NCBI RefSeq assembly: GCF_008831285.2
Contig: NC_045138.2
Location: 20,183,934-20,247,933 of the forward strand
From: Nymphaea colorata
Taxonomy: Eukaryota; Streptophyta; Magnoliopsida; Nymphaeales; Nymphaeaceae
Direction of reading: 5' to 3'
Length of the DNA stretch: 64,000 bases
The notes under the pieces were generated by a model, which was not told the DNA's origin, searched no databases, and worked only from the letters and a program-made list of their open reading frames with translations. Positions 1 to 64,000 of this stretch are shown piece by piece. Position 1 is the stretch's first letter; the number at the start of each line of letters is the position of its first letter. Made by a program: the position numbers and the translations under genes.

Positions 1-29
1 ATGTGCTATTGCCTTGTCTGTTTATCTAG

Positions 30-3000
30 GTTTCAAGGGTGGAACTCTTGGATGAGGTTCAGGTAAAGGCAATCAATTTTGCCAATGGAAAGAACTTGCC
101 AGAGGCCCCCACTTTGATGTTTGAATTTGTAGGCACTGGTGAGTATACTTTAGCTTAATTATTCACGTTTTCAATATATCTTAACCATTTTCGTCATAAA
201 TTTTCACTTTTTTTACATTTATTGATGTCACTTCCAGGTGCCATCTACGTGGTCACCCCACCTTGGCACCATCTAATCCACCTGGGCTCTGTAGGCATAA
301 ATCTAGTCCCCAGGATGGCCAAAGATCTTATACTGACCATTAGGAAGCTTAGATTTTTTCCTCTTTTTTTCTACTTTAATGTTTCAAAAGCTAGGTTAGT
401 GTTCTAATTATATTGGATTTCTTGCAGTTGTTTTAAATTCTTTGGGCTAATTCTACAACTTTCATGCTAATGAATGTTTACACTTAATTTTGGGTGTCAA
501 CTAAGCCAATAGGCCCTGCCTCGGCACTGACTAAGCCTTTTAGGGTGTCTCCTTTCTGACAGTGATTAAAGTTCCTCATTCTAATCCCCGCAGGAAAACA
601 ATAGGAATGCACAAAAACAAGAGGAAGGCACAAAAATTGAAGGGAAACTCAATAACAGTAATGAATTAAGGTTTCTTGCTCAACAATTAGTCCAAAAACA
701 AAAGAAAATATGCTTAAACCCTAGATTCGAATTGGATTTCAGACCCACTAAACAAAATGGTCAAAATCCTAAAGAATATCAATACCAAATCCAAAGCCTA
801 AATGGATCCGAATAAGGGGCCCAGCCCAGTAATTCTACACACAGGCCCACTAATGCTACACTGCGTCAATCTCCACAGGTTGAAACATTCGGCTCCTGAC
901 AAATGAGGTAATGCTGCTGTGATGTAGATGAGGCACAATAGAATGACGGTCCTTTGGACTGCCTTGAGTAGGTGCACAGATGTCACCGACTCACTGAGAT
1001 AGGATTGAAGCCGAACCCATTGCTAGGGATGTTTTCCATACTTAATCTTAAAAATTTATCCAAGCAAAATGTTTTCCAAAATGTTATGATCAACTACAAA
1101 TAAAGTAAAAATTTTTATCACCAAATTATTTTCCATCATAAATTTTCATGCTCCCCACCTTCACTTCAGAAGTATGTTGGAACTCCTATTTCTCAGTTTG
1201 CTTCTATCCAGAAGGACTTCTGCTTATATTTCTTTGGGCAGCAATGTTCTAAGCTCATTTCATTTTCCTTCTCTCTTGCCATGTTTTTTCCCCCATCCAA
1301 ATCTTTCATTTGACTGGTATTCTAAGATCTCCTTGTGCTAATATTCTTTCAGATCTTAATGTATTTATGAACTATCCTAATGTATGAATATCACTCACTC
1401 AGAAATACTGTTCTCGAGTTTTTGTCATGAGGTTTCCTCTGGTATCTTTGGGTGAAGGTAGATTTGGGGGGAATCTCAAGAAAATCTAAGGAAATCACAA
1501 AAAGTGGATAAAAAAAGGAAGTGAAAAATTCAAGAGAAGACATAAAAGAAAACAAGAACAATGTCCAAATGACTGATAGATTTACAAGCACCATCTAGCA
1601 AAATAACAACTAGCAAGCCGCATGAGAAGTTTAAGTTTCAACTGCAAAAGTTTCAAGCCTTCGAGACTTCAACGATATAGTTGTAAAAATGAATCTCTTA
1701 TAAGTCATCATTCCTGCTCCCAACTCTGAGAAAAAGAAAAAAGATCAATATTCTACTAAACACATATTGGATCTGGAATTAGTCATGATTTAGATGTGCA
1801 CGTGGTGTACATAGGATTCCTGTGTGAATGTGATTGCAATACTGCTCTCACAATTAGGGGCATTATCTAAGTGGCCTGGATATGGCAAAATGGCCATCCA
1901 TGTTAGCACGCTGATGCATGGATGCTGATACTGAGACCCACTTGGAAATATTTTTAAAAAAATGCATACTAGTTTTTGCATTTTTCATATTAATTTTAAA
2001 GTTTTGAATATTATTTTTGCATATTAATTCTCCAAAACGTATTTTTTTTATTATGTGTTAATTTTGCATATTTTTTGTAGAATTTTGCACATACACATGC
2101 ACACATATATATTTGTATCATAGTCACAAATAACATTTCAAAGTTTTAAACGGCGAGGTTTTTCTCGGGTATAATATTGCGAGCTTCAAAAAAACGGGAA
2201 AAAATTGGAAAAAATATGGTAATTTTTTTTTTAAAATAACAATGGGAGAAAAATAAAATAAGTTTGAAACTAATAACACAATCATCAAAAGATAAGTAGA
2301 TTTCCAACAAATAAAAAATCCAAAATGAAAAAAAAAACTGTTTGGCTTTAAAAAAATGAAAAAACGCGAAAAAATGTGTTTTTTTCGTTTTTTAATGTTT
2401 AAAAAAATGCATTTTTTAAAAAGTTTTAAACGCAATTTAATTTATCACATTTTTTAAAAAAGAAAATGCATTTTTTGTGTTCTTGATTTGTATATATACA
2501 TTGCCATATCCCCATATCCATACACGCCCCCCATACCGGTACATGTACCATATCAGTATCCATGTGACTTAGGGCATTATTGTCTCATAGTTTGTTTCAT
2601 AACAAATATATACTTAAACAAAATTAGTTTTACATCTTCGAAATTGGAGTCATGACTCTTGTGCACACCTTTGACTTCTTTCTCCTTACTTTTCTGCAAA
2701 CATAAATTGTGTTAGCCGTTCTTCCCAAATCTAACATGGTGTCAGTGCCAAGTTACATTTTTAAGGTTGTGATTTTATCCATATGGTATATATACATATA
2801 TTTGTGTGTGTGTAATTTATTGGCTAAAGTTGCCACCAGCTGTTACAGACAAATGGTGCTCAAATTAACAGATTTGATAATGAACAATGATTAATATCTT
2901 GGTCAAACAATCCAAGAAATACTACAAGATGGTTTTATTGTTTCATTTATTTTGGGCAGTGACATGTTCTTTTTGTCATTGGGTTCAAACCATGTGAAGT

Positions 3001-6000
3001 GACCACCATTCTTGAAGCCATCACCTCCAAATTGTATGCCATCTATTTGTTGGTGCTAATATGGAAAAGTCAAGCTATCGTACAGTACTAAAGAAAACAC
3101 ATGAACATGGCACATCACTTTTTCCTAGGAACCAAGTGCGAGCATGTTAAGCAACATCTGTATGAAATTGGGTGAAAAGATTTGTTTCCTTGGTTGTTGA
3201 TGCGTTTTCTTTATTTGCAAGAATTATTTTTAGCTTATTCAAGAAACTGTTTTGGGTATCATTGTCAGCTAAGCATTGCTTATTCTCATTGATATACTTG
3301 TCTTGTCTAAATATTTTCAGAAGCATATTCACGTGAACAGACACTGTTAGTCCAGAAGGTCGTTGCAAAGCACAACGGCTCTAATTTTGTTTATGTGGAA
3401 GATCCAGAGGCTAAAAAAGAACTGTGGCGGGTGAGTTTGTTACTTAAGTACTTTAACTCTTGGAACATAATCACATTCAGAAGAGAAATGTTTTATCAAT
3501 GCTGACCTCATTTTATAATTATATTGTCTGTTTTGAATGCCAAACATCTACTGCCCTCCCTTGAGACATAAAGATGCCTCAGGAGATGGCACTGATAATT
3601 TATAGGGGTCATTTTTGGTTTTATAATGACTAAGGAGCTAGCAAAATGTGCTTTGAAAGAGGAGGGAAAATTAATTCTCTTTGTGGTGAATACCATAGTA
3701 AGAAGCAACATGATTAGAATCAACACAGGTACAAAAAGTGTACAACTATAAATAGTAAGCTGGCAATTAAAGAGGACGTGGATAATAATATAAAGGGAAA
3801 TATCCTAAGTGCACATGCATACAGAGGCTTGTAGTATGAAGATCTGTTCAGAACTGTGTCACATGGATGCTGCTGCAGATATGGGATATACGATTTTTAT
3901 GAAACATTACAATGTGACTTCTATATAAAGAGGTAGAATGCAGGAGTCAAAGTGGAGAGTCGATGTGATAAAGGTGTAGAACTTAAGATTGCTATGGAGT
4001 TCTGTTGTTGTGTCCAATTTCATGCAATAAATGTTGATTTTTTCCACCAATGGAAAGTGGCACCAGGATCTCATACATAGTAGACATTTTTGAGTCTAAA
4101 ATATTTTGATAAGCACCGCACCACCATGGAAATGGTATTTAGGAAAATGAAAGGGGCATTCCACCAGTCGCTCAACTGATAATACTTAATTTCAGGTTTG
4201 TCTGCATGAAGTTTCCTTTCTCTCTCATCTCATTAATGGGTTTTCCATTGTTATTGTCAATGTTCCTTATGAAATTGCACTGATCGTTTTCACTTAGCTG
4301 CGTTTGATTGCCCTGGCTCTTAGATTTGAGGTGATTTGAGATCCTTGGTTCTAAGATTCTAGGATTTCAGTTCAAGGGTAGATTTGAAATTCCTAGTTTG
4401 AAAGCAACAATCAACTCCAACCCCCTCAATATTGCTGAGCCCCAAAATTGGTGGGAAGTATCTCAGGTGGCATGGCTATATCAACCTCCTTTCAGCCAAT
4501 ACTTCCCATGCACGAAGTCCGAAAACTGCACCCCCTTCCCCATAGATTTTACATGATTCTTGGATTGCAAAACCATGAATCTTACATCCATGGTTTGTTA
4601 AAACTTTGGATTTCACATCAGATCTATTCCTCCAATCTTAAATCCAATGCTAACAAACCCTTAGACAGTCATGCATATACGTTACTTAAGATTCTGAAAA
4701 GGAATTGAGAACCATTTTATTGGGTAACTGAAGTTAAATCGTTTTGTAATGGCACATATGCTTCTGGTAAGGTCAATTAAGTTACCAGTATCAATATGGC
4801 AGATCTATCTTTTCATCCCTAATCTGTGCTTCATATGAATCATTTCACTAATACGTTATTTATCATGATTACATTATTAGACTTACATCCTTTAAGTTCT
4901 AGTCTGTGACATCTATCTGGAGCAATCCTTTTCAAAATATTTGAAAAAAAATCAATTTGTTACGGAAATGTAGCATCATGTGCATTTTTGCGTGTATGTT
5001 TTATGTTATATGCCTACATGTTAATGGTGGTATCTCTATGTTGAAAGCAAAAAGAGACTCAAGCCTTGGCATCTAACAGTCTATGATGAGAGTTGGCACT
5101 ATCTAGTTCACTAGGACATATGAAAATCCTTATTAAGGCTGTAAAAAAGAGTTAATCGAGCAAGGAGTTGCATCACATAAGTTAATAATTTTATTTCCTC
5201 AGTCGTTGACTATATATAAGAATCCTGTTATGTACTCTTCCTTCTAAAACCCCAATGTCAAATAATTAAATTTGTGAACCATCTTGATTCTTGTTTATGG
5301 AACTTGTAACTACCTAAAGTAATGACTAATGAGTTATCGCGATGTTACACTGTTGGATGTAGATTGAGACTTTATGTGAAAACAAGCTATAGTATTAATA
5401 GTAAGATTGACAGAAATGAGCTCTGCTTGAGAACTTAAATTCTTAATGTGTAAAAGTCATCATTGTTATAAATGTGAATAATAAAATAATTATCAGCACA
5501 TTCAGTAGCCTGCAACATGTTGGTCATATGCTGAGTCAGGTTATGTCACTTAAATACTAGATCTAGAAGACTAGTATGGCGTCTCCATGTAATGGCTAAC
5601 CAAATATAGTTTCTACTTTCTATGTCATTATGAAGCTGTGTTTGCCTCTTGGTGGTACATGCATATGATTGTTGGACTATCTTCCCTTTACCAGTTTATC
5701 TATTACTAATTTGATGAATGCTTCTATTTTTTAGTTATTCTCCAGAGATAATTTGTGAGCGGAATTTCTGTTCATCCTTGCTTTGAGTTTGAATGTATTT
5801 GTGCTTTGGCTAACTCTTTCTTGCTTGTAGATAAGAAAAGAGGCACTCTGGGCATGCTTGGCAATGCGACCTGATTATGAGGCAATGACCACTGTGAGTT
5901 TAAATTCTGAACTTTGTAATAATTAAAATAAAGGTCACTCATGTTACTGTGATCAATTTGACTTTATTAGCCATGCTTTTGTATGAGTATTTTGAAAAAG

Positions 6001-9000
6001 GTAAAAAATGGTAGGGTTGACAAGCACTCTCAAGAATGCTTCCGTAGTTCAACATTCATGCAGATGCCATTTGTCATGATACAAATTTAGGCTAAAAGGT
6101 CCAATGAACATATAACTTGTCTTGTTGAAGAGGCAATACTGAAGAAGATTGATGCCTTTCATCCACATTTTCATGTTATCTGAATGCATTAGATACCACT
6201 TGGCTAATTATCTATGAAATTATCAGTATGTGGTTCTAATGGCATGTTTTACAGTTTTATCAGTTTCTTCTAGTATTGTAATTCCACATTGACTGAAAGG
6301 GAGCTTCATGTAGTCCTTTCACTTGTAGCATAACTTTATATATTCAAATTTATCATCCATAAAATTTGCAGCTACCACCTCATTTTCTCCTTTCACTTTG
6401 AAACACATGTATGGTACATTTTTGTAGATTGTCTGATAGATTAAAATAAATGATGTTTTTTTTTTTTTTGCAGGATGTTTGTGTTCCTTTGTCACGTCTT
6501 GCTGAATGCATTTCGAGATCAAAAGTTGAACTTGATGCCTCTCCACTGCTCTGGTATGTGCTGCTACTCAGGGATGAGGATCTCATGCAAGTTCAGTAAA
6601 GTGAATCCATTCACATCTGCATGTTAACACCTGCATCTTCTGCTTCCATCAGCATGGTAATTGCTCATGCGGGTGATGGAAACTTCCATACAGTGATCTT
6701 GTTTGATCCGAAGAATGAAGAGCACCGTCAGGAAGCAGAAAGGCTGAGCCACTTTATGGTTCACACCGCATTATCCATGGAAGGTATTGAATTAAAAAAT
6801 ATAAAATAATGAGTGAGCAAAGTTTTTAGGTTTGCCTATCAAAATACAATTGAATAAAGAATTAGATGGTGCTCTTTGATTGATTACTGTTTAGTGTTAC
6901 TGGTGCTTTCCAGTAAAGGAATCAGACATATAGTTTGTTATGTTCAGTTCTAATTTGTTCTGCTGCATAAGGATTGCCTCCTCTAATTTTGGCAGAGTGA
7001 TTCTGTGAAAATTACTCCTTTGGATATGTTTGGTACCTAAAATAATTATCCATGAAGGATCTGTTTTTCTTTCTTGAGAAAATTTGACTCCTTTAACAAT
7101 CGAAATTGCTCAAGCTCATTCTGGATACTTTCAGTACCTAAATTTTTTTTTCCATGAAGGGTCTGTTTTTCTTTCTTGCTGAAGTTTGTCTCCATCAATT
7201 TTATAGTCTAAGTTCTTCAAGGTCATTATGTCTGTACAAATTTTGCAAGTAATTATTGTCATATATGCTGAAGTTGCTTTTGTGGAAATTGCAACATTGA
7301 TCTTGCTTTGTCGGACAGTCTTTTCAAAATCAAAACTAGAGTATGTATTTCTTCTATATGATAAAACTGGTATGATTTATCTTGACTATTCATGTCACTG
7401 TCTTAAGCATGAATGATACAGAACAATCTACAAATTCATCCTGATTGAATACAGTGAGGTAAAGCATTTTTCAATTAGATCAGTCAATAAAAAGCAGAAA
7501 CTGAAAGGAGATGCATAAGAACTTTAAGATATTCTGGTTAACTGCACCACATACAGAAGGATACACTTAAATGTATGTGAACATTGCATTTTAAATAGGA
7601 GTATTTGGGTAAGCTTCTGGAGCATAGGTTTCCCAGAGTTCTTTCTCAACTACAGTATTCTGTAATATCTTGGGACTCTTCATTGCTAAAAAGATGCAGC
7701 TTTAACAGTTTAACCTCCAACCTGAGTTTCTATTTTGACTTGAAGAATCTTTTGCTTGCAACATGCCTTCCTACCGAAACAAAACACTCCCATAAGTTGA
7801 CATTTATTGCATGAGACATGGAAAATATCTATGCAGTAGGAAGCATATGTTGTCAGTTATTTGACTTTTCATTAGTTTAACCTAAACATTAGAGTATGCA
7901 TTGTCACATATTTCATGTTTTTTTGGAAAAACGATACTAACGTTAAAAAAAGCAAAAAAGAAAAAGGTGGGTTGTGAAAAAAGGTAAAAATTAATTAATG
8001 GACTTTTATAGTGTCTTTTCCAACCTTTTCCCAAATTTTTCAAATTTTTCTTTTTTTTTGACATTAATATCATTGCTGATTAAATTTTAAACTTAAACTA
8101 AATTCTTTATCATCATTAAACATTATTTTTATCATCTTATCTAGTTATATTTTTGTGCCTTTTTATTAGTTTCTCTTTTTTTTTACTTTTACCTATTTTT
8201 ATTATCTTTTTATTTAAAAAAAATGCTGAGATTTTCCTAGAAAAACAACTTTTCCAGAAGATGTCCCAAAAAAAAAAACAATCACCTTTAAAGATCTAAG
8301 AATGATATTTGTGGCAATGGAATATATTACTTGTTCCAACCTTTTGTTTGCATTTTTTTTATCTATATATCTATTGAACACGTCTGTGACATGCATTTCT
8401 TTTTCTTCCCTTTCGTCATCTATTGGAAGATTATTCTTTTCTTATTAGACTGAAGCTGAAGTAATAATAAGGGACTATTTATTTGTTATGAATTCTAATC
8501 TCTTTTTTTTCATGCCTTATTTCAAGAAAGGACTATTTCCCTTACTTTTGTATTTTGTTCTTATTTGTAGCCCTATCATTTTCACGCTGCCTGCCTGTTT
8601 GTCATGCACTCTAAGTTTTAGTTTTTTTTTCATGCGTTATTTTAAGCAGGGACCTGTACAGGAGAACATGGCGTTGGTACTGGGAAAATGAAGGTACCTC
8701 CTGCAGCTTTACTGTGAAATATGAAATATTTTTCATTGCAATATGTGCTTATTCACGTCACCCTTTTTCATTATATTATTTGCTTACTTGATGCTTGGAC
8801 ATGTTTGGTAAAGATGCCTGCTTCTTCTGAGAGCTGCTTTTCTGGCACTGATTAGCTTATGTAGCTTTATTATTGTTGGACTCCCAGTATATCTGAAGTT
8901 CTGAATATTGGTCCCTCTTTTAAAAGAGTATCGTAATGATAAATTTACATCTGCAAAACCTGATGCAGCTAATTATCTGCACAACTTTAAAACATACATG

Positions 9001-10614
9001 AGAGGAAATAATGGCTGATATGCTCTTGGTAATATGACTAGCACTGTGCAGGCAGTGCAAGAAAGGTCCGTTGCATGCTTTTATGCTCTTTCAAATTCAA
9101 ATTTCTGTGTTTGAGAAATATTCTACGAAGGGATATTGGTGACAGGTCATCATGGAGTGTATGCTGGAAATCTTTGGGCATTTGAAGCATAGGAATGATG
9201 CTGCCAAGGAGTGTTTTCTAAGGGCATGAAGCCCCAGCTACACAAACAAAAACGTGGATCATTGGTTTCCAAATAAAGTTGCAAACTATTCTGCAAGTGA
9301 TGAATGGGTTTCAAATAAAGTTAAAGATATCATCTTCAGAAGTAATTAATTGGTTTTCGTAGAGTAACATATCGGAGCATTTGGATCTGCAATAGAGATG
9401 ACATGTTTCATGTAGGCTTGATACATATGTAGAAATGCCTTTTTGTTTTTATGCAAGGAAACCACATTCAGATAGTGAGGCTTAGTTGCATTTCCGGCAT
9501 GGCTAATGCTCTTTCTCCGAGGGATTATACATTCTTTGGCTTGTGCAGACTCATAGAAAGTGGCTCCTGTGGGTTTTGAATTCTTAACTGTTTTCTTCAC
9601 AGTCAAATCCCGACCCGCTACAACTCCCTGGAGGAGTAACTACGTACTACTTAGATACAGAGTATGACACTGTAGTTTGTACAGCTGTCTAACTGATAAT
9701 GGAATAAGAACCCCATGCTATCCCTGGCGTAATTGTGAGAGCTGATAATGATATTTTCACTGCTGCAGATTCTGTTTGAAGTTGATGGCTCCAACCTTCA
9801 TGGGTCATCTATTGTAAGTTATGCATGTAGAAGTATTGTAAACGGCGGTGTGTATCAGGCCTTATTGGCCAGTACGTATCATTTTGCCCGTGGGTCGCAA
9901 TGTGATGAGGCCTGATATGGTCCTATCATTTATCGGCCGATACAAACCCAATAAGTGCTTTATCAGCCCATATCTGAAATCTGGCAGTGTTTTTTATTGT
10001 TAGTTTTTATGATTTTTTTTGGAAAATACATTTAAAAAAATAAGAAAAAGTATTATGTTAATGATGGCCAATACAATCGGATATGCCATACCATTCAGTC
10101 TCCCGATACAATTTTACGACATTAGTTTTTAGCATTCATAGTTTTCTACATCTGGTTCTGCATTGCTTAGAGATGCAAAGTTTGATTAATACGTAATACA
10201 ATTAATCTTGGGTTCATGCTCTTCATTCATATCCAAATAAAAACGTGGTCTCCATCTGTTGTGCATCTAATTTCATGTTCATGCTTTTCATGGAACTAAT
10301 TTCGTGTTCAATGTTCATGCTTTTCATGCAAATTTAAGTAACTCACAGGTAGGCTTGTGACTTCGCAAGATAATTTGCTGCCTTGAAACTTGAAACTTGC
10401 TTGTTTCTTCGATCTTTTTTTTTTTGCAAAAGTGCAAAACTCTTCTTCTATGTTTTATCCGGTCTAGTAAATCTGGTGCAACTTTTTATTTCAGTATCTT
10501 GAGGAAGAACTGGGCGTAGAGGCACTGAGGACCATGAAAAAGATAAAGGCTGCTTTGGACCCCAACGACATCATGAACCCTGGAAAGGTCATCCCTCCTC
10601 ACGTTTGTTTTTAG
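30..10614 (+). CDS. DLD: D-lactate dehydrogenase (cytochrome), mitochondrial, copy 1; 3' part of the gene
   Basis: FAD-linked oxidase that turns D-lactate into pyruvate and passes electrons to cytochrome c, the last step of the methylglyoxal/glyoxalase route in mitochondria. Seven coding exons are visible: 30-138, 3321-3430, 5831-5893, 6474-6553, 6653-6783, 8650-8693 and 10495-10614 (stop TAG). They equal exons 12-18 of the complete copy at 15.7-31.5 kb, with the same exon lengths (109, 110, 63, 80, 131, 44, 120) and intron phases. The roughly 218 residues belong to the C-terminal FAD-oxidase half; HAGDGNFH and GEHGVGTGK, both conserved in the family, are intact. By hand count about 28 of 218 residues differ from copy 2. 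All frames are open and all introns keep GT-AG, so this looks functional, with exons 1-11 expected before the window. Its introns are far longer than in copy 2 (3.2 kb against 0.24 kb for the first). AATAAA follows the stop at 10654. Confidence 0.93.
2140..2480. repeat. AT-rich interspersed repeat in DLD copy 1 intron; inverted relative to 17455-17800
   Basis: A roughly 340-bp AT-rich block with runs of A and T. Its reverse complement aligns by eye with 17455-17800 over most of its length; shared landmarks include GTTTTAAACGG, AAAATAAAATAAGT, CATCAAAAGATAAGTA and CAACAAATAAAAAAT. No coding capacity; the Phe/Lys-rich frame on the minus strand here is a by-product of the composition. Class unknown. 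Confidence 0.7.
2490..2580. repeat. Short repeat with CATACCGGTAC-type motifs
   Basis: Contains stacked CCATATCC, CATACCGGTACATGTACC and CAGTATCCATGTGACTTAGG. A similar vocabulary (ACCGGTACGG, GCACCGGTACTCG, TATGTGACATAGCTTGGG) recurs at about 46160-46480, so this is probably a degraded copy of a dispersed repeat. No ends or target duplications could be fixed. Confidence 0.4.
4300..4660. mobile_element. Possible MITE with short imperfect terminal inverted repeats
   Basis: The block opens GCGTTTGATTGCC and ends with sequence whose reverse complement is GGGTTTGTTAGCA, about 10 of 13 matching. TTAG lies just outside both ends (one side separated by CT), which would suit a PIF/Harbinger-like target duplication. 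The interior is non-coding with several short palindromic words around GATTT and GGATT. It sits in the 2.4-kb intron between the second and third visible exons of DLD copy 1. Family is inference. Confidence 0.4.
9840..10135. repeat. Degenerate TATCGGCCGATAC-type interspersed repeat
   Basis: Lies in the last intron of DLD copy 1. Words such as TATCATTTATCGGCCGATAC, GTATCAGGCC and CCGATACAATTTTACGAC point to a decayed dispersed repeat; a related block lies at 26170-26400 in DLD copy 2 (GATATGTATCACATTAAGTA, CTATCGTATTGGG). No coding region or clear ends. The class is not recognised. Confidence 0.45.
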
Positions 10615-11018
10615 ACAAAATATCTTGTTGTAACTTTTTTTCTTTGAGTATGAAATAAAGAAACTGGGAAACGATTATTTGTTCATGCAAAACTAATCTC
10701 CTTTCGAAAACAAGTTCAGGGGAAAGTATCCCTGTTTCATTCATTTCAGCAATATTCCTTGGTATGGTAGAGTTAAGTCGTCAGGAGTTGCCACAGAAAT
10801 GTAAAAACAGCTCCCAAACTCACAAAATCAAGTTCAGATAATGAACTTGATAAAATGAAAAACTAGAGCAGTTCACTTTAATAAGTGCACTGAGGCTGTT
10901 CCCGTGCGTCTAGAGTCGAAAGACTCAGCCCGTGACAGAGGCACAACTGATAAAAAAAGGACATTGAAGGCCAAGAGGCCTAAAGAGCCAAGTAGGCTGA
11001 AACCCCTCTAGTAGTCTA

Positions 11019-11143
11019 GTATATACAGGTAACCGGTAGCCTGAGCTAGCCATTGGTCCAGTTTGAACGGCTAATAGTATATACAGGTAACCGGTAGCCT
11101 GAGCTAGCCATTGGTCCAGTTTGAACGGCTAATAGTATATACA
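11019..11143. repeat. 58-bp tandem duplication, two identical copies plus a stub
   Basis: A 58-bp unit beginning GTATATACAGGTAACCGGTA is repeated without a mismatch (11019-11076 and 11077-11134) and a third copy starts and stops after GTATATACA. Identity implies a recent duplication. It is non-coding. Confidence 0.95.
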
Positions 11144-12327
11144 TATACATTTAACCTGGCTGTAGTAATCTGAGTTTCTCATTTTGCCATATATGCAAAA
11201 ACAATATATTATATGTATATAATAAATATATACGTGCAAGGTAATATCCATGTATTTATGTGTCTTCTATCCCGTCTTCAAACATGTGGCATAACCATGG
11301 AAAGTTTGTCGATAAGAATGAAATTTTGAAAATGTAAACGTTTTGGTCGGTAAAATGAAACTTAAGTATGATAGGCAAAATCAACATTCTTCTTCAAGGA
11401 TTTTTCTTTACCATATTGACGACGTGTAGCTGGCAATATATATTGCATTCTTACGTCGTCTTTTTAACAAAACGAATCACTGTAATATATATTTCATTCT
11501 TTTCTGTTGTGACGTCGTCATGGCCTTTCCCAGCCCCTGCCTCCGCCGCTGAACGTTCCACCAATCTGGTGAAATATATTGATTGGATCACCTTGTCCTA
11601 TGATGGGTCATCCATTCCAATGCATTCCTACATTCCGGGTGAGCAGGAAAACATTCCGGGTGAGCAGGAAAAGTATTATATCTGACCATTCATATGAGAG
11701 CCGAAGCTCCCATCTAAGGTCTGCTTTGGTGCTTGGGGTGTTGCTTTTGTCGTACTTCAACCTTGTATGTCAACCTTGTATGTCGATAACCTTATTTTAC
11801 AACACAAAGAATTGACACCTTAGGGATTGGTAATGAGAATTGGCCGCCTATTGGCTCCTGTCCCAACTGTTGCACCAACTCCTTGGATCCATTCCAATGC
11901 ATTGGTTCTCAAAGGACAGGTGTATCCTATAAACAAGATATTAAAAAATTGATTGCATCAAATATTGTTTGGCTCATGCTGTAGGAAGGTGTATCTTAAG
12001 CCATCGCATGCATCTAGAAAGACTTAGTGACGTAGGCATAAATTCGTTCCCATGCGGAAGCCAGACTTGGAGTTTATGGAGTTTGAGCACTAAGAAATTG
12101 TCCGGAACATGGATTACGTATGCATCCACAAGTGGGACTTCTTGTATATTGTTTTTCTCATGATGTAGTTGGAACAATGTCCTCTTCATAGGAACTGTTT
12201 TTTTCTCTCTCTCACCTTTTTTTTTAATATAAATCCTCGACTGAATCTTTTTAGAAGTAGTAGTTTAAGTGTGTCAATGGGTCCAATGTGTCTGATCATC
12301 GATCTGAATCTAAAACAACTTATAACC

Positions 12328-12508
12328 AGATATAGATTCTGATTTAGCGAATTTCTCCATCCGGGTTTGGATAGAGAAATCCTCATGCCTCTCATAGTAT
12401 ACCATCCGATACGATACATCAGGAGATATAGATTCCGATTTGGTGGATTTCTCCATCCGGGTTTGGATAGAGAAATCCTCATGCCTCTCATGGTATACCA
12501 TCCGATAC
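12328..12508. repeat. 96-bp-period direct repeat, two copies
   Basis: Two copies of an about 85-bp segment with a 96-bp period (12328-12412, 12424-12508), both carrying TTTCTCCATCCGGGTTTGGA and CTCATGCCTCTCAT; a handful of substitutions separate them. Overlapping frames on the minus strand repeat the same peptide because of this duplication and are not evidence of a gene. Confidence 0.9.
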
Positions 12509-13243
12509 TCGGGTAACCATGATTGGATGGAGTTCAAGATGGCCAGAGGATTTCTGGTATGAAGCTTGGCAAAGGTATTTGAATATGAGATCTGGCAGGG
12601 ATCCAAGAATGATACATATAACCTGATTTCATATGAATATGGGATCTTACGCTACTCAGGTTCGGGGTCTGAATTTGAATCCAATTACATAAAAGCCGAT
12701 TAGGTTTAATGTGCATTGTTACACTATTTGCAACAACAATTAATCATGGTGCCCATGGTTCATATACAATTTAGTATTTGATTTAAACCCGAATTCAAAC
12801 AATTGGATTTGATAAGAAAACATACATCAGTTGGGTATAGATTCAGACCTGTATTAGCCTTTTTCTACTACATTCAGTTGATATTTGGACGCCTATGCAT
12901 ATAAAAATTTGGATCCATACAGTTCCGCAGAAAACTCTTCACGTCCAATTAGTACTCAAATGCAGAACCCAAGTGCATCCAACTTTGACGGCCGGATATT
13001 CAAATCCATTACGTAGAAGAATTTGGATATGGTTTCGTATTCTTTATGTTCGAATTTGAATATGATCCCAAGTCAAATTGGAAAAAATCTTTATAATTAT
13101 GTATGATGCATGCTGACCAGAAAATTCTTATTTTCATATTAATACTTCAGGGTAATTTTTCTCATTACATATTATACATTTTCAAAAATTTAAAATTTTA
13201 TAGTTTGCACTTTTTACCGAAAATTTTCTAGTTCCACCCCAAG

Positions 13244-13510
13244 GAATCGACAAGCAGAAAAGAGAATTGACGGCCAGCATTATAAATGGTGAGATCACGT
13301 TCTCCAATTATCAGCGACAAGTTGACAAGACTTCAAATTGTTATAACAAGTTAGTCAGGCAAAAGAACTGGTTGTGTAAGAATCGACAAGCAGCGAATTC
13401 GTGGCCACCATTATTAATGGTGAGATAATGTTCTCCAACTATTGGCGACAAAATTGCCAGACTTTCAATTGTTAGAACAAGTTAGTGACGAAATTCGCTG
13501 ACTTTTAATT
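13244..13510. repeat. Diverged tandem repeat, period about 136 bp
   Basis: Two copies start at GAATCGACAAGCAG (13244 and 13380). Shared words: AATGGTGAGAT, GTTCTCCAA, GCGACAA, AACAAGTTAGT. They differ by many substitutions and small indels, so the duplication is older than the 58-bp one at 11019. Confidence 0.8.
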
Positions 13511-13722
13511 GTTGCTTAAGAGCGGAGTCAAATTTTTTTTCTAAATTTTGACATGGGCAGAAATATCATTTTTCAAGTAAAATTTTTAACATTACATCTA
13601 AATTAAACAAAATTGAGGTGAGGCTAAGCCCATGCCGGCCTTACCTTGGCTCTGTCTCTAATCACGCCAAAAACATTGCTCCAACAGAAAAAGATTTTCA
13701 TGATCAACTGAGACGTTCCTAT

Positions 13723-13892
13723 CAGGGGCGCCGCCGCCCCGAACTAGCTGGAAAAAAAAATTTACAGTAAAAAAATAAAAAAATTTTAGTTGTTCAATGT
13801 ATTTTTTTTTACTTAAGTTCAGTTTGACCCTACCCAAATTTGAGGTTGGATTATTTGGCCCGTCCCTAAACGAAATCTTGGCTCCACCCCTG
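13723..13892. mobile_element. Non-autonomous hAT-like MITE, 170 bp
   Basis: Starts CAGGGGCGCCGCC and ends GGCTCCACCCCTG, so the ends form an inverted repeat beginning CAGGGG(C/T)G. It is flanked by 8-bp near-identical duplications, GTTCCTAT at 13715-13722 and GTTCCTAC at 13893-13900, as expected of hAT transposition. The interior is AT-rich and non-coding and aligns with the element at 36144-36342 (TTTAGTTGT, CAATGTATT, TTCAGTTTG, GAGGTTG). It sits inside an older repeat whose two sides rejoin across the insertion. Confidence 0.8.
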
Positions 13893-15634
13893 GTTCCTAC
13901 TGTATCGGATCGTTTAATATCAGTCCAATACCGAAACACTATTGGGCCAATAGAATTTAATATATTATAGTTAAAAATCAAACAAAAGAAAACAGGAACT
14001 TTACTTGGCCAAACTTCTGAGTTATGGTCTCAAGTTCTTCTTTTTCCTTATAGTAACCTCAATTTTATGAGCACTGCAAAAAGGAGCTAAAATTAAACTA
14101 TGCCGCTTTAAACCATACAAAATATGTTTTCCATACAATGTAGAACTTTTGAGTTCAAAAGTGTTCTTCATCATTTATAAGAAAAAAAAAAAAAACATGC
14201 CATTTCTTTGATGTTAGCCCGCCGTCCTTCAAGAACAAAATTGAAGAACAAAAGTAACAATAGATTTTTAAGGGTGGTTGAGCCTGTGCCTCATGAACAT
14301 ACACTTCAACAAGCCCTAGCGCCTTAGTGGGTCCACACCCACTGGTGTGCATGGCCCTAGGGTGGGGGCGAGAAGTCCCTCTTTTCTTCCTCACTACATC
14401 AAAAAAGTAAAATATTTTAAGCTCACACTTTACTTTAGATTATGACAAAAATTTGGCTGATCTAGTTAGAAACAAGCAAAGGTGGAATAAAAAATTTTTA
14501 ATGAGGCGGACCGAATTAAAGTTTCTAAATTTCGTCTAGGGTCGAAATATAATTTTTCAAAATTTTTATATAAAACAAATGATTTTTTAAAAAATCTACA
14601 TGCAAATTTTAAAAAAAATTTGAGGTGGGCCAGGGCCCATGCAGACCCTACTTTGTCTCCGTCCTTGGAAATAAGGGTCCACGTGCTATACATTAGAAAT
14701 GCAAAGTATCCATCCGGACTAAAATGGAAGACTCCTCTTGTAAAGCAAAACTGTAATGAGTCAAAAAGAAAAAAATGATCCAAATATCTCTCTAGCTTAA
14801 ATTGTAAAATATTGTTTTCTTTGTTGTAGCAAAAAAAAGCATGCAAGTAAGCGGAAACTTGGAAGCTATTGAAAGAAAGGCCAAAGCTCTCCTTCTTTTT
14901 TTCTTTTTTAAATTTAGAATTAGGTGTAAAACTTGGATGAATCCGTGAATCCCCATTAATTATAGTGTCATATTGTCACTGTTTGTATCTATAAAATCAA
15001 ATTGACAAGTTGGTGAACTAGAGTTTGTATCTATAACAATCAAATTGACAATACGACGAACTCTCGTTTACTTGCACCAGCACAAAATTTGATCCCTTGA
15101 AATAATTATTTTTTCTCAAAAAAAAATAAATAAAAAGTCTCAAAAGCGGAGATTCTATTGGATTGCGAGCTTAAACATCACTGGCGTGGACTTCCGTGCC
15201 GACCGACACCAAAACAAGCGCCCGTGAATGCTGGACCTCCTCCCCCGAGGAAACTTGGCATTTATTTTTCAAAAATTTTCACCTAATGCCTCAAGTTTAA
15301 ATATAATATATAATAACTTGTCTCTTGTTTCCGGTTTTCCTATCGACCACCCTAGTTTTAGTTAAAATTATCAAAACAAGGTAACCGGTTAAATCATGTC
15401 ATCTTAAAAAACACAAAGTTAAAAGTTGTAGTTTCCGAAACTTTTAAAAGTCATTATTATCATTTTTGTTATTATATGAAAGACAGCTTTTGACTTTTTT
15501 CTCCCAGTTGTTCAGACAATCTCAAAAAAAAAAAAAATTGACGGTTCATATGAATTATGGCAAAAATGGTGTTATTAAATGAAAAATCCTCTTTCACCCT
15601 TCGGACAGGCGGCCTCCGCCACCGATCGGGCACC

Positions 15635-15641
15635 TATAAAA
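15635..15641 (+). promoter_or_regulatory. TATA box of DLD copy 2
   Basis: TATAAAA inside CACCTATAAAAGGG, 92 bases before the ATG at 15727. A transcription start near 15665 and a short leader of about 60 bases would follow. The local sequence becomes GC-richer just here, as in many plant promoters. Prediction from sequence only. Confidence 0.65.
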
Positions 15642-15726
15642 GGGCCACGCTTTCCCGGCATCAGGAGAGTTACCACCCTCATCTCTCTGTAACGTTGCTA
15701 TTCTCTTTCCTTCTCACCCTCCCGTC

Positions 15727-18700
15727 ATGGTGTTCCGTTCCTGGTTCTCCCGCTTCAGTCCCTCCTCTAAGCACATCGCTCGCGCACTCTTCGCCACCGG
15801 CGCTCGCGAACGGTGCTCTTATTCTGCTGAGACCTTAGCTCCGAAGCGGAGCGATCGTCGCTTCCCCTGGCTCGCCGTGGCGGTTGCGCTGCCATCTGGA
15901 GCTGCTGCATTCGACTTCCTCCATCGGGATCCTTCTCTGTGCGATTCGTCTCAGGAGTTGCATCGGTACAGAATGCGTTAGCTTTGAGAGCTTGGAACTT
16001 TCGGTCTCTTGTGGTTCTTGACGTTGATAGCATGACCAGAGTTAACACTTAGTTTCTTCTATTTTTATGTTAGTCCGTCTTTCTAAAGTTGTCGTTTCCG
16101 GGATTGAGTTTCAGCATCGAAAGGACAGGAAGTAGCGGGTTGGTGGTCCAAGGACGTCATAGGCGTGCGCCGCAGGAGCTCATTGACGAACTGAAGTCTA
16201 TCTGTGATGTAATTAGTTCCTTCTTAGTTGCTTCGTCTCATTTCTATCTCTTTTAGCGATTTTCGTTGCGTATTTTGGACATGGAGCATGGTTACTATGT
16301 TGTCTCGGTAATGGTATCTTAGCTACTGAGCATGCAGCCGGTGTTCATGGCCTTTGACCTCACCAGTTTGGCGTGTTGTCATACCTCACGGTTCCTCCCA
16401 CCTGGTGGAATTTCAAGAAGGGCGTTTTTTGTAGAAAGAACTAAAATCACGTGCCCATGAAATTGTAGCTCGATCTAACTGAACTAATGAGCCTACTCCA
16501 AAAATTGAACTGAAGGGAAACAATATCTTAAACCGAATGAAAATCTCACAAGTGAACTGCTGTTTTTTCACAAATTCTCCAGTATATGTCGCAATAACCT
16601 TATTATGCAGGATTTTGTTCACGTATTTGTGTTATTCATGCTTTGGAATCTGGGGGGGAAATTTCTTCAGTCCATGTTTCGGCCTTCTTGAATTGAAGTT
16701 CCAAATAGGCGCCCTTTGTCTTTCTGATTTCCTCCATCATTTCCATTGATGTTGTTTGAGCAAAATTCACGAAAAAGTACATCGCATTGCAAGTGAAGTG
16801 AAGTTTTGACATTCTTGTACTCCTGTCCATAGCAAACAGGAGGTGCGTTTGCTGCTCTGTGGGACTCCTCATTTTTGGATTGAATTACCCAAAAACTTTT
16901 ACTCATTATGTTTCCTCTGCAGGACAATCTAACTTTTGATTACGAGGAACGGTGTTTTCATGGAAAACCCCAGAGCAGTTTTCATAGAGCAGTCAACATT
17001 CCTGACGTAGTTGTCTACCCAAGGTGTGATTCATTTAAGAAATACTTTCTGTTATTTTGGAGCTAGTCCTATGTCTTCTTTCGTGTTTCTGATGTATTTT
17101 GAGTTAGGTTGTTTACCTGTATAACTTTAGTTTTGGTTGGTGGACTATCCTCAGCTGAGCCAATCCAACCAGTTTATACCCTGGCTTAAGTGAACTTCCT
17201 ATTTAGGAATAATCTCTGTCTTGTAATGGAGTACAGAAGGGTACACAAGCTGGGCAATCTGAGATGAGTTTCAACTTCAGGGCCATTAGTCGACACTATA
17301 AAGCTCCTTGAATCCTTATCAGTTGGCTGGGACAGATACCTATGTGCTTAGTGATTTGTCCTTGACATTTCCTAATGAGGATTCCATGAGAGTTTGAAAC
17401 TGGTGGAAGGTAGTTCCAGATTTCCTCTGTAGTTGGAGTGGTATAGAATAGTCACAGAAAACACATTTTTTTTTAAAAAAACGCAAAAAAACACGAAAAT
17501 TAAATGGCCGTTTAAAAAAAAACACGTTTTTTTGAAAAAAAAACGTTAAAAACGATTTTCCATTTTTTTCACTTTTTTCATTTTTTTCAGTTTTTTTAAT
17601 GCCAAACAGTTCTTTTTTCATTTTCTATTTTTTATTTGTTGCAAATTTACTTATCTTTTGATGTTTGTGCTATTAGTTTCTCACTTATTTTATTTTCCCT
17701 GCATTTTTAGTTTTTTAAAATTTACCGTATTTTTTCCCTTTTTTCCAAGTTTGTCGTATTATACCAGAGAAAAAAACTCACCGTTTAAAACTCTGAGACG
17801 TTATATTTGTGACTATTAAATCATACCATCACTATTAAATTACTGGCCATCGGTCACTTGTCTAGTACATCCGATTAGTTTGACTATTTTAATTAGCTCA
17901 TGCCTCATGCATGGTCCATGGCGGTTGTGTTTGATCATCATTTTGTGTATAGCCTATGGTCATCCTAATATGAACAATGTAAATTGCTATATATTATTTT
18001 TCCTGTATTTTCCTGGTATTGATAGTTTTAAGGTCATAGACGATCTATTTTGGAGCTTGGTTGTAGTTTTATTTTATTTTATTTTTTAGGTTCATTCGTT
18101 TCTTTAGGAAGATAGGAATTACCAGTGCTTTCTCAGTCAAAAGCCACAGTACTAAGCTCTTGAGAAGTCTAAGGTGGCTTAGTTATCATACCAACTCCCA
18201 TGCATTAAGAGTAAGCATGATATGACAATTCGTATGAGAACTCATCCACTTTGACTGCTGCTATGCTTGCCACAAAGTTTAGGCACGTCTATCACAATCT
18301 TCCTCTTTACATTGAAGTGGAATTTCCAAGATTTGCCTTAAACCATGTTTCACCCCCTCCAACTCTTCCAAGTCTTTCGGTGACTCTAAATCAGTGCCGA
18401 AGTACTAGTTGCAAGTGAGAATCCCTGTAAAACATCTAGTTTATAGGTTTTGTATGGAGAACATTAAAGGAGTAGGAGTTGGAGGATAATTCATGAGTAT
18501 GCAAGCATCTTGCACCCTGCTTCTATACTCTGGAAACAGAGAGTCTGTTGTCTGCAAGCAACAATCTTCAGCTGAAACATTTTTAATTAAATCCACCATA
18601 ACGTTTGCTTCCCTCTCTGCAGGTCTGAAAGGGAGGTTTCAGAGATTGTTAAAGCTTGTAGCAAGCACAAGGTATATTGTTTTTGTCAATTGTGTCTCTC

Positions 18701-21700
18701 CAAGTGTTCATTTTGCATTCTTATTCTTTTATAATAAAGATGCTAGTTATATACTGAACCCATGATGATGTCAGTTCGGTTGTCTGCATATGGCCATCAA
18801 TATGCTGCATAAATGTGAATAGGATTCTGGTCAGTTGAATCATGTTAAACTTATGTTTCTGAATGGGCTATTGGCAGTTGACAAGTTAGCAATGTTTTCT
18901 TTCATAGGCCATAGGTTTGTGGTTTAACAGATAGAAAAAAATATTTTCAGTTTCCAAAGAACTGAAGATTTGAAGTATTTCTGTACATTGTTTTCTCAGG
19001 CTACTTTCCATGCAACAGGTTCATCATTTCTTCCCTGAATCATCTTCAGAATGTCCTGCTTCTTCCTGTGGTCATCTAATTCCTCCATAGACAGTGAATT
19101 TTGGTTCATATACATTATCTTCTTCCTGTGTTTTGGGGTGTAAAGTTGTACATACTATGTGGATAAGAGAAGGTTTTAAGGACATCTGTCAGGTTCCCTC
19201 TGCCACTTCAGAACATTTATTGGTAATAAACCTTGTCAAGTTTGTTCCTTTTTAAATATTCCTTCCTCTTTCGAGATTCATGCATATGCTTTCTTTTGCT
19301 TACCTTTATCTTGCCCTGTCCTTAGGATTTTCTTGGGTGATTGGGTCTCAAACCTTGTTTATCCTTTCCTTCTTTATGTCAGCTTGCCTAGTCCATCTTC
19401 CCAGTCCATGGGAAAAAAAATCCAATTTAACTACCTCCAAATTTAAATTAACATTGTCTCTTTTGGCACCTTCATCATTTCTTCCCCTCAAATTGAACAT
19501 GTGGCACCATTTTCATTATTTATTTTTCCAAATAGAAGCTAGATATTGATGTCCGCAGTCTAGCAGTTTACTGTATGTGGATCATATATGTTCTTTGGTT
19601 GCACATAAATGCAATTTTTTATTTGTAATGTCAAATACGGGTAGTACAAAGGAGTCATAGGGATGTTCATATGTGAAAAGCTTGAAAGTTAATGTGAAAT
19701 GTCATCTAACACTACTATCGGTCACTTTTCACAGCATCCTGTTTCTCTTTAAGGACATATGTTGCCAGGTACTTATGCAGCATCATGTTTCTTTTTGCAA
19801 AATATTCTAATGAACCATGTGTGCATTCCTTGGATTTTTAGTGAGGGAAAACTAAGTTACATGTCAATGAGCAATCATGTTGGAGTTTTTATTCTCTTGA
19901 TTCTGTCTTTGCGGTGCTTTTGATAGTTATGTTTTGGTTTTTCTGGTTAGGTTCCTATTGTACCATATGGTGGTGCCACATCACTTGAAGGCCATATTTT
20001 ATCCCCATGTGGAGGTGTTTGCATTGACATGGCACTGATGAAGGTTGGGAACAAATTAATTTTCATTAACGTATTAGCTGTATAATTGTTCCCGTAAGCA
20101 GCCCCACGAACCAGTTGGGTTGTTGGCTTAAGATGTGAAGCTAAAGGATGTCAAAGGTTCAACTTATGATGGACCTTCTTGGTCCACAGAGCAGGGTGTA
20201 CCTGGAGGTTTTGCATCCACTAGGGGCAGTAGTTTCATGGCTGGTGTCATGATTGCATCCATAAGAAATCTGCGTGAGTGGTTTCTTATTATATATTGCT
20301 CTTGCTTTAAAGTCCAGTTAGTCTTGCTCATGATATTTGCCGTCATTACTTTTTCCAAGCTTTACATAAAATTCCAGCTGTGCCTTCAAGTTTGATACTG
20401 TGTTCTTAGTGACACAAATTCAAGCAAGGCTTGTGCCATGTTTGCAGACCAAAGCAAGTACCCAACCCAGAAAGGTTCTCTTGGATTCTTAGTGCATACC
20501 TGGTACCTGGTTCCTGAATGAAGATATTTAGATGATCTTAGAAAGAGTTGTCTGAATCACAAGAACCTGTTTTATATTTAAAGTTGCTCGATTATTTGTA
20601 CAGGATGCTGAACTAATGGTGCTTTATATCATTTTGCTCCTAAAAGTCAGGTGTTTTGTAATGTGATTCCGTGAGATAATTTGTGTCTACACCTAAGTTT
20701 TCAATTGAAGTCTCTGCAACACTCTGCTTAGACATATTTATGTACTTTTCTACAGTTCCCTGCCAAGTACCTGTTTCGGTAGTGCTTGATTTGATAGAAC
20801 ACTTTTATCTGTCTTCTGCTGCATTCCTTTTTATGGCACTTCCCATTTGGCATGCTTAGAATGGCATCTTATGTACAATCCTTCAGCTCTGGTGTTTTTA
20901 CTTCTCCCCAATGTTTCTTATGCTTTGAGTTCATCAGATTTATGATGTCCAGGTCCCAAGTAAGATAGTCAAGGAAAAAAATGATTCCACCCTTTTGCTT
21001 CTATGCCTGATTGACCTTCTTAGACTTGCAATGTGGTGAATAAGTGTTATACATAGACATGCTTGAAGATGATAATGATAAATCAGTATATCTTTTGCAG
21101 AAAATCAAAGTGTTACATGTTAAGGACATGGATGTTGTTGTTGAGCCTGGTATTGGGTGGATGGAACTGAACGAGTATTTGAAGCCTTATGGGCTTTTCT
21201 TCCCACTTGATCCAGGTGAGATATTTTTAGTTTCATGTTCTTTTATTGATGCATTTTTCCGATAAGCACTTTCCTTCCAGTTGCTTATGTTGAATGTCAT
21301 TTTGGATCCTTCCTGTCTAGACTTAACTTGGCTGCATATAGTTTCTTTAAAGGCTAACATTTCCTGCCTACTTGTTTCCATGTTTAGGCCCGGGTGCTTC
21401 AATTGGAGGCATGTGTGCTACACGTTGTTCTGGTTCTTTGGCAGTGAGGTGCTGCATATTTCTTATACTTCATTTTGACTAGCATCTCTCATAGTGACAA
21501 TTTGCTTTGATCTATTTCACCATTTAGTGCCATGAATATCAAATATTGCATTAACAGTTCCACTTTTAGTTCGTGCTTGAACAACAGTAAGCATGCTATT
21601 AATTTCATCTATGCACTTTTGGATCACATAGTTGACACTTATGATGGATATACAATGTGGAATGGGTGGATAACAAAGAAAATGGTGTCAAAATTTTTAT

Positions 21701-24700
21701 GTTTTGGAAACTTGGACAGTTCTAAACTGCATAGTTGTATGCTTTTTCTGGCATGTTATATGTTAAAATGCAGTTTATCAAATCTATAAGAAGACACAAT
21801 GTTTAGTGGTATCATACATTTGTGAGAGTTTCTGTCTCAAGCTTTTGCTTGTTAGATGCTCAATGGCTTGTTTGATGAACTAGAATATGGCCTTTATCCT
21901 TTCCTAACACCTGGCAGTATGAAGTCCTATCCTTAGTTTCTGAGACTCGGAGAAAACAATTCTAGGCTTCTAGCTCATGCTTAAAAGATTGCTTCTCTTT
22001 TCTGATTAAGCCAGTGTTTCATTTGTAGGAAAACCTGACGTCTTTTACAATTGAAGTTTGAAGAATTCTGAGCGAGATTTGTCGTGTTTATCAACTTTTC
22101 TGTAATCCATAAAATAGGATGTAAGCATATACAAATGCAACTCAGATTTGAGATAGACATGGCAGATTGATTATTTAATCCTGATGCATGTTAAGTATGA
22201 AGTAGAAGTATATACCTTAGATGGAATCTGCTTCACACTTTAAGCACATTCAAATACTAATACTGAAGCAGGTCTTAGGAATTTGAGGAAGAAATGTTGG
22301 ATATTCATGTCTATCCACTTAATCCATTAGCAAGTAGAACATAATCTTGGCATTTCCTGCAAGAGGAACTGGATCATCACTGAAAATAAAGTTTCACTCT
22401 TGTCAAGTGCAAGTTAAAAAGTAGTATTGCAATTCTGAAGAGGACATCATATAATGGCGTTATTGTAGTATGACTAAGTTTATCTTGTATTTGTTACTGA
22501 AAGAAAGAAAGGGAAGATTGAAACAAGTAAGGAAATATGGGGAAAACGAAATACAAGAATGAAGGGAGAGTGAGAAGAAGGAAAAATAGGGAAGAGAAGA
22601 AAGAGAAAGTTCGATGGAAGAACTGTCAAGCTCCCCCTTTAGTTTTAGGTTCCACTTAGTATTTCTTGTTTGCAATTTTTTTATCCAAAATTGTAAAAGT
22701 CATTCTGAAGTTGCTTTTGAGGCAATTTTTTATTTTTCTGATGCAAATGTTGTAGAATGAATGAAAGAATAGAAGAAATGCTTAAATGCAAATATTATAG
22801 AGTAGAACTTTCTTTTCTGCTGTATTAATTTTGTGACGTGCTGAGAAAGTTATGGCTTGCTTAAAGTTTTTCTTGCTGCTGGGTTTTATGAACTGTGCTA
22901 CTAGATACAAAATTCACTTTAAGATAGTTAAAATACTATGGCTGAACATGATTCTATAGCTCAAAAATGACATCTATTTGTTCCATTATTGTCAATGGCA
23001 TATTTTCATCATCTTTAGTCTCTGAACATTCATAGATTATGTGCTTTTTCAAGATCTAGTTTTGAATTCCCTATTTATTGAAGTTTATGAGTTAGTTTCA
23101 GTTTGTAGGTATGGGACAATGCGAGATAATGTCATAAGCCTTCAGGTTTGTAAGCATGCACGAATCAGCAGGCTCAGAACTATATAGTTTTATTGTTGTT
23201 GCGAAGCTTCTGCAAAGGATACAACTTTTTTAGTAAATATTGGTTCTTGAGCTGATGTTAACCTTAGATTCAATGCTTTCTTATTTTTCTCATATGGATT
23301 TCTCACTCTGATCTCTTTAGCAGGTTGTTCTGGCAGATGGTGGCATTGTCAAAACTGCTTCACGTGCTCGGAAGAGTTCTGCAGGGTATTCATAAATTAT
23401 GTTTTTCTCAACATTGGAAAATTGATCTAGCATATATGTTAGGCCATATCATCCTTGCAGTGTTAATACGTCATTTTCAAATTAAAATGGGTGATATATC
23501 TGAGATTCTCAAGGCACTTGATAAAGTTATGCATCAATTACCAAATTTAGGAAAGTTATGGGTGGTCTGAATTTAAAAACAGGGTAGGAGAAGACACAAT
23601 GACAGAGAGGGACGGAGAAGACAAAAGGACCATGGAAGGAGTTAGTTAAATCTGACCAAACATTGGGCTAATTAAGTATGTTTTGTCATCTTAAAGGTAT
23701 AGGACAGTGGGGTTGTAGAAAGACAAAGATAAGCCTCAAAGGAATTAACAGCTCTTAATAATTGGTCTGGATGAAAGATTATTCCTTCTGTTAGTTGAGA
23801 TACGTGACAATTTTCTTTCCATACGTACAGTGTCTATAATTTTATAAATGACAGGTAAGAATAATTCCGAGCATGAGTTTTGGATTTGGGAAACTTTTTA
23901 AGCTGATTTCTTTGACTTCCAAGTCCCAGCAAAGCTACTTTTATCAATTTAATTTGTCATAGAAATTCTGTTCAGTTCACATGCTGGATTAAGTTCTACA
24001 GTGTAAACATCAGTTGGAAGCTTATGTTTTAGCTTTTAGATTGGTTTCTCAGTTATTGTTTTGTCTCCTGCATTGCAGCTACGACTTAACTAGATTGCTG
24101 ATTGGAAGTGAAGGCACCTTGGGTGTCATTACAGAGGTGACTCTGCGACTGCAGAAGCTCCCTGAACATTCTGTGGTATTGTTGTTCTTTCCTCTGTGTC
24201 CAAAAAGTTACCATATATAGTTTGGAGCATCTCTATTGGAATACTGCAGACCTTTTCCTTTGGTATGCTCTTAAGTCTTACACATTTTAGTATAACTGTT
24301 TTGTACTTTTCTATCAACAATCAGGAACACATTTTTCTCTTGAATCTGGATTTGTTATGCTAGTGCAACTTTAATCCATTTATAGATGAGGAAAACTTAA
24401 AAATTTCACAAGATAATCTCTTTAAAATTAAGGTAATAACAAAAAGTAAATATTTATCTTGATCATTTTGATCAAGAAAATTAACAAAAATGTTTATCTT
24501 AATCTATAAAATAACAAATTATAACATATCCAAGTTGAAAGGTAATCAAAACCTACGTGGATGTTCTATGGTGTGGCAGCACAAGCACATCTTGGTCCAA
24601 CTCATATGTCAGCATGAAAGTATTACTTATCTGTTCCTAGAATATGTGAATTAATTATAGCTTAATTGATATTTGATAGCTTACCATATGTAAAGATACT

Positions 24701-24888
24701 TTTTTCAAAAGGGTGGATAATGGCTGGTGCTTTGAATTGCTTTGTATATCTCAACTTGTAGGCCAACAGTCAAATTGATCCATGATTCATAATTGGTGCA
24801 CATAGTCTTCACATATTATAAAAACTATGTATATATATAGATGTAGATATAAATATAAATAAATAAATAAATAAATAAATATATATAT

Positions 24889-24922
<34 letters not shown>

Positions 24923-27900
24923 GTATGTATGTAGGAATAATTGTTAACAAATGGTCAATACACTCATAAATTATAGAAGTTGTTAATTTTTATTTTAGTA
25001 ACTATTAATCAATAAAAGAAGCATTATTAGTGGATCAAACTGAATCATCAATCAAGGAGTCCCATTGTTTTGTTCACGTTTCACAAGTAAAAGCACATTT
25101 ACAAACAATAAGTGAAACAACAATCAAGTCCCTTAACAACGAATACCTACACTGGTAAACTAAGATAAAAAAATCATATTTACAAACTAGCAAGGCACTT
25201 TTAAATGGCGTTGAAAAAGAAAGCTACTTTTGCTTTCCAGACAAAACTAAACATGGCCAAACTTGTACTAAAATAAGTACTTTGGACCAAAATAGACATT
25301 GCTGCATTGACTGCATCTGCAAAGAGTGTCTGAGCCATATCCATAGTCGCACTATCTCCTGCCATGTTAACATGGATGAAGACCCAAAGAAGAGTCAGTG
25401 TGACATAGATTGTGGTGACTATAGCTAGACACCCTTGAAGTGATCATATTCATTCCAATTACACATATAGAGGATTCTGGTGGCCTCTGGCCATAGAATG
25501 CTATGCACAAGGATCGCTCAATGTAATATTCTATCATAAAACAAGATTTAGATGCTTTAATTCACAGAGGGATTAGAATCTTTCTAACACACTAAACTAA
25601 AAATAGGTCATTGAATTTTTGATTACTTGATTTGAATTCCTAACTTATGCTCTATATGCTTATGTTAAATTCCTAGGTTGCAATGTGCCAGTTTCCAACA
25701 ATTAAGGATGCAGCTGATGTTGCTATTGCCACCATGCTATCAGGAATCCAGGTGCTTCTATGTTCCATGTGCCTCTTAATGTGAGGATGAAATTGTTCCT
25801 AGCCTATGTGGATTAGCTTTTGTAGTTTGTTAAGCTGGATCCCTGATGATTAAATTTTGTTGGATGACTTATTTCACATATGGCCCCAGGACTATTAAGA
25901 AAACAAAAATGGGATATGCACACATTGTTATTCATATTTATTAATTTATTAGAGAGATTATGTAAGTATACAGGTATAGGTAACCTATATGCACAATTGA
26001 TGCCTTTCAAGCCCTGGAAATGTTAAGGGAAGAATATGGCTTCATCACCCTAGGGAATGACTTTCCCTACAATCATTTTAAGCAGAGGAAAGGATTTAAT
26101 TCCTGTTTGGATGACGATAACTCCAAGTTAGAAGCTTGAATTTAGCATTGAAATTAGATTTAATGAAAATCGGGCAATGTTGTCACCAATAAGGCATCAT
26201 GCCTGATATGTATCACATTAAGTATCAGTCTGTATCACCCTACCTTTTATTTTCTGAATTTGAAAAATGATTTAAATACTCTAAATTGATTTTACAATGA
26301 AAACATAAAAATATAAAAACTTGAATTGGCCCTCTATCGTATTGGGAAGGGATCTGATATGCTCCAGCACCGAGTGATATTGATAAAACTCAGACGAGGT
26401 TTTTGACATATTATGGGCATTCAGATGTGCCCTTTGTTTATCTCTTGAGGCAGGAAAAAAAAATCATAAACATTATGCCTTGGATTATATTGTATGTCTT
26501 CTTCAGAAATAACAAATGTGAATAGCCATATCTGGCTGATGAATATTAAAGAAAGCAGGAAGCATAACAAATAGGAGTGCTTATGTGTTGTACCTTGCCC
26601 CAATTAGTCAATCCACTTGTCCACCTTCCTACCTAATTGTGCAAACTAGAGTTCTAAATGATGTGCCCGTGTGAAAATAATATGATCAATTTTCTAAACT
26701 TGTATCACCTACTTCAACATTTTCTTCATTCCCGTGTGTGTTCTCTAAGTAGCTATTGTGCGCATAAAGGCACAAAGTATAACAGCATATTGTTTGTCTT
26801 TTTATGTTCTACTGTATTCTTTTATATATTTGTTTTATAGTGTTTAATAACCCTTCCATGCACATATTGTTGCCTTATCTTTAGGTCTCAAGGGTGGAAC
26901 TCTTGGATGAAGTTCAGGTTAAGGCAATCAATTTGGGGAATGGAAAAAATTTACCAGAAGTCCCCACGTTAATGTTTGAATTTGTAGGCACTGGTAAGCA
27001 CTACTTAGTTTTCTTTTGGGACTGTCTATCAAAGTCCTACTACGAAAATTTTATTACAATTCAGAGGGGTTATATGTTATGACCTAGATAGCCATAATGT
27101 CTTCTTTATAAGCATCATTCATCAACATTCTCTAAAACACACGTACTTATTTGTGCAAGAAAAGCTGTGATGTTTTTGTTGGATGAACATTGTTCATGGT
27201 GGTAGCCTACTAATTTTTTCTAAATGCTTCAGAGGCAAACGCACGTGAGCAGACATTGTTAGTCCAGAAGATTGTTGGGGAGCACAATGGCTCTGATTTT
27301 GTTTATGTGGAGGATCCAGAGGCCAAGTCAGAACTTTGGAGGGTAAATTCTATAATCTAGATTAAGCTTTACCATGTCCAACTCTTTCTGGATGTTTCTG
27401 GTACTGAACTGTGAGTACGAATCCTTTGGCTAAATGGGTAATTTGCCTCTGCAAGAAATGCTGACCTTTAAATTTCGTCCCAGTTAGACACCAATATTGA
27501 ACCACATTTGACTTGGCCTAGATTACTCAGTTCAAGTTTTTCCTTTTTTCCTGTTTCTGCTTTATTTCAGTTGATGGTTGCTTCTATCTGTTGACCACAA
27601 ATAACTGTCTTAATTGGCTTCTGCTTTGTCTAACTGCACCTTTTTTTATCTAGATAAGGAAAGAGGCACTTTGGGCATGCTTGGCAATGAAACCTGATTA
27701 TGAAGCAATGATAACGGTCAGTTGAAATGTCTACTTTATGTTTGACCATGACTTAACAAGCTAGCATATTCACAATTTCACATACTTCTTTGGAGAAAAG
27801 AAGTTGATAGGTGGTAGGAGCCATGATTCATTGGGGTTTGATGAGTGCCACGACTCATGCTACAGAGCTTAGACCAGACGTGAAAAATTAGCTTTTGCAC

Positions 27901-30900
27901 TAGTTGCTGTCGATAGAAGTGAAAAATGAGTCTTCTGCAATAAAGGATCATTCAGATGATTCTTTATTCTAGTAATGCAGGGCATGAATGTATTTTTTTA
28001 TAATGATGTGATCATCGCGGATGTCAAACACCACCAATTCTATGAGGCTCTAGCAAAACTACCATTTTATGGAGCTCTACCATAATAAAAAAAGCTCGGC
28101 CCTTTCCACAAAATGTTACAAGACGTGAAGACAATTCTATAGAACCTCTAAAAAGGCAGGGACCATTTCGTGAAAAGTCTTAATATGGGTCAGACATCAT
28201 TTGCAAGAGTTGCAACACACCACTTTGCTTTGCTCCCTGCCATCTTTGTATTTGTTGACTGGTTTCTAGCATTGATGTAGTTGTCTTTACTGGAAGGGAG
28301 ATTATAACTTATATGTGTCAATCATTGGCATAAGATATTGTTCTCGTGTTTTTATTGGCGAGTTCTTTTTGGCAGTAAACTGGAATGTAGTTCTCGGGAA
28401 AATCTCAAGAAAGTATCTGGAATTCAAAAAATTAAAAATTAAAAGAAAAATTATGAAACTATAAGATTTTGACTAATTTTCTTGAAAAAACATTAATCAA
28501 AATCCAAATAATTATTAAAAAATTAAAAGAGGTATCAAGAAATTTAAAATATATTGAAAACAAAATTTTCTGGGAAAAGGGAACAAATGCAAAAAAAAGG
28601 TGTGACATCTCATTTATCTTTTTTTTCAAAATATCATGGTTTTTCGTTTTTTTTTTTTTTGCTTTAAATTCCTTTTTTTTTGCTTCATTTTTTTTTTGAA
28701 AAAAAAACTGTGATATTTGTCATGGGGTTATCAGTTTGCCAATTTAATCAACAAACTGGCAGTCATCAATTCCTCTTTCTTCTGAAAGACGTTTGATGTC
28801 AATTATTGAGTTACTGGGGAATAAAGAAGCCAACTGATCATTTGTTTGTAGGATGTGTGTGTTCCTTTATCACGCCTTGCCGAATGCATTTCAAAATCGA
28901 AAATTGAACTTGATGCTTCACCACTGGTCTGGTAAATTCATGTTACTTTAATGAATTTCTCTCAAATTCGCTAAAGGGTTCAGCTACATCCATATATTAA
29001 CACCTTCATCTTGTCTGCTTGTCATCAGCACGGTGATTGCCCATGCAGGTGATGGGAATTTTCATACATTTATCTTGTTTGATCCAAACAATGAGGAGCA
29101 CCTTCGGGAAGCTGAAAGATTGAACCATTTTATGGTTGACACTGCTTTATCTATGGAAGGTATTTTAATCATTGAATCAAATGAATATAGCAAACAGTAA
29201 TGAGAATTTAACATAGACTATATAGTATATACATTCCAGAGTGAAGCAGTTCCAGTTGACAGGTTTTGGTTGCAATTTGAGTTTGCATGTTGTTTTATGC
29301 CTTGCGTTGAACATAACATTTATGATTAAGCAACTGTGCCTTTCCTGCCTATAGCATGTCAAATTAGTTATGTCATTGTCATAAAGATGAATGGCATTAC
29401 AGCTGTTACACATAATGAGGTATGGTATGGAGCACTTTCATGAGGCAACAGGTGACCAGTCCCATTAAGGCAATAAAAAATGAAAAACGAAAAATTGGGG
29501 GTTCGCAAAGGAGAATCATAAATTGCTTAACAATCAAGTACATGTATTGCATGTGAAAGGAGGTAAATGCATGTAAATTCTGCAATTACAGCTGTTTGGT
29601 TGATTGGGTTGTTAGGGTTCGCTTTATTGTCTATATTTTCTTCACAATTGAAATTCTATGCTAGCTTCCAATCAGTTGTTCTTAGATTTGATTTAAGGAA
29701 TCAGTTAAAAAGCATCAGAATGGTTGGACGTGGTCAATTTTCTCTGTTATGAACAGCGACTGCAAAAAATCAAAGTCTGTTATGCCTATTGTTTTCCTGC
29801 GTATTAAACTATCATATCTGTTCGAAGTTTCAAAATTTAGCTTCAAATCTCCAACCAAATATTTGTTTCTTCCTTTCTTAGTTGTTCTGTTTTTGTGAGG
29901 TACACATAATCATGGAACTGTGGAATGGCTATAACAATAGCTTATATTTTCTTATGTTATGCAAGTGTTTGCATGAACTATTTGTTCTTACAGCTCAAGC
30001 CTTTCATTCTCCTGCATTATTTCAAGAACCATCTCCTAGTCTTAAATCTTTAGTCCTTCTTTATTTTTCCTCCAACTTTCATACGGACTACCTGTTTCTT
30101 ATGGTTTCTAAACTTTCGTTGGCCTTGTACATTACTCTAAGCAGGGACCTGTACAGGAGAACATGGTGTTGGTTCTGGTAAAATGAAGGTACCTTTTTGC
30201 ACTTTACCATGAAACACTTTTTATTTGAGTTTTAATCATGTGGGTGACAATGACAAATATGTTTTATGTTTAATTCTCCTGATCATTCCTCCTATCATGC
30301 TATTTTGTAATTTATGCTATCAAAACTCAAAAGATGGATGAAAGAACCTTATCCATGTAAATTATATTTCCTGGCCTACTTAGTCTTCAATGTTGGACTC
30401 CTGAAAAAGATTAGTTTCTCGTAATCCATTGGTTAATCGTGATAAAGCTTTGTAATGGTAAAATTTTGCATCAGAAGATAACTTCTTGTTGCATAATCAC
30501 AAGTTCTCACACTTCAAAGAATGCACGACCATAAAAATAGATGATTACAGACAAAATTGCACAAACTACAAATATGGTTATGTTATAAGTGGTTTTATTC
30601 ACATGCTTCCAAAAGAGAACCATTATATGCTTATTCAGTCATCTGAATTCATTGAGAGTTGGTTTGGATTTATGGTGAACCAAAAGGGAGATCAGTGGCA
30701 TATTTCATCAAGGTATGTCCAAGCTGGAGATGTTCAAGAACATCAAACACTGCAAGTCAATAACAATGTAGAAGTTTGATGGTCAAGCTTGTCGCAAGAA
30801 AACCGTTGATTATAGTAGTACAAAAGAAATTAATGAAATTCATGAATACCTACATGAACACATATCTCATTGATTGTTGTCATGTCACATGTCAGAATAC

Positions 30901-31508
30901 ACATCTGTTATGCGGTGGATTTAATTTTCTCCAGCAGAATGGATAATTTTTGGTGTTTATAATAGTTTTGCAAACATCGTTGTACAAGTATAGTCAACTT
31001 CATCTGTGAAGTTTTAAGAACACAAGCAGATGAATAAGAATCTGCCTGGCCCCCTATATCGGACTGATATACTAATGCAATCTTAGTGCTACATTTGTGT
31101 CTATTCTTGCATACCTCTTAAGATTGAACTCTGCAAATTCAGCTTCATGTTGACAGTACAAAAGTGGTCAATTCTTTCACATTCTCTCCTTTATTCAGGT
31201 TCTAACCTCTATATTACTTTCTTTTAGTATTTTATCTATGTATGTTTGAGCATTATGTTCTTCATGCCTTTCTTTCGAACCCAAACACTTACCATCTCTT
31301 GCCAATGATATGTGTGACCTTGAAGTGCAAGTTTCTTTTGGATATATTCCTGCCAATCTTACAAACGCGCTAAAATTTCCCATTTTAGTATCTAGAGAAG
31401 GAGCTGGGCATCCAAGCGCTGAGGACCATGAAAAAAATAAAGACTGCTTTGGATCCGAATGACATCATGAACCCAGGAAAGCTCATTCCTCCACACGTTT
31501 GTTTTTAA
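15727..31508 (+). CDS. DLD: D-lactate dehydrogenase (cytochrome), mitochondrial, copy 2; complete
   Basis: Oxidises D-lactate to pyruvate with FAD, donating to cytochrome c in mitochondria. Eighteen exons: 15727-15965, 16115-16208, 16923-17023, 18623-18671, 19951-20043, 21101-21215, 21388-21448, 23109-23145, 23324-23385, 24079-24175, 25677-25751, 26885-26993, 27233-27342, 27654-27716, 28852-28931, 29029-29159, 30145-30188, 31389-31508. They total 1680 nt, giving 559 residues (Arabidopsis DLD: 567). Residues 1-60 are Arg/Ser/Ala-rich with a hydrophobic stretch, fitting a mitochondrial presequence. The PCMH FAD-binding fold starts at VPIVPYGGATSLEGH (162-176) and includes PGASIGGMCATRCSGS; the C-terminal FAD-oxidase domain has HAGDGNFH and GEHGVGSGK. 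Every junction keeps frame and GT-AG. The start was chosen because it is the first ATG after a TATA box and begins the presequence. AATAAA lies at 31719. Tandem paralogue of copy 1. Confidence 0.96.
17455..17800. repeat. AT-rich interspersed repeat in DLD copy 2 intron 3; inverted partner of 2140-2480
   Basis: T-rich block of about 345 bp whose reverse complement matches 2140-2480 (see there). Because it lies in a different intron from its partner (intron 3 here, the intron after exon 12 there), the pair arose by two insertions or transposition, not by the DLD gene duplication. Non-coding. Confidence 0.7.
24826..24934. repeat. Compound microsatellite (AT)n-(AAAT)n-(AT)n-(GTAT)n
   Basis: Successive runs of AT, AAAT, AT again and GTAT in intron 10 of DLD copy 2. 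Likely length-polymorphic. Confidence 0.97.
26170..26400. repeat. Degenerate interspersed repeat in DLD copy 2 intron 11
   Basis: Contains AAGGCATCATGCCTGATATG, TATCACATTAAGTATCAGTC, CTATCGTATTGGGAAGG and GATATGCTCCAGCACCGAG. Shares its TATCGG/GATACG vocabulary with 9840-10135. Non-coding and without definable ends. Confidence 0.45.
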
Positions 31509-32570
31509 CAAGCCATTTTTGCATACAATATCGTTTTTTCTCCTTTCTTTCCCATTTGCAAGTTGTTGTTAGGCAGTCCTACCAGATAAACTCCAAGAAG
31601 GTCCCCTGCGTATTAAGCTCTTGATCTTCTTCAACTTGATGGACTGAAGTCCAATGCAAGCCTGGTGGAGAGAGCTCTTATTTTATTGGCATATCCTGTT
31701 GTGTTATTGTATTTGCAAAATAAATACTCTTGTACGGACATATATTCTCACAAAATAATTTGCATAATTGCTAGGCAATCTAAATCCTTTGTCAGCTGCA
31801 AGCCTGCATGTAAAAGTTGCCTTATCTAGATCAATATGAACCACATTGAACACTTGGACTTAGGGTCTTTTATGGCAGTAGGCTTTCCAGTATTGAAAGT
31901 GAGGTAGATCGGCTCATTTTGGCTAGAAAAGAGGGCTTGGAGCGCTCATTTTCTGCTGGAAAGTGAGGGGCTTTGATGCCCTCCATCTCAGACAGAAAAA
32001 GAGAGCCTCAGCCCTCCTTCTTGGCTATGAAACAGAGAGGAGATAAACCCTCAGAGGAGATAAACCCTCGGCCACCTTGGTCGAGCGTTTGAGAATTGAG
32101 AGTGAGAGAAAGTCGAAGAACACCAACCAGGCTGCCAACTTTCAAATATGGTATACATGCCTAACGCACATCAAACAGTGCTCGGACCGAACAGTCTACT
32201 ACTTCTCCTCCTTGTGGAAAACATCCTTCCATGTTGGGCAGTTCGAGTTGCGCGCATACTTTTGTACATGCAACAACAAGAATGCACCAAAAGAGGTGGA
32301 GGGCATTTTTGATTTTTTTTATAAAACAATGGGTATTTTAGGCTTTTTGACTTTTTCTAAAAAAGTTTTTTTAAATTTAGATAAGGGTACTTTGGTCATT
32401 ATACATCATATGCATAAGTTTTCGTGCAAATCCTGGGAATGTGAAAATAACGTGCTTCCACTGCTGGGCCCATCTGCCCTTCTAAAGACAGCTAGGTCCA
32501 ATGTTATCTTATCAACGGAAGTCTTTCAACTCTTAAGCAGTAAACGAGACCCAAACCTACCGGAGAAAGT
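31509..32570. other. Interval between DLD copy 2 and the first carboxylesterase
   Basis: Holds the DLD 3' UTR (AATAAA at 31719) and the upstream region of the carboxylesterase. A short duplication, AGAGGAGATAAACCCTC twice, lies at about 32036-32070. No convincing TATA box or other gene is seen. Confidence 0.55.
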
Positions 32571-33563
32571 ATGAGAAAGGAGGTTCCATTTGAAGTGGAA
32601 AATTTCAGAGGCATCGTCCGAGTTTTCAGCGATGGAAGCGTGATCCGATCGGATGATCCTTCTGCCAAGGTCCCCATCGAAGACGATGGCTCCATCGCTT
32701 GGAAGGACTTCACTTTCGACAACTCCTTCTCCCTCCAACTCCGCATCTACAAGCCTTCCTCCATCCCTGATCAGAAGAAGCTTCCCATCTACATCTACTT
32801 TCTAGCAGGAGGCTTCTGCTTTGGTTCGAGAACGTGGCCCATTTTTCACAACTTCTGCCTTCGTCTTGCCTCTCGTCTTCAAGCTGTCGTCATCGCTCCC
32901 GATCACCGCTGGGCCCCCGAATACCCACTTCCATCTGCAATCGATGATGCCTTTACTGCTATTAAATGGGTACAAACTGAATTTCGCATGAAAAATTCAG
33001 CCTCTTCTCTCATGGATTTCGCTGATCCTAAACAGGTCTACATATCTGGGAATTCATCTGGTGGGAACATCTGTCACCATCTTGCTGTAGGATTTGCTGC
33101 CCAAAATCTCTCACCACTGTCTGTGAGAGGATACATCCTGATCACCCCAGGATTTAGTAGTGAGAAGAGATCTCCTGCAGAGCTATCTTGTCCAGCCAGC
33201 GACCTTTATATTATTGAGCATCATGACTGTCTATGGAAACTTGCAGTGCCAAAAGGTTCCACAAGGAACCATCCGCTAGCGAACCCGCTTGGTCCAAATG
33301 GCAAGGATCTGAGTTCAATCAAGTTCTCCCCAGTCCTTGTAGTCACGGGAACTCGCGACTTGATCCGTGACAGACAGACGGCTTATGTGGAAAAACTTAG
33401 AGGCATTGGTAGCCATGCGGACATGGTGGTGTTTGATGGGGAGCGACATAACTTCAATTACTACAATCCAAAGTCTGCGGCTAACAGTGAACTCATGGAT
33501 CGAATCAAGAGCTTCATGGCTGCCACTAGTGGCGAAACTTGTAAGTCCAGGTCTCGTCTTTGA
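32571..33563 (+). CDS. CXE15-like carboxylesterase with altered oxyanion-hole motif
   Basis: Single-exon alpha/beta hydrolase of the plant carboxylesterase (HSL/GID1-like) family, 330 residues, the usual length. Nearest remembered relative is Arabidopsis CXE15, an enzyme reported to hydrolyse strigolactones; shared blocks include the FCFGSRTWP and FHNFC segment after the oxyanion loop and the VRGY segment. The triad is present: Ser162 in GNSSGGN, Asp263 in TGTRDLIRDR and His293 in ERHNF. The oxyanion-hole motif HGGG is LAGG here (residues 78-81), so the conserved His and first Gly are gone; GDSAGG has become GNSSGG and YRLAPE has become HRWAPE. It is open end to end and is probably expressed, but esterase activity may be reduced or altered. 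The start is the first ATG aligning with the family N-terminus. It is the most diverged open copy in the cluster. Substrate is inference. Confidence 0.9.
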   Translation: MRKEVPFEVENFRGIVRVFSDGSVIRSDDPSAKVPIEDDGSIAWKDFTFDNSFSLQLRIYKPSSIPDQKKLPIYIYFLAGGFCFGSRTWPIFHNFCLRLASRLQAVVIAPDHRWAPEYPLPSAIDDAFTAIKWVQTEFRMKNSASSLMDFADPKQVYISGNSSGGNICHHLAVGFAAQNLSPLSVRGYILITPGFSSEKRSPAELSCPASDLYIIEHHDCLWKLAVPKGSTRNHPLANPLGPNGKDLSSIKFSPVLVVTGTRDLIRDRQTAYVEKLRGIGSHADMVVFDGERHNFNYYNPKSAANSELMDRIKSFMAATSGETCKSRSRL

Positions 33564-34180
33564 TCCAACCAACCTGGGCTTATGATCCCTCCAGAAGGCA
33601 TTGGTGTGCCCCTACTTTTGTCCTCTCCTTTGTGCCTGGTTTGTTTCCTTTATCTTCAATGAAGGTGAAAACTCTTTTAAGGCCCTTTAGTGGGCACTAG
33701 ATCAGACATGCAGTGATTGAGTAATGCATCTTGAATATTTATTGGTTGATTTGAATATTACAGGAGTCGTCTTGTGTCATGGTAACATTTGTGTTGTGGC
33801 GGCTGTCATGTTAATTAGTATTTAAGATATTCTTGAGATATACAAATTATACTTAAAAAATTCTTCACTTTATAATACCGGGACACAATATATGTGACAA
33901 AGATTACACGATATATGTGACAAAGATTTGAACTTAGATGAAGTGATGGGTGAAAACAAATGAATCAAACAATCAGGGAAAATAAATGTATGAGCAGGCA
34001 ATGAGTTGTCAGAAATGTTAAAATATAAATATTTTATTCCCTCTTGCCAGACCATTACGCTGACACACTAGTCACTTAATTTCTATGTGCACGTGAAAAT
34101 AATTATATTTTAAGCGACATAATTTGCAAAACGATTAATTGGTTCAAAGGTCAATTTCATTATAAGCGACCGATCCACTA

Positions 34181-34240
34181 ATTAACAACGAGGAATCTAT
34201 CTTGTACATAATTAACAACGAGGAATCTATCTTGTACATA
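34181..34240. repeat. 30-bp tandem duplication
   Basis: ATTAACAACGAGGAATCTAT followed by CTTGTACATA occurs twice in a row without change. The homologous site in the sister unit (about 36503-36545) has one copy plus a different short duplication around TTTATTGTACAAATTTATT. Confidence 0.95.
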
Positions 34241-34369
34241 AATTTATTTGATCGTGTGCACAAATGTATATGAAAATTTGATTATCTAAGCAACCAAATC
34301 TTCTTATAAAATCTCCATCCAAGTGGAAGCAATGAGAGTGAGCTGCGTGCAACACTTGGTGCTTGTAGG

Positions 34370-34581
34370 TAAGGCTGGGCACCAAGCCAGACTGCCGGCA
34401 GGTACTCGATATTCAGTTGGACTCGGGCCACGTTGGAAAAAAAGACATTGGGCTTAATAATTTATTTAAATTATTTATTTCATTAATATATATATATATA
34501 TAATATTTTATTACAAATAATTATATTATTTTATATTAAAAATATATTTTTTAATGTAATCGGAGCGGATCAGCCGGATTA
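34370..34581. mobile_element. 212-bp insertion with 8-bp target duplication, probably hAT-like MITE
   Basis: Bounded by the exact 8-bp duplication CTTGTAGG (34362-34369 and 34582-34589). The sister unit has a single CTTGTAGG at 36664-36671 with the flanking sequences joined, which is the empty site. The insert begins TAAGGCTGGGCACC and ends CAGCCGGATTA; the ends are only weakly inverted. The middle is AT-rich, non-coding and has a TA run. The TSD size favours hAT; the family is inference. Confidence 0.75.
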
Positions 34582-34835
34582 CTTGTAGGCTAAAAAAAAA
34601 GGTGGGACTTGGTATTTTGGAAATTATTTAAAAAAAGATGTCCTTTTTTTAAAATTTTTAGCCTTTTTTTTTAATTTTCCAATACAAAAGTTTTCTTTTT
34701 CTATTCTATTAATCAAGAGCACTTTAACATGTGCACCAACTAGTGTATATAACCAGCTCCTCAGAGTAACTAAGGACCAAAGAAAGAGAGAGGGAGATGA
34801 AAGAGTGAGCAAGAGAGAGAGGGGGGGAGGGAGAG

Positions 34836-35783
34836 ATGGAAAAGGAAGCTCCTTTGGAAGTAGAAAACTATGAAGACTTAGTTCGAGTTTTTAGCGACTG
34901 AAGTGTAGAACGTGCAGATGATCCCTATGCGAAGGCTCCTCTCAAAGATGATCTTGGCTCTGTCATATGGAAAGACTAACACTTTTGATCATTCTTTCTC
35001 CCTTCAAGTTCGCATCTACAGTCCTTCTTCCATTCCACCAAACAAGAAGCTACCCATCTACATCTACATTCATGGTGGTGGTTACTGTTCATCTTCCACA
35101 ACTATTGCTACCATCTTGCTTCCAAGCTTCAAGTGGTTGTTGTTGCTCCTGACTACCGTCTAGCACCTGAAAACCCACTTCCGGCTGCCATTGATGATGC
35201 CTTTACGGCCATCAAGTGGGTACAATCTCAGTTTCGCTTTAAAGATTCAGCCTCTTGTCTCATCAATTCGGCCGATCCCCATCGCGTTTACGTGAGTGGG
35301 GAGACTCGGCTGGTCGAAACAGGACTTGGGACCCTAGAAATTTCACCGCTGTGCATTTTAATTACGCCAGCCTTTGGTTGTGAAAGGAGAACCTATTCGG
35401 AGCTGTTAAGTGCCGTTAGATCTCTCAATAACATGGAAAACTTTGACTGCTTGTTCGACTTGCGCTACGAAGAGGATCAACAAGGGAAGCATCCACTAGC
35501 AAACCCATGCGGTTCCAACAGCATGGACTTCACCTTCATCAGTATCCCATCAATGCTAGTAGTCGTGGCTGGCCGCGATGCCTTCCATGATAGACACTTG
35601 GCTTATGTGCAGGCACTCAAAGGCATGGGTCGAGATGTGGAGATGGTGCTACTTGAAGGTGAAAAGCATTCATTTACCTTGTTCCGCCCTGACTCTCGGC
35701 CAAGCACGGAACTTGTGGCTCGAATTATGAGCTTCATTGTTGCCACCAGCGGTGAGGCTGGCAAGACAAGGTCTCTACTTTGA
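34836..35783 (+). pseudogene. CXE15-like carboxylesterase pseudogene
   Basis: Close copy of the intact gene at 36887, with the same TATA box (TATATAA at 34746-34752) and leader. It cannot make the enzyme: GGA of the conserved FSDGS motif has become a TGA stop at 34899-34901, an extra A after GACTA near 34977 shifts the frame, a short deletion removes the segment after HGGGYC, and a further deletion destroys GDSAGGN, so the catalytic serine region reads GETRLVE. The 3' third stays open for long stretches and still carries the Asp and His motifs (AGRDAF, EKHSF), indicating recent decay. No rescue by an intron is seen, because the family copies here are intronless. Confidence 0.92.
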
Positions 35784-35839
35784 TCGAACTTAGCAGTCAA
35801 AATCGATTGTGTCTTCCTTTTCCATACCATACTCTTCTT

Positions 35840-36020
35840 GTCTTACATTTTCTATTTCTTGTCTTACATTTTCTATGTGTAATATGTGTCCGGAGTGTTT
35901 TAATTAGATGGAAATGTTCTTGTTGGTGTCTTCCTCTTCCATATCATCTTCTTGTCTTACAGTTTATGTGTATGTAATATGTGTCCAGAGTGTTTTAATT
36001 AGATGAGAATGTTCTTGTAT
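35840..36020. repeat. Tandem duplication in the 3' flank of the decayed carboxylesterase
   Basis: A segment with AATATGTGTCC(G/A)GAGTG and TTTTAATTAGATG and ATGTTCTTGT occurs at about 35881 and again at about 35976 (period near 95 bp). The intact sister gene has a single version. CTTGTCTTACATTTTCTAT is also doubled at about 35838-35876. Confidence 0.8.
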
Positions 36021-36143
36021 AATACCCATACACGATATATATGACACTGATTTCAACTTACATGAATTGATGGGTAAAAACAAATGAACCAAGCAATCAG
36101 TAATTGTAGAAAACAAATGTACGGGGGCACAATGATTTGTCAG

Positions 36144-36342
36144 CAGGGGCGGAGGGAGGGGGAGGGCCACCTTGGCCATGGCCGCACCCCACCCAATTGA
36201 AAAAAAAAAAAATATTGAAAAAATTAAAAATCTTTAGTTGTGCCATGTATTGTTTGGATTCAAATTCAGTTTGGTCATACCAAGATGTAGAGGTTGTTTT
36301 GTTGACTTACCCTTAAAAAAAAAAATCCTAGCTCTGCCCCTA
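36144..36342. mobile_element. Non-autonomous hAT-like MITE, about 199 bp, with known empty site
   Basis: Begins CAGGGGCGGAGGG and ends TAGCTCTGCCCCTA, giving inverted termini CAGGGGC(G/A)GAG except for the last base. It is flanked by TTTGTCAG on both sides (36136-36143, 36343-36350). The sister unit keeps the uninterrupted sequence around GTTGTCAG at 34005-34012, so the insertion postdates the tandem duplication. Interior homology with the element at 13723-13892 puts both in one family. No coding capacity. Confidence 0.85.
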
Positions 36343-36809
36343 TTTGTCAGAAATACTAAAATATAAATAGTGACCATTACGAGGACATTAAAGTCACTTA
36401 ATTTATATGTGCACGTGAAAAGAACTATATTTTAAGCCCCATAATTTGCAACACGATTAATTGGTTGAAATGTCAATTTCATTATAAGCGATCGATCACT
36501 AATTAACCACGAGGAGTCTACCTTGTACATAAATTTATTGTACAAATTTATTTGATCGTGTGCATAGATGTACATGAAAATTTGATTATCTAAGCAACTA
36601 AATCTTCTGATAAAATCTATCTCCTCCATCAAGTGGAAGCAACGAGAATGAGTTGCGTGCACGCTTGTAGGCTAAAAAAGGGGTGGGATGTGAAGCTATT
36701 TAAAAAGAGATGTTTTTTTAATCTTTTTTTTTTAAATTTTCCTTTTTATCAATACGAAAGGTTTCTTTTTCTATTCTATTAATAGTTTTGGCATGTGCAC
36801 CAACGAGTG

Positions 36810-36816
36810 TATATAA
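36810..36816 (+). promoter_or_regulatory. TATA box that decides the start of the intact carboxylesterase
   Basis: TATATAA within GTGTATATAACCAGCTCC, conserved in the sister unit. It lies downstream of an in-frame upstream ATG at 36788, so that ATG is in the promoter and the true start is the ATG at 36887, after a GA-rich leader of about 40-45 bases. Confidence 0.75.
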
Positions 36817-36886
36817 CCAGCTCCGAGAAGTAACTAAGGACCAAAGAAAGAGAGAGGGAGATCAAAGAGTGAGCAAGGAGGGAGAG

Positions 36887-37882
36887 ATGGTAAAGGAAGC
36901 TCCATTCGAAGTAGAAAACTATGGAGGCCTAGTTCGAGTCTTTAGCGACGGAAGTGTGAAACGTGCAGATGATCCCTACGCGAAGGCTCCTCTCAAAGAT
37001 GATCTTGGCTCTGTCATATGGAAAGACTACACTTTTGATCATTCTTTCTCCCTTCAACTTCGCATCTACAGGCCTTCTTCCATTCCACCAAACAAGAAGC
37101 TATCCATCTACATCTACATTCATGGTGGTGGTTACTGTTATGGATCTCGAACCTGGACCATGTTCCACAACTATTGCCACCATCTTGCCTCCAAGCTTCA
37201 AGTGGTTGTTGTTGCCCCTGATTACCGTCTAGCACCTGAAAACCCACTTCCGGCAGCCATTGATGATGCCTTTACAGCCGTCAAGTGGGTACAATCTCAG
37301 TTTCTCTTTAAAGATTCAGCCTCTTGTCTCATCGATTCGGCCGATCCCCAACGTGTTTACTTGAGTGGGGACTCGGCTGGCGGAAATGCCTGCCACCATT
37401 TATCCGTCGGACTTGCGACCCTAAACATTTCGCCGCTGTGTATTAGAGGTTACATTTTGATTACCCCAGCTTTTGGTGGCGTAAGGAGAACCTATTCGGA
37501 GCTGTTAAGTCCTCTTAGATCTCTCACTAACATGGAAAACTTCGACTGCTTGTTCCGACTTGCGCTACCAAGAGGATCAACAAGGGACCATCCACTATCA
37601 AATCCATGGGGTCCGGACAGCATGGACTTGGCCTTGATCGGTATCCCACCAATGCTAGTAGTCGTGGCTGGCCGCGACGCCTTCCGAGATCGACACTTGG
37701 CTTATGTGCAGGCACTTAAAGGTATGGGAAGAGACGTGGAGATGGTGCTATTTGAAAGTGAAAAACATTCATTTACCTTGTTCCGCTCTGACTCTCGGGC
37801 AAACACTGAACTCATGGCTCGAATTATGAGCTTCATTGTTGCCACCGGCGGTGAGGCTGGCAAGACAAGGTCTCTGCTTTGA
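36887..37882 (+). CDS. CXE15-like carboxylesterase, intact
   Basis: Intronless alpha/beta hydrolase of the plant CXE family, 331 residues. All catalytic elements are standard: HGGG oxyanion motif (79-82), nucleophile Ser163 in GDSAGGN, Asp264 in AGRDAFRDR and His294 in EKHSF, plus the DYRLAPE family signature. The layout matches Arabidopsis CXE15 (GSRTW after HGGGYCY, IRGYI, LPRGSTRDHPLSNP with GP following). Arabidopsis CXE15 breaks down strigolactones; a similar role here is inference from clade membership and gene order. The likely location is cytosolic, as no signal peptide is present. The frame is open back to 36788, but the TATA box at 36810 and alignment with the neighbours favour 36887. 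It is the only copy in the cluster with both an intact frame and canonical active-site motifs. Confidence 0.93.
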   Translation: MVKEAPFEVENYGGLVRVFSDGSVKRADDPYAKAPLKDDLGSVIWKDYTFDHSFSLQLRIYRPSSIPPNKKLSIYIYIHGGGYCYGSRTWTMFHNYCHHLASKLQVVVVAPDYRLAPENPLPAAIDDAFTAVKWVQSQFLFKDSASCLIDSADPQRVYLSGDSAGGNACHHLSVGLATLNISPLCIRGYILITPAFGGVRRTYSELLSPLRSLTNMENFDCLFRLALPRGSTRDHPLSNPWGPDSMDLALIGIPPMLVVVAGRDAFRDRHLAYVQALKGMGRDVEMVLFESEKHSFTLFRSDSRANTELMARIMSFIVATGGEAGKTRSLL

Positions 37883-38830
37883 TCGAACTTAGCAGTCTGA
37901 AATCGATCGCGTCTTCCATTTCCATATCAACTTCTTGTCTTACGTTTTCTGTATATGTAATATGTGTTAATTAGATGGGAATGTTCTTGTTGGTCTTTTA
38001 TATATTAAAGAACATTTTTGGCAAAAAGATTCATTCTTCTCTGCCAGGCTGATCTTGGATACTGAATTCTTCATCTCATTCGACATATAGATCTTCTTGT
38101 CCATCCCTTGGCTTAGGCTAGTTGGAATAGTATGTCGGCTTCACCAAGAAATGCATAATAGTATCATTTTGCCCGTCTAGCCCGTGATTCGTTGTTGAAT
38201 CACATCAACTATTGTTCCAATTTAAGATTTGATTTAATTCATGAAGCCAGAATCATCTAAAATTTGATAGCAAACCCTTCAATATGGTTGCCACACGAAT
38301 ACGCCATGACATGTAAAGCATAAATTATATTGCCTTTTCATGTAGGAAATACGCAACTTGATTTTTACAACGGCACCATGATATTAATTAATGGTGTTGA
38401 CTTTCTCGAGGTGGTCGCGTCCACAAACCATTGTGTTTAACCTAGTTATATATATATATATATATCATCCGCTGATCTTCCTTATTTTTTTATCTTCACC
38501 TAGTCTTCTTTCCATTTTGTATTCTATATATTTTTTCACATATACGATATGCATATACAACATAGATAACGATGAATGTAGAGGTTCAGTGTGTCCAATG
38601 ATCAGTAATCAAATAAAGATTTTATTCACCGACAGCCGGTTTTCCACGCATCGGTGAAACCACTTTTTTTTTTTGTACTGTAAGCATAGATGACAACATG
38701 GTAGATATATTAATCACTAATTAAAGTCCCCAAGAAAAAAACATGGTTGTTTTTGTTTTTTGTTAAAGCAAAACATGTGTTTCCAATGTTATTTGGAGCA
38801 ATAATTGATTATTCCTTTTTCAATTGAATC
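37883..38830. other. 3' flank of the intact carboxylesterase and following gap
   Basis: The first roughly 350 bases (to about 38240) are homologous to the inverted copy at 38840-39150. A (TA)n run lies at about 38446-38465. No gene is seen in the remainder. Confidence 0.6.
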
Positions 38831-38839
38831 ATATTTAGA

Positions 38840-39361
38840 TTTACACGAATTTGGAGCAATATTGATGTGATTCAACAAAGAATCATAGGCTAGACGGGGC
38901 AAAATGATATTATTAAGGATTTGTTTGTGAAGCCGCCAGATTGTTCCAACTGGCCAAGGGATTGTCATGAAGATCTCATGTGGAATGAGACGAAGAGTTC
39001 TGTGTCCAAGAAATATTGAAAGAATTTTTTTCTGCTAAAAATGTTCTTTAGTACATGAAAGAGCAACAAGAACATCCCCATCTCAACACTCCGGACACAT
39101 ATTACATATAAAGCAAATGTAAGACAGACAATATGAAAATAGTAGATAATACATTGTGGTACATGATCCAGGTCTGAGATCCAAAACAATAACCACCACC
39201 ATGAATACAGATGTAGATGGGTAGCTTCTTGTTTGGTGGAATAGAAGAGGGAAGGTAGATGAGAAGTTGAAGGGAGAAAGAGTGATGAATCCATACGACA
39301 GATCCATCAATCTTTGAGAGGAGCCCTGGCATAGGGATCATCTACACGTTGCACACTTCCG
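38840..39361 (-). pseudogene. Inverted, truncated carboxylesterase copy with its 3' flank
   Basis: Read on the minus strand, 39361 down to about 39150 matches the intact gene from GGAAGTGTG (family motif FSDGS onward) through HGGGYCFGS and the following TW..YHN segment. It then jumps directly to the 3'-flanking sequence of the intact gene (CTTACATTTGC, GTAATATGTGT, AAAGAACATTTTT, ATCATTTTGCCC, TTGTTGAATCACATCAA) down to about 38840. Start codon, catalytic Ser, Asp and His are all missing, and the frame is disturbed near the beginning. The upstream end is cut exactly where the GAGCTCG-rich repeat at 39362 begins. It is the only carboxylesterase copy in this window on the minus strand. Confidence 0.85.
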
Positions 39362-39495
39362 ACGAGTCGAGCTCGAACACAGTCTCTCGAGTCAAGTTCA
39401 AGTTGGATTTGTGAAGCTCGTGTCGAGCTCGAGCTTACTAAACATGAGTCAAGCCAAGCTCGAGCTCGATTTGGCTCGTGTACAACCCTACCAAA
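39362..39495. repeat. GAGCTCGAGCTCG-type repeat, short copy
   Basis: Rich in GAGCTCG, CGAGCTCGAGC and GAGTCAAG words and ends near GGCTCGTGTACAACCCTACC. Same family as 56440-56890. Such blocks recur in many plant genomes; I do not assign a superfamily. Confidence 0.7.
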
Positions 39496-40562
39496 AAGTA
39501 AAAGGATGGCAAGTGATCTGACATCTATTTGTCTGTCGTCATAAACACTCACTTATCCAACTTCAACTCAACTTGTCAGTATGGTGAGTTGATAGACATT
39601 CAGTCCTAGTTTGAGATATAAAATCAAGCACACTGATATACAAGTTGAAGTGTAGTGTGGCCGTCACCTCAAAGCATAAGGATGGGGAAAGGGTGAACAG
39701 GACTGCTCAAACTAGGGATCGACCCATATCATAGTTCGGATTCAAGAAGTACCAAACCTTTTCCAAACTCAATGTAATGAATTCTTATTCAGACAAATAC
39801 TCGGACCATATTTTTTGATAAACTGAATTTGGATCCGACTAACATATATGACGTCTCACATCCATGTGTAGAAATTCGGATTTACGTGCATGACATGCTT
39901 CTTGTTTCGATGCAGACTTAGTAGGGAGGACAGACTTAATAGGTGAGGACGTGAATCATGTGGAACAGGTCATCTTGTTTTATATTGTTTTGTTGAGAGT
40001 GAGTATGAGTCAATATAGTTTGTGTGCATTTACACGCCACCCATGATGTAAAAACAAGTATGATTTAGAGAAGGAGTACACTGTGATGCCACTTATGATT
40101 TAAACACAAGTCACTTTATGAAATAGACCGCTTAATATGAGTCTAAGCTTTCTATGCTGTTTTGTGTATATAACGAACGCAGCCAGATATAGACCCTAGT
40201 ATCAATATGCATATTGACTTTAATGTCCACCTGTATCGTTTGTCATTATCTATCTTATATATGTACAAGAAGTGATGCAAGATAATGACTCGAGTATAAG
40301 ATAATGTGGAATGGATAACAAAAGATGTATGAGATAAAACTATGAGCGAAACAAAAAAAACCAAAAACATTTTTTTGCAAGTTTTGCCTGTATTCAATCT
40401 CAAAACATTTTTTTGCAGTTTTTTTATCCATATTCTATTTGTATTAATCATTATACTTTTTTGTCATTATTAAAATAACTATGAAAAAATAGTATAACCA
40501 GCTTATGCTGATTCACCTACATTCATCCTTAAATAATGGGCTTACAGCAGCAGGAGGTTTGC
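39496..40562. other. Gap with no recognisable gene
   Basis: AT-rich sequence without frames that look conserved; nothing I can name. It ends in the (AT)n microsatellite at 40563-40587 that borders the next pseudogene. Confidence 0.6.
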
Positions 40563-40587
40563 ATATATATATATATATATATATATA
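40563..40587. repeat. (AT)n microsatellite
   Basis: Uninterrupted AT run ending about 16 bases before the first recognisable codon of the GC-rich carboxylesterase relic, where its start codon would be expected. Confidence 0.95.
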
Positions 40588-40602
40588 CACGACACGGCGC
40601 CT

Positions 40603-41464
40603 CAGATAGTGAAAGACTGCCGAGGCGTCCTCCGAGTCTTCAGCGATGGCTCAATCGTGCGATCCGCGGAGCGGAGTTTCCCCGTGACCGTGGATGACGA
40701 TGGCTCGCTCAGCTAGGAGAACCTCGCCTTCAACCCGACCCACTCCCTTCAACTCCGCCTCTACAAGCCTCGCGGGACCCCGGCGGACAGCCTGCTTCCC
40801 CTCGTCCTCCACTTCCACGGCGGCAGATTCTGCATCGGGTCCTTCACGTGGCCCAATTTCTGCCTCCGATTTGCATCCACCCTCCCGACGATCGTCGCCG
40901 CCGTGGACTATCGCCTTGCTCTGGAGTACCCGCTCCCGGCGGCGATCTACGACACCTTCGCCGCGGTCGACTGGCACCCCCGTCTCGTCGGCTCGATTGC
41001 GGATCTCCGGCTCGGGAGACTCCGCAGGGGCAAACATCACCCACCACCTGGCGGTCGGGCTGGCCGGAAAGGGCCTCTCTCCGGTGACCGTGCGAGCGTT
41101 CGTCGTCTTGATGCCGTTCTTCACGGGCGAGGAGGGAACAGCGTCGGAGAGGGAGTGCCCGGCGACGGCTTTCCTTAACCTGGAGGTCAACGATCGGTAC
41201 TGGAGGGTTGCGCTGCCACGAGGCGAGACGCGGGACCATCCGGTGGCGAACCCGTTCGGGCGGCGGAGCGCGGACCTTGGTCCGGTGGAGCTCGGCCCGA
41301 TTCTAGAGGTGGACTACGCTCGGGGGCTAGAAAGGATGGGCAAGCGCGTGGAGCTCGCTGAGTTTGAGGGAGAGCAGCGTGGGTTCTCCACCGTCGAGCC
41401 TAACTCGATGGCCGCCCGCGCGCTCTTGGATCGGGTCCAGCACTTCGTGAATGAGACTTCTTGA
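40603..41464 (+). pseudogene. GC-rich CXE15-like carboxylesterase pseudogene
   Basis: Translates in pieces as a plant carboxylesterase: VKDCRGVLRVFSDGSIVRS at the N-terminus, HGGRFCIGSFTWPNFC where HGGGFCFGS is expected, DYRLALEYPLP, then in another frame GDSAGANITHHLAVGL and LPRGETRDHPVANPFG, to a stop at 41464. Defects: no ATG, a TAG at 40714-40716, a frame change around 40990-41030, loss of the segment that should carry the catalytic Asp (ILEVDYARG follows directly), and GEQRGF where GEQHGF is expected, so the catalytic His is Arg. It is plainly much richer in GC than the other copies and than all flanking DNA. It resembles Arabidopsis CXE15 at several points better than its neighbours do, so it may be a relic of an older cluster member. 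Confidence 0.9.
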
Positions 41465-41821
41465 TATGGATCCAGTTTTCATGTCTAAAATACGTTTTAT
41501 GTCACGTAGAACTGCCAAAAAAGCATCTCAAGGTCTTTTCAATTTTGGAGATTTAAGTAAAATACTGTACACTTTTTGTGTTGTTAACCTACCCCTTAAC
41601 AAATTCATTTTTCAAGCTTAAGGTCATAGACTGCAGTATGATACACTTTTTAATAGTTTTTTTACCTTTTATAATCCAAAACAATAACATCTATGAAAAT
41701 AATCATAAAAATGACTAGCAAATTAGCAAAGTGTCTGGCGCCTGAGGATTTTTGTCATTTTGCAAAGAACAGATGATGCCTTCTGGAAATTCTTAAAACT
41801 GGAGGAGGAAGTACGAATAAA

Positions 41822-42155
41822 AGAAAAACGTAAATCAGAAAGTTGGAGGAGCGAAATTCGGGTGATTCTGTTGCCGGTTGTTCCTCAAAAGGCACGGATG
41901 TGCCGCTACGGGGTTTCCGGCGGAACGTTTTTCGCTCAGGTCCTTGGAAGGCTTTGCCGTAGATTTTCCCCACACCCACTTATCGCCGGAGCTCTCGCCG
42001 GAAATCAAAAACGGAGGCCGGACTTCTCACTCGCTCATCGCTATCTAGGCAGGGAGGAGGACGAGCAGACGCGATTTGACGTTTTCTTTTAAGTTTGGCG
42101 GGAACCGCGCGAAGAGACCAGTGCTCCGTCCGTTCTCCCCGGTTTTCTGGAACAG
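41822..42155 (+). promoter_or_regulatory. Promoter/5' non-coding exon of GTD-binding gene A
   Basis: This block aligns with 50818-51179 upstream of gene B: GCGAAATTCG, GGGTTTCCGGCG followed by AACGTTTT, CGCCGGAG, GCCGGAAATCA, GGGAGGAGG, GGCGGGAACC and GCGAAGAGAC, ending CAG|GTACGC in both. The shared donor GTACGC marks the end of a non-coding first exon (42155 here); the CDS exon begins after the acceptor at 43644-43645. The exact transcription start cannot be placed; no TATA box is evident. Confidence 0.7.
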
Positions 42156-42159
42156 GTAC

Positions 42160-43640
42160 GCATGTGCGTTCCGTGGTCTGAACTGTTACGGCCTAACTCG
42201 TTTGGCAATTCCATGGGATTTCTGCGTTTCTGCTTCTTCCAAGATTGGATCTGAAAACCTCAAGCTTTGATGTTTCTGAAAATCAGAATCAAGCCTCGTC
42301 TTTTATGCGATTTGTTTTCCGAAATTTAAGGAGATTATGGCTTACGTAACAATGTACAGCTAAAGTTGAGGAAAGATTTAATGGAAATTTCCGAACTAGT
42401 TTCTTACTTCCTTATTCTTTTCCGCTCAATGCAACCTGTGAAATCTGTTTCAATCAATCCAAATTCCTGAGTCGGAGAGAGCAAATCTGAATGTTTTTGT
42501 TCAAATAATGCTGAAACAAGAAATTGTAGCCTCAATCCTTACCAAAATTGTACAAAATTTTCAGTTTATCCCTAAAAACAGATTGTCAAAATGAGAAACT
42601 GATCATCTGGCCCTTCGTCAATGGTACAAAAGTCGATAACCGATATGAACAACTTAATGGGACGCAAAATCTGGTGCTAGAACGCAAGAGTTGAAAAAAT
42701 GAATTAAGCATAAAAGAATGTTCATTACATTTGATTGCCGTTTTCCCAGATTTTTTTTTTGGTCGACCTTATTTTTTGGAGAGGGAAATGGTTGGAGCAA
42801 TATATATGTGTTGGTCCATTGGCTCATATGAGACTATTCCTCATTTTTCATTTTAAAATTAGCAAATATTTTAGTATGGTATTAAATAAAATATAAAAAA
42901 TGCTTAATATTCAAAAGCCTGTCGTTCTTTGATTTGCAGCTACTGAAAATATGAATCGAAAAGATGAAACTGCTGATTGGGCAAATCAGCCAAATCACCT
43001 ATGCAGCTGAAGCTGAATTGGTTATAAATTGGGAAAACACTATTAAGGAGATTAATTTTAAAAATGAATAATAAAAAATTAACAGGAGAATTCTTAAAAT
43101 GTTTTAAAATTATCTAATGACTAACAAGTAGGCACTCTTGAAGCGACCATCGACCAATTTGCCACCAAATTGATTAAAATCAGAATATTTAGTTCGAATA
43201 TAGGTAGCTTTAAATGGCACGATTTCACCATTGTTTTTTACAGACAAAATAAATAATTCAAGGTTGAATGACTAACTGGCCATAGGTAGAGTCCTCAGTC
43301 GGGTCTAATGGGTTAGTCCAAATTAACAAGATTTATATCTGCCAGGCAAGTATGATGCGTATTGGGCGGAGATGCTCCAATTCCGATGACATTGCATGAT
43401 TTTCTTACTTCTATACCTTTCATAAACATATAGAAAAATAAAATGGGTGCATGAGAAACTACTGTTTTCTCTGAAATTCCTTGCACGCTTATCTAATCGC
43501 TCATTTATAGATGCCTCTTCTCATTAACTTGCCCTTGTACTTTTTATCTGCTTTTATTGGTAACAGAACAAGTTTGATATTTGAAAGTGATCTAGAGCCT
43601 AACCGCTGATCAAGGTTATGTATGCATTTTCTTTCCTGGT
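42160..43640. other. 5' UTR intron of GTD-binding gene A
   Basis: Inferred intron from GTACGC at 42156 to TTTCAG at 43645. AT-rich, with no gene or recognisable element. Confidence 0.6.
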
Positions 43641-43730
43641 TTCAGGCCATTATAGCTGAATGGAGAGGGTGGAAATTTTGAGGTTGGGGATATAAAAGCA
43701 TCATATACACAATCTGTTCTAAGGAACAAT

Positions 43731-45152
43731 ATGGAATCTCCTTCCGACTCCAATGAATGCTGTAGTTCTAGCCCAAATGGCAGCGGTAAATGGAGCCGCT
43801 CCATGAAGAGGAAGGCTGAACAGGATGAGGAACTCGCCGGTCACAGAGTGGATGCGGTTGATGATTCGGACTGCTTTTCAGTTGCTAGGATTGAAATTGA
43901 GAATGAGTGCATGGTTTTGAGAGAGACGGTTAACAGCCAGCAGCAACAAATTCAGGAGCTTTGCATGGAGTTGGACGAAGAAAGAAATGCATCTTCTACT
44001 GCTGCAAATGAGGCCATGTCTCTGATCTTGCGCCTGCAGAATGAAAAGGCTGAGGTCCAGATGGAAGCTGTGCAGTTTAAGCGGTTTGCGGAAGAGAAAA
44101 TGGCCCATGATGAGCAGGAGCTGCTGTGTTTGGAAGATTTGTTACATAAGAAAAATCAGCTCATAGAGTCGCTAAATTCTGAGATACAAGCTTACAGGAA
44201 CAGATTGATGAGCTATGATTCGGATCAGTTCGATTTCGGGGATGCTAAGGAAGGTTCTTTCACAAGCGGGCAAAACGGAAATAGGAGAGATCGGGAGAAG
44301 CAGGAAAACGCAGATTTTCATGAACCAGAAGAATCAAATAGGTCCGTGTATTCAGAGGATACTCCAGTCCGTGGGCTGAAGTTCAACTCCTTTGCATACC
44401 CACCATTGAAATGCAGCTTGAGCGGGACTGAAGATTTTTCAGATGATGACGATCCATTGGACTTCGTGAACTATGTTTCGGGCGTACCTCATCGTGACAG
44501 AGGTCAAGTTGAGAATTTTGCAGACAGTAAAGGATTAAACACACCAAAAGGTTCGAAACATTCTAGGCATTTGTCTGCAGATAGCACTAGCGCCTGCTCT
44601 GTTGTAGTGAAGGAAGGAAACCAAGAATGTGTTGCAGAAAACACAGAAAACGAAGAATATGTTGCAGAAAACATGTTCACATCTGGCCCAAGTGAGAACC
44701 CAAAAAGGCTGAAAGAGTTTTCTACTCTTGAAGATTATTGCTGTTCTACAAATTGGGGCAATTCTGCTGACGATGCTGCTGATGATGCTAGTGACGTAAT
44801 AGATGCTGTTGACTCCACACATGGTGCGGGTGATTCCAGGAAGAAATCAGATGAAAATGAAGGTTCGGAGGCGGAACAATCTCCATACGACAGCAAGGTT
44901 GAGAGTCCTACTTATTATACAACTGATGCGAACTTTTTCAATCTTCGACAGGACGATGGCCCTTTTGATTGTAAAGTTCAGCATGGGAAACCTGATAAGA
45001 AGTCTGGTATACCAAGAGATTCGTTAAAACGGACCAACATGGGAGGCAGAGATATTGCTAAGAAGCTATACTCAAGTCTTCAGTCCCTCGAGGCAGACAT
45101 GGAATCGATGAGGGAAATAATCATGTCCATGCAGGCAGACGATTGCATCTGA
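43731..45152 (+). CDS. GTD-binding (DUF593) protein, MYOB7-like, copy A; C-terminally short
   Basis: Plant myosin-binding (MYOB) family protein, 473 residues in one coding exon; MYOB proteins anchor class XI myosins to vesicles through the GTD-binding coiled coil. That domain covers about residues 49-158, from SVARIEIENECM to EIQAYRNRL, and has no prolines and clear heptads. An acidic, Ser-rich, poorly conserved region follows, with a small doubled motif (CVAEN/YVAEN) near residue 305. It ends at SMQADDCI, where copy B continues for about 100 more residues. The ERIYRLE-type segment found in B is also missing. The following DNA gives no convincing continuation. The CDS exon opens at 43646 with a short leader. 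It may be a shortened functional protein or an early pseudogene with its 3' end lost. Nearest remembered Arabidopsis protein: MYOB7 (At5g06560). Confidence 0.82.
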   Translation: MESPSDSNECCSSSPNGSGKWSRSMKRKAEQDEELAGHRVDAVDDSDCFSVARIEIENECMVLRETVNSQQQQIQELCMELDEERNASSTAANEAMSLILRLQNEKAEVQMEAVQFKRFAEEKMAHDEQELLCLEDLLHKKNQLIESLNSEIQAYRNRLMSYDSDQFDFGDAKEGSFTSGQNGNRRDREKQENADFHEPEESNRSVYSEDTPVRGLKFNSFAYPPLKCSLSGTEDFSDDDDPLDFVNYVSGVPHRDRGQVENFADSKGLNTPKGSKHSRHLSADSTSACSVVVKEGNQECVAENTENEEYVAENMFTSGPSENPKRLKEFSTLEDYCCSTNWGNSADDAADDASDVIDAVDSTHGAGDSRKKSDENEGSEAEQSPYDSKVESPTYYTTDANFFNLRQDDGPFDCKVQHGKPDKKSGIPRDSLKRTNMGGRDIAKKLYSSLQSLEADMESMREIIMSMQADDCI

Positions 45153-46159
45153 TAGCTAGCCAGATACTTCTTGTTGCCCAACTTTTTCGAAGACACTCTG
45201 TTAGTGGCATCAATTCAGACAGGCATATAGCTTTATTTTTGTGACCCTCTCATTTGCTGGGCCTGTCATTTTCATCTTTGACATGATATGCGCTTCTTGT
45301 GACAGTATTAAGAACTCTTGGCCTCAGTCTTCCAACTTGTAGATAACAGCAGTATCTATATCCGTCTGGTGAAGACAGACAAATTTGTAGTTTGGCTATT
45401 GATTTCTGATTAAGATGTGCAAAATAAATCAATTCATACTGATTCAGTTCAACAAATATAAACTAGCTTTTCTTGTATGAACTGACTCTTTATATTCTTC
45501 GGAAAAGAATTGATCATCTCTGTTAAGGACATTGGAAGCATTGGTAAATAATAGATCGATTCTCCTGTATTGATAGGGACTTCATTAAAGAGTTGTGAGG
45601 AGTTCGAGGAAGAAAGAGATCACGATCTACCAATTTGTTACAGTCAGTATATTTTGCCGTATTTCGTTTCCATTTATGTATTTTCTTCTCTTGTATATCT
45701 CCTTTGATCGAGGTAAAATCACAAAATGTATTGATGTAATATCATTCAAGCCTGATGCAAGGTATAGAAAAATCCTTTTAATTTCCTGCTTTCCCAAATC
45801 TAAATTAGGGGGCAATCCAACAGCTAACCAAGAAGCCAAAAAAGTTTGATTGTTCTTACGATTCTCTCTATCAATATGTGAAAGTGGACATTAGAATCAT
45901 ATTAAGAGCTACATAAATAATTAGATCCTTAATGTGAGTGAATCCCTTGAAGGTGATTTTGTATAAATAATTCTGACATTGTAAAAATTATTAGAAGAAA
46001 CGTTATACATTAACGACATTTGATACATATTATCGTCCTTCCTTATGGCAGGCCACTTCAGTGCACTGTATCTTCTGAAAGATATGTCTGTAACAGAGTG
46101 GCTCCATATGAGGGTGTGTAAGCAGGAAGCGTTGGGTCTAAGTCACAGAGGTAAGTGGG

Positions 46160-46480
46160 GAAGGCCCACGTACCCATACTGGCGTACCGGTACGGCAAAA
46201 CGGGAGGTACGACAGGGTATGTTTGGATCTATTTCGAGTCAGAACCGATCCAAACCACAAAAAAAAAATATTGTCTTAGTCGATTTATGTTTTTTTAATG
46301 AGATTATATGTAGGAACTATGAAAGGAACATTGTCTTAATGATGTGATGATGTCAATTTTACTTTTTGGAATTCAAAATATATAATTGTCGCCGTAACGC
46401 CATACCAAGATTGGTGAAAATGTTGTCCTCATACCAATACCAGCACCGGTACTCGTACTTATGTGACATAGCTTGGGTCC
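46160..46480. repeat. Degenerate repeat with ACCGGTACGG motifs
   Basis: Begins near ACTGGCGTACCGGTACGGC and ends near ACCAGCACCGGTACTCGTAC then TATGTGACATAGCTTGGG, around an AT-rich middle. Same vocabulary as 2490-2580. Confidence 0.45.
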
Positions 46481-46564
46481 ATACAAAAGCTAATAGGATA
46501 ATAATTAGATTCCTCCATAACCAAGTTGATAATTGGCCAGGTTAAAGTTGGGAAGAACTTGTAA

Positions 46565-46718
46565 AGTTTTCTTGAAGTTCAGGACTAAGTTTCTTCTTTT
46601 AAAAAATTTCTAATTATTAAATCATACTCTAAACAGGAAGAAGTTTTCTTGAAGTTCAGGACTAAGTTTCTTCTTTTAAAAAATTTCTAATTATTAAATC
46701 ATACTCTAAACAGGAAGA
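46565..46718. repeat. 77-bp perfect tandem duplication
   Basis: The unit starting AGTTTTCTTGAAGTTCAGGA and ending CTCTAAACAGGAAGA occurs twice head to tail (46565-46641, 46642-46718) with no visible mismatch, so it is recent. Non-coding. Confidence 0.95.
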
Positions 46719-47829
46719 AACTTTCTAGCAGTTGAATCACAAAATAGAGACTACGCTAATATATTATCTAATATTCTTAGGAAACTTTCATCAAAAGGCA
46801 ATCTGTCTAGTGGAAGCTGTGAATTTTGAGAGGCATAATGAAATTTTCCTGAATGGATCAGAATTTGTGAACCCAGGCTTCGGCTCTCGCCCAAGCAGTG
46901 GAATAACCCTCTTGGTCACCCGGAAATACTGCAATAATGGCAGCTACAGGCAGACGAAGTCATGCCCAGATGACACGGAAAATTGGAAAACCAGTTGCCA
47001 CTATATGGACTAGCTCCTAATTGTTCTTTTTCAAGAGAACTTAAAAGGCAGTCCAAGTCAAGCAAAGCAAACATTATCAGCCTAGTACAATTATATGTAT
47101 GATGAATTGATAGTCGGATTTAAAGACAACATTTATATTTATAGTGCTCTTAGAACATAACATAGTTCTTAAATCATGTGTTTTAGAAGGACATACTTCA
47201 ACAAACAATGCATTTCTTACCAAACGCCTTACAAGAATATGAATATATGACTCATCGAGAACAGTTATGTAGACAAGTGTCCAAACCTCTTTTATTTCTC
47301 ATACAAATTTTCTCGATTTCAAGAAAACATAGGATTTCGTTCTTAATTGGTTGTTTTCGTAACAATAACAAGTTGTTACTGTTTCATGAATCTGTTCCAA
47401 AAATTAAGGTAGATTCATAGAGTACTGTGTTTGCATGGTCCGTGAATCTATCCAAATTGATTCAGAAAATAGTAACAACTTAAACTTGTTATTGTTGCCA
47501 AACATGCTATAAGGGATCACCTTTTTATTATCTAAAAGATCTACATGAAGTCTTCTTCCTTCCCTTCCCAAAAGCATGTTTAATAGCTCACAATCAAAGT
47601 CTACTAAACAGACGAAATTATCTCCTGCCCGTACACCAACATACCCTAACCATTAAACAAGGTAAAAGTTTTCCAAAGAGAATTCCAAACGCTTTACACC
47701 TTCACTTTCTAAAATTTCTAGAACAAAAGCATAGTTGGTGAACTTGCCCATCTAAGTCATGAGTCATCTAAGTCGGTTAGAATCATCCATTTATTGGGTC
47801 ACTAATCAAGTCTGATAAAGTCAGATGGG

Positions 47830-48125
47830 ATCATCAACTAATTATATATTTCTTTTGCAATGTGTGTTGTTGAATCCTAAAGTTTGTTATTTTTTTATTT
47901 GTAAAATGTCATAAACTTTATTGAATATACACAAAAACTCATATTACATATTATCTAGTTTTAGTTGATGAAAAATCATCAACTAATAATTATATGTTTC
48001 TTTAGACATGTGTTGTCGAATACTAAAGTTTGTTATTTTTTTTATTTGCAACATGTTATCAACTTTATTGAATATACACAAAAACTCATACTACATATTA
48101 TCTAGTTTTAATTGATGAAAAAATC
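47830..48125. repeat. 145-bp-period tandem repeat, two diverged copies
   Basis: ATCATCAACTAAT...AAAGTTTGTTATTTTTT, CTTTATTGAATATACACAAA and ACATATTATCTAGTTTTA occur at both 47830 and 47975, differing at roughly a tenth of positions. A weaker relative (TACACAAATG, ACATGTTATTCAGTTTTA, AAAAATCAAAC) lies near 50330-50400. Confidence 0.88.
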
Positions 48126-50136
48126 AAACGTAAATTTCTCACAAACTTACCTTCTTTATTTATTTACAGAAAAAAAATGTACTACGAAAATTTATGACTG
48201 AACTCAACCAAGTCACCAACTCAACTCTCTAACCTAGTGACCTAGTGTTTAGCCAGTTTAAGTCTAAATTATGGGTTTGAACAAAAGTTGGCCTCATGGG
48301 TCTACTAATGTTCATTGGCAAAAAAACAAAATAATCAATCAGTCTTTTCTTACACCAGTGCCCTAAAAGGACACCAAAAAATCAGGAAACGTCCACTAAC
48401 TTCAACTCGAAACAACTGGAGAATGTTTGCTTCAGTCCTGTCATTCATCCAGTATATTTCTTCCTGTCCTTTCTTATCAGAAGTACTTAACATAGGATTC
48501 TCATGTATCATCAATCAGTATACTATTTTTATTGATCGTAAGGTCCCACTCTTTAACTAGCCAGCATGTGGACATAGTTAACTCACCATTCCCAAAATTT
48601 TTCAAATTGCATAATGGATGCTTGATCCACCTTGTTACTTGAATTGTTAGTACTTATTTTCTAAAAATAACATGAAAAAGAGTTAAATAAAAATATTTTA
48701 AAAATAACTAAAAACTCTGGCAGTGGCTCTTCAAATTGGTTGACACTGCTTTGAGTTCCGGCAGAGTTTATTCTAAAAGGCAAACAGATAAATGTTCGTC
48801 AAAATCTAGATATAGCATAACTGGTTAGACAGGTGGCGAAGTAGAGATGTGTAGCTATTTTAATTCCCGTGGGCATTGTGCTCTTGCACCCATATTGAAA
48901 CTGGTCGAGCTGGTGGTATGAGAAAGATGTATTGCCAATTCAATTCTAATGGGCGCTATGCTTTTGTATCATATTATAGACACGAAAGTAAACCTACATC
49001 TTATATCAACATGCACCCCAACCACATATTTTTTTATGCAAATTCAAAATATTTTTTTTTTTATCTTTGTCTCTTTCTTTCTTTATTATAGTAATAAAAG
49101 TAAAAATAAAGGTAAAATTGAGCCAAGAAACAAGCTAAAAATTATATATAATATGCATACATTTAAACGAAGCTCTTTTCTCAATCCTCTCACTCACTAT
49201 TATAAGTCTGAATCGGAACAATTCAATCGTTTATGGGCAATTTTTTTGCAAAATGGAAATATACTTTCGACTTGAGGAAAGTTAGTACATCGAGAATATA
49301 AAATGTCACATTTTTGGGAGTAGGTTAGCAGTGTGAGTGTTGAAAACAATAAATAGTAATACTATATAGGAATTATGCTTAATATAGAAAATCCAAACGA
49401 AATTTTCTTTAAGAAAGGGCCACACGCACGTTGAGATGGGACCCACAGGGGCAGTGCTAAATAAGATGTGCCGGCAAGAGTTCCGGTCATCAACAAGAAG
49501 AACTTTATTGAAAGTAACTTTTATTATCTTTTGGTCATCAAGATCTTCAGTAACGGCTGCCATTTCCATTTTTCTTATGTGATTCCTGTTTTTCTAATAA
49601 ATGTTTTAAAAAAAGATCCGCCATTAACATGATAGTGATGATTTTTTAAACTAAAATACAATTATATTCGTTTATTTTGCTTAGGGAGAGGGTTCTAATT
49701 TAGAAAAATCAAACCGAGTGTTAAAAAAGAGGTTATTTGTTATGAATTTCCATTTTTTTATAACACACAGCCTCATTGGCGTGTGTGTTTACAGAGAAAA
49801 GGGGATGATAGCCCTTTAAGCAAAATATTATTGAGAAGATAATGTGGGGAAGCATAATTTTAGCAAAAGTAAGGTTTCCTCCTAGTACACATAAAAAATG
49901 TAAGCCTAAATTGGGATAATACGTTAATGATAGTACTCAAATAGAAAAATCTAAAGTCCGAACTTTTGTATAATAATAGTTTTGAACGATAGAATTTTGT
50001 TTTGCAAAGTAATATCTCTTTGTCCCCTTAGGTTTAGAGAATTTGTTGAAACCCCCTTCCTTTTTTTCTTTTTGCAAAACTAGACATTTTTATTTTTTGC
50101 AACCACGACATCCGGCCTCACACATGAGCGTGTCAA

Positions 50137-50163
50137 AATATATATATATATATATATATATAT
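50137..50163. repeat. (AT)n microsatellite
   Basis: Pure AT dinucleotide run in the gap before GTD-binding gene B. Confidence 0.95.
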
Positions 50164-50817
50164 CGAGCCCCCTCTCTTGACTCGAATTTGTGGACGTAGA
50201 GCGCGTGTTTGACTTGGTACTCCAATTTTTGATAATTGTAAAATACTTTTACAATTAAGTGCCTATTAAAGTATATTAAAATCACATGGCCATGAGTCCG
50301 TGCATCAACTCATTAACTTTACTAAACCTGTACACAAATGTTTATGCTACATGTTATTCAGTTTTATGTGAGAAGAAAAATCAAACATGAAGTCTCATAT
50401 ATTCACTTTATTTTAAAAAAAAAAAACTCGACAAAGGGAGTCTCGCCAGAGTGTGCAAGTAGGCTTGGGCATCGAGATGACCCGATAAAAGTCGGCTAAG
50501 CCGGCCCGATACCTGAAACTCAAGATTCAAGCGCTAGAGAGAGACTCAACATCTTCACCGCTTCATTGAGCCGATAAAATAAGAAATATATAACAAAATT
50601 TGGGGACAAGAAGTCCCCTAAAGACTCAACATCTTGACCGCCTCGTTGAGGTTGGGATGAGAGAGAGAATGTCTTCGTAATGCAGCAAACACGGGCTTTC
50701 AAAACTTTGGTTTTGAAGGTGCGAGAAGTCGATTAGAATTGAACTCAGTTTCCGGGGTTTCATATCATTTGAAAAAAATTGGGCACCTTACGCTAAATGT
50801 TGCAAAACGTGAGGGGT

Positions 50818-51179
50818 TAATCAGAAAAATGAAAATGAAATATATAAAAAACGAAGATTTGACCAGCGAAATTCGCATCCGTCGTCTCTTGGTTTTGCCT
50901 CAAAAAGATTTGATTTCCCTCCTTAGGGTTTCCGGCGTAACGTTTTCCTCCGGGGTCCACGGAAGGTGTTGACAGACGTTTCCCGACCCGATTCTCGCCG
51001 GAGTTTTTGCCGGAAATCAGAACGGGGCATGATGCTCTGATTCCCTTCCAGATTTCCATTTCTCACGTCCAGACAAGGAGGAGGCCTGAACGCCCGTTCC
51101 GCGGCAGTTTCCCGTCGGTTTTGGCGGGAACGCCGCGAAGAGACGGAGAACTCCGCCGTTCTCTCCGCTGTCAGATCAG
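50818..51179 (+). promoter_or_regulatory. Promoter/5' non-coding exon of GTD-binding gene B
   Basis: Counterpart of 41822-42155, with the same ordered words and the same exon end CAG|GTACGC (exon end 51179). The next exon probably starts at 51941, after ATGGTTTCAG, giving a leader of about 70 bases before the ATG at 52013. Conservation of this non-coding block between paralogues, while the 5' intron has diverged, suggests transcription or translation control elements. Confidence 0.7.
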
Positions 51180-52012
51180 GTACGCCTTTGTCGATGGTTT
51201 TGGATCGTTACTGTTCTGAACATGAGGGGATTATATGAAGCTTCGCGTATTTCTGTTTCGTCTGAGATAGAATTTGTGAATGTCGCGCGTGAAGTTTTGA
51301 GACGAGGCCAGGCCTCGTTTTCTGACGTGCATTTTACATTTTTTTCTGGAATCCAACGAGGCTTTGAGGTATTGCTGTGATTTTCATACGCGTATCCTTT
51401 GGTGTTCGATTTGTATATTCTGAGCTTGAGTTGCCTGAAAACGATTGACAAATTTGTGCTTGTATTGTAGTCCGTTTAATTTCGTAGTAGATTTCAGAGG
51501 ATCTTTTGTTAAGTCATTGTTACGTGAAATAGGAGAGCGAAATAATCATTTGAAGCTTACTTCCATTTACAATTGAAGCAGATGGGATATCTATTTATTC
51601 ATTTTCTGTTTTATTTTTCTTTGATACAAGAATTAATTCCGTTTTGGTGGTGGTAATTTAAATTTCCTGCTCATGAAAATAATTGTGGAAAGGCTTGTGG
51701 TAATAACTGAGTGGAATTTCTCTGTCTATTGATCAGGCAAACTTTTGAATGTGGATCGGATACATCATGGATGGGAAAAAACTACGTAAAGAAAATACAG
51801 CAGGCTTGTTCGTGGTTCTTTCATATGGTTTTTCCCCCTCGTCTTATTGTCGTTCAGATGAATTTGAATAAGTTTGAATTCATTCCCAGAAGGTAACTAC
51901 TGAAGATGGTGGTGATTGCCTTTTTGCTTTATGGTTTCAGGGAACTGCGACTTAATACAGCGACGGACACCTGATGATTAAGAGATAGGAGCAGAAACGT
52001 CCGTTCCAGGTC

Positions 52013-54917
52013 ATGGATCTTCAATCTCCTTTGGGCTTCTCGAATAAATGTTGTACTAATAGTTGTAGCCTGACGGGTAGCAGCAAATGGCATCGTTCTG
52101 TGAAGAGGAAGGTTGAACAGATTGAGGAACTGCTGGGCCATAGAGGAGATTTGGTGGATGACCTGGACTATTTTTCAGTTGCTCGAATTGAGATAGAAAA
52201 TGAATGCATGGCTTTGAGAGAGACAGTAAATAGTCAGCAGAAACAAATTCAGGATCTTTGCAGTGAGCTAGATGAAGAAAGGAATGCATCAGCTTCTGCT
52301 GCAAATGAGGCCATGTCAATGATTTTACGGTTGCAGAGAGAAAAGGCTGAGGTTCAGATGGAAGCTCGGCAGTTTAAGCGGTTTACGGAGGAGAAAATGG
52401 CTCATGATCAGCAGGAGCTGCTGTCAATGGAGGACACTTTGTATAAGAAAGACCAGCTCATACAATCACTCAATTGTGAGATACAGGCTTACAAGCATAG
52501 GCTAATGAGTCTCGGCTTTGACCAGTTTGACTTTGAAGATGCTAAGTTGAATGAAGGTTCTTCCACGAGTCGATATAATCGAAATAGGAGTATTGGGGAG
52601 AAGTGGGAAAATGCAGATTGGCAGGAAACAGAAGAATCAAATAGATCTGTGTATTCAGAGGGTACTCCTTTAGGTCGGGGGCAGAAACCTAATCTTTTTG
52701 AGTACCCACCATTAAGATGCAGCTTGAATGGGATTCAAGAATTTTCTGAATATGATGATTCATTAGACCTTGAGAAGTATGCTTCAGGTGAAACTCCTCG
52801 TAACCGGGAGCAACTTCAGAATTTGGAGGACAGGATTTATCGTCTAGAGCATTTGGATGGTAAATTCAACTATGGAGAGAATCTCCGTGACAAAGGGGTA
52901 GCCACTCCTTCTCCTAGAAGATCAAGACATGCTAGAAATTTATCTACAGATAGTGCCAGCACTTATTCTGTTTTGGTGAAGGAAGCACACCAAGAATGTA
53001 TTGTGGAAAACGTGTTGATGTCAGGTCCAAGAGAAAGCTCGAAAAGGCTGGAGGACTTTTGTGCCAATGAGGATTACTTCTATTCAAGGAATTGGAGCAA
53101 TGCTTCTGAACTTGCTGATGATCCTAGTGACAGAATATATACAATTGACTCGGTTCATGGTGCACGTGGCTCTAAGCAAACATCAGATGAAAAAGGTGGC
53201 TGGATGGGGGAACCAGTTCCATACAGAAACAGGGTTGAGAATGCTAGTTATTGCATGGCTGATGGAAATTTTCGGACTCTGCGACCTGATGATGGTGCTC
53301 TTGATTGCAAACCTCAGATCGGAAAGCTTGATGAGTATGTTGCTTCACCTAGAGGTTCTTTGAAGAGGACCGATATGGTGGATGGGGATGTTAAGAAGCT
53401 GTATTTGAGGCTTCAAGCACTTGAGGCAGACAGGGAATCAATGCGGCAGTCAATAATGTCAATGCAAACAGATAAGGCTCAATTGATATTGCTAAGAGAG
53501 ATAGCTCAACAGCTGTGTAAAGAGCTCACACCAGAAAAAAAGATGGTCAAAAAGCCATCCTTGATTGAAAGGATTTCATTTATGTCAGTGTTGAAGGTAA
53601 AATCTATGGTTTTAGTATGTACTATTTTCTTTAATTGGTTTGCTGAAGAAGCTATACAGATTATTAGTTTCTGCCTTGCTGTCATGTGTCAAAATCAAAA
53701 TTTTCATATGAATGTCTTTTTTTCTTGTCTTCCTTTTTTTCCTTCCAGTAGCTGTCAGCCCTTTGATTTGCCTATTGAGGAGCTATACGTTTGATCTTTT
53801 TTTCCCCTTCACCTTCTTGATTAGTTTTCTTTTTCTGGTTTTTTGCTATTTGGTTTTCTTAGGTTATAGAGTTACCTGCGCATCACATTCCCAGTTATGC
53901 TTATCTTTTCTTCATTGAGTGTGGAACTGTGAAAAAGGGAGATAGAGAGAGGCTGCCAATGTGTCACACCCAAGAAGAAATGAGAATTTTCACCTAGGTA
54001 AAAGAAATAGAATTTTTAAGAATTCCTATATAAGCATACCCTCTCAAATGTGATGCTTTTGTCTTGATATGACATAAAATGCAGAGAGCTGTTATTGGCT
54101 ACAGCATTTACAAACCTAATTTGGGGAAATGGATCGGCTATCTGGTCCTGTCTCTAGCATATGCTCTTGAGTGAATGATTGAAACAGTAAAGGGTCGCCT
54201 GAAACAGAATCTCTCATTTAAAACACCCCAGCTCCAATTAGGTTCCTGTTGTTGTTTTGGTTGTTGGTCTAAAGGAGTTTATCATGTACTTGCTAGTCAA
54301 TTTTATTCCAACCAGATATTAACTCTGATCTGACCCTGTGTTGAGTAATGAACAGCTGAGGGAAGTGACTGCATGAACATGGTTAAGTAGGGGACTCTTA
54401 TATACAATATGACAGCTTCTTTATCTGTAATTATTTACAAGAACATATTATCTGGTCAAATGTGATTGTACCTAAATGGACTGTATGCATCACCAGTCAA
54501 ACATCCTTTCATCTTCTGGTTTATGTTGGATTCCTGAAGCATTTCTAACTTTTCTTTTTTTCTTTTGTTGCTTCTAGAGCATGATTTATGCTTTTATTTT
54601 GGTTTTAACTTTTAACGACTTGCATACAAGTGACGTTTCATAAGAAACTTACTCTAGTTTACCGTGCATCTGATTTTCAGTGGATTGTGTCTTTTATCTT
54701 CTGCAGAAAGAGACCACAAAGAATAAAGTAAGTAATGGTTCGCTCATTTATTTACTCTTTGTAACCACATATGTACAATTACGAGGTAATCATCTTGTTT
54801 CCTTCCCTTTTCAGATACCCATTTGGTCCAACCGGGAACAATGTGGGCCTTATATTGCTTTTGGATAGATCTTCACAATTCAGACGTTGGAGAGGCATCA
54901 CCAGAGCAAAAGCATGA
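52013..54917 (+). CDS. GTD-binding (DUF593) protein, MYOB7-like, copy B; full length
   Basis: MYOB-family myosin adaptor, 577 residues from three coding exons: 52013-53596, 54681-54727 and 54815-54917 (1734 nt). The frame stays open past 53596 to 53794, but that stretch is intron: the donor is GAAG|GTAAAA, and the exon after GATTTTCAG (54681) restores a family tail reading WIVSFIFCRKRPQRIK, then YPFGPTGNNVGLILLLDR, ending RWRGITRAKA. The GTD-binding coiled coil covers about residues 55-162. Further conserved parts are an EDRIYRLE coil segment, a Ser-rich middle, QLILLREIAQQLCKEL and the mildly hydrophobic WIVSFIFC stretch near the C-terminus, which may touch membrane. Copy A lacks the last parts. 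From memory the tail matches Arabidopsis MYOB7, which supports the exon model. Confidence 0.92.
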
Positions 54918-57050
54918 AACAGGAGATTTGAAATAACGATGGTGCATTTGGTTGGAGAACTTTTATAGATCCAAAGCATATACAGTTGGTTGAGGATTGA
55001 TGTGTAATCTGCAATGGGGCTTTATTGCTTTAGCACCATGGAGTTAATGCCTTGTGGTGCTCATCTATAACAAGGTTGCACAAATTTGATATTGTTCGTA
55101 AATTTGTCTTCGGGTGCAGTACCAAGAAACCTGTCCAAGTTGTGAACTCTCACAATCATTAAGCTTTCCTTGAGCTTTTTCAACTGATTCTGTGAGGCAG
55201 ACGTTATGGGTGAACAGTTTCTGTAAAATGAATGTGTAGATCACTTTTGTACAGCTTCACCTGAAATTGTATTCATTGAGTTTTAGTTGTAATTTCTGTG
55301 TATCTTAAAAGTGCAGCTGGATTTCCAGTTTCTACTCATGATATGCTCCGTAAACCAAGAATATAGTGTTTCTTTTGTATGTTTTACCCGTTTAGCATAA
55401 TATCACACAATCGAGGTGTGCGTTGCATTTCTAGCCTCAAGAAGGCAGAAAGGATATTGCAGCATTTCATCTGGTTTTCTTCGCTCTTGCAAATTACTGA
55501 ACTACTTATCAACATTTTATTCTCATGATGCAGATTCCGGCAAGCTAATCTTTCCGTGGTGCTAAAACATGAAGGCAAAAAAGGCGCCCTTCTGTTAATT
55601 TGCAACAAAAAATTGCTATTTTCTCCTTGTGGTTGAAGGGTGGGGAAGGGTTTCTTTTCTTGTGGTCATGTGCAAATTGGGAACACAAGAAGGTGCATGG
55701 AATTTCCAGTAGAATGCCCTGAAAATTTTGATAGTTCTGATGTCTTTTGTCATAATATGCTTAACTGGGAAAGTGAAATTCCCGTCCAGCGCTTGTATTT
55801 TAGGGCTTGTTATCATGCTTGGTAAGGTGGCTAACTTAGATCGCCATTTGGAACATGTTTGTGTTGTAAATGGGGGAAGCTTGTCGAGTGGTTTAGTTTT
55901 TCGGTGAAGTGCCTTAAGGTTTTTATTTGAGCTCATGAAATTGGCTGTCGCTGAAAACAATGATTCTCATTTTTTGAAAAATCGACACCACTATTGTGAT
56001 CAGGTTAACAACCATCACTATTTTCAACCTGCAGTAATAATGTTCTTTTTTTTCTTCCCACTAACAGTAGTCTTCAAATTATTAATTTGTTCATGATGGT
56101 CGCAAGAATGAGTAAAATCTGCAATGCGTCGCTTCAACCAATCAAAAGGAGCTGTTATTTCAAAATGATCCATCCCTGATAACAGATCGTAGAGTTCGGG
56201 TGACCAGAATATGCCTGAGGGTTGAGGCCCTCCTTTCCTTGGCCCAGGTTTCAAGACTACTTTGGTGGAGACTCTCACCCGTCTGACAGACCAACCAACT
56301 ACGTTGAACTCTCGGAGTGGGAGATTTTAAGTTACTTTGAAGATAGAGTGAACCAGAGATTTTTCTACTTTTTGGATTTACTCAAGGCTGATCTAAATGC
56401 ACTTGCTATTAAGTGAGAATCGTGAAATATTCCTTGTTTGGAGTTCGAGTTCAGTCTGAGCTAACTAAGAAAACCTCGAGCTCGACTCGGCTCAAGCTCG
56501 AGAATAGCTCGATGGAAGCAACTCGAGCTCGACTCGGCAGTTATATGTTGAGCTCGAGCTCGACTCGATTAAGACTCGACAAACTCGTTTCAATAGAATT
56601 GATATTCATCATTATGTGTTGAGCTCGAGCTCAACTTGATTAAAGCTCGACAAACTCTTTTGAATAGCTCGACAAACTAGTAAACTAGTTTGAATATATT
56701 GACTTATTATGGCTCAACAAACTCGATTAAGGCTCGAGCTCGACTCGACAATTACATGTTGAGCTCAAACTCAAGTTGATTATTTAAACGAGTCGACTCA
56801 TGAACTCGAGCTCCGCTCGTTAAGCAAATGAATCGACTCAAACTCATTCACGAGCCAAGCTTTAACGAGTCGAGCTCAAGTGACTTGACTACCCCTATAT
56901 CTACTGAGTAAACAAACTCCAAATTTCACCACAGAAGATTTATAATGTTCGGTATGTGGCAAAAACCTCAGATCACCTGGAAATTTTTGATAAATACATA
57001 TTTTATCAATTTTAAAAAAAAGTCTCTTTAGAAAAAGGAATTTTTGCATA
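54918..57050. other. Gap between GTD-binding gene B and eIF2 gamma
   Basis: 3' flank of gene B, then AT-rich sequence and the GAGCTCG repeat at 56440. An 84-codon minus-strand frame at 56024-56278 looks protein-like in composition but I recognise no domain. Confidence 0.55.
56440..56890. repeat. GAGCTCGAGCTCGACTCG repeat block
   Basis: About 450 bp dominated by GAGCTCGAGCTCGACTCG and its partial copies separated by TTATATGTTGAGCTC and GACAAACTCG words, ending AGTGACTTGACTACCCCTA. Many words are self-complementary (CTCGAG, GAGCTC). Short relative at 39362-39495. A non-autonomous transposon origin is likely but not shown. Confidence 0.75.
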
Positions 57051-57059
57051 AGTAATGCT

Positions 57060-57854
57060 CCATTCACCGTGTCCGCGTCCCTTGTGATAGGACAGTGGAC
57101 TCCCATTACGCTCAATATTGCCAGCTTTGCCACTCAGCCGCCGGCTCCTTTCCTTCTTTTCTCTGTGCGTCCTTGTCAAACATGTAAGGACAAAATCGTA
57201 TTTTTCCTTCTTAGGGCGATGCTAAAACCTCCTCTTGCGTGCGTGCAGCTTCTCTCCTCTTCTCTGTCTTGTGCTTGTCCCAGCGAGGAGTTGCCCTCCT
57301 TTTCTTCTCCTTTACATACTCCGTGTGGCTGTCCATCTTCGCCCTTCCGCGTCGTCTTCCCCGTGGAATTCTAATCCCTCCTGTCATTTTATCTGAATCA
57401 GAGTATGGCCTCCCTTCTTTTTCTTTCTTGTTTTGGGTGTGCTTTCGCTCCCGTTTTGATTGCGCGTTAGGCAAATGCTGATGGATTTGATTTTCATTTA
57501 TCTTTGTATAAATGTGTAGGGTTTATTGGTTCCTCAAGGGTCTAGGTTTTTTGAAGTTTTGAATGCGGAAAGCAGAACGAAGCTGAAATGTTAGGGTTTT
57601 ATTTTGTATGGTGGTGTTCTTAGAATTTGATTATCTCTTCTATGAAGAGGAGATGTTGTAATGTGCTTGTCCCGATCTCTAGGGGTTTCTTTCTTCCTTG
57701 GTTTCTGCTGTTTTTTATTGTTTCTAACGTGTCGTGGATCTGCTGGAGCTTGTTTTGCTTTGTTTCTGTCCCAGTGACTAGTGTTTGCTTCGTTAAGATA
57801 GAGAGTTTCTCTTCTTCAGGTTTTGCTGAAGTCTTTCCGTTGTTTTGGTTATAG
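57060..57854 (+). promoter_or_regulatory. Promoter and 5' UTR region with leader intron of eIF2 gamma
   Basis: GC- and CT-rich sequence typical of a housekeeping plant promoter (57100-57400), then a T-rich stretch ending TTTTGGTTATAG, a good acceptor at 57853-57854, 32 bases before the ATG. This implies a 5' UTR intron; a donor near 57404 (GA|GTATGG) is possible but not certain. Confidence 0.5.
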
Positions 57855-57886
57855 GAGTACAGAGTTCTTTGCTGCAATAAGCCAAG

Positions 57887-60800
57887 ATGTCGAGGAAGGG
57901 GTTAATGGAGCAGGACCTGAGTAAGCTTGATGTCACGAAATTGCATCCGCTCTCGCCGGAAGTAATTTCCCGTCAAGCTACCATCAACATAGGTCAGTAA
58001 CGGTTTGGTGCTCCGTGGCAATTCAAATAAACGTGAATAATCGAATTACAGAACTACTGATTGAATTGGATTATGTGATTTTGTACGTTCAGTTTGTTCA
58101 ACTTATTGATTATGTCTGTTCTTATGATTTTGCTCTTGGTGATGCTTCTCTTCCCCTCGTCATATATTTCTCATTTGAGCTGGTTTTCTGGAGTTCATTT
58201 ATGTGTTGTTCTTTCACTGATGGGATAAAAGAAATACCTTGTTTGTTGGAACTTGTTTCTTCGCTGTTTATGGGTGATCAGACTATCGTTACGGCTCTGC
58301 TTAGCTTGGTTTGATCCTTGTGATTTGTCCCATGCTATTTGGCTTCTCATATAGTCTGCCTCATGGTTGCTAGAGAAGCCTTTTCCAACAAATTTTCTGA
58401 ACATTCTCTAACTGCTTCCTTTTCCGGTGTGTCCCTCAATTTTTTCATTACATCTTCTGCATTTATAGGTGTTGTAGCCATTTTGACTTAGAGGAATATT
58501 TCAAATCTACATTTCACTTAGAAGTGCATCTCCAACAATTAAACGTTTACCTGGTTACTTGAAGTAATATGAATCTGTTTGGTTTTGAATGTACTAGATG
58601 TTAATATATTAACAAAAGAAATCGTTTTACTTAAAAGTACATCTTCAAAAGTTAAACGATTACCTGGTTCTATTTGAAATTTTGAAGTAATCAATGTAGA
58701 CAGAAGAAGTTGTCGAAAAACTTTTGCATGTTGAATACCTTTAAGTTCTTTTCCTTGTCCTGAGCATAGTTCAGTTTCATTGGTTTGAAATTTCAGTTTA
58801 TGGTTTGAAACTTTTCTAGTCAGACCAGCGTGTGTTACACTTGATAGTTGATACATGAGTAAAGGTGGTCATGCAAGCTGAGTGATCACTAATTCCAATT
58901 TTGCAGGTACAATTGGACATGTGGCACATGGGAAATCAACTGTTGTTAAAGCGATATCTGGTGTGCAGGTGATGTGATTCCCTAGGGTTTTAAAGTTTTT
59001 GCATGTCCCCCTTCCTCAGCAACACTTTCATGCTTGAGTAATTAATATTTTTGTTGTTACTTTTGTGTTTACTTTATTTGATGAATTTACTGCACTCATT
59101 TTCTTTATTTTGGGGCTTTCATGTTGTTCTCTGAGTCCATTTTATATGGACCTGTTTAACTCTATGATATGTACTTACTGAGGTACATCAGTCACCAAAG
59201 AAAAATGGAAATTTCTTTAATCATATTGTGATTAATAATGTTCTTCAATTTGACTTAAAAGAAGGACAATTCATCTGTTGCTTGATAGAAGTTTGGATTT
59301 GGAAAAAGTCATTTTGTCTATTTCTCTGATTAAAAGAGTATCATATCTGAAATTGTTATATGTTGCTGTTGTTGTTGTTTTGTGGTCTGTCTGCTGATAT
59401 TGGAATTTGCATTTCTCTAGACTGTTCGCTTTAAAAATGAACTGGAGCGTAATATCACGATTAAGCTAGGATATGCTAATGCAAAGATATACAAATGTGA
59501 AGATGAGCGCTGTCCTCGGCCAATGTGCTACAAGTATGTAATGGGAAAGCGCTTCACATTGCTTTATGATTTTCCATCATTTTGATGTTTGCTTGTCATA
59601 ACTCTTGGTTTGATTTATATCAGGGCTTATGGAAGTGGGAAGGAAGACAGTCCTTTATGTGATGTTATTGGATTTGAGAATTGTCGGATGAAGCTGTTGA
59701 GGCATGTTTCATTTGTGGACTGTCCAGTAGGTCCATTTATCTGATCGCCTGTATTTATTTAAACTGAACTTCTTTCTGATTCTCATGTTATCAAGCCTAG
59801 GTTTATGTACTTTTGTTCTTTTGCTTTTTTTTTCCTGGAGTTATTTGTGTTTATTTTTGCTGCATAAAACATGAAATTGAAATGCATCTACTTTGTGTAC
59901 TTTTTAGTTTTTATTATGATAAGTTCTGAGTTTAGGAAGGGTCATTAGCTGGAGAATATTTTTGTTTGCCCAGGCTTGTCAAGTTTAAGTTTCATGAAGG
60001 ATTACTAAACTGGGAGAAGGGAAACAAATTGGAAATTCTAATTCTGGGATTTGCAACATTTTTCTAATTCAGCTCCAATTCATTACCTATCATTTTCTAC
60101 TTGTTACTTATATCATATTTTCTGACTTTATTGATTAGAAAATCTTCAATTTGATGAAAAATTGAGTCCAGTGCTAATATAAAGTTAATCTAATTTAATT
60201 AGTTAATGTGGTGGCATTGAAGTTACTTCTAGTCAACCTATTGGCGTGGAAAACTGGAAATGATTATTCATGCCTCTTCCCTCAACAAAGTTATTGCATG
60301 GTTGTTATCTACTTTCTTCTGCACATATCTACTAGTTTGAAACTTGTAATCTTCATCTTGCAAAGGATCTGTTGATTTTGAGAGCATGAATTGTTTTGAT
60401 TTGGTTTGCAACTTTGCTTGTGTCTTATCTAGTAAGCTAGGTTGGCTTTATATATGATTAGTTCAGAGGTTGCCAAAAATAGGTGCAATGAGTGTTTACT
60501 GTCTAGGCATGGCATTTTTTTTCTTTTATTTTTTATGGAGAGGGCATTGATGAGTATATGTTCATCATCACCTAAATTCAGGTTGTGCTTGCCTTACAAT
60601 TTCTAACATAATGATGCTATCCAAAACATCATATCTGGTGCTACACACTTCACAAATACATTTATAGAGATCACTTGTCAGGCGCCGTAAAGATACCAGC
60701 ACACAATTGTGGTTGTTACTTTGAATCATTTGGACTACCTGGCTGTCAGTATTTTAACGTATATTTTTGTAGTCATGACCTATCTTGATGATCAAGAACT

Positions 60801-60929
60801 GACTGTATGATGTAATTTAGGTGTATGTACCTTAGTGAAGAAAATGTTTGTCAATGGATGGACAGCCATTAGATCCCAGCACTAGTTGTCATTTTTCTAT
60901 TTTGACCTTTCCTTTTTTAATTCTTTGCA

Positions 60930-60973
<44 letters not shown>

Positions 60974-62945
60974 TACATACATATATATGTGTGTATGTAG
61001 TCATTTTGCATGAACTTTATGTATATATTTTTGTGAAAAATGACGCCTCAATGATATGTCTTCTTCAGGAGAATATGTTATTATGCTCACTTCTCTCCCT
61101 TTTAAGACTTATTTTATCGGCATATTTCCAGGGTCATGATATTCTTATGGCTACAATGCTTAATGGGGCAGCCATCATGGATGGAGCATTGCTTTTAATT
61201 GCAAGCAATGAAAGCTGTCCTCAGCCTCAAACTTCAGAGCATCTTGCTGCTATTGAAATTATGAGACTCCAGCACATTATCATTCTACAAAACAAAATTG
61301 ATCTTGTCCAAGAGAGTGTCTCTATGAACCAGTATGAAGCCATTCAGAAATTTATCCAGGTCAGTAGTATAATGGCAGCTATTTCACATTTCAAGTCAAA
61401 AGCATTTTTTTTTGTCCTTTCTTATTTGAAACGGGGTTATACTAAAAAAACCAGTGATTCTTTTATTTGCAGGGAACAGTTGCTGATGGAGCACCTGTCG
61501 TGCCTATATCTGCACAGTTGAAGTACAATATTGATGTGGTTTGTGAGTACATTGTGAAAAAAATTCCAATTCCTCAGAGGGATTTTGTTGCACCACCAAA
61601 TATGATTGTTATCAGGTCATTTGATGTCAATAAACCTGGATCAGAAGTTGATGAAATAAAAGGAGGGGTTGCTGGTGGAAGTATTCTGAGGGTATGTCTA
61701 CTTCCGTGAACTTAAAGCTCAGGCTTAGTCTTGAAGTTGTTTTAAAGAGAGTTTGTGACAAGTATTTCAAAAGTCTTTTAGTTGCATTTTCTTTTCAATT
61801 TTGACTGTATATCAATTGAACAAAGTAAAATTTTCCATTGAGTATGGAGCTCGCAGAGAGAGTTGTTGTGCCAAGTTTACCTAGCCAAACCTAATAATTT
61901 ACTTTAGTCTTGAAATCCAAATTTTAGGATGCACCGTTATCTAGGTAATCTGGTCTCCATTGTCAAATTTTGCTCTCTGCTGATATTTGTGTACATTTAA
62001 TGCCTTCTAGGCGTGGTAGTTCTAATCTCTTCAGCATCATGTTTATTTTGGCATTTACAATATGCGCCTCTGGTGTATGTTGCAGGGAGTTTTGAAGGTG
62101 AACCAGTATATTGAAGTTCGTCCGGGGATTGTTGCAAAGGATGAAACTGGCAATATGAGATGTACACCTATATACTCGAGAATAGTTTCGTTGTTTGCTG
62201 AGCAGAACGAGCTGCAATTTGCTGTTCCAGGTGGACTTATTGGAGTTGGTACAACAATGGACCCTACTCTCACTCGTGCTGATAGGTTGGTTGGTCAGGT
62301 CCTTGGGGAGGTTGGCTCGCTTCCTGAAGTCTATGTAGAGCTTGAGGTAAGGGCACCTTGCAGTTGCATTTGAATCTCCTTTGCTGATGTTTCCAATAGA
62401 AAGTCAGAGACTGAGAAGCGTAGAGGAGCCTAGTTAGTGTTTCTTCATGGACATATCTTACGTTTTCATGAATATTCTAGTTCAAAATGCTCATTTATTT
62501 TCATTGTTTGTTGCTTTGACATTAGCGATTAAGTTATGCAGACTGAAACTTTGGGTTGCTCATATGTCTGTTCTGTCCTTGAAGTCATTACTGTCTGTGG
62601 TTTTAGTGGCAACTGGATTGATTGGTCCTGAACATTTTCCAGGTAAACTTCTTCCTTCTCCGGCGTCTGCTAGGGGTCAGGACAAAGGGCTCCGAGAAGC
62701 AAGGAAAAGTAGCAAAACTGACCAAGGGCGAGATGCTGATGCTCAACATTGGCTCCATGTCAACTGGAGCTCGTGTAATTGCAGTGAAGAATGATCTTGC
62801 CAAGCTACAGCTTACAGCACCAGTCTGCACAAGCAAAGGAGAGAAGATGGCCCTGAGTAGGCGTGTGGAGAAGCACTGGCGACTCATCGGATGGGGTCAA
62901 ATCCAGGCAGGACTCACGCTCGACATCCCGCCCTGCCCCCTCTGA
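57887..62945 (+). CDS. Translation initiation factor eIF2 subunit gamma
   Basis: GTPase subunit of eIF2, which carries initiator Met-tRNA to the 40S ribosome. Eight coding exons: 57887-57992, 58907-58968, 59421-59533, 59624-59726, 61132-61359, 61473-61691, 62086-62346 and 62643-62945; 1395 nt, 464 residues, one less than the Arabidopsis protein as I remember it. G-domain motifs: G1 GHVAHGKST (39-47), switch 1 around [11 protein letters not shown]3 DCPGH (126-130), G4 NKID (182-185) and G5 SAQLKYN. The Cys cluster C82, C87, C92, C106 forms the zinc-ribbon insert. Domains II and III follow ([37 protein letters not shown]). All junctions are GT-AG and in frame. Single copy here; it was not adjacent to the other three families in the Arabidopsis order I recall. 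Confidence 0.97.
60930..60969. repeat. (AC)n microsatellite in eIF2 gamma intron 4
   Basis: Forty bases of AC repeat, followed by ACATACATACATATATATGTGTGTATGT. It is in the 1.4-kb intron between exons 4 and 5. Confidence 0.97.
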
Positions 62946-63880
62946 AGATTGAAGAAAACCGGGAAAGTTTCATTTGTTTATTTGCAGAGAAAGAGTAAAG
63001 ATGTGGGCTGGCAGAGAGCTGCTAGGAACAATTTTTGTGAGATGGAGAAGAAAACCTGGGCTTAATTTTTATTACTACATTTCATGTTTGCGTGAAAGCT
63101 TTGACTTTGTCGGTGCCAGTTGAGATTTGGTGTATTCCATTATATTGATTTTTGAGTAATATCTGAGGACTGGTGTACTAATATTTTTGTAGATGTTCTG
63201 TCGTGTTTCTTGGTTCGTATAATCTAGTTTTGAACTGGTGACGAGTTGGCGAAAGCTCTATCAGTTTGTTTGTTTGTTTTTTTTTTTTTTTTGGGGGGGG
63301 TTCCATTTAACAGCTTACAGTGCACATAAGAGAGATGGTTCAATGAAGGAAATTCTAACTCGTCGTGCATGCTTTTGGTATTTTCTGCGTGTGTATTTGT
63401 TTTTCTTTTTTCATTTTCAAATGCTAAGGTTTTGATTATAGGAAGTCTCGGGTTTTTGCTCACATGTCGTCCCAAGGAAAGGATTTAGTTCTTTTCTAGC
63501 GGTTATATTTAATACCCAATAAGCTCGGCTCAGACATAGTGTTGTTATGATGACCGCCCTCAGAAGAGATTTAGGCCGCCCAACAAAGTTCACTGGCGTC
63601 TGCAGCACTTGACGAAACAAAGCGCTTTCGTCGTCATTTCATTGTTGTAAAAATTGGAAAAGTTAGTGTAATTTGGTGGCAAATTGATCCAATTCACACG
63701 CTGGTCTACTGTATTATAAACCGTTGCTTTTACAAATATTTTTCAAAGTTTTCTGATTTATTTTTATATATTTCTATTTTTGAAGACAAAAAGAATATAA
63801 TAACGTCGTTTTGCTAGTTGAAATTTGGAACGCCGGTTTGCCGATTCACCCTCGCTGATTCTATTCAATATCCCATTTTT
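62946..63880. other. 3' flank of eIF2 gamma and following gap
   Basis: 3' UTR of eIF2 gamma, a T run followed by a G run at about 63275-63300, then AT-rich DNA. No further gene is seen before 63881. Confidence 0.55.
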
Positions 63881-64000
63881 ATGACAACACTTCACCGTTT
63901 AGCTCGTCTCGTGAACATCCAGCCATTTCTTTGTAGGCGACAGTTGGACGCTGAGATCGTCTTCAGCGAGTCTTGGGAGCAAAGAATGTATAACGTAGGT
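63881..64000 (+). CDS. Possible 5' end of a further gene, cut by the window edge
   Basis: From ATG at 63881 the frame is open to the last base (40 codons): MTTLHRLARLVNIQPFLC, then charged residues. The basic, Leu-rich start could be an organellar presequence. There is no TATA box nearby and no recognisable domain, and an open frame this short is not proof of a gene. Confidence 0.25.
   Translation, partial: MTTLHRLARLVNIQPFLCRRQLDAEIVFSESWEQRMYNVG

Follow-up and report, generated by a model that had tools for sequence, protein, structure and literature searches.

The arrangement of genes in a 64-kb window of the Nymphaea colorata genome (the whole stretch of DNA analyzed in this work) raises the question of why three functionally unrelated families, i.e., DLD, CXE15-type esterases and MYOB7-type adaptors, should lie side by side, each in more than one copy. 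A previous sequence-only reading had noticed the same neighbourhood as in Arabidopsis and had considered it unusual, suggesting either a shared chromatin control or a locus prone to unequal exchange.

Content and order of the block

Apart from the CXE4 fragment, located on the - strand, the + strand of the window holds two DLD, five CXE15-like and two MYOB-type genes. The features, with the evidence for each, are the following:

30..10611, + strand: DLD copy 1 (DLD-1), 3' half (best match PDB 8jdc, Pfam FAD-oxidase_C, bacterial-DLD profile)
15727..31508, + strand: DLD copy 2 (DLD-2), apparently complete (profile ORFs, FAD_binding_4 and FAD-oxidase_C)
32571..33560, + strand: CXE1, open carboxylesterase (tblastn, alignment, PDB match)
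34836..35780, + strand: CXE2, broken (alignment to CXE3, translation)
36887..37879, + strand: CXE3, open carboxylesterase (tblastn, alignment, PDB match)
39153..39411, - strand: CXE4, inverted N-terminal fragment (tblastn/blastn self-comparison)
40597..41461, + strand: CXE5, broken (tblastn, alignment)
41911..42010, + strand: repeat upstream of MYOB-A, recurring at 50926-51022 before MYOB-B (75% identity over 100 bases)
43656..45152, + strand: MYOB-A, zein-binding, DUF593 (Pfam, blastn)
51989..53794, + strand: MYOB-B, zein-binding, DUF593 (Pfam, blastn)
60886..62942, + strand: eIF2 gamma exons, the next gene found past the MYOB side, outside the trio

The Pfam, profile and tblastn/blastn matches confirmed the content and the order previously claimed, that is, the two DLD genes followed by the five CXE15-like and then by the two MYOB-like genes, with the copies of each family contiguous. 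The similarity between copies is far past chance (tblastn E 2e-140 for CXE1 vs CXE3; blastn E 3e-159 for MYOB-A vs MYOB-B). The block had been drawn from 30 to 54917, but the MYOB-B ORF stops at 53794. No further gene was found between the three families in a search at the level of ORFs and Pfam domains; none of 12 hand-picked unassigned ORFs, eight of which lie inside the block, reached the Pfam cut-off (one gave a sub-threshold match to DUF5783, E 0.033), and the tRNA and Rfam searches returned no match.

The exons of the DLD genes were searched for with a profile built from 79 bacterial homologues and run on ORFs cut at stops. Matches with E<0.4 were obtained for 15 ORFs in DLD-2 (18591 to 31505) and for seven in DLD-1, the weakest having E values of 0.23 and 0.39 in DLD-2 and of 0.28 in DLD-1. 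The ORFs of DLD-2 span profile positions 66-474 of 476, and both Pfam domains are present (FAD_binding_4, 129 bits; FAD-oxidase_C, 220 bits). Its layout consists of a start region at 15727, where a Ser/Arg-rich N-terminus resembles, by eye, a mitochondrial transit peptide, of a second exon placed, again by eye, at about 16.1-16.2 kb, and of exons from 16923 to 31505, followed by the stop. As to DLD-1, its 5' exons fall outside the window, so that only the 3' part is visible, with the C-terminal domain (FAD-oxidase_C) and seven coding exons (inner coding limits 30-137, 3320-3427, 5831-5890, 6474-6548, 6657-6785, 8652-8690 and 10495-10611), whose limits are adjoined by AG/GT. Among proteins of solved structure, the DLD-1 peptide is closer to the mammalian mitochondrial D-LDH (LDHD, PDB 8jdc; 174 bits over chain residues 263-471) than to glycolate oxidase (80 bits). 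The likeness to LDHD resides in FAD-oxidase_C and, in DLD-2, also in FAD_binding_4; unlike it, the plant DLD is intron-rich and present twice in the window.

Both MYOB genes match PF04576 well above the cut-off of 23.1 bits (110.5 bits for MYOB-A and 117.8 for MYOB-B), and neither matched any NCBIfam model. It is their position that points to MYOB7 rather than to another MYOB. The homology between the two copies stops at 45139, MYOB-A being 3'-truncated relative to MYOB-B and without the C-terminal hydrophobic segment of the latter, whose strongest hydrophobic stretch spans ORF residues 529-547. The repeat found upstream of both copies suggests that the duplicated segment started well 5' of the coding region.

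The carboxylesterase copies and their relation to CXE15

Five CXE15-like copies, two of them open, had been counted in the earlier reading, and this count was recovered here: CXE1 and CXE3 are open, and CXE2, CXE4 and CXE5 are broken. CXE1 has Ser162, Asp263 and His293, a nucleophile motif (GNSSG) fitting GXSXG and the oxyanion motif LAGG in place of HGGG; CXE3 has HGGG, GDSAG, Asp264 and His294. Compared with CXE3, CXE2 carries seven indels and one in-register stop (three stops in another reading), and its nucleophile motif is destroyed. The DNA likeness of CXE4 to the CXE3 flank extends to 38848. CXE5, which is GC-rich (GC3 about 0.8), is interrupted by an in-frame stop and by a frame change with a lost stretch between 40974 and 41000; moreover, its catalytic-acid stretch is gone, its catalytic His is changed to Arg and its HGGG to HGGR.

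Among solved structures, the best relative of both open copies is the Arabidopsis strigolactone hydrolase AtCXE15 (PDB 8vca), which scores 246 bits against CXE1 (GID1, 143; a lead of 103) and 235 bits against CXE3 (CorS, 149; a lead of about 87), and which is also the top match of both pieces of CXE5, with leads of 35 and 14 bits. The shared traits are those of an alpha/beta hydrolase, with an N-terminal stretch alignable to AtCXE15 from residue 6, the Ser and His of the triad and, in CXE3, HGGG; the differences are an identity of about 40%, the LAGG of CXE1 and the catalytic acid. Of the 20 Arabidopsis CXEs, CXE15 is reported to be the sole one with Glu in this role (Glu271); this Glu is absent here, Asp occupying the position in CXE1 and CXE3 and the stretch being lost in CXE5. 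Since Asp replaces Glu271, the esterases are referred to as CXE15-like and not as CXE15; the earlier assignment is supported in so far as AtCXE15 is the best solved relative of CXE1 and CXE3. The region of the N-terminal helix, which in CXE15 opens and closes, is aligned in CXE1 and CXE3; AlphaFold models of the two proteins, made from two-row alignments, were unusable and could not be read in this region (mean pLDDT 33.6 and 36.2, respectively).

These differences leave some room for the idea that the esterases represent another clade II CXE, of the CXE6/CXE17 type, and that their agreement with the gene order of Arabidopsis is in part fortuitous. The identity to AtCXE15 is just 124/312 for CXE1, 125/312 for CXE3 and 120/274 for CXE5, the Asp of the open copies stands at the unusual Glu271 of AtCXE15, and AtCXE6 and AtCXE17 are absent from the solved matches. 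However, the lead of AtCXE15 for all the pieces compared, the N-terminal alignment and the position of the locus, which is as in Arabidopsis, speak against this idea, which we regard as improbable. A tree was constructed with six of the seven aligned sequences (CXE2 aligned but excluded, CXE4 absent, two solved esterases as outgroups). It joined CXE5 with AtCXE15 (SH-aLRT 59.9, UFBoot 72) and CXE1 with CXE3 (69.8/61), in both cases weakly; the branch of CXE5 is unreliable because this copy is broken, and CXE5 is about equally close to Arabidopsis CXE15 and to its open CXE neighbours.

Probable antiquity of the block and history of the duplications

The comparison of gene order covered Arabidopsis and rice, through the locus numbers given in papers. 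The Arabidopsis codes are AT5G06560 for MYOB7, AT5G06570 for CXE15 and At5g06580 for DLD (D-LDH), in agreement with the three consecutive codes given in the earlier reading. Judged from these codes, the same three families occur there in the same order, mirror-wise, but with one gene per code instead of two, five and two copies, three of the five esterases being broken here. In rice, LOC_Os07g06830, 06840 and 06860 lie, by locus number, close to the D-LDH gene Os07g06890 (OsD-LDH); they are labelled "gibberellin receptor GID1L2" (06860 also PrMC3), so that several CXE-type genes, identified by label and not by sequence, adjoin D-LDH. A position for the rice MYOB was not found among the locus numbers in these papers. 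From these locus numbers, the DLD-CXE part of the block, if not the whole of it, seems to predate the monocot-eudicot split. A literature search on DLD-CXE15-MYOB microsynteny, extending to titles and the beginning of abstracts, revealed no report among the papers listed, which is not proof of absence; the accessible portions of tobacco and chickpea/lentil papers contained no CXE15 synteny. Nymphaea is one further plant with this neighbourhood.

The Ks values differ from family to family, being 0.685+-0.104 for the two DLD genes, 0.923+-0.100 for the two MYOB genes (457 codons), 0.164+-0.029 for CXE2/CXE3 and 1.328+-0.183 for CXE1/CXE3, the last (>1) near saturation. These unequal values, together with the contiguity of each family, argue for independent duplications and bear out the in-place amplification proposed for every family; those of DLD and MYOB could be close in time, as their Ks values lie only about 0.24 apart and each has a standard error of 0.10. 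Duplication of the whole trio as one block is rejected, since it would interleave the families and since Ks differs. The Ka/Ks values (0.086 for DLD, 0.20 for CXE1/CXE3 and 0.24 for MYOB) reveal purifying selection between the open copies. CXE2 and CXE3 have about 2 kb in common, flanks included, which fits a tandem segment duplication; on the other hand, a simple head-to-tail exchange is not sufficient for every copy, CXE4 being inverted and CXE5 very divergent.

On the whole, the locus is quite probably an old collinear block with independent tandem birth and death of copies. The three genes would have been inherited side by side from an angiosperm ancestor, and each family would then have undergone its own tandem duplication in the Nymphaea lineage, at a date of its own, through unequal exchange or a comparable local copying process; selection would have retained both DLD genes, CXE1, CXE3 and both MYOB coding regions, decay being allowed in CXE2, CXE4, CXE5 and the tail of MYOB-A. 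Tandem copies and three-gene collinear blocks are common in plants, and the supposed unusual character of the locus is not borne out; the block is real, yet it looks like ordinary genome evolution with no special system.

The different hypothesis that the trio was kept adjacent by a common regulatory or chromatin domain, with breaks selected against, could appeal to the adjacency of all three genes in Arabidopsis and of two of them in rice; in addition, a passage of one paper names AT5G06570 in a section on genes that the H3K4 methyltransferase ATX1 may target, which would give at most one chromatin-regulated gene. To our knowledge, no common function of DLD, CXE15 and MYOB7 exists, and they probably have no joint role; moreover, the spacing is wide (the gap separating the two DLD genes runs from 10.6 to 15.7 kb, that separating the two MYOB genes from 45.2 to 52.0 kb), and three of the esterase copies are broken, one being inverted. 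Nothing was found in favour of the shared chromatin control suggested by the sequence-only reading, and we consider such a domain highly improbable. Far less credit still can be given to an assembly artefact as the source of the extra copies. A pair of haplotypes placed end to end can create tandem near-copies in draft plant assemblies, but the Ks between copies, from 0.16 to 1.3, is far above the usual allelic variation and leads us to reject this origin, and the self-comparison revealed scant non-coding alignment between copies beyond the CXE2/CXE3 block.

Under the preferred explanation, i.e., an old block with independent births and deaths, the locus documents how relatives of the strigolactone-degrading esterase have arisen and decayed locally. 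One might further imagine, although we think it rather unlikely, that CXE5 was the ancestral copy, a putative strigolactone hydrolase now dead, that the anciently diverged local pair took over, and that the constrained, LAGG-bearing CXE1 could either bind without hydrolysing or act as an enzyme on a new substrate. GID1, which is thought to derive from a CXE, offers an analogy for such an altered protein. If the CXE15-type copy were truly dead and replaced, the strigolactone turnover of this plant may depend on other enzymes. The NCBIfam search on the CXEs gave matches to bacterial lipases/esterases only, all below the cut-off, and a plasmid search with CXE3 retrieved distant relatives, with 27-31% identity among the best five of 429 records.

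Gene content of the block

Self-comparison of the window, whose DNA is plant nuclear as judged by gene content and whose GC ranges from 34 to 43% (4-kb windows), yielded collinear exon pairs for two D-lactate dehydrogenase (DLD) genes, for a cluster of esterase copies between 32.5 and 41.5 kb, and for a pair of long coding regions, one at 43.7 kb and one at 52.0 kb. The three families adjoin one another, and this gene content bears out the observation of the sequence-only reading that they lie side by side, each in several copies:

30-10611 (+), DLD-1, cut by the window start
15727-31508 (+), DLD-2
32571-33560 (+), CXE1, CXE15-like carboxylesterase, open
34836-35780 (+), CXE2, CXE15-like, broken
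36887-37879 (+), CXE3, CXE15-like, open
39153-39411 (-), CXE4, CXE15-like, inverted N-terminal fragment
40597-41461 (+), CXE5, CXE15-like, broken in several ways
43656-45152 (+), MYOB-A, zein-binding (DUF593) domain
51989-53794 (+), MYOB-B, zein-binding (DUF593) domain
60886-62942, eIF2 gamma, the next gene found past MYOB-B (two joined exon peptides, 268 bits against the eukaryotic factor)

When joined, the C-terminal peptides of DLD-1 match Pfam FAD-oxidase_C, their top match being a mammalian mitochondrial D-lactate dehydrogenase (174 bits; glycolate oxidase, 80). A profile built from 79 bacterial homologues and searched against the 2847 ORFs of the window that are 15 residues or longer matched 15 ORFs in DLD-2, including N-terminal exons at 18.6-25.7 kb, and 7 in DLD-1 (E < 0.4); reading by eye supplied the extra N-terminal pieces of DLD-2, which lie at 15.7-17.0 kb, where the profile match was non-significant (E 13). 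Introns of both genes share an inverted repeat of about 250 bases (2120-2374 vs 17573-17816, 79% identical in the self-comparison), possibly a small transposable element.

None of twelve chosen intergenic or flanking ORFs (eight within the block) reached the Pfam cut-off, a scan that a small multi-exon gene could escape, and neither a tRNA nor an Rfam match was found in the window. The intergenic DNA holds four short tandem arrays:

11017-11143, unit of 58 bases, about 2 copies
12328-12508, unit of 96 bases, about 2 copies
46564-46733, unit of 77 bases, about 2 copies
47839-48122, unit of 147 bases, about 2 copies

Gene order and ages of the duplications

Arabidopsis locus codes follow chromosomal order in steps of ten, and GID1L2 or gibberellin receptor is a frequent label of CXE-type genes. 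According to passages of the papers cited, MYOB7, CXE15 and D-LDH of Arabidopsis are AT5G06560 (PMC10940516), AT5G06570 (PMC9004025) and At5g06580 (PMC7393112), respectively. The rice comparison consists of locus codes and labels in passages of papers: D-LDH is Os07g06890 (PMC7393112), and LOC_Os07g06830 (PMC6374497), LOC_Os07g06840 and 06860 (PMC3676415; for the latter also PMC10806070 and PMC7734852) are named gibberellin receptor or GID1L2, LOC_Os07g06860 being also named PrMC3, a 2-hydroxyisoflavanone dehydratase (PMC2824728). No MYOB neighbour of the rice D-LDH region was found in the part of the literature on that region that was covered.

Divergence of duplicate pairs (NG86)
Pair; codons; Ks; Ka/Ks
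CXE2/CXE3; 307; 0.164±0.029; 0.39
DLD-1/DLD-2; 212; 0.685±0.104; 0.086
MYOB-A/MYOB-B; 457; 0.923±0.100; 0.24
CXE1/CXE3; 330; 1.328±0.183; 0.20

The youngest and oldest duplications clearly differ in time, the DLD and MYOB values being closer (gap of about 0.24, standard errors of 0.10 each), and constraint has acted on the open copies. The families are contiguous and their ages unequal, which speaks against the whole trio having been copied in one event; the best explanation of the arrangement is an old collinear block whose families each went through tandem birth and death independently. Blocks of collinear genes and tandem arrays this large are common in plants, so that the trio alone, which the sequence-only reading had considered unusual, is unsurprising. 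The specialist interest lies in the esterase turnover, that is, in a broken copy weakly grouped with CXE15 and in an open one whose oxyanion motif has changed, a turnover the meaning of which hinges on plant genomes and assays.

Turnover and active sites of the esterases

The five esterase places were found by tblastn using the two open copies, CXE1 and CXE3 (identity 201/330), as queries; CXE2 differs from CXE3 by seven indels. Among solved proteins, AtCXE15 is the top match of both CXE1 (246 bits; GID1 next, 143) and CXE3 (235 bits; CorS next, 149), and CXE15 also leads for the two readable pieces of CXE5 (107 bits vs 72 for a GID1, and 72.6 vs 58 for a CXE). Over the 274 columns common to AtCXE15, CXE1, CXE3, and CXE5, matches to AtCXE15 number 122 for CXE1, 121 for CXE3 and 120 for CXE5, and CXE1 and CXE3 are closer to each other (169). 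Based on these counts, the split between CXE5 and the CXE1-CXE3 lineage may be about as old as the split of either from Arabidopsis CXE15, a reading that calls for caution since CXE5 is broken. A six-sequence tree weakly supported a grouping of CXE5 and AtCXE15 (59.9/72). The GC3 of CXE5 is about 0.8, within a region of 37-43% GC, and that of CXE1 and CXE3 0.46-0.49; one tandem family thus holds two very unlike base compositions.

The active sites of CXE1 and CXE3 were read from sequence; the structure models of both were too low in quality for use. In AtCXE15, as described in passages of the structure paper (PMC11294565), the triad comprises S169, H302 and, unusually, E271, and the HGGG motif lies at 83-86, with G85-G86 forming the oxyanion hole. 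CXE3 keeps HGGG, Ser163 and His294, as in AtCXE15, but carries Asp264 where the latter has E271. CXE1 keeps the triad (Ser162, Asp263, His293) and has GNSSG as its nucleophile motif; at 32802-32813, Leu-Ala-Gly-Gly (LAGG) replaces the esterase motif His-Gly-Gly-Gly (HGGG). Since both hole-forming glycines are retained, CXE1 may still be active.

The MYOB tails

In the self-comparison, homology between MYOB-A and MYOB-B stops at 45139/53472, beyond which MYOB-B continues into its top hydrophobic stretch (mean hydropathy 1.81, 19 residues), a putative anchor; the top stretch of MYOB-A reaches 0.34. As the hydrophobic stretch of MYOB-B has no counterpart in MYOB-A, a membrane anchor may have been lost from the latter. 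At 45139-45152, similarity to MYOB-B ends abruptly shortly before the MYOB-A stop codon, and the hydrophobic tail is absent.
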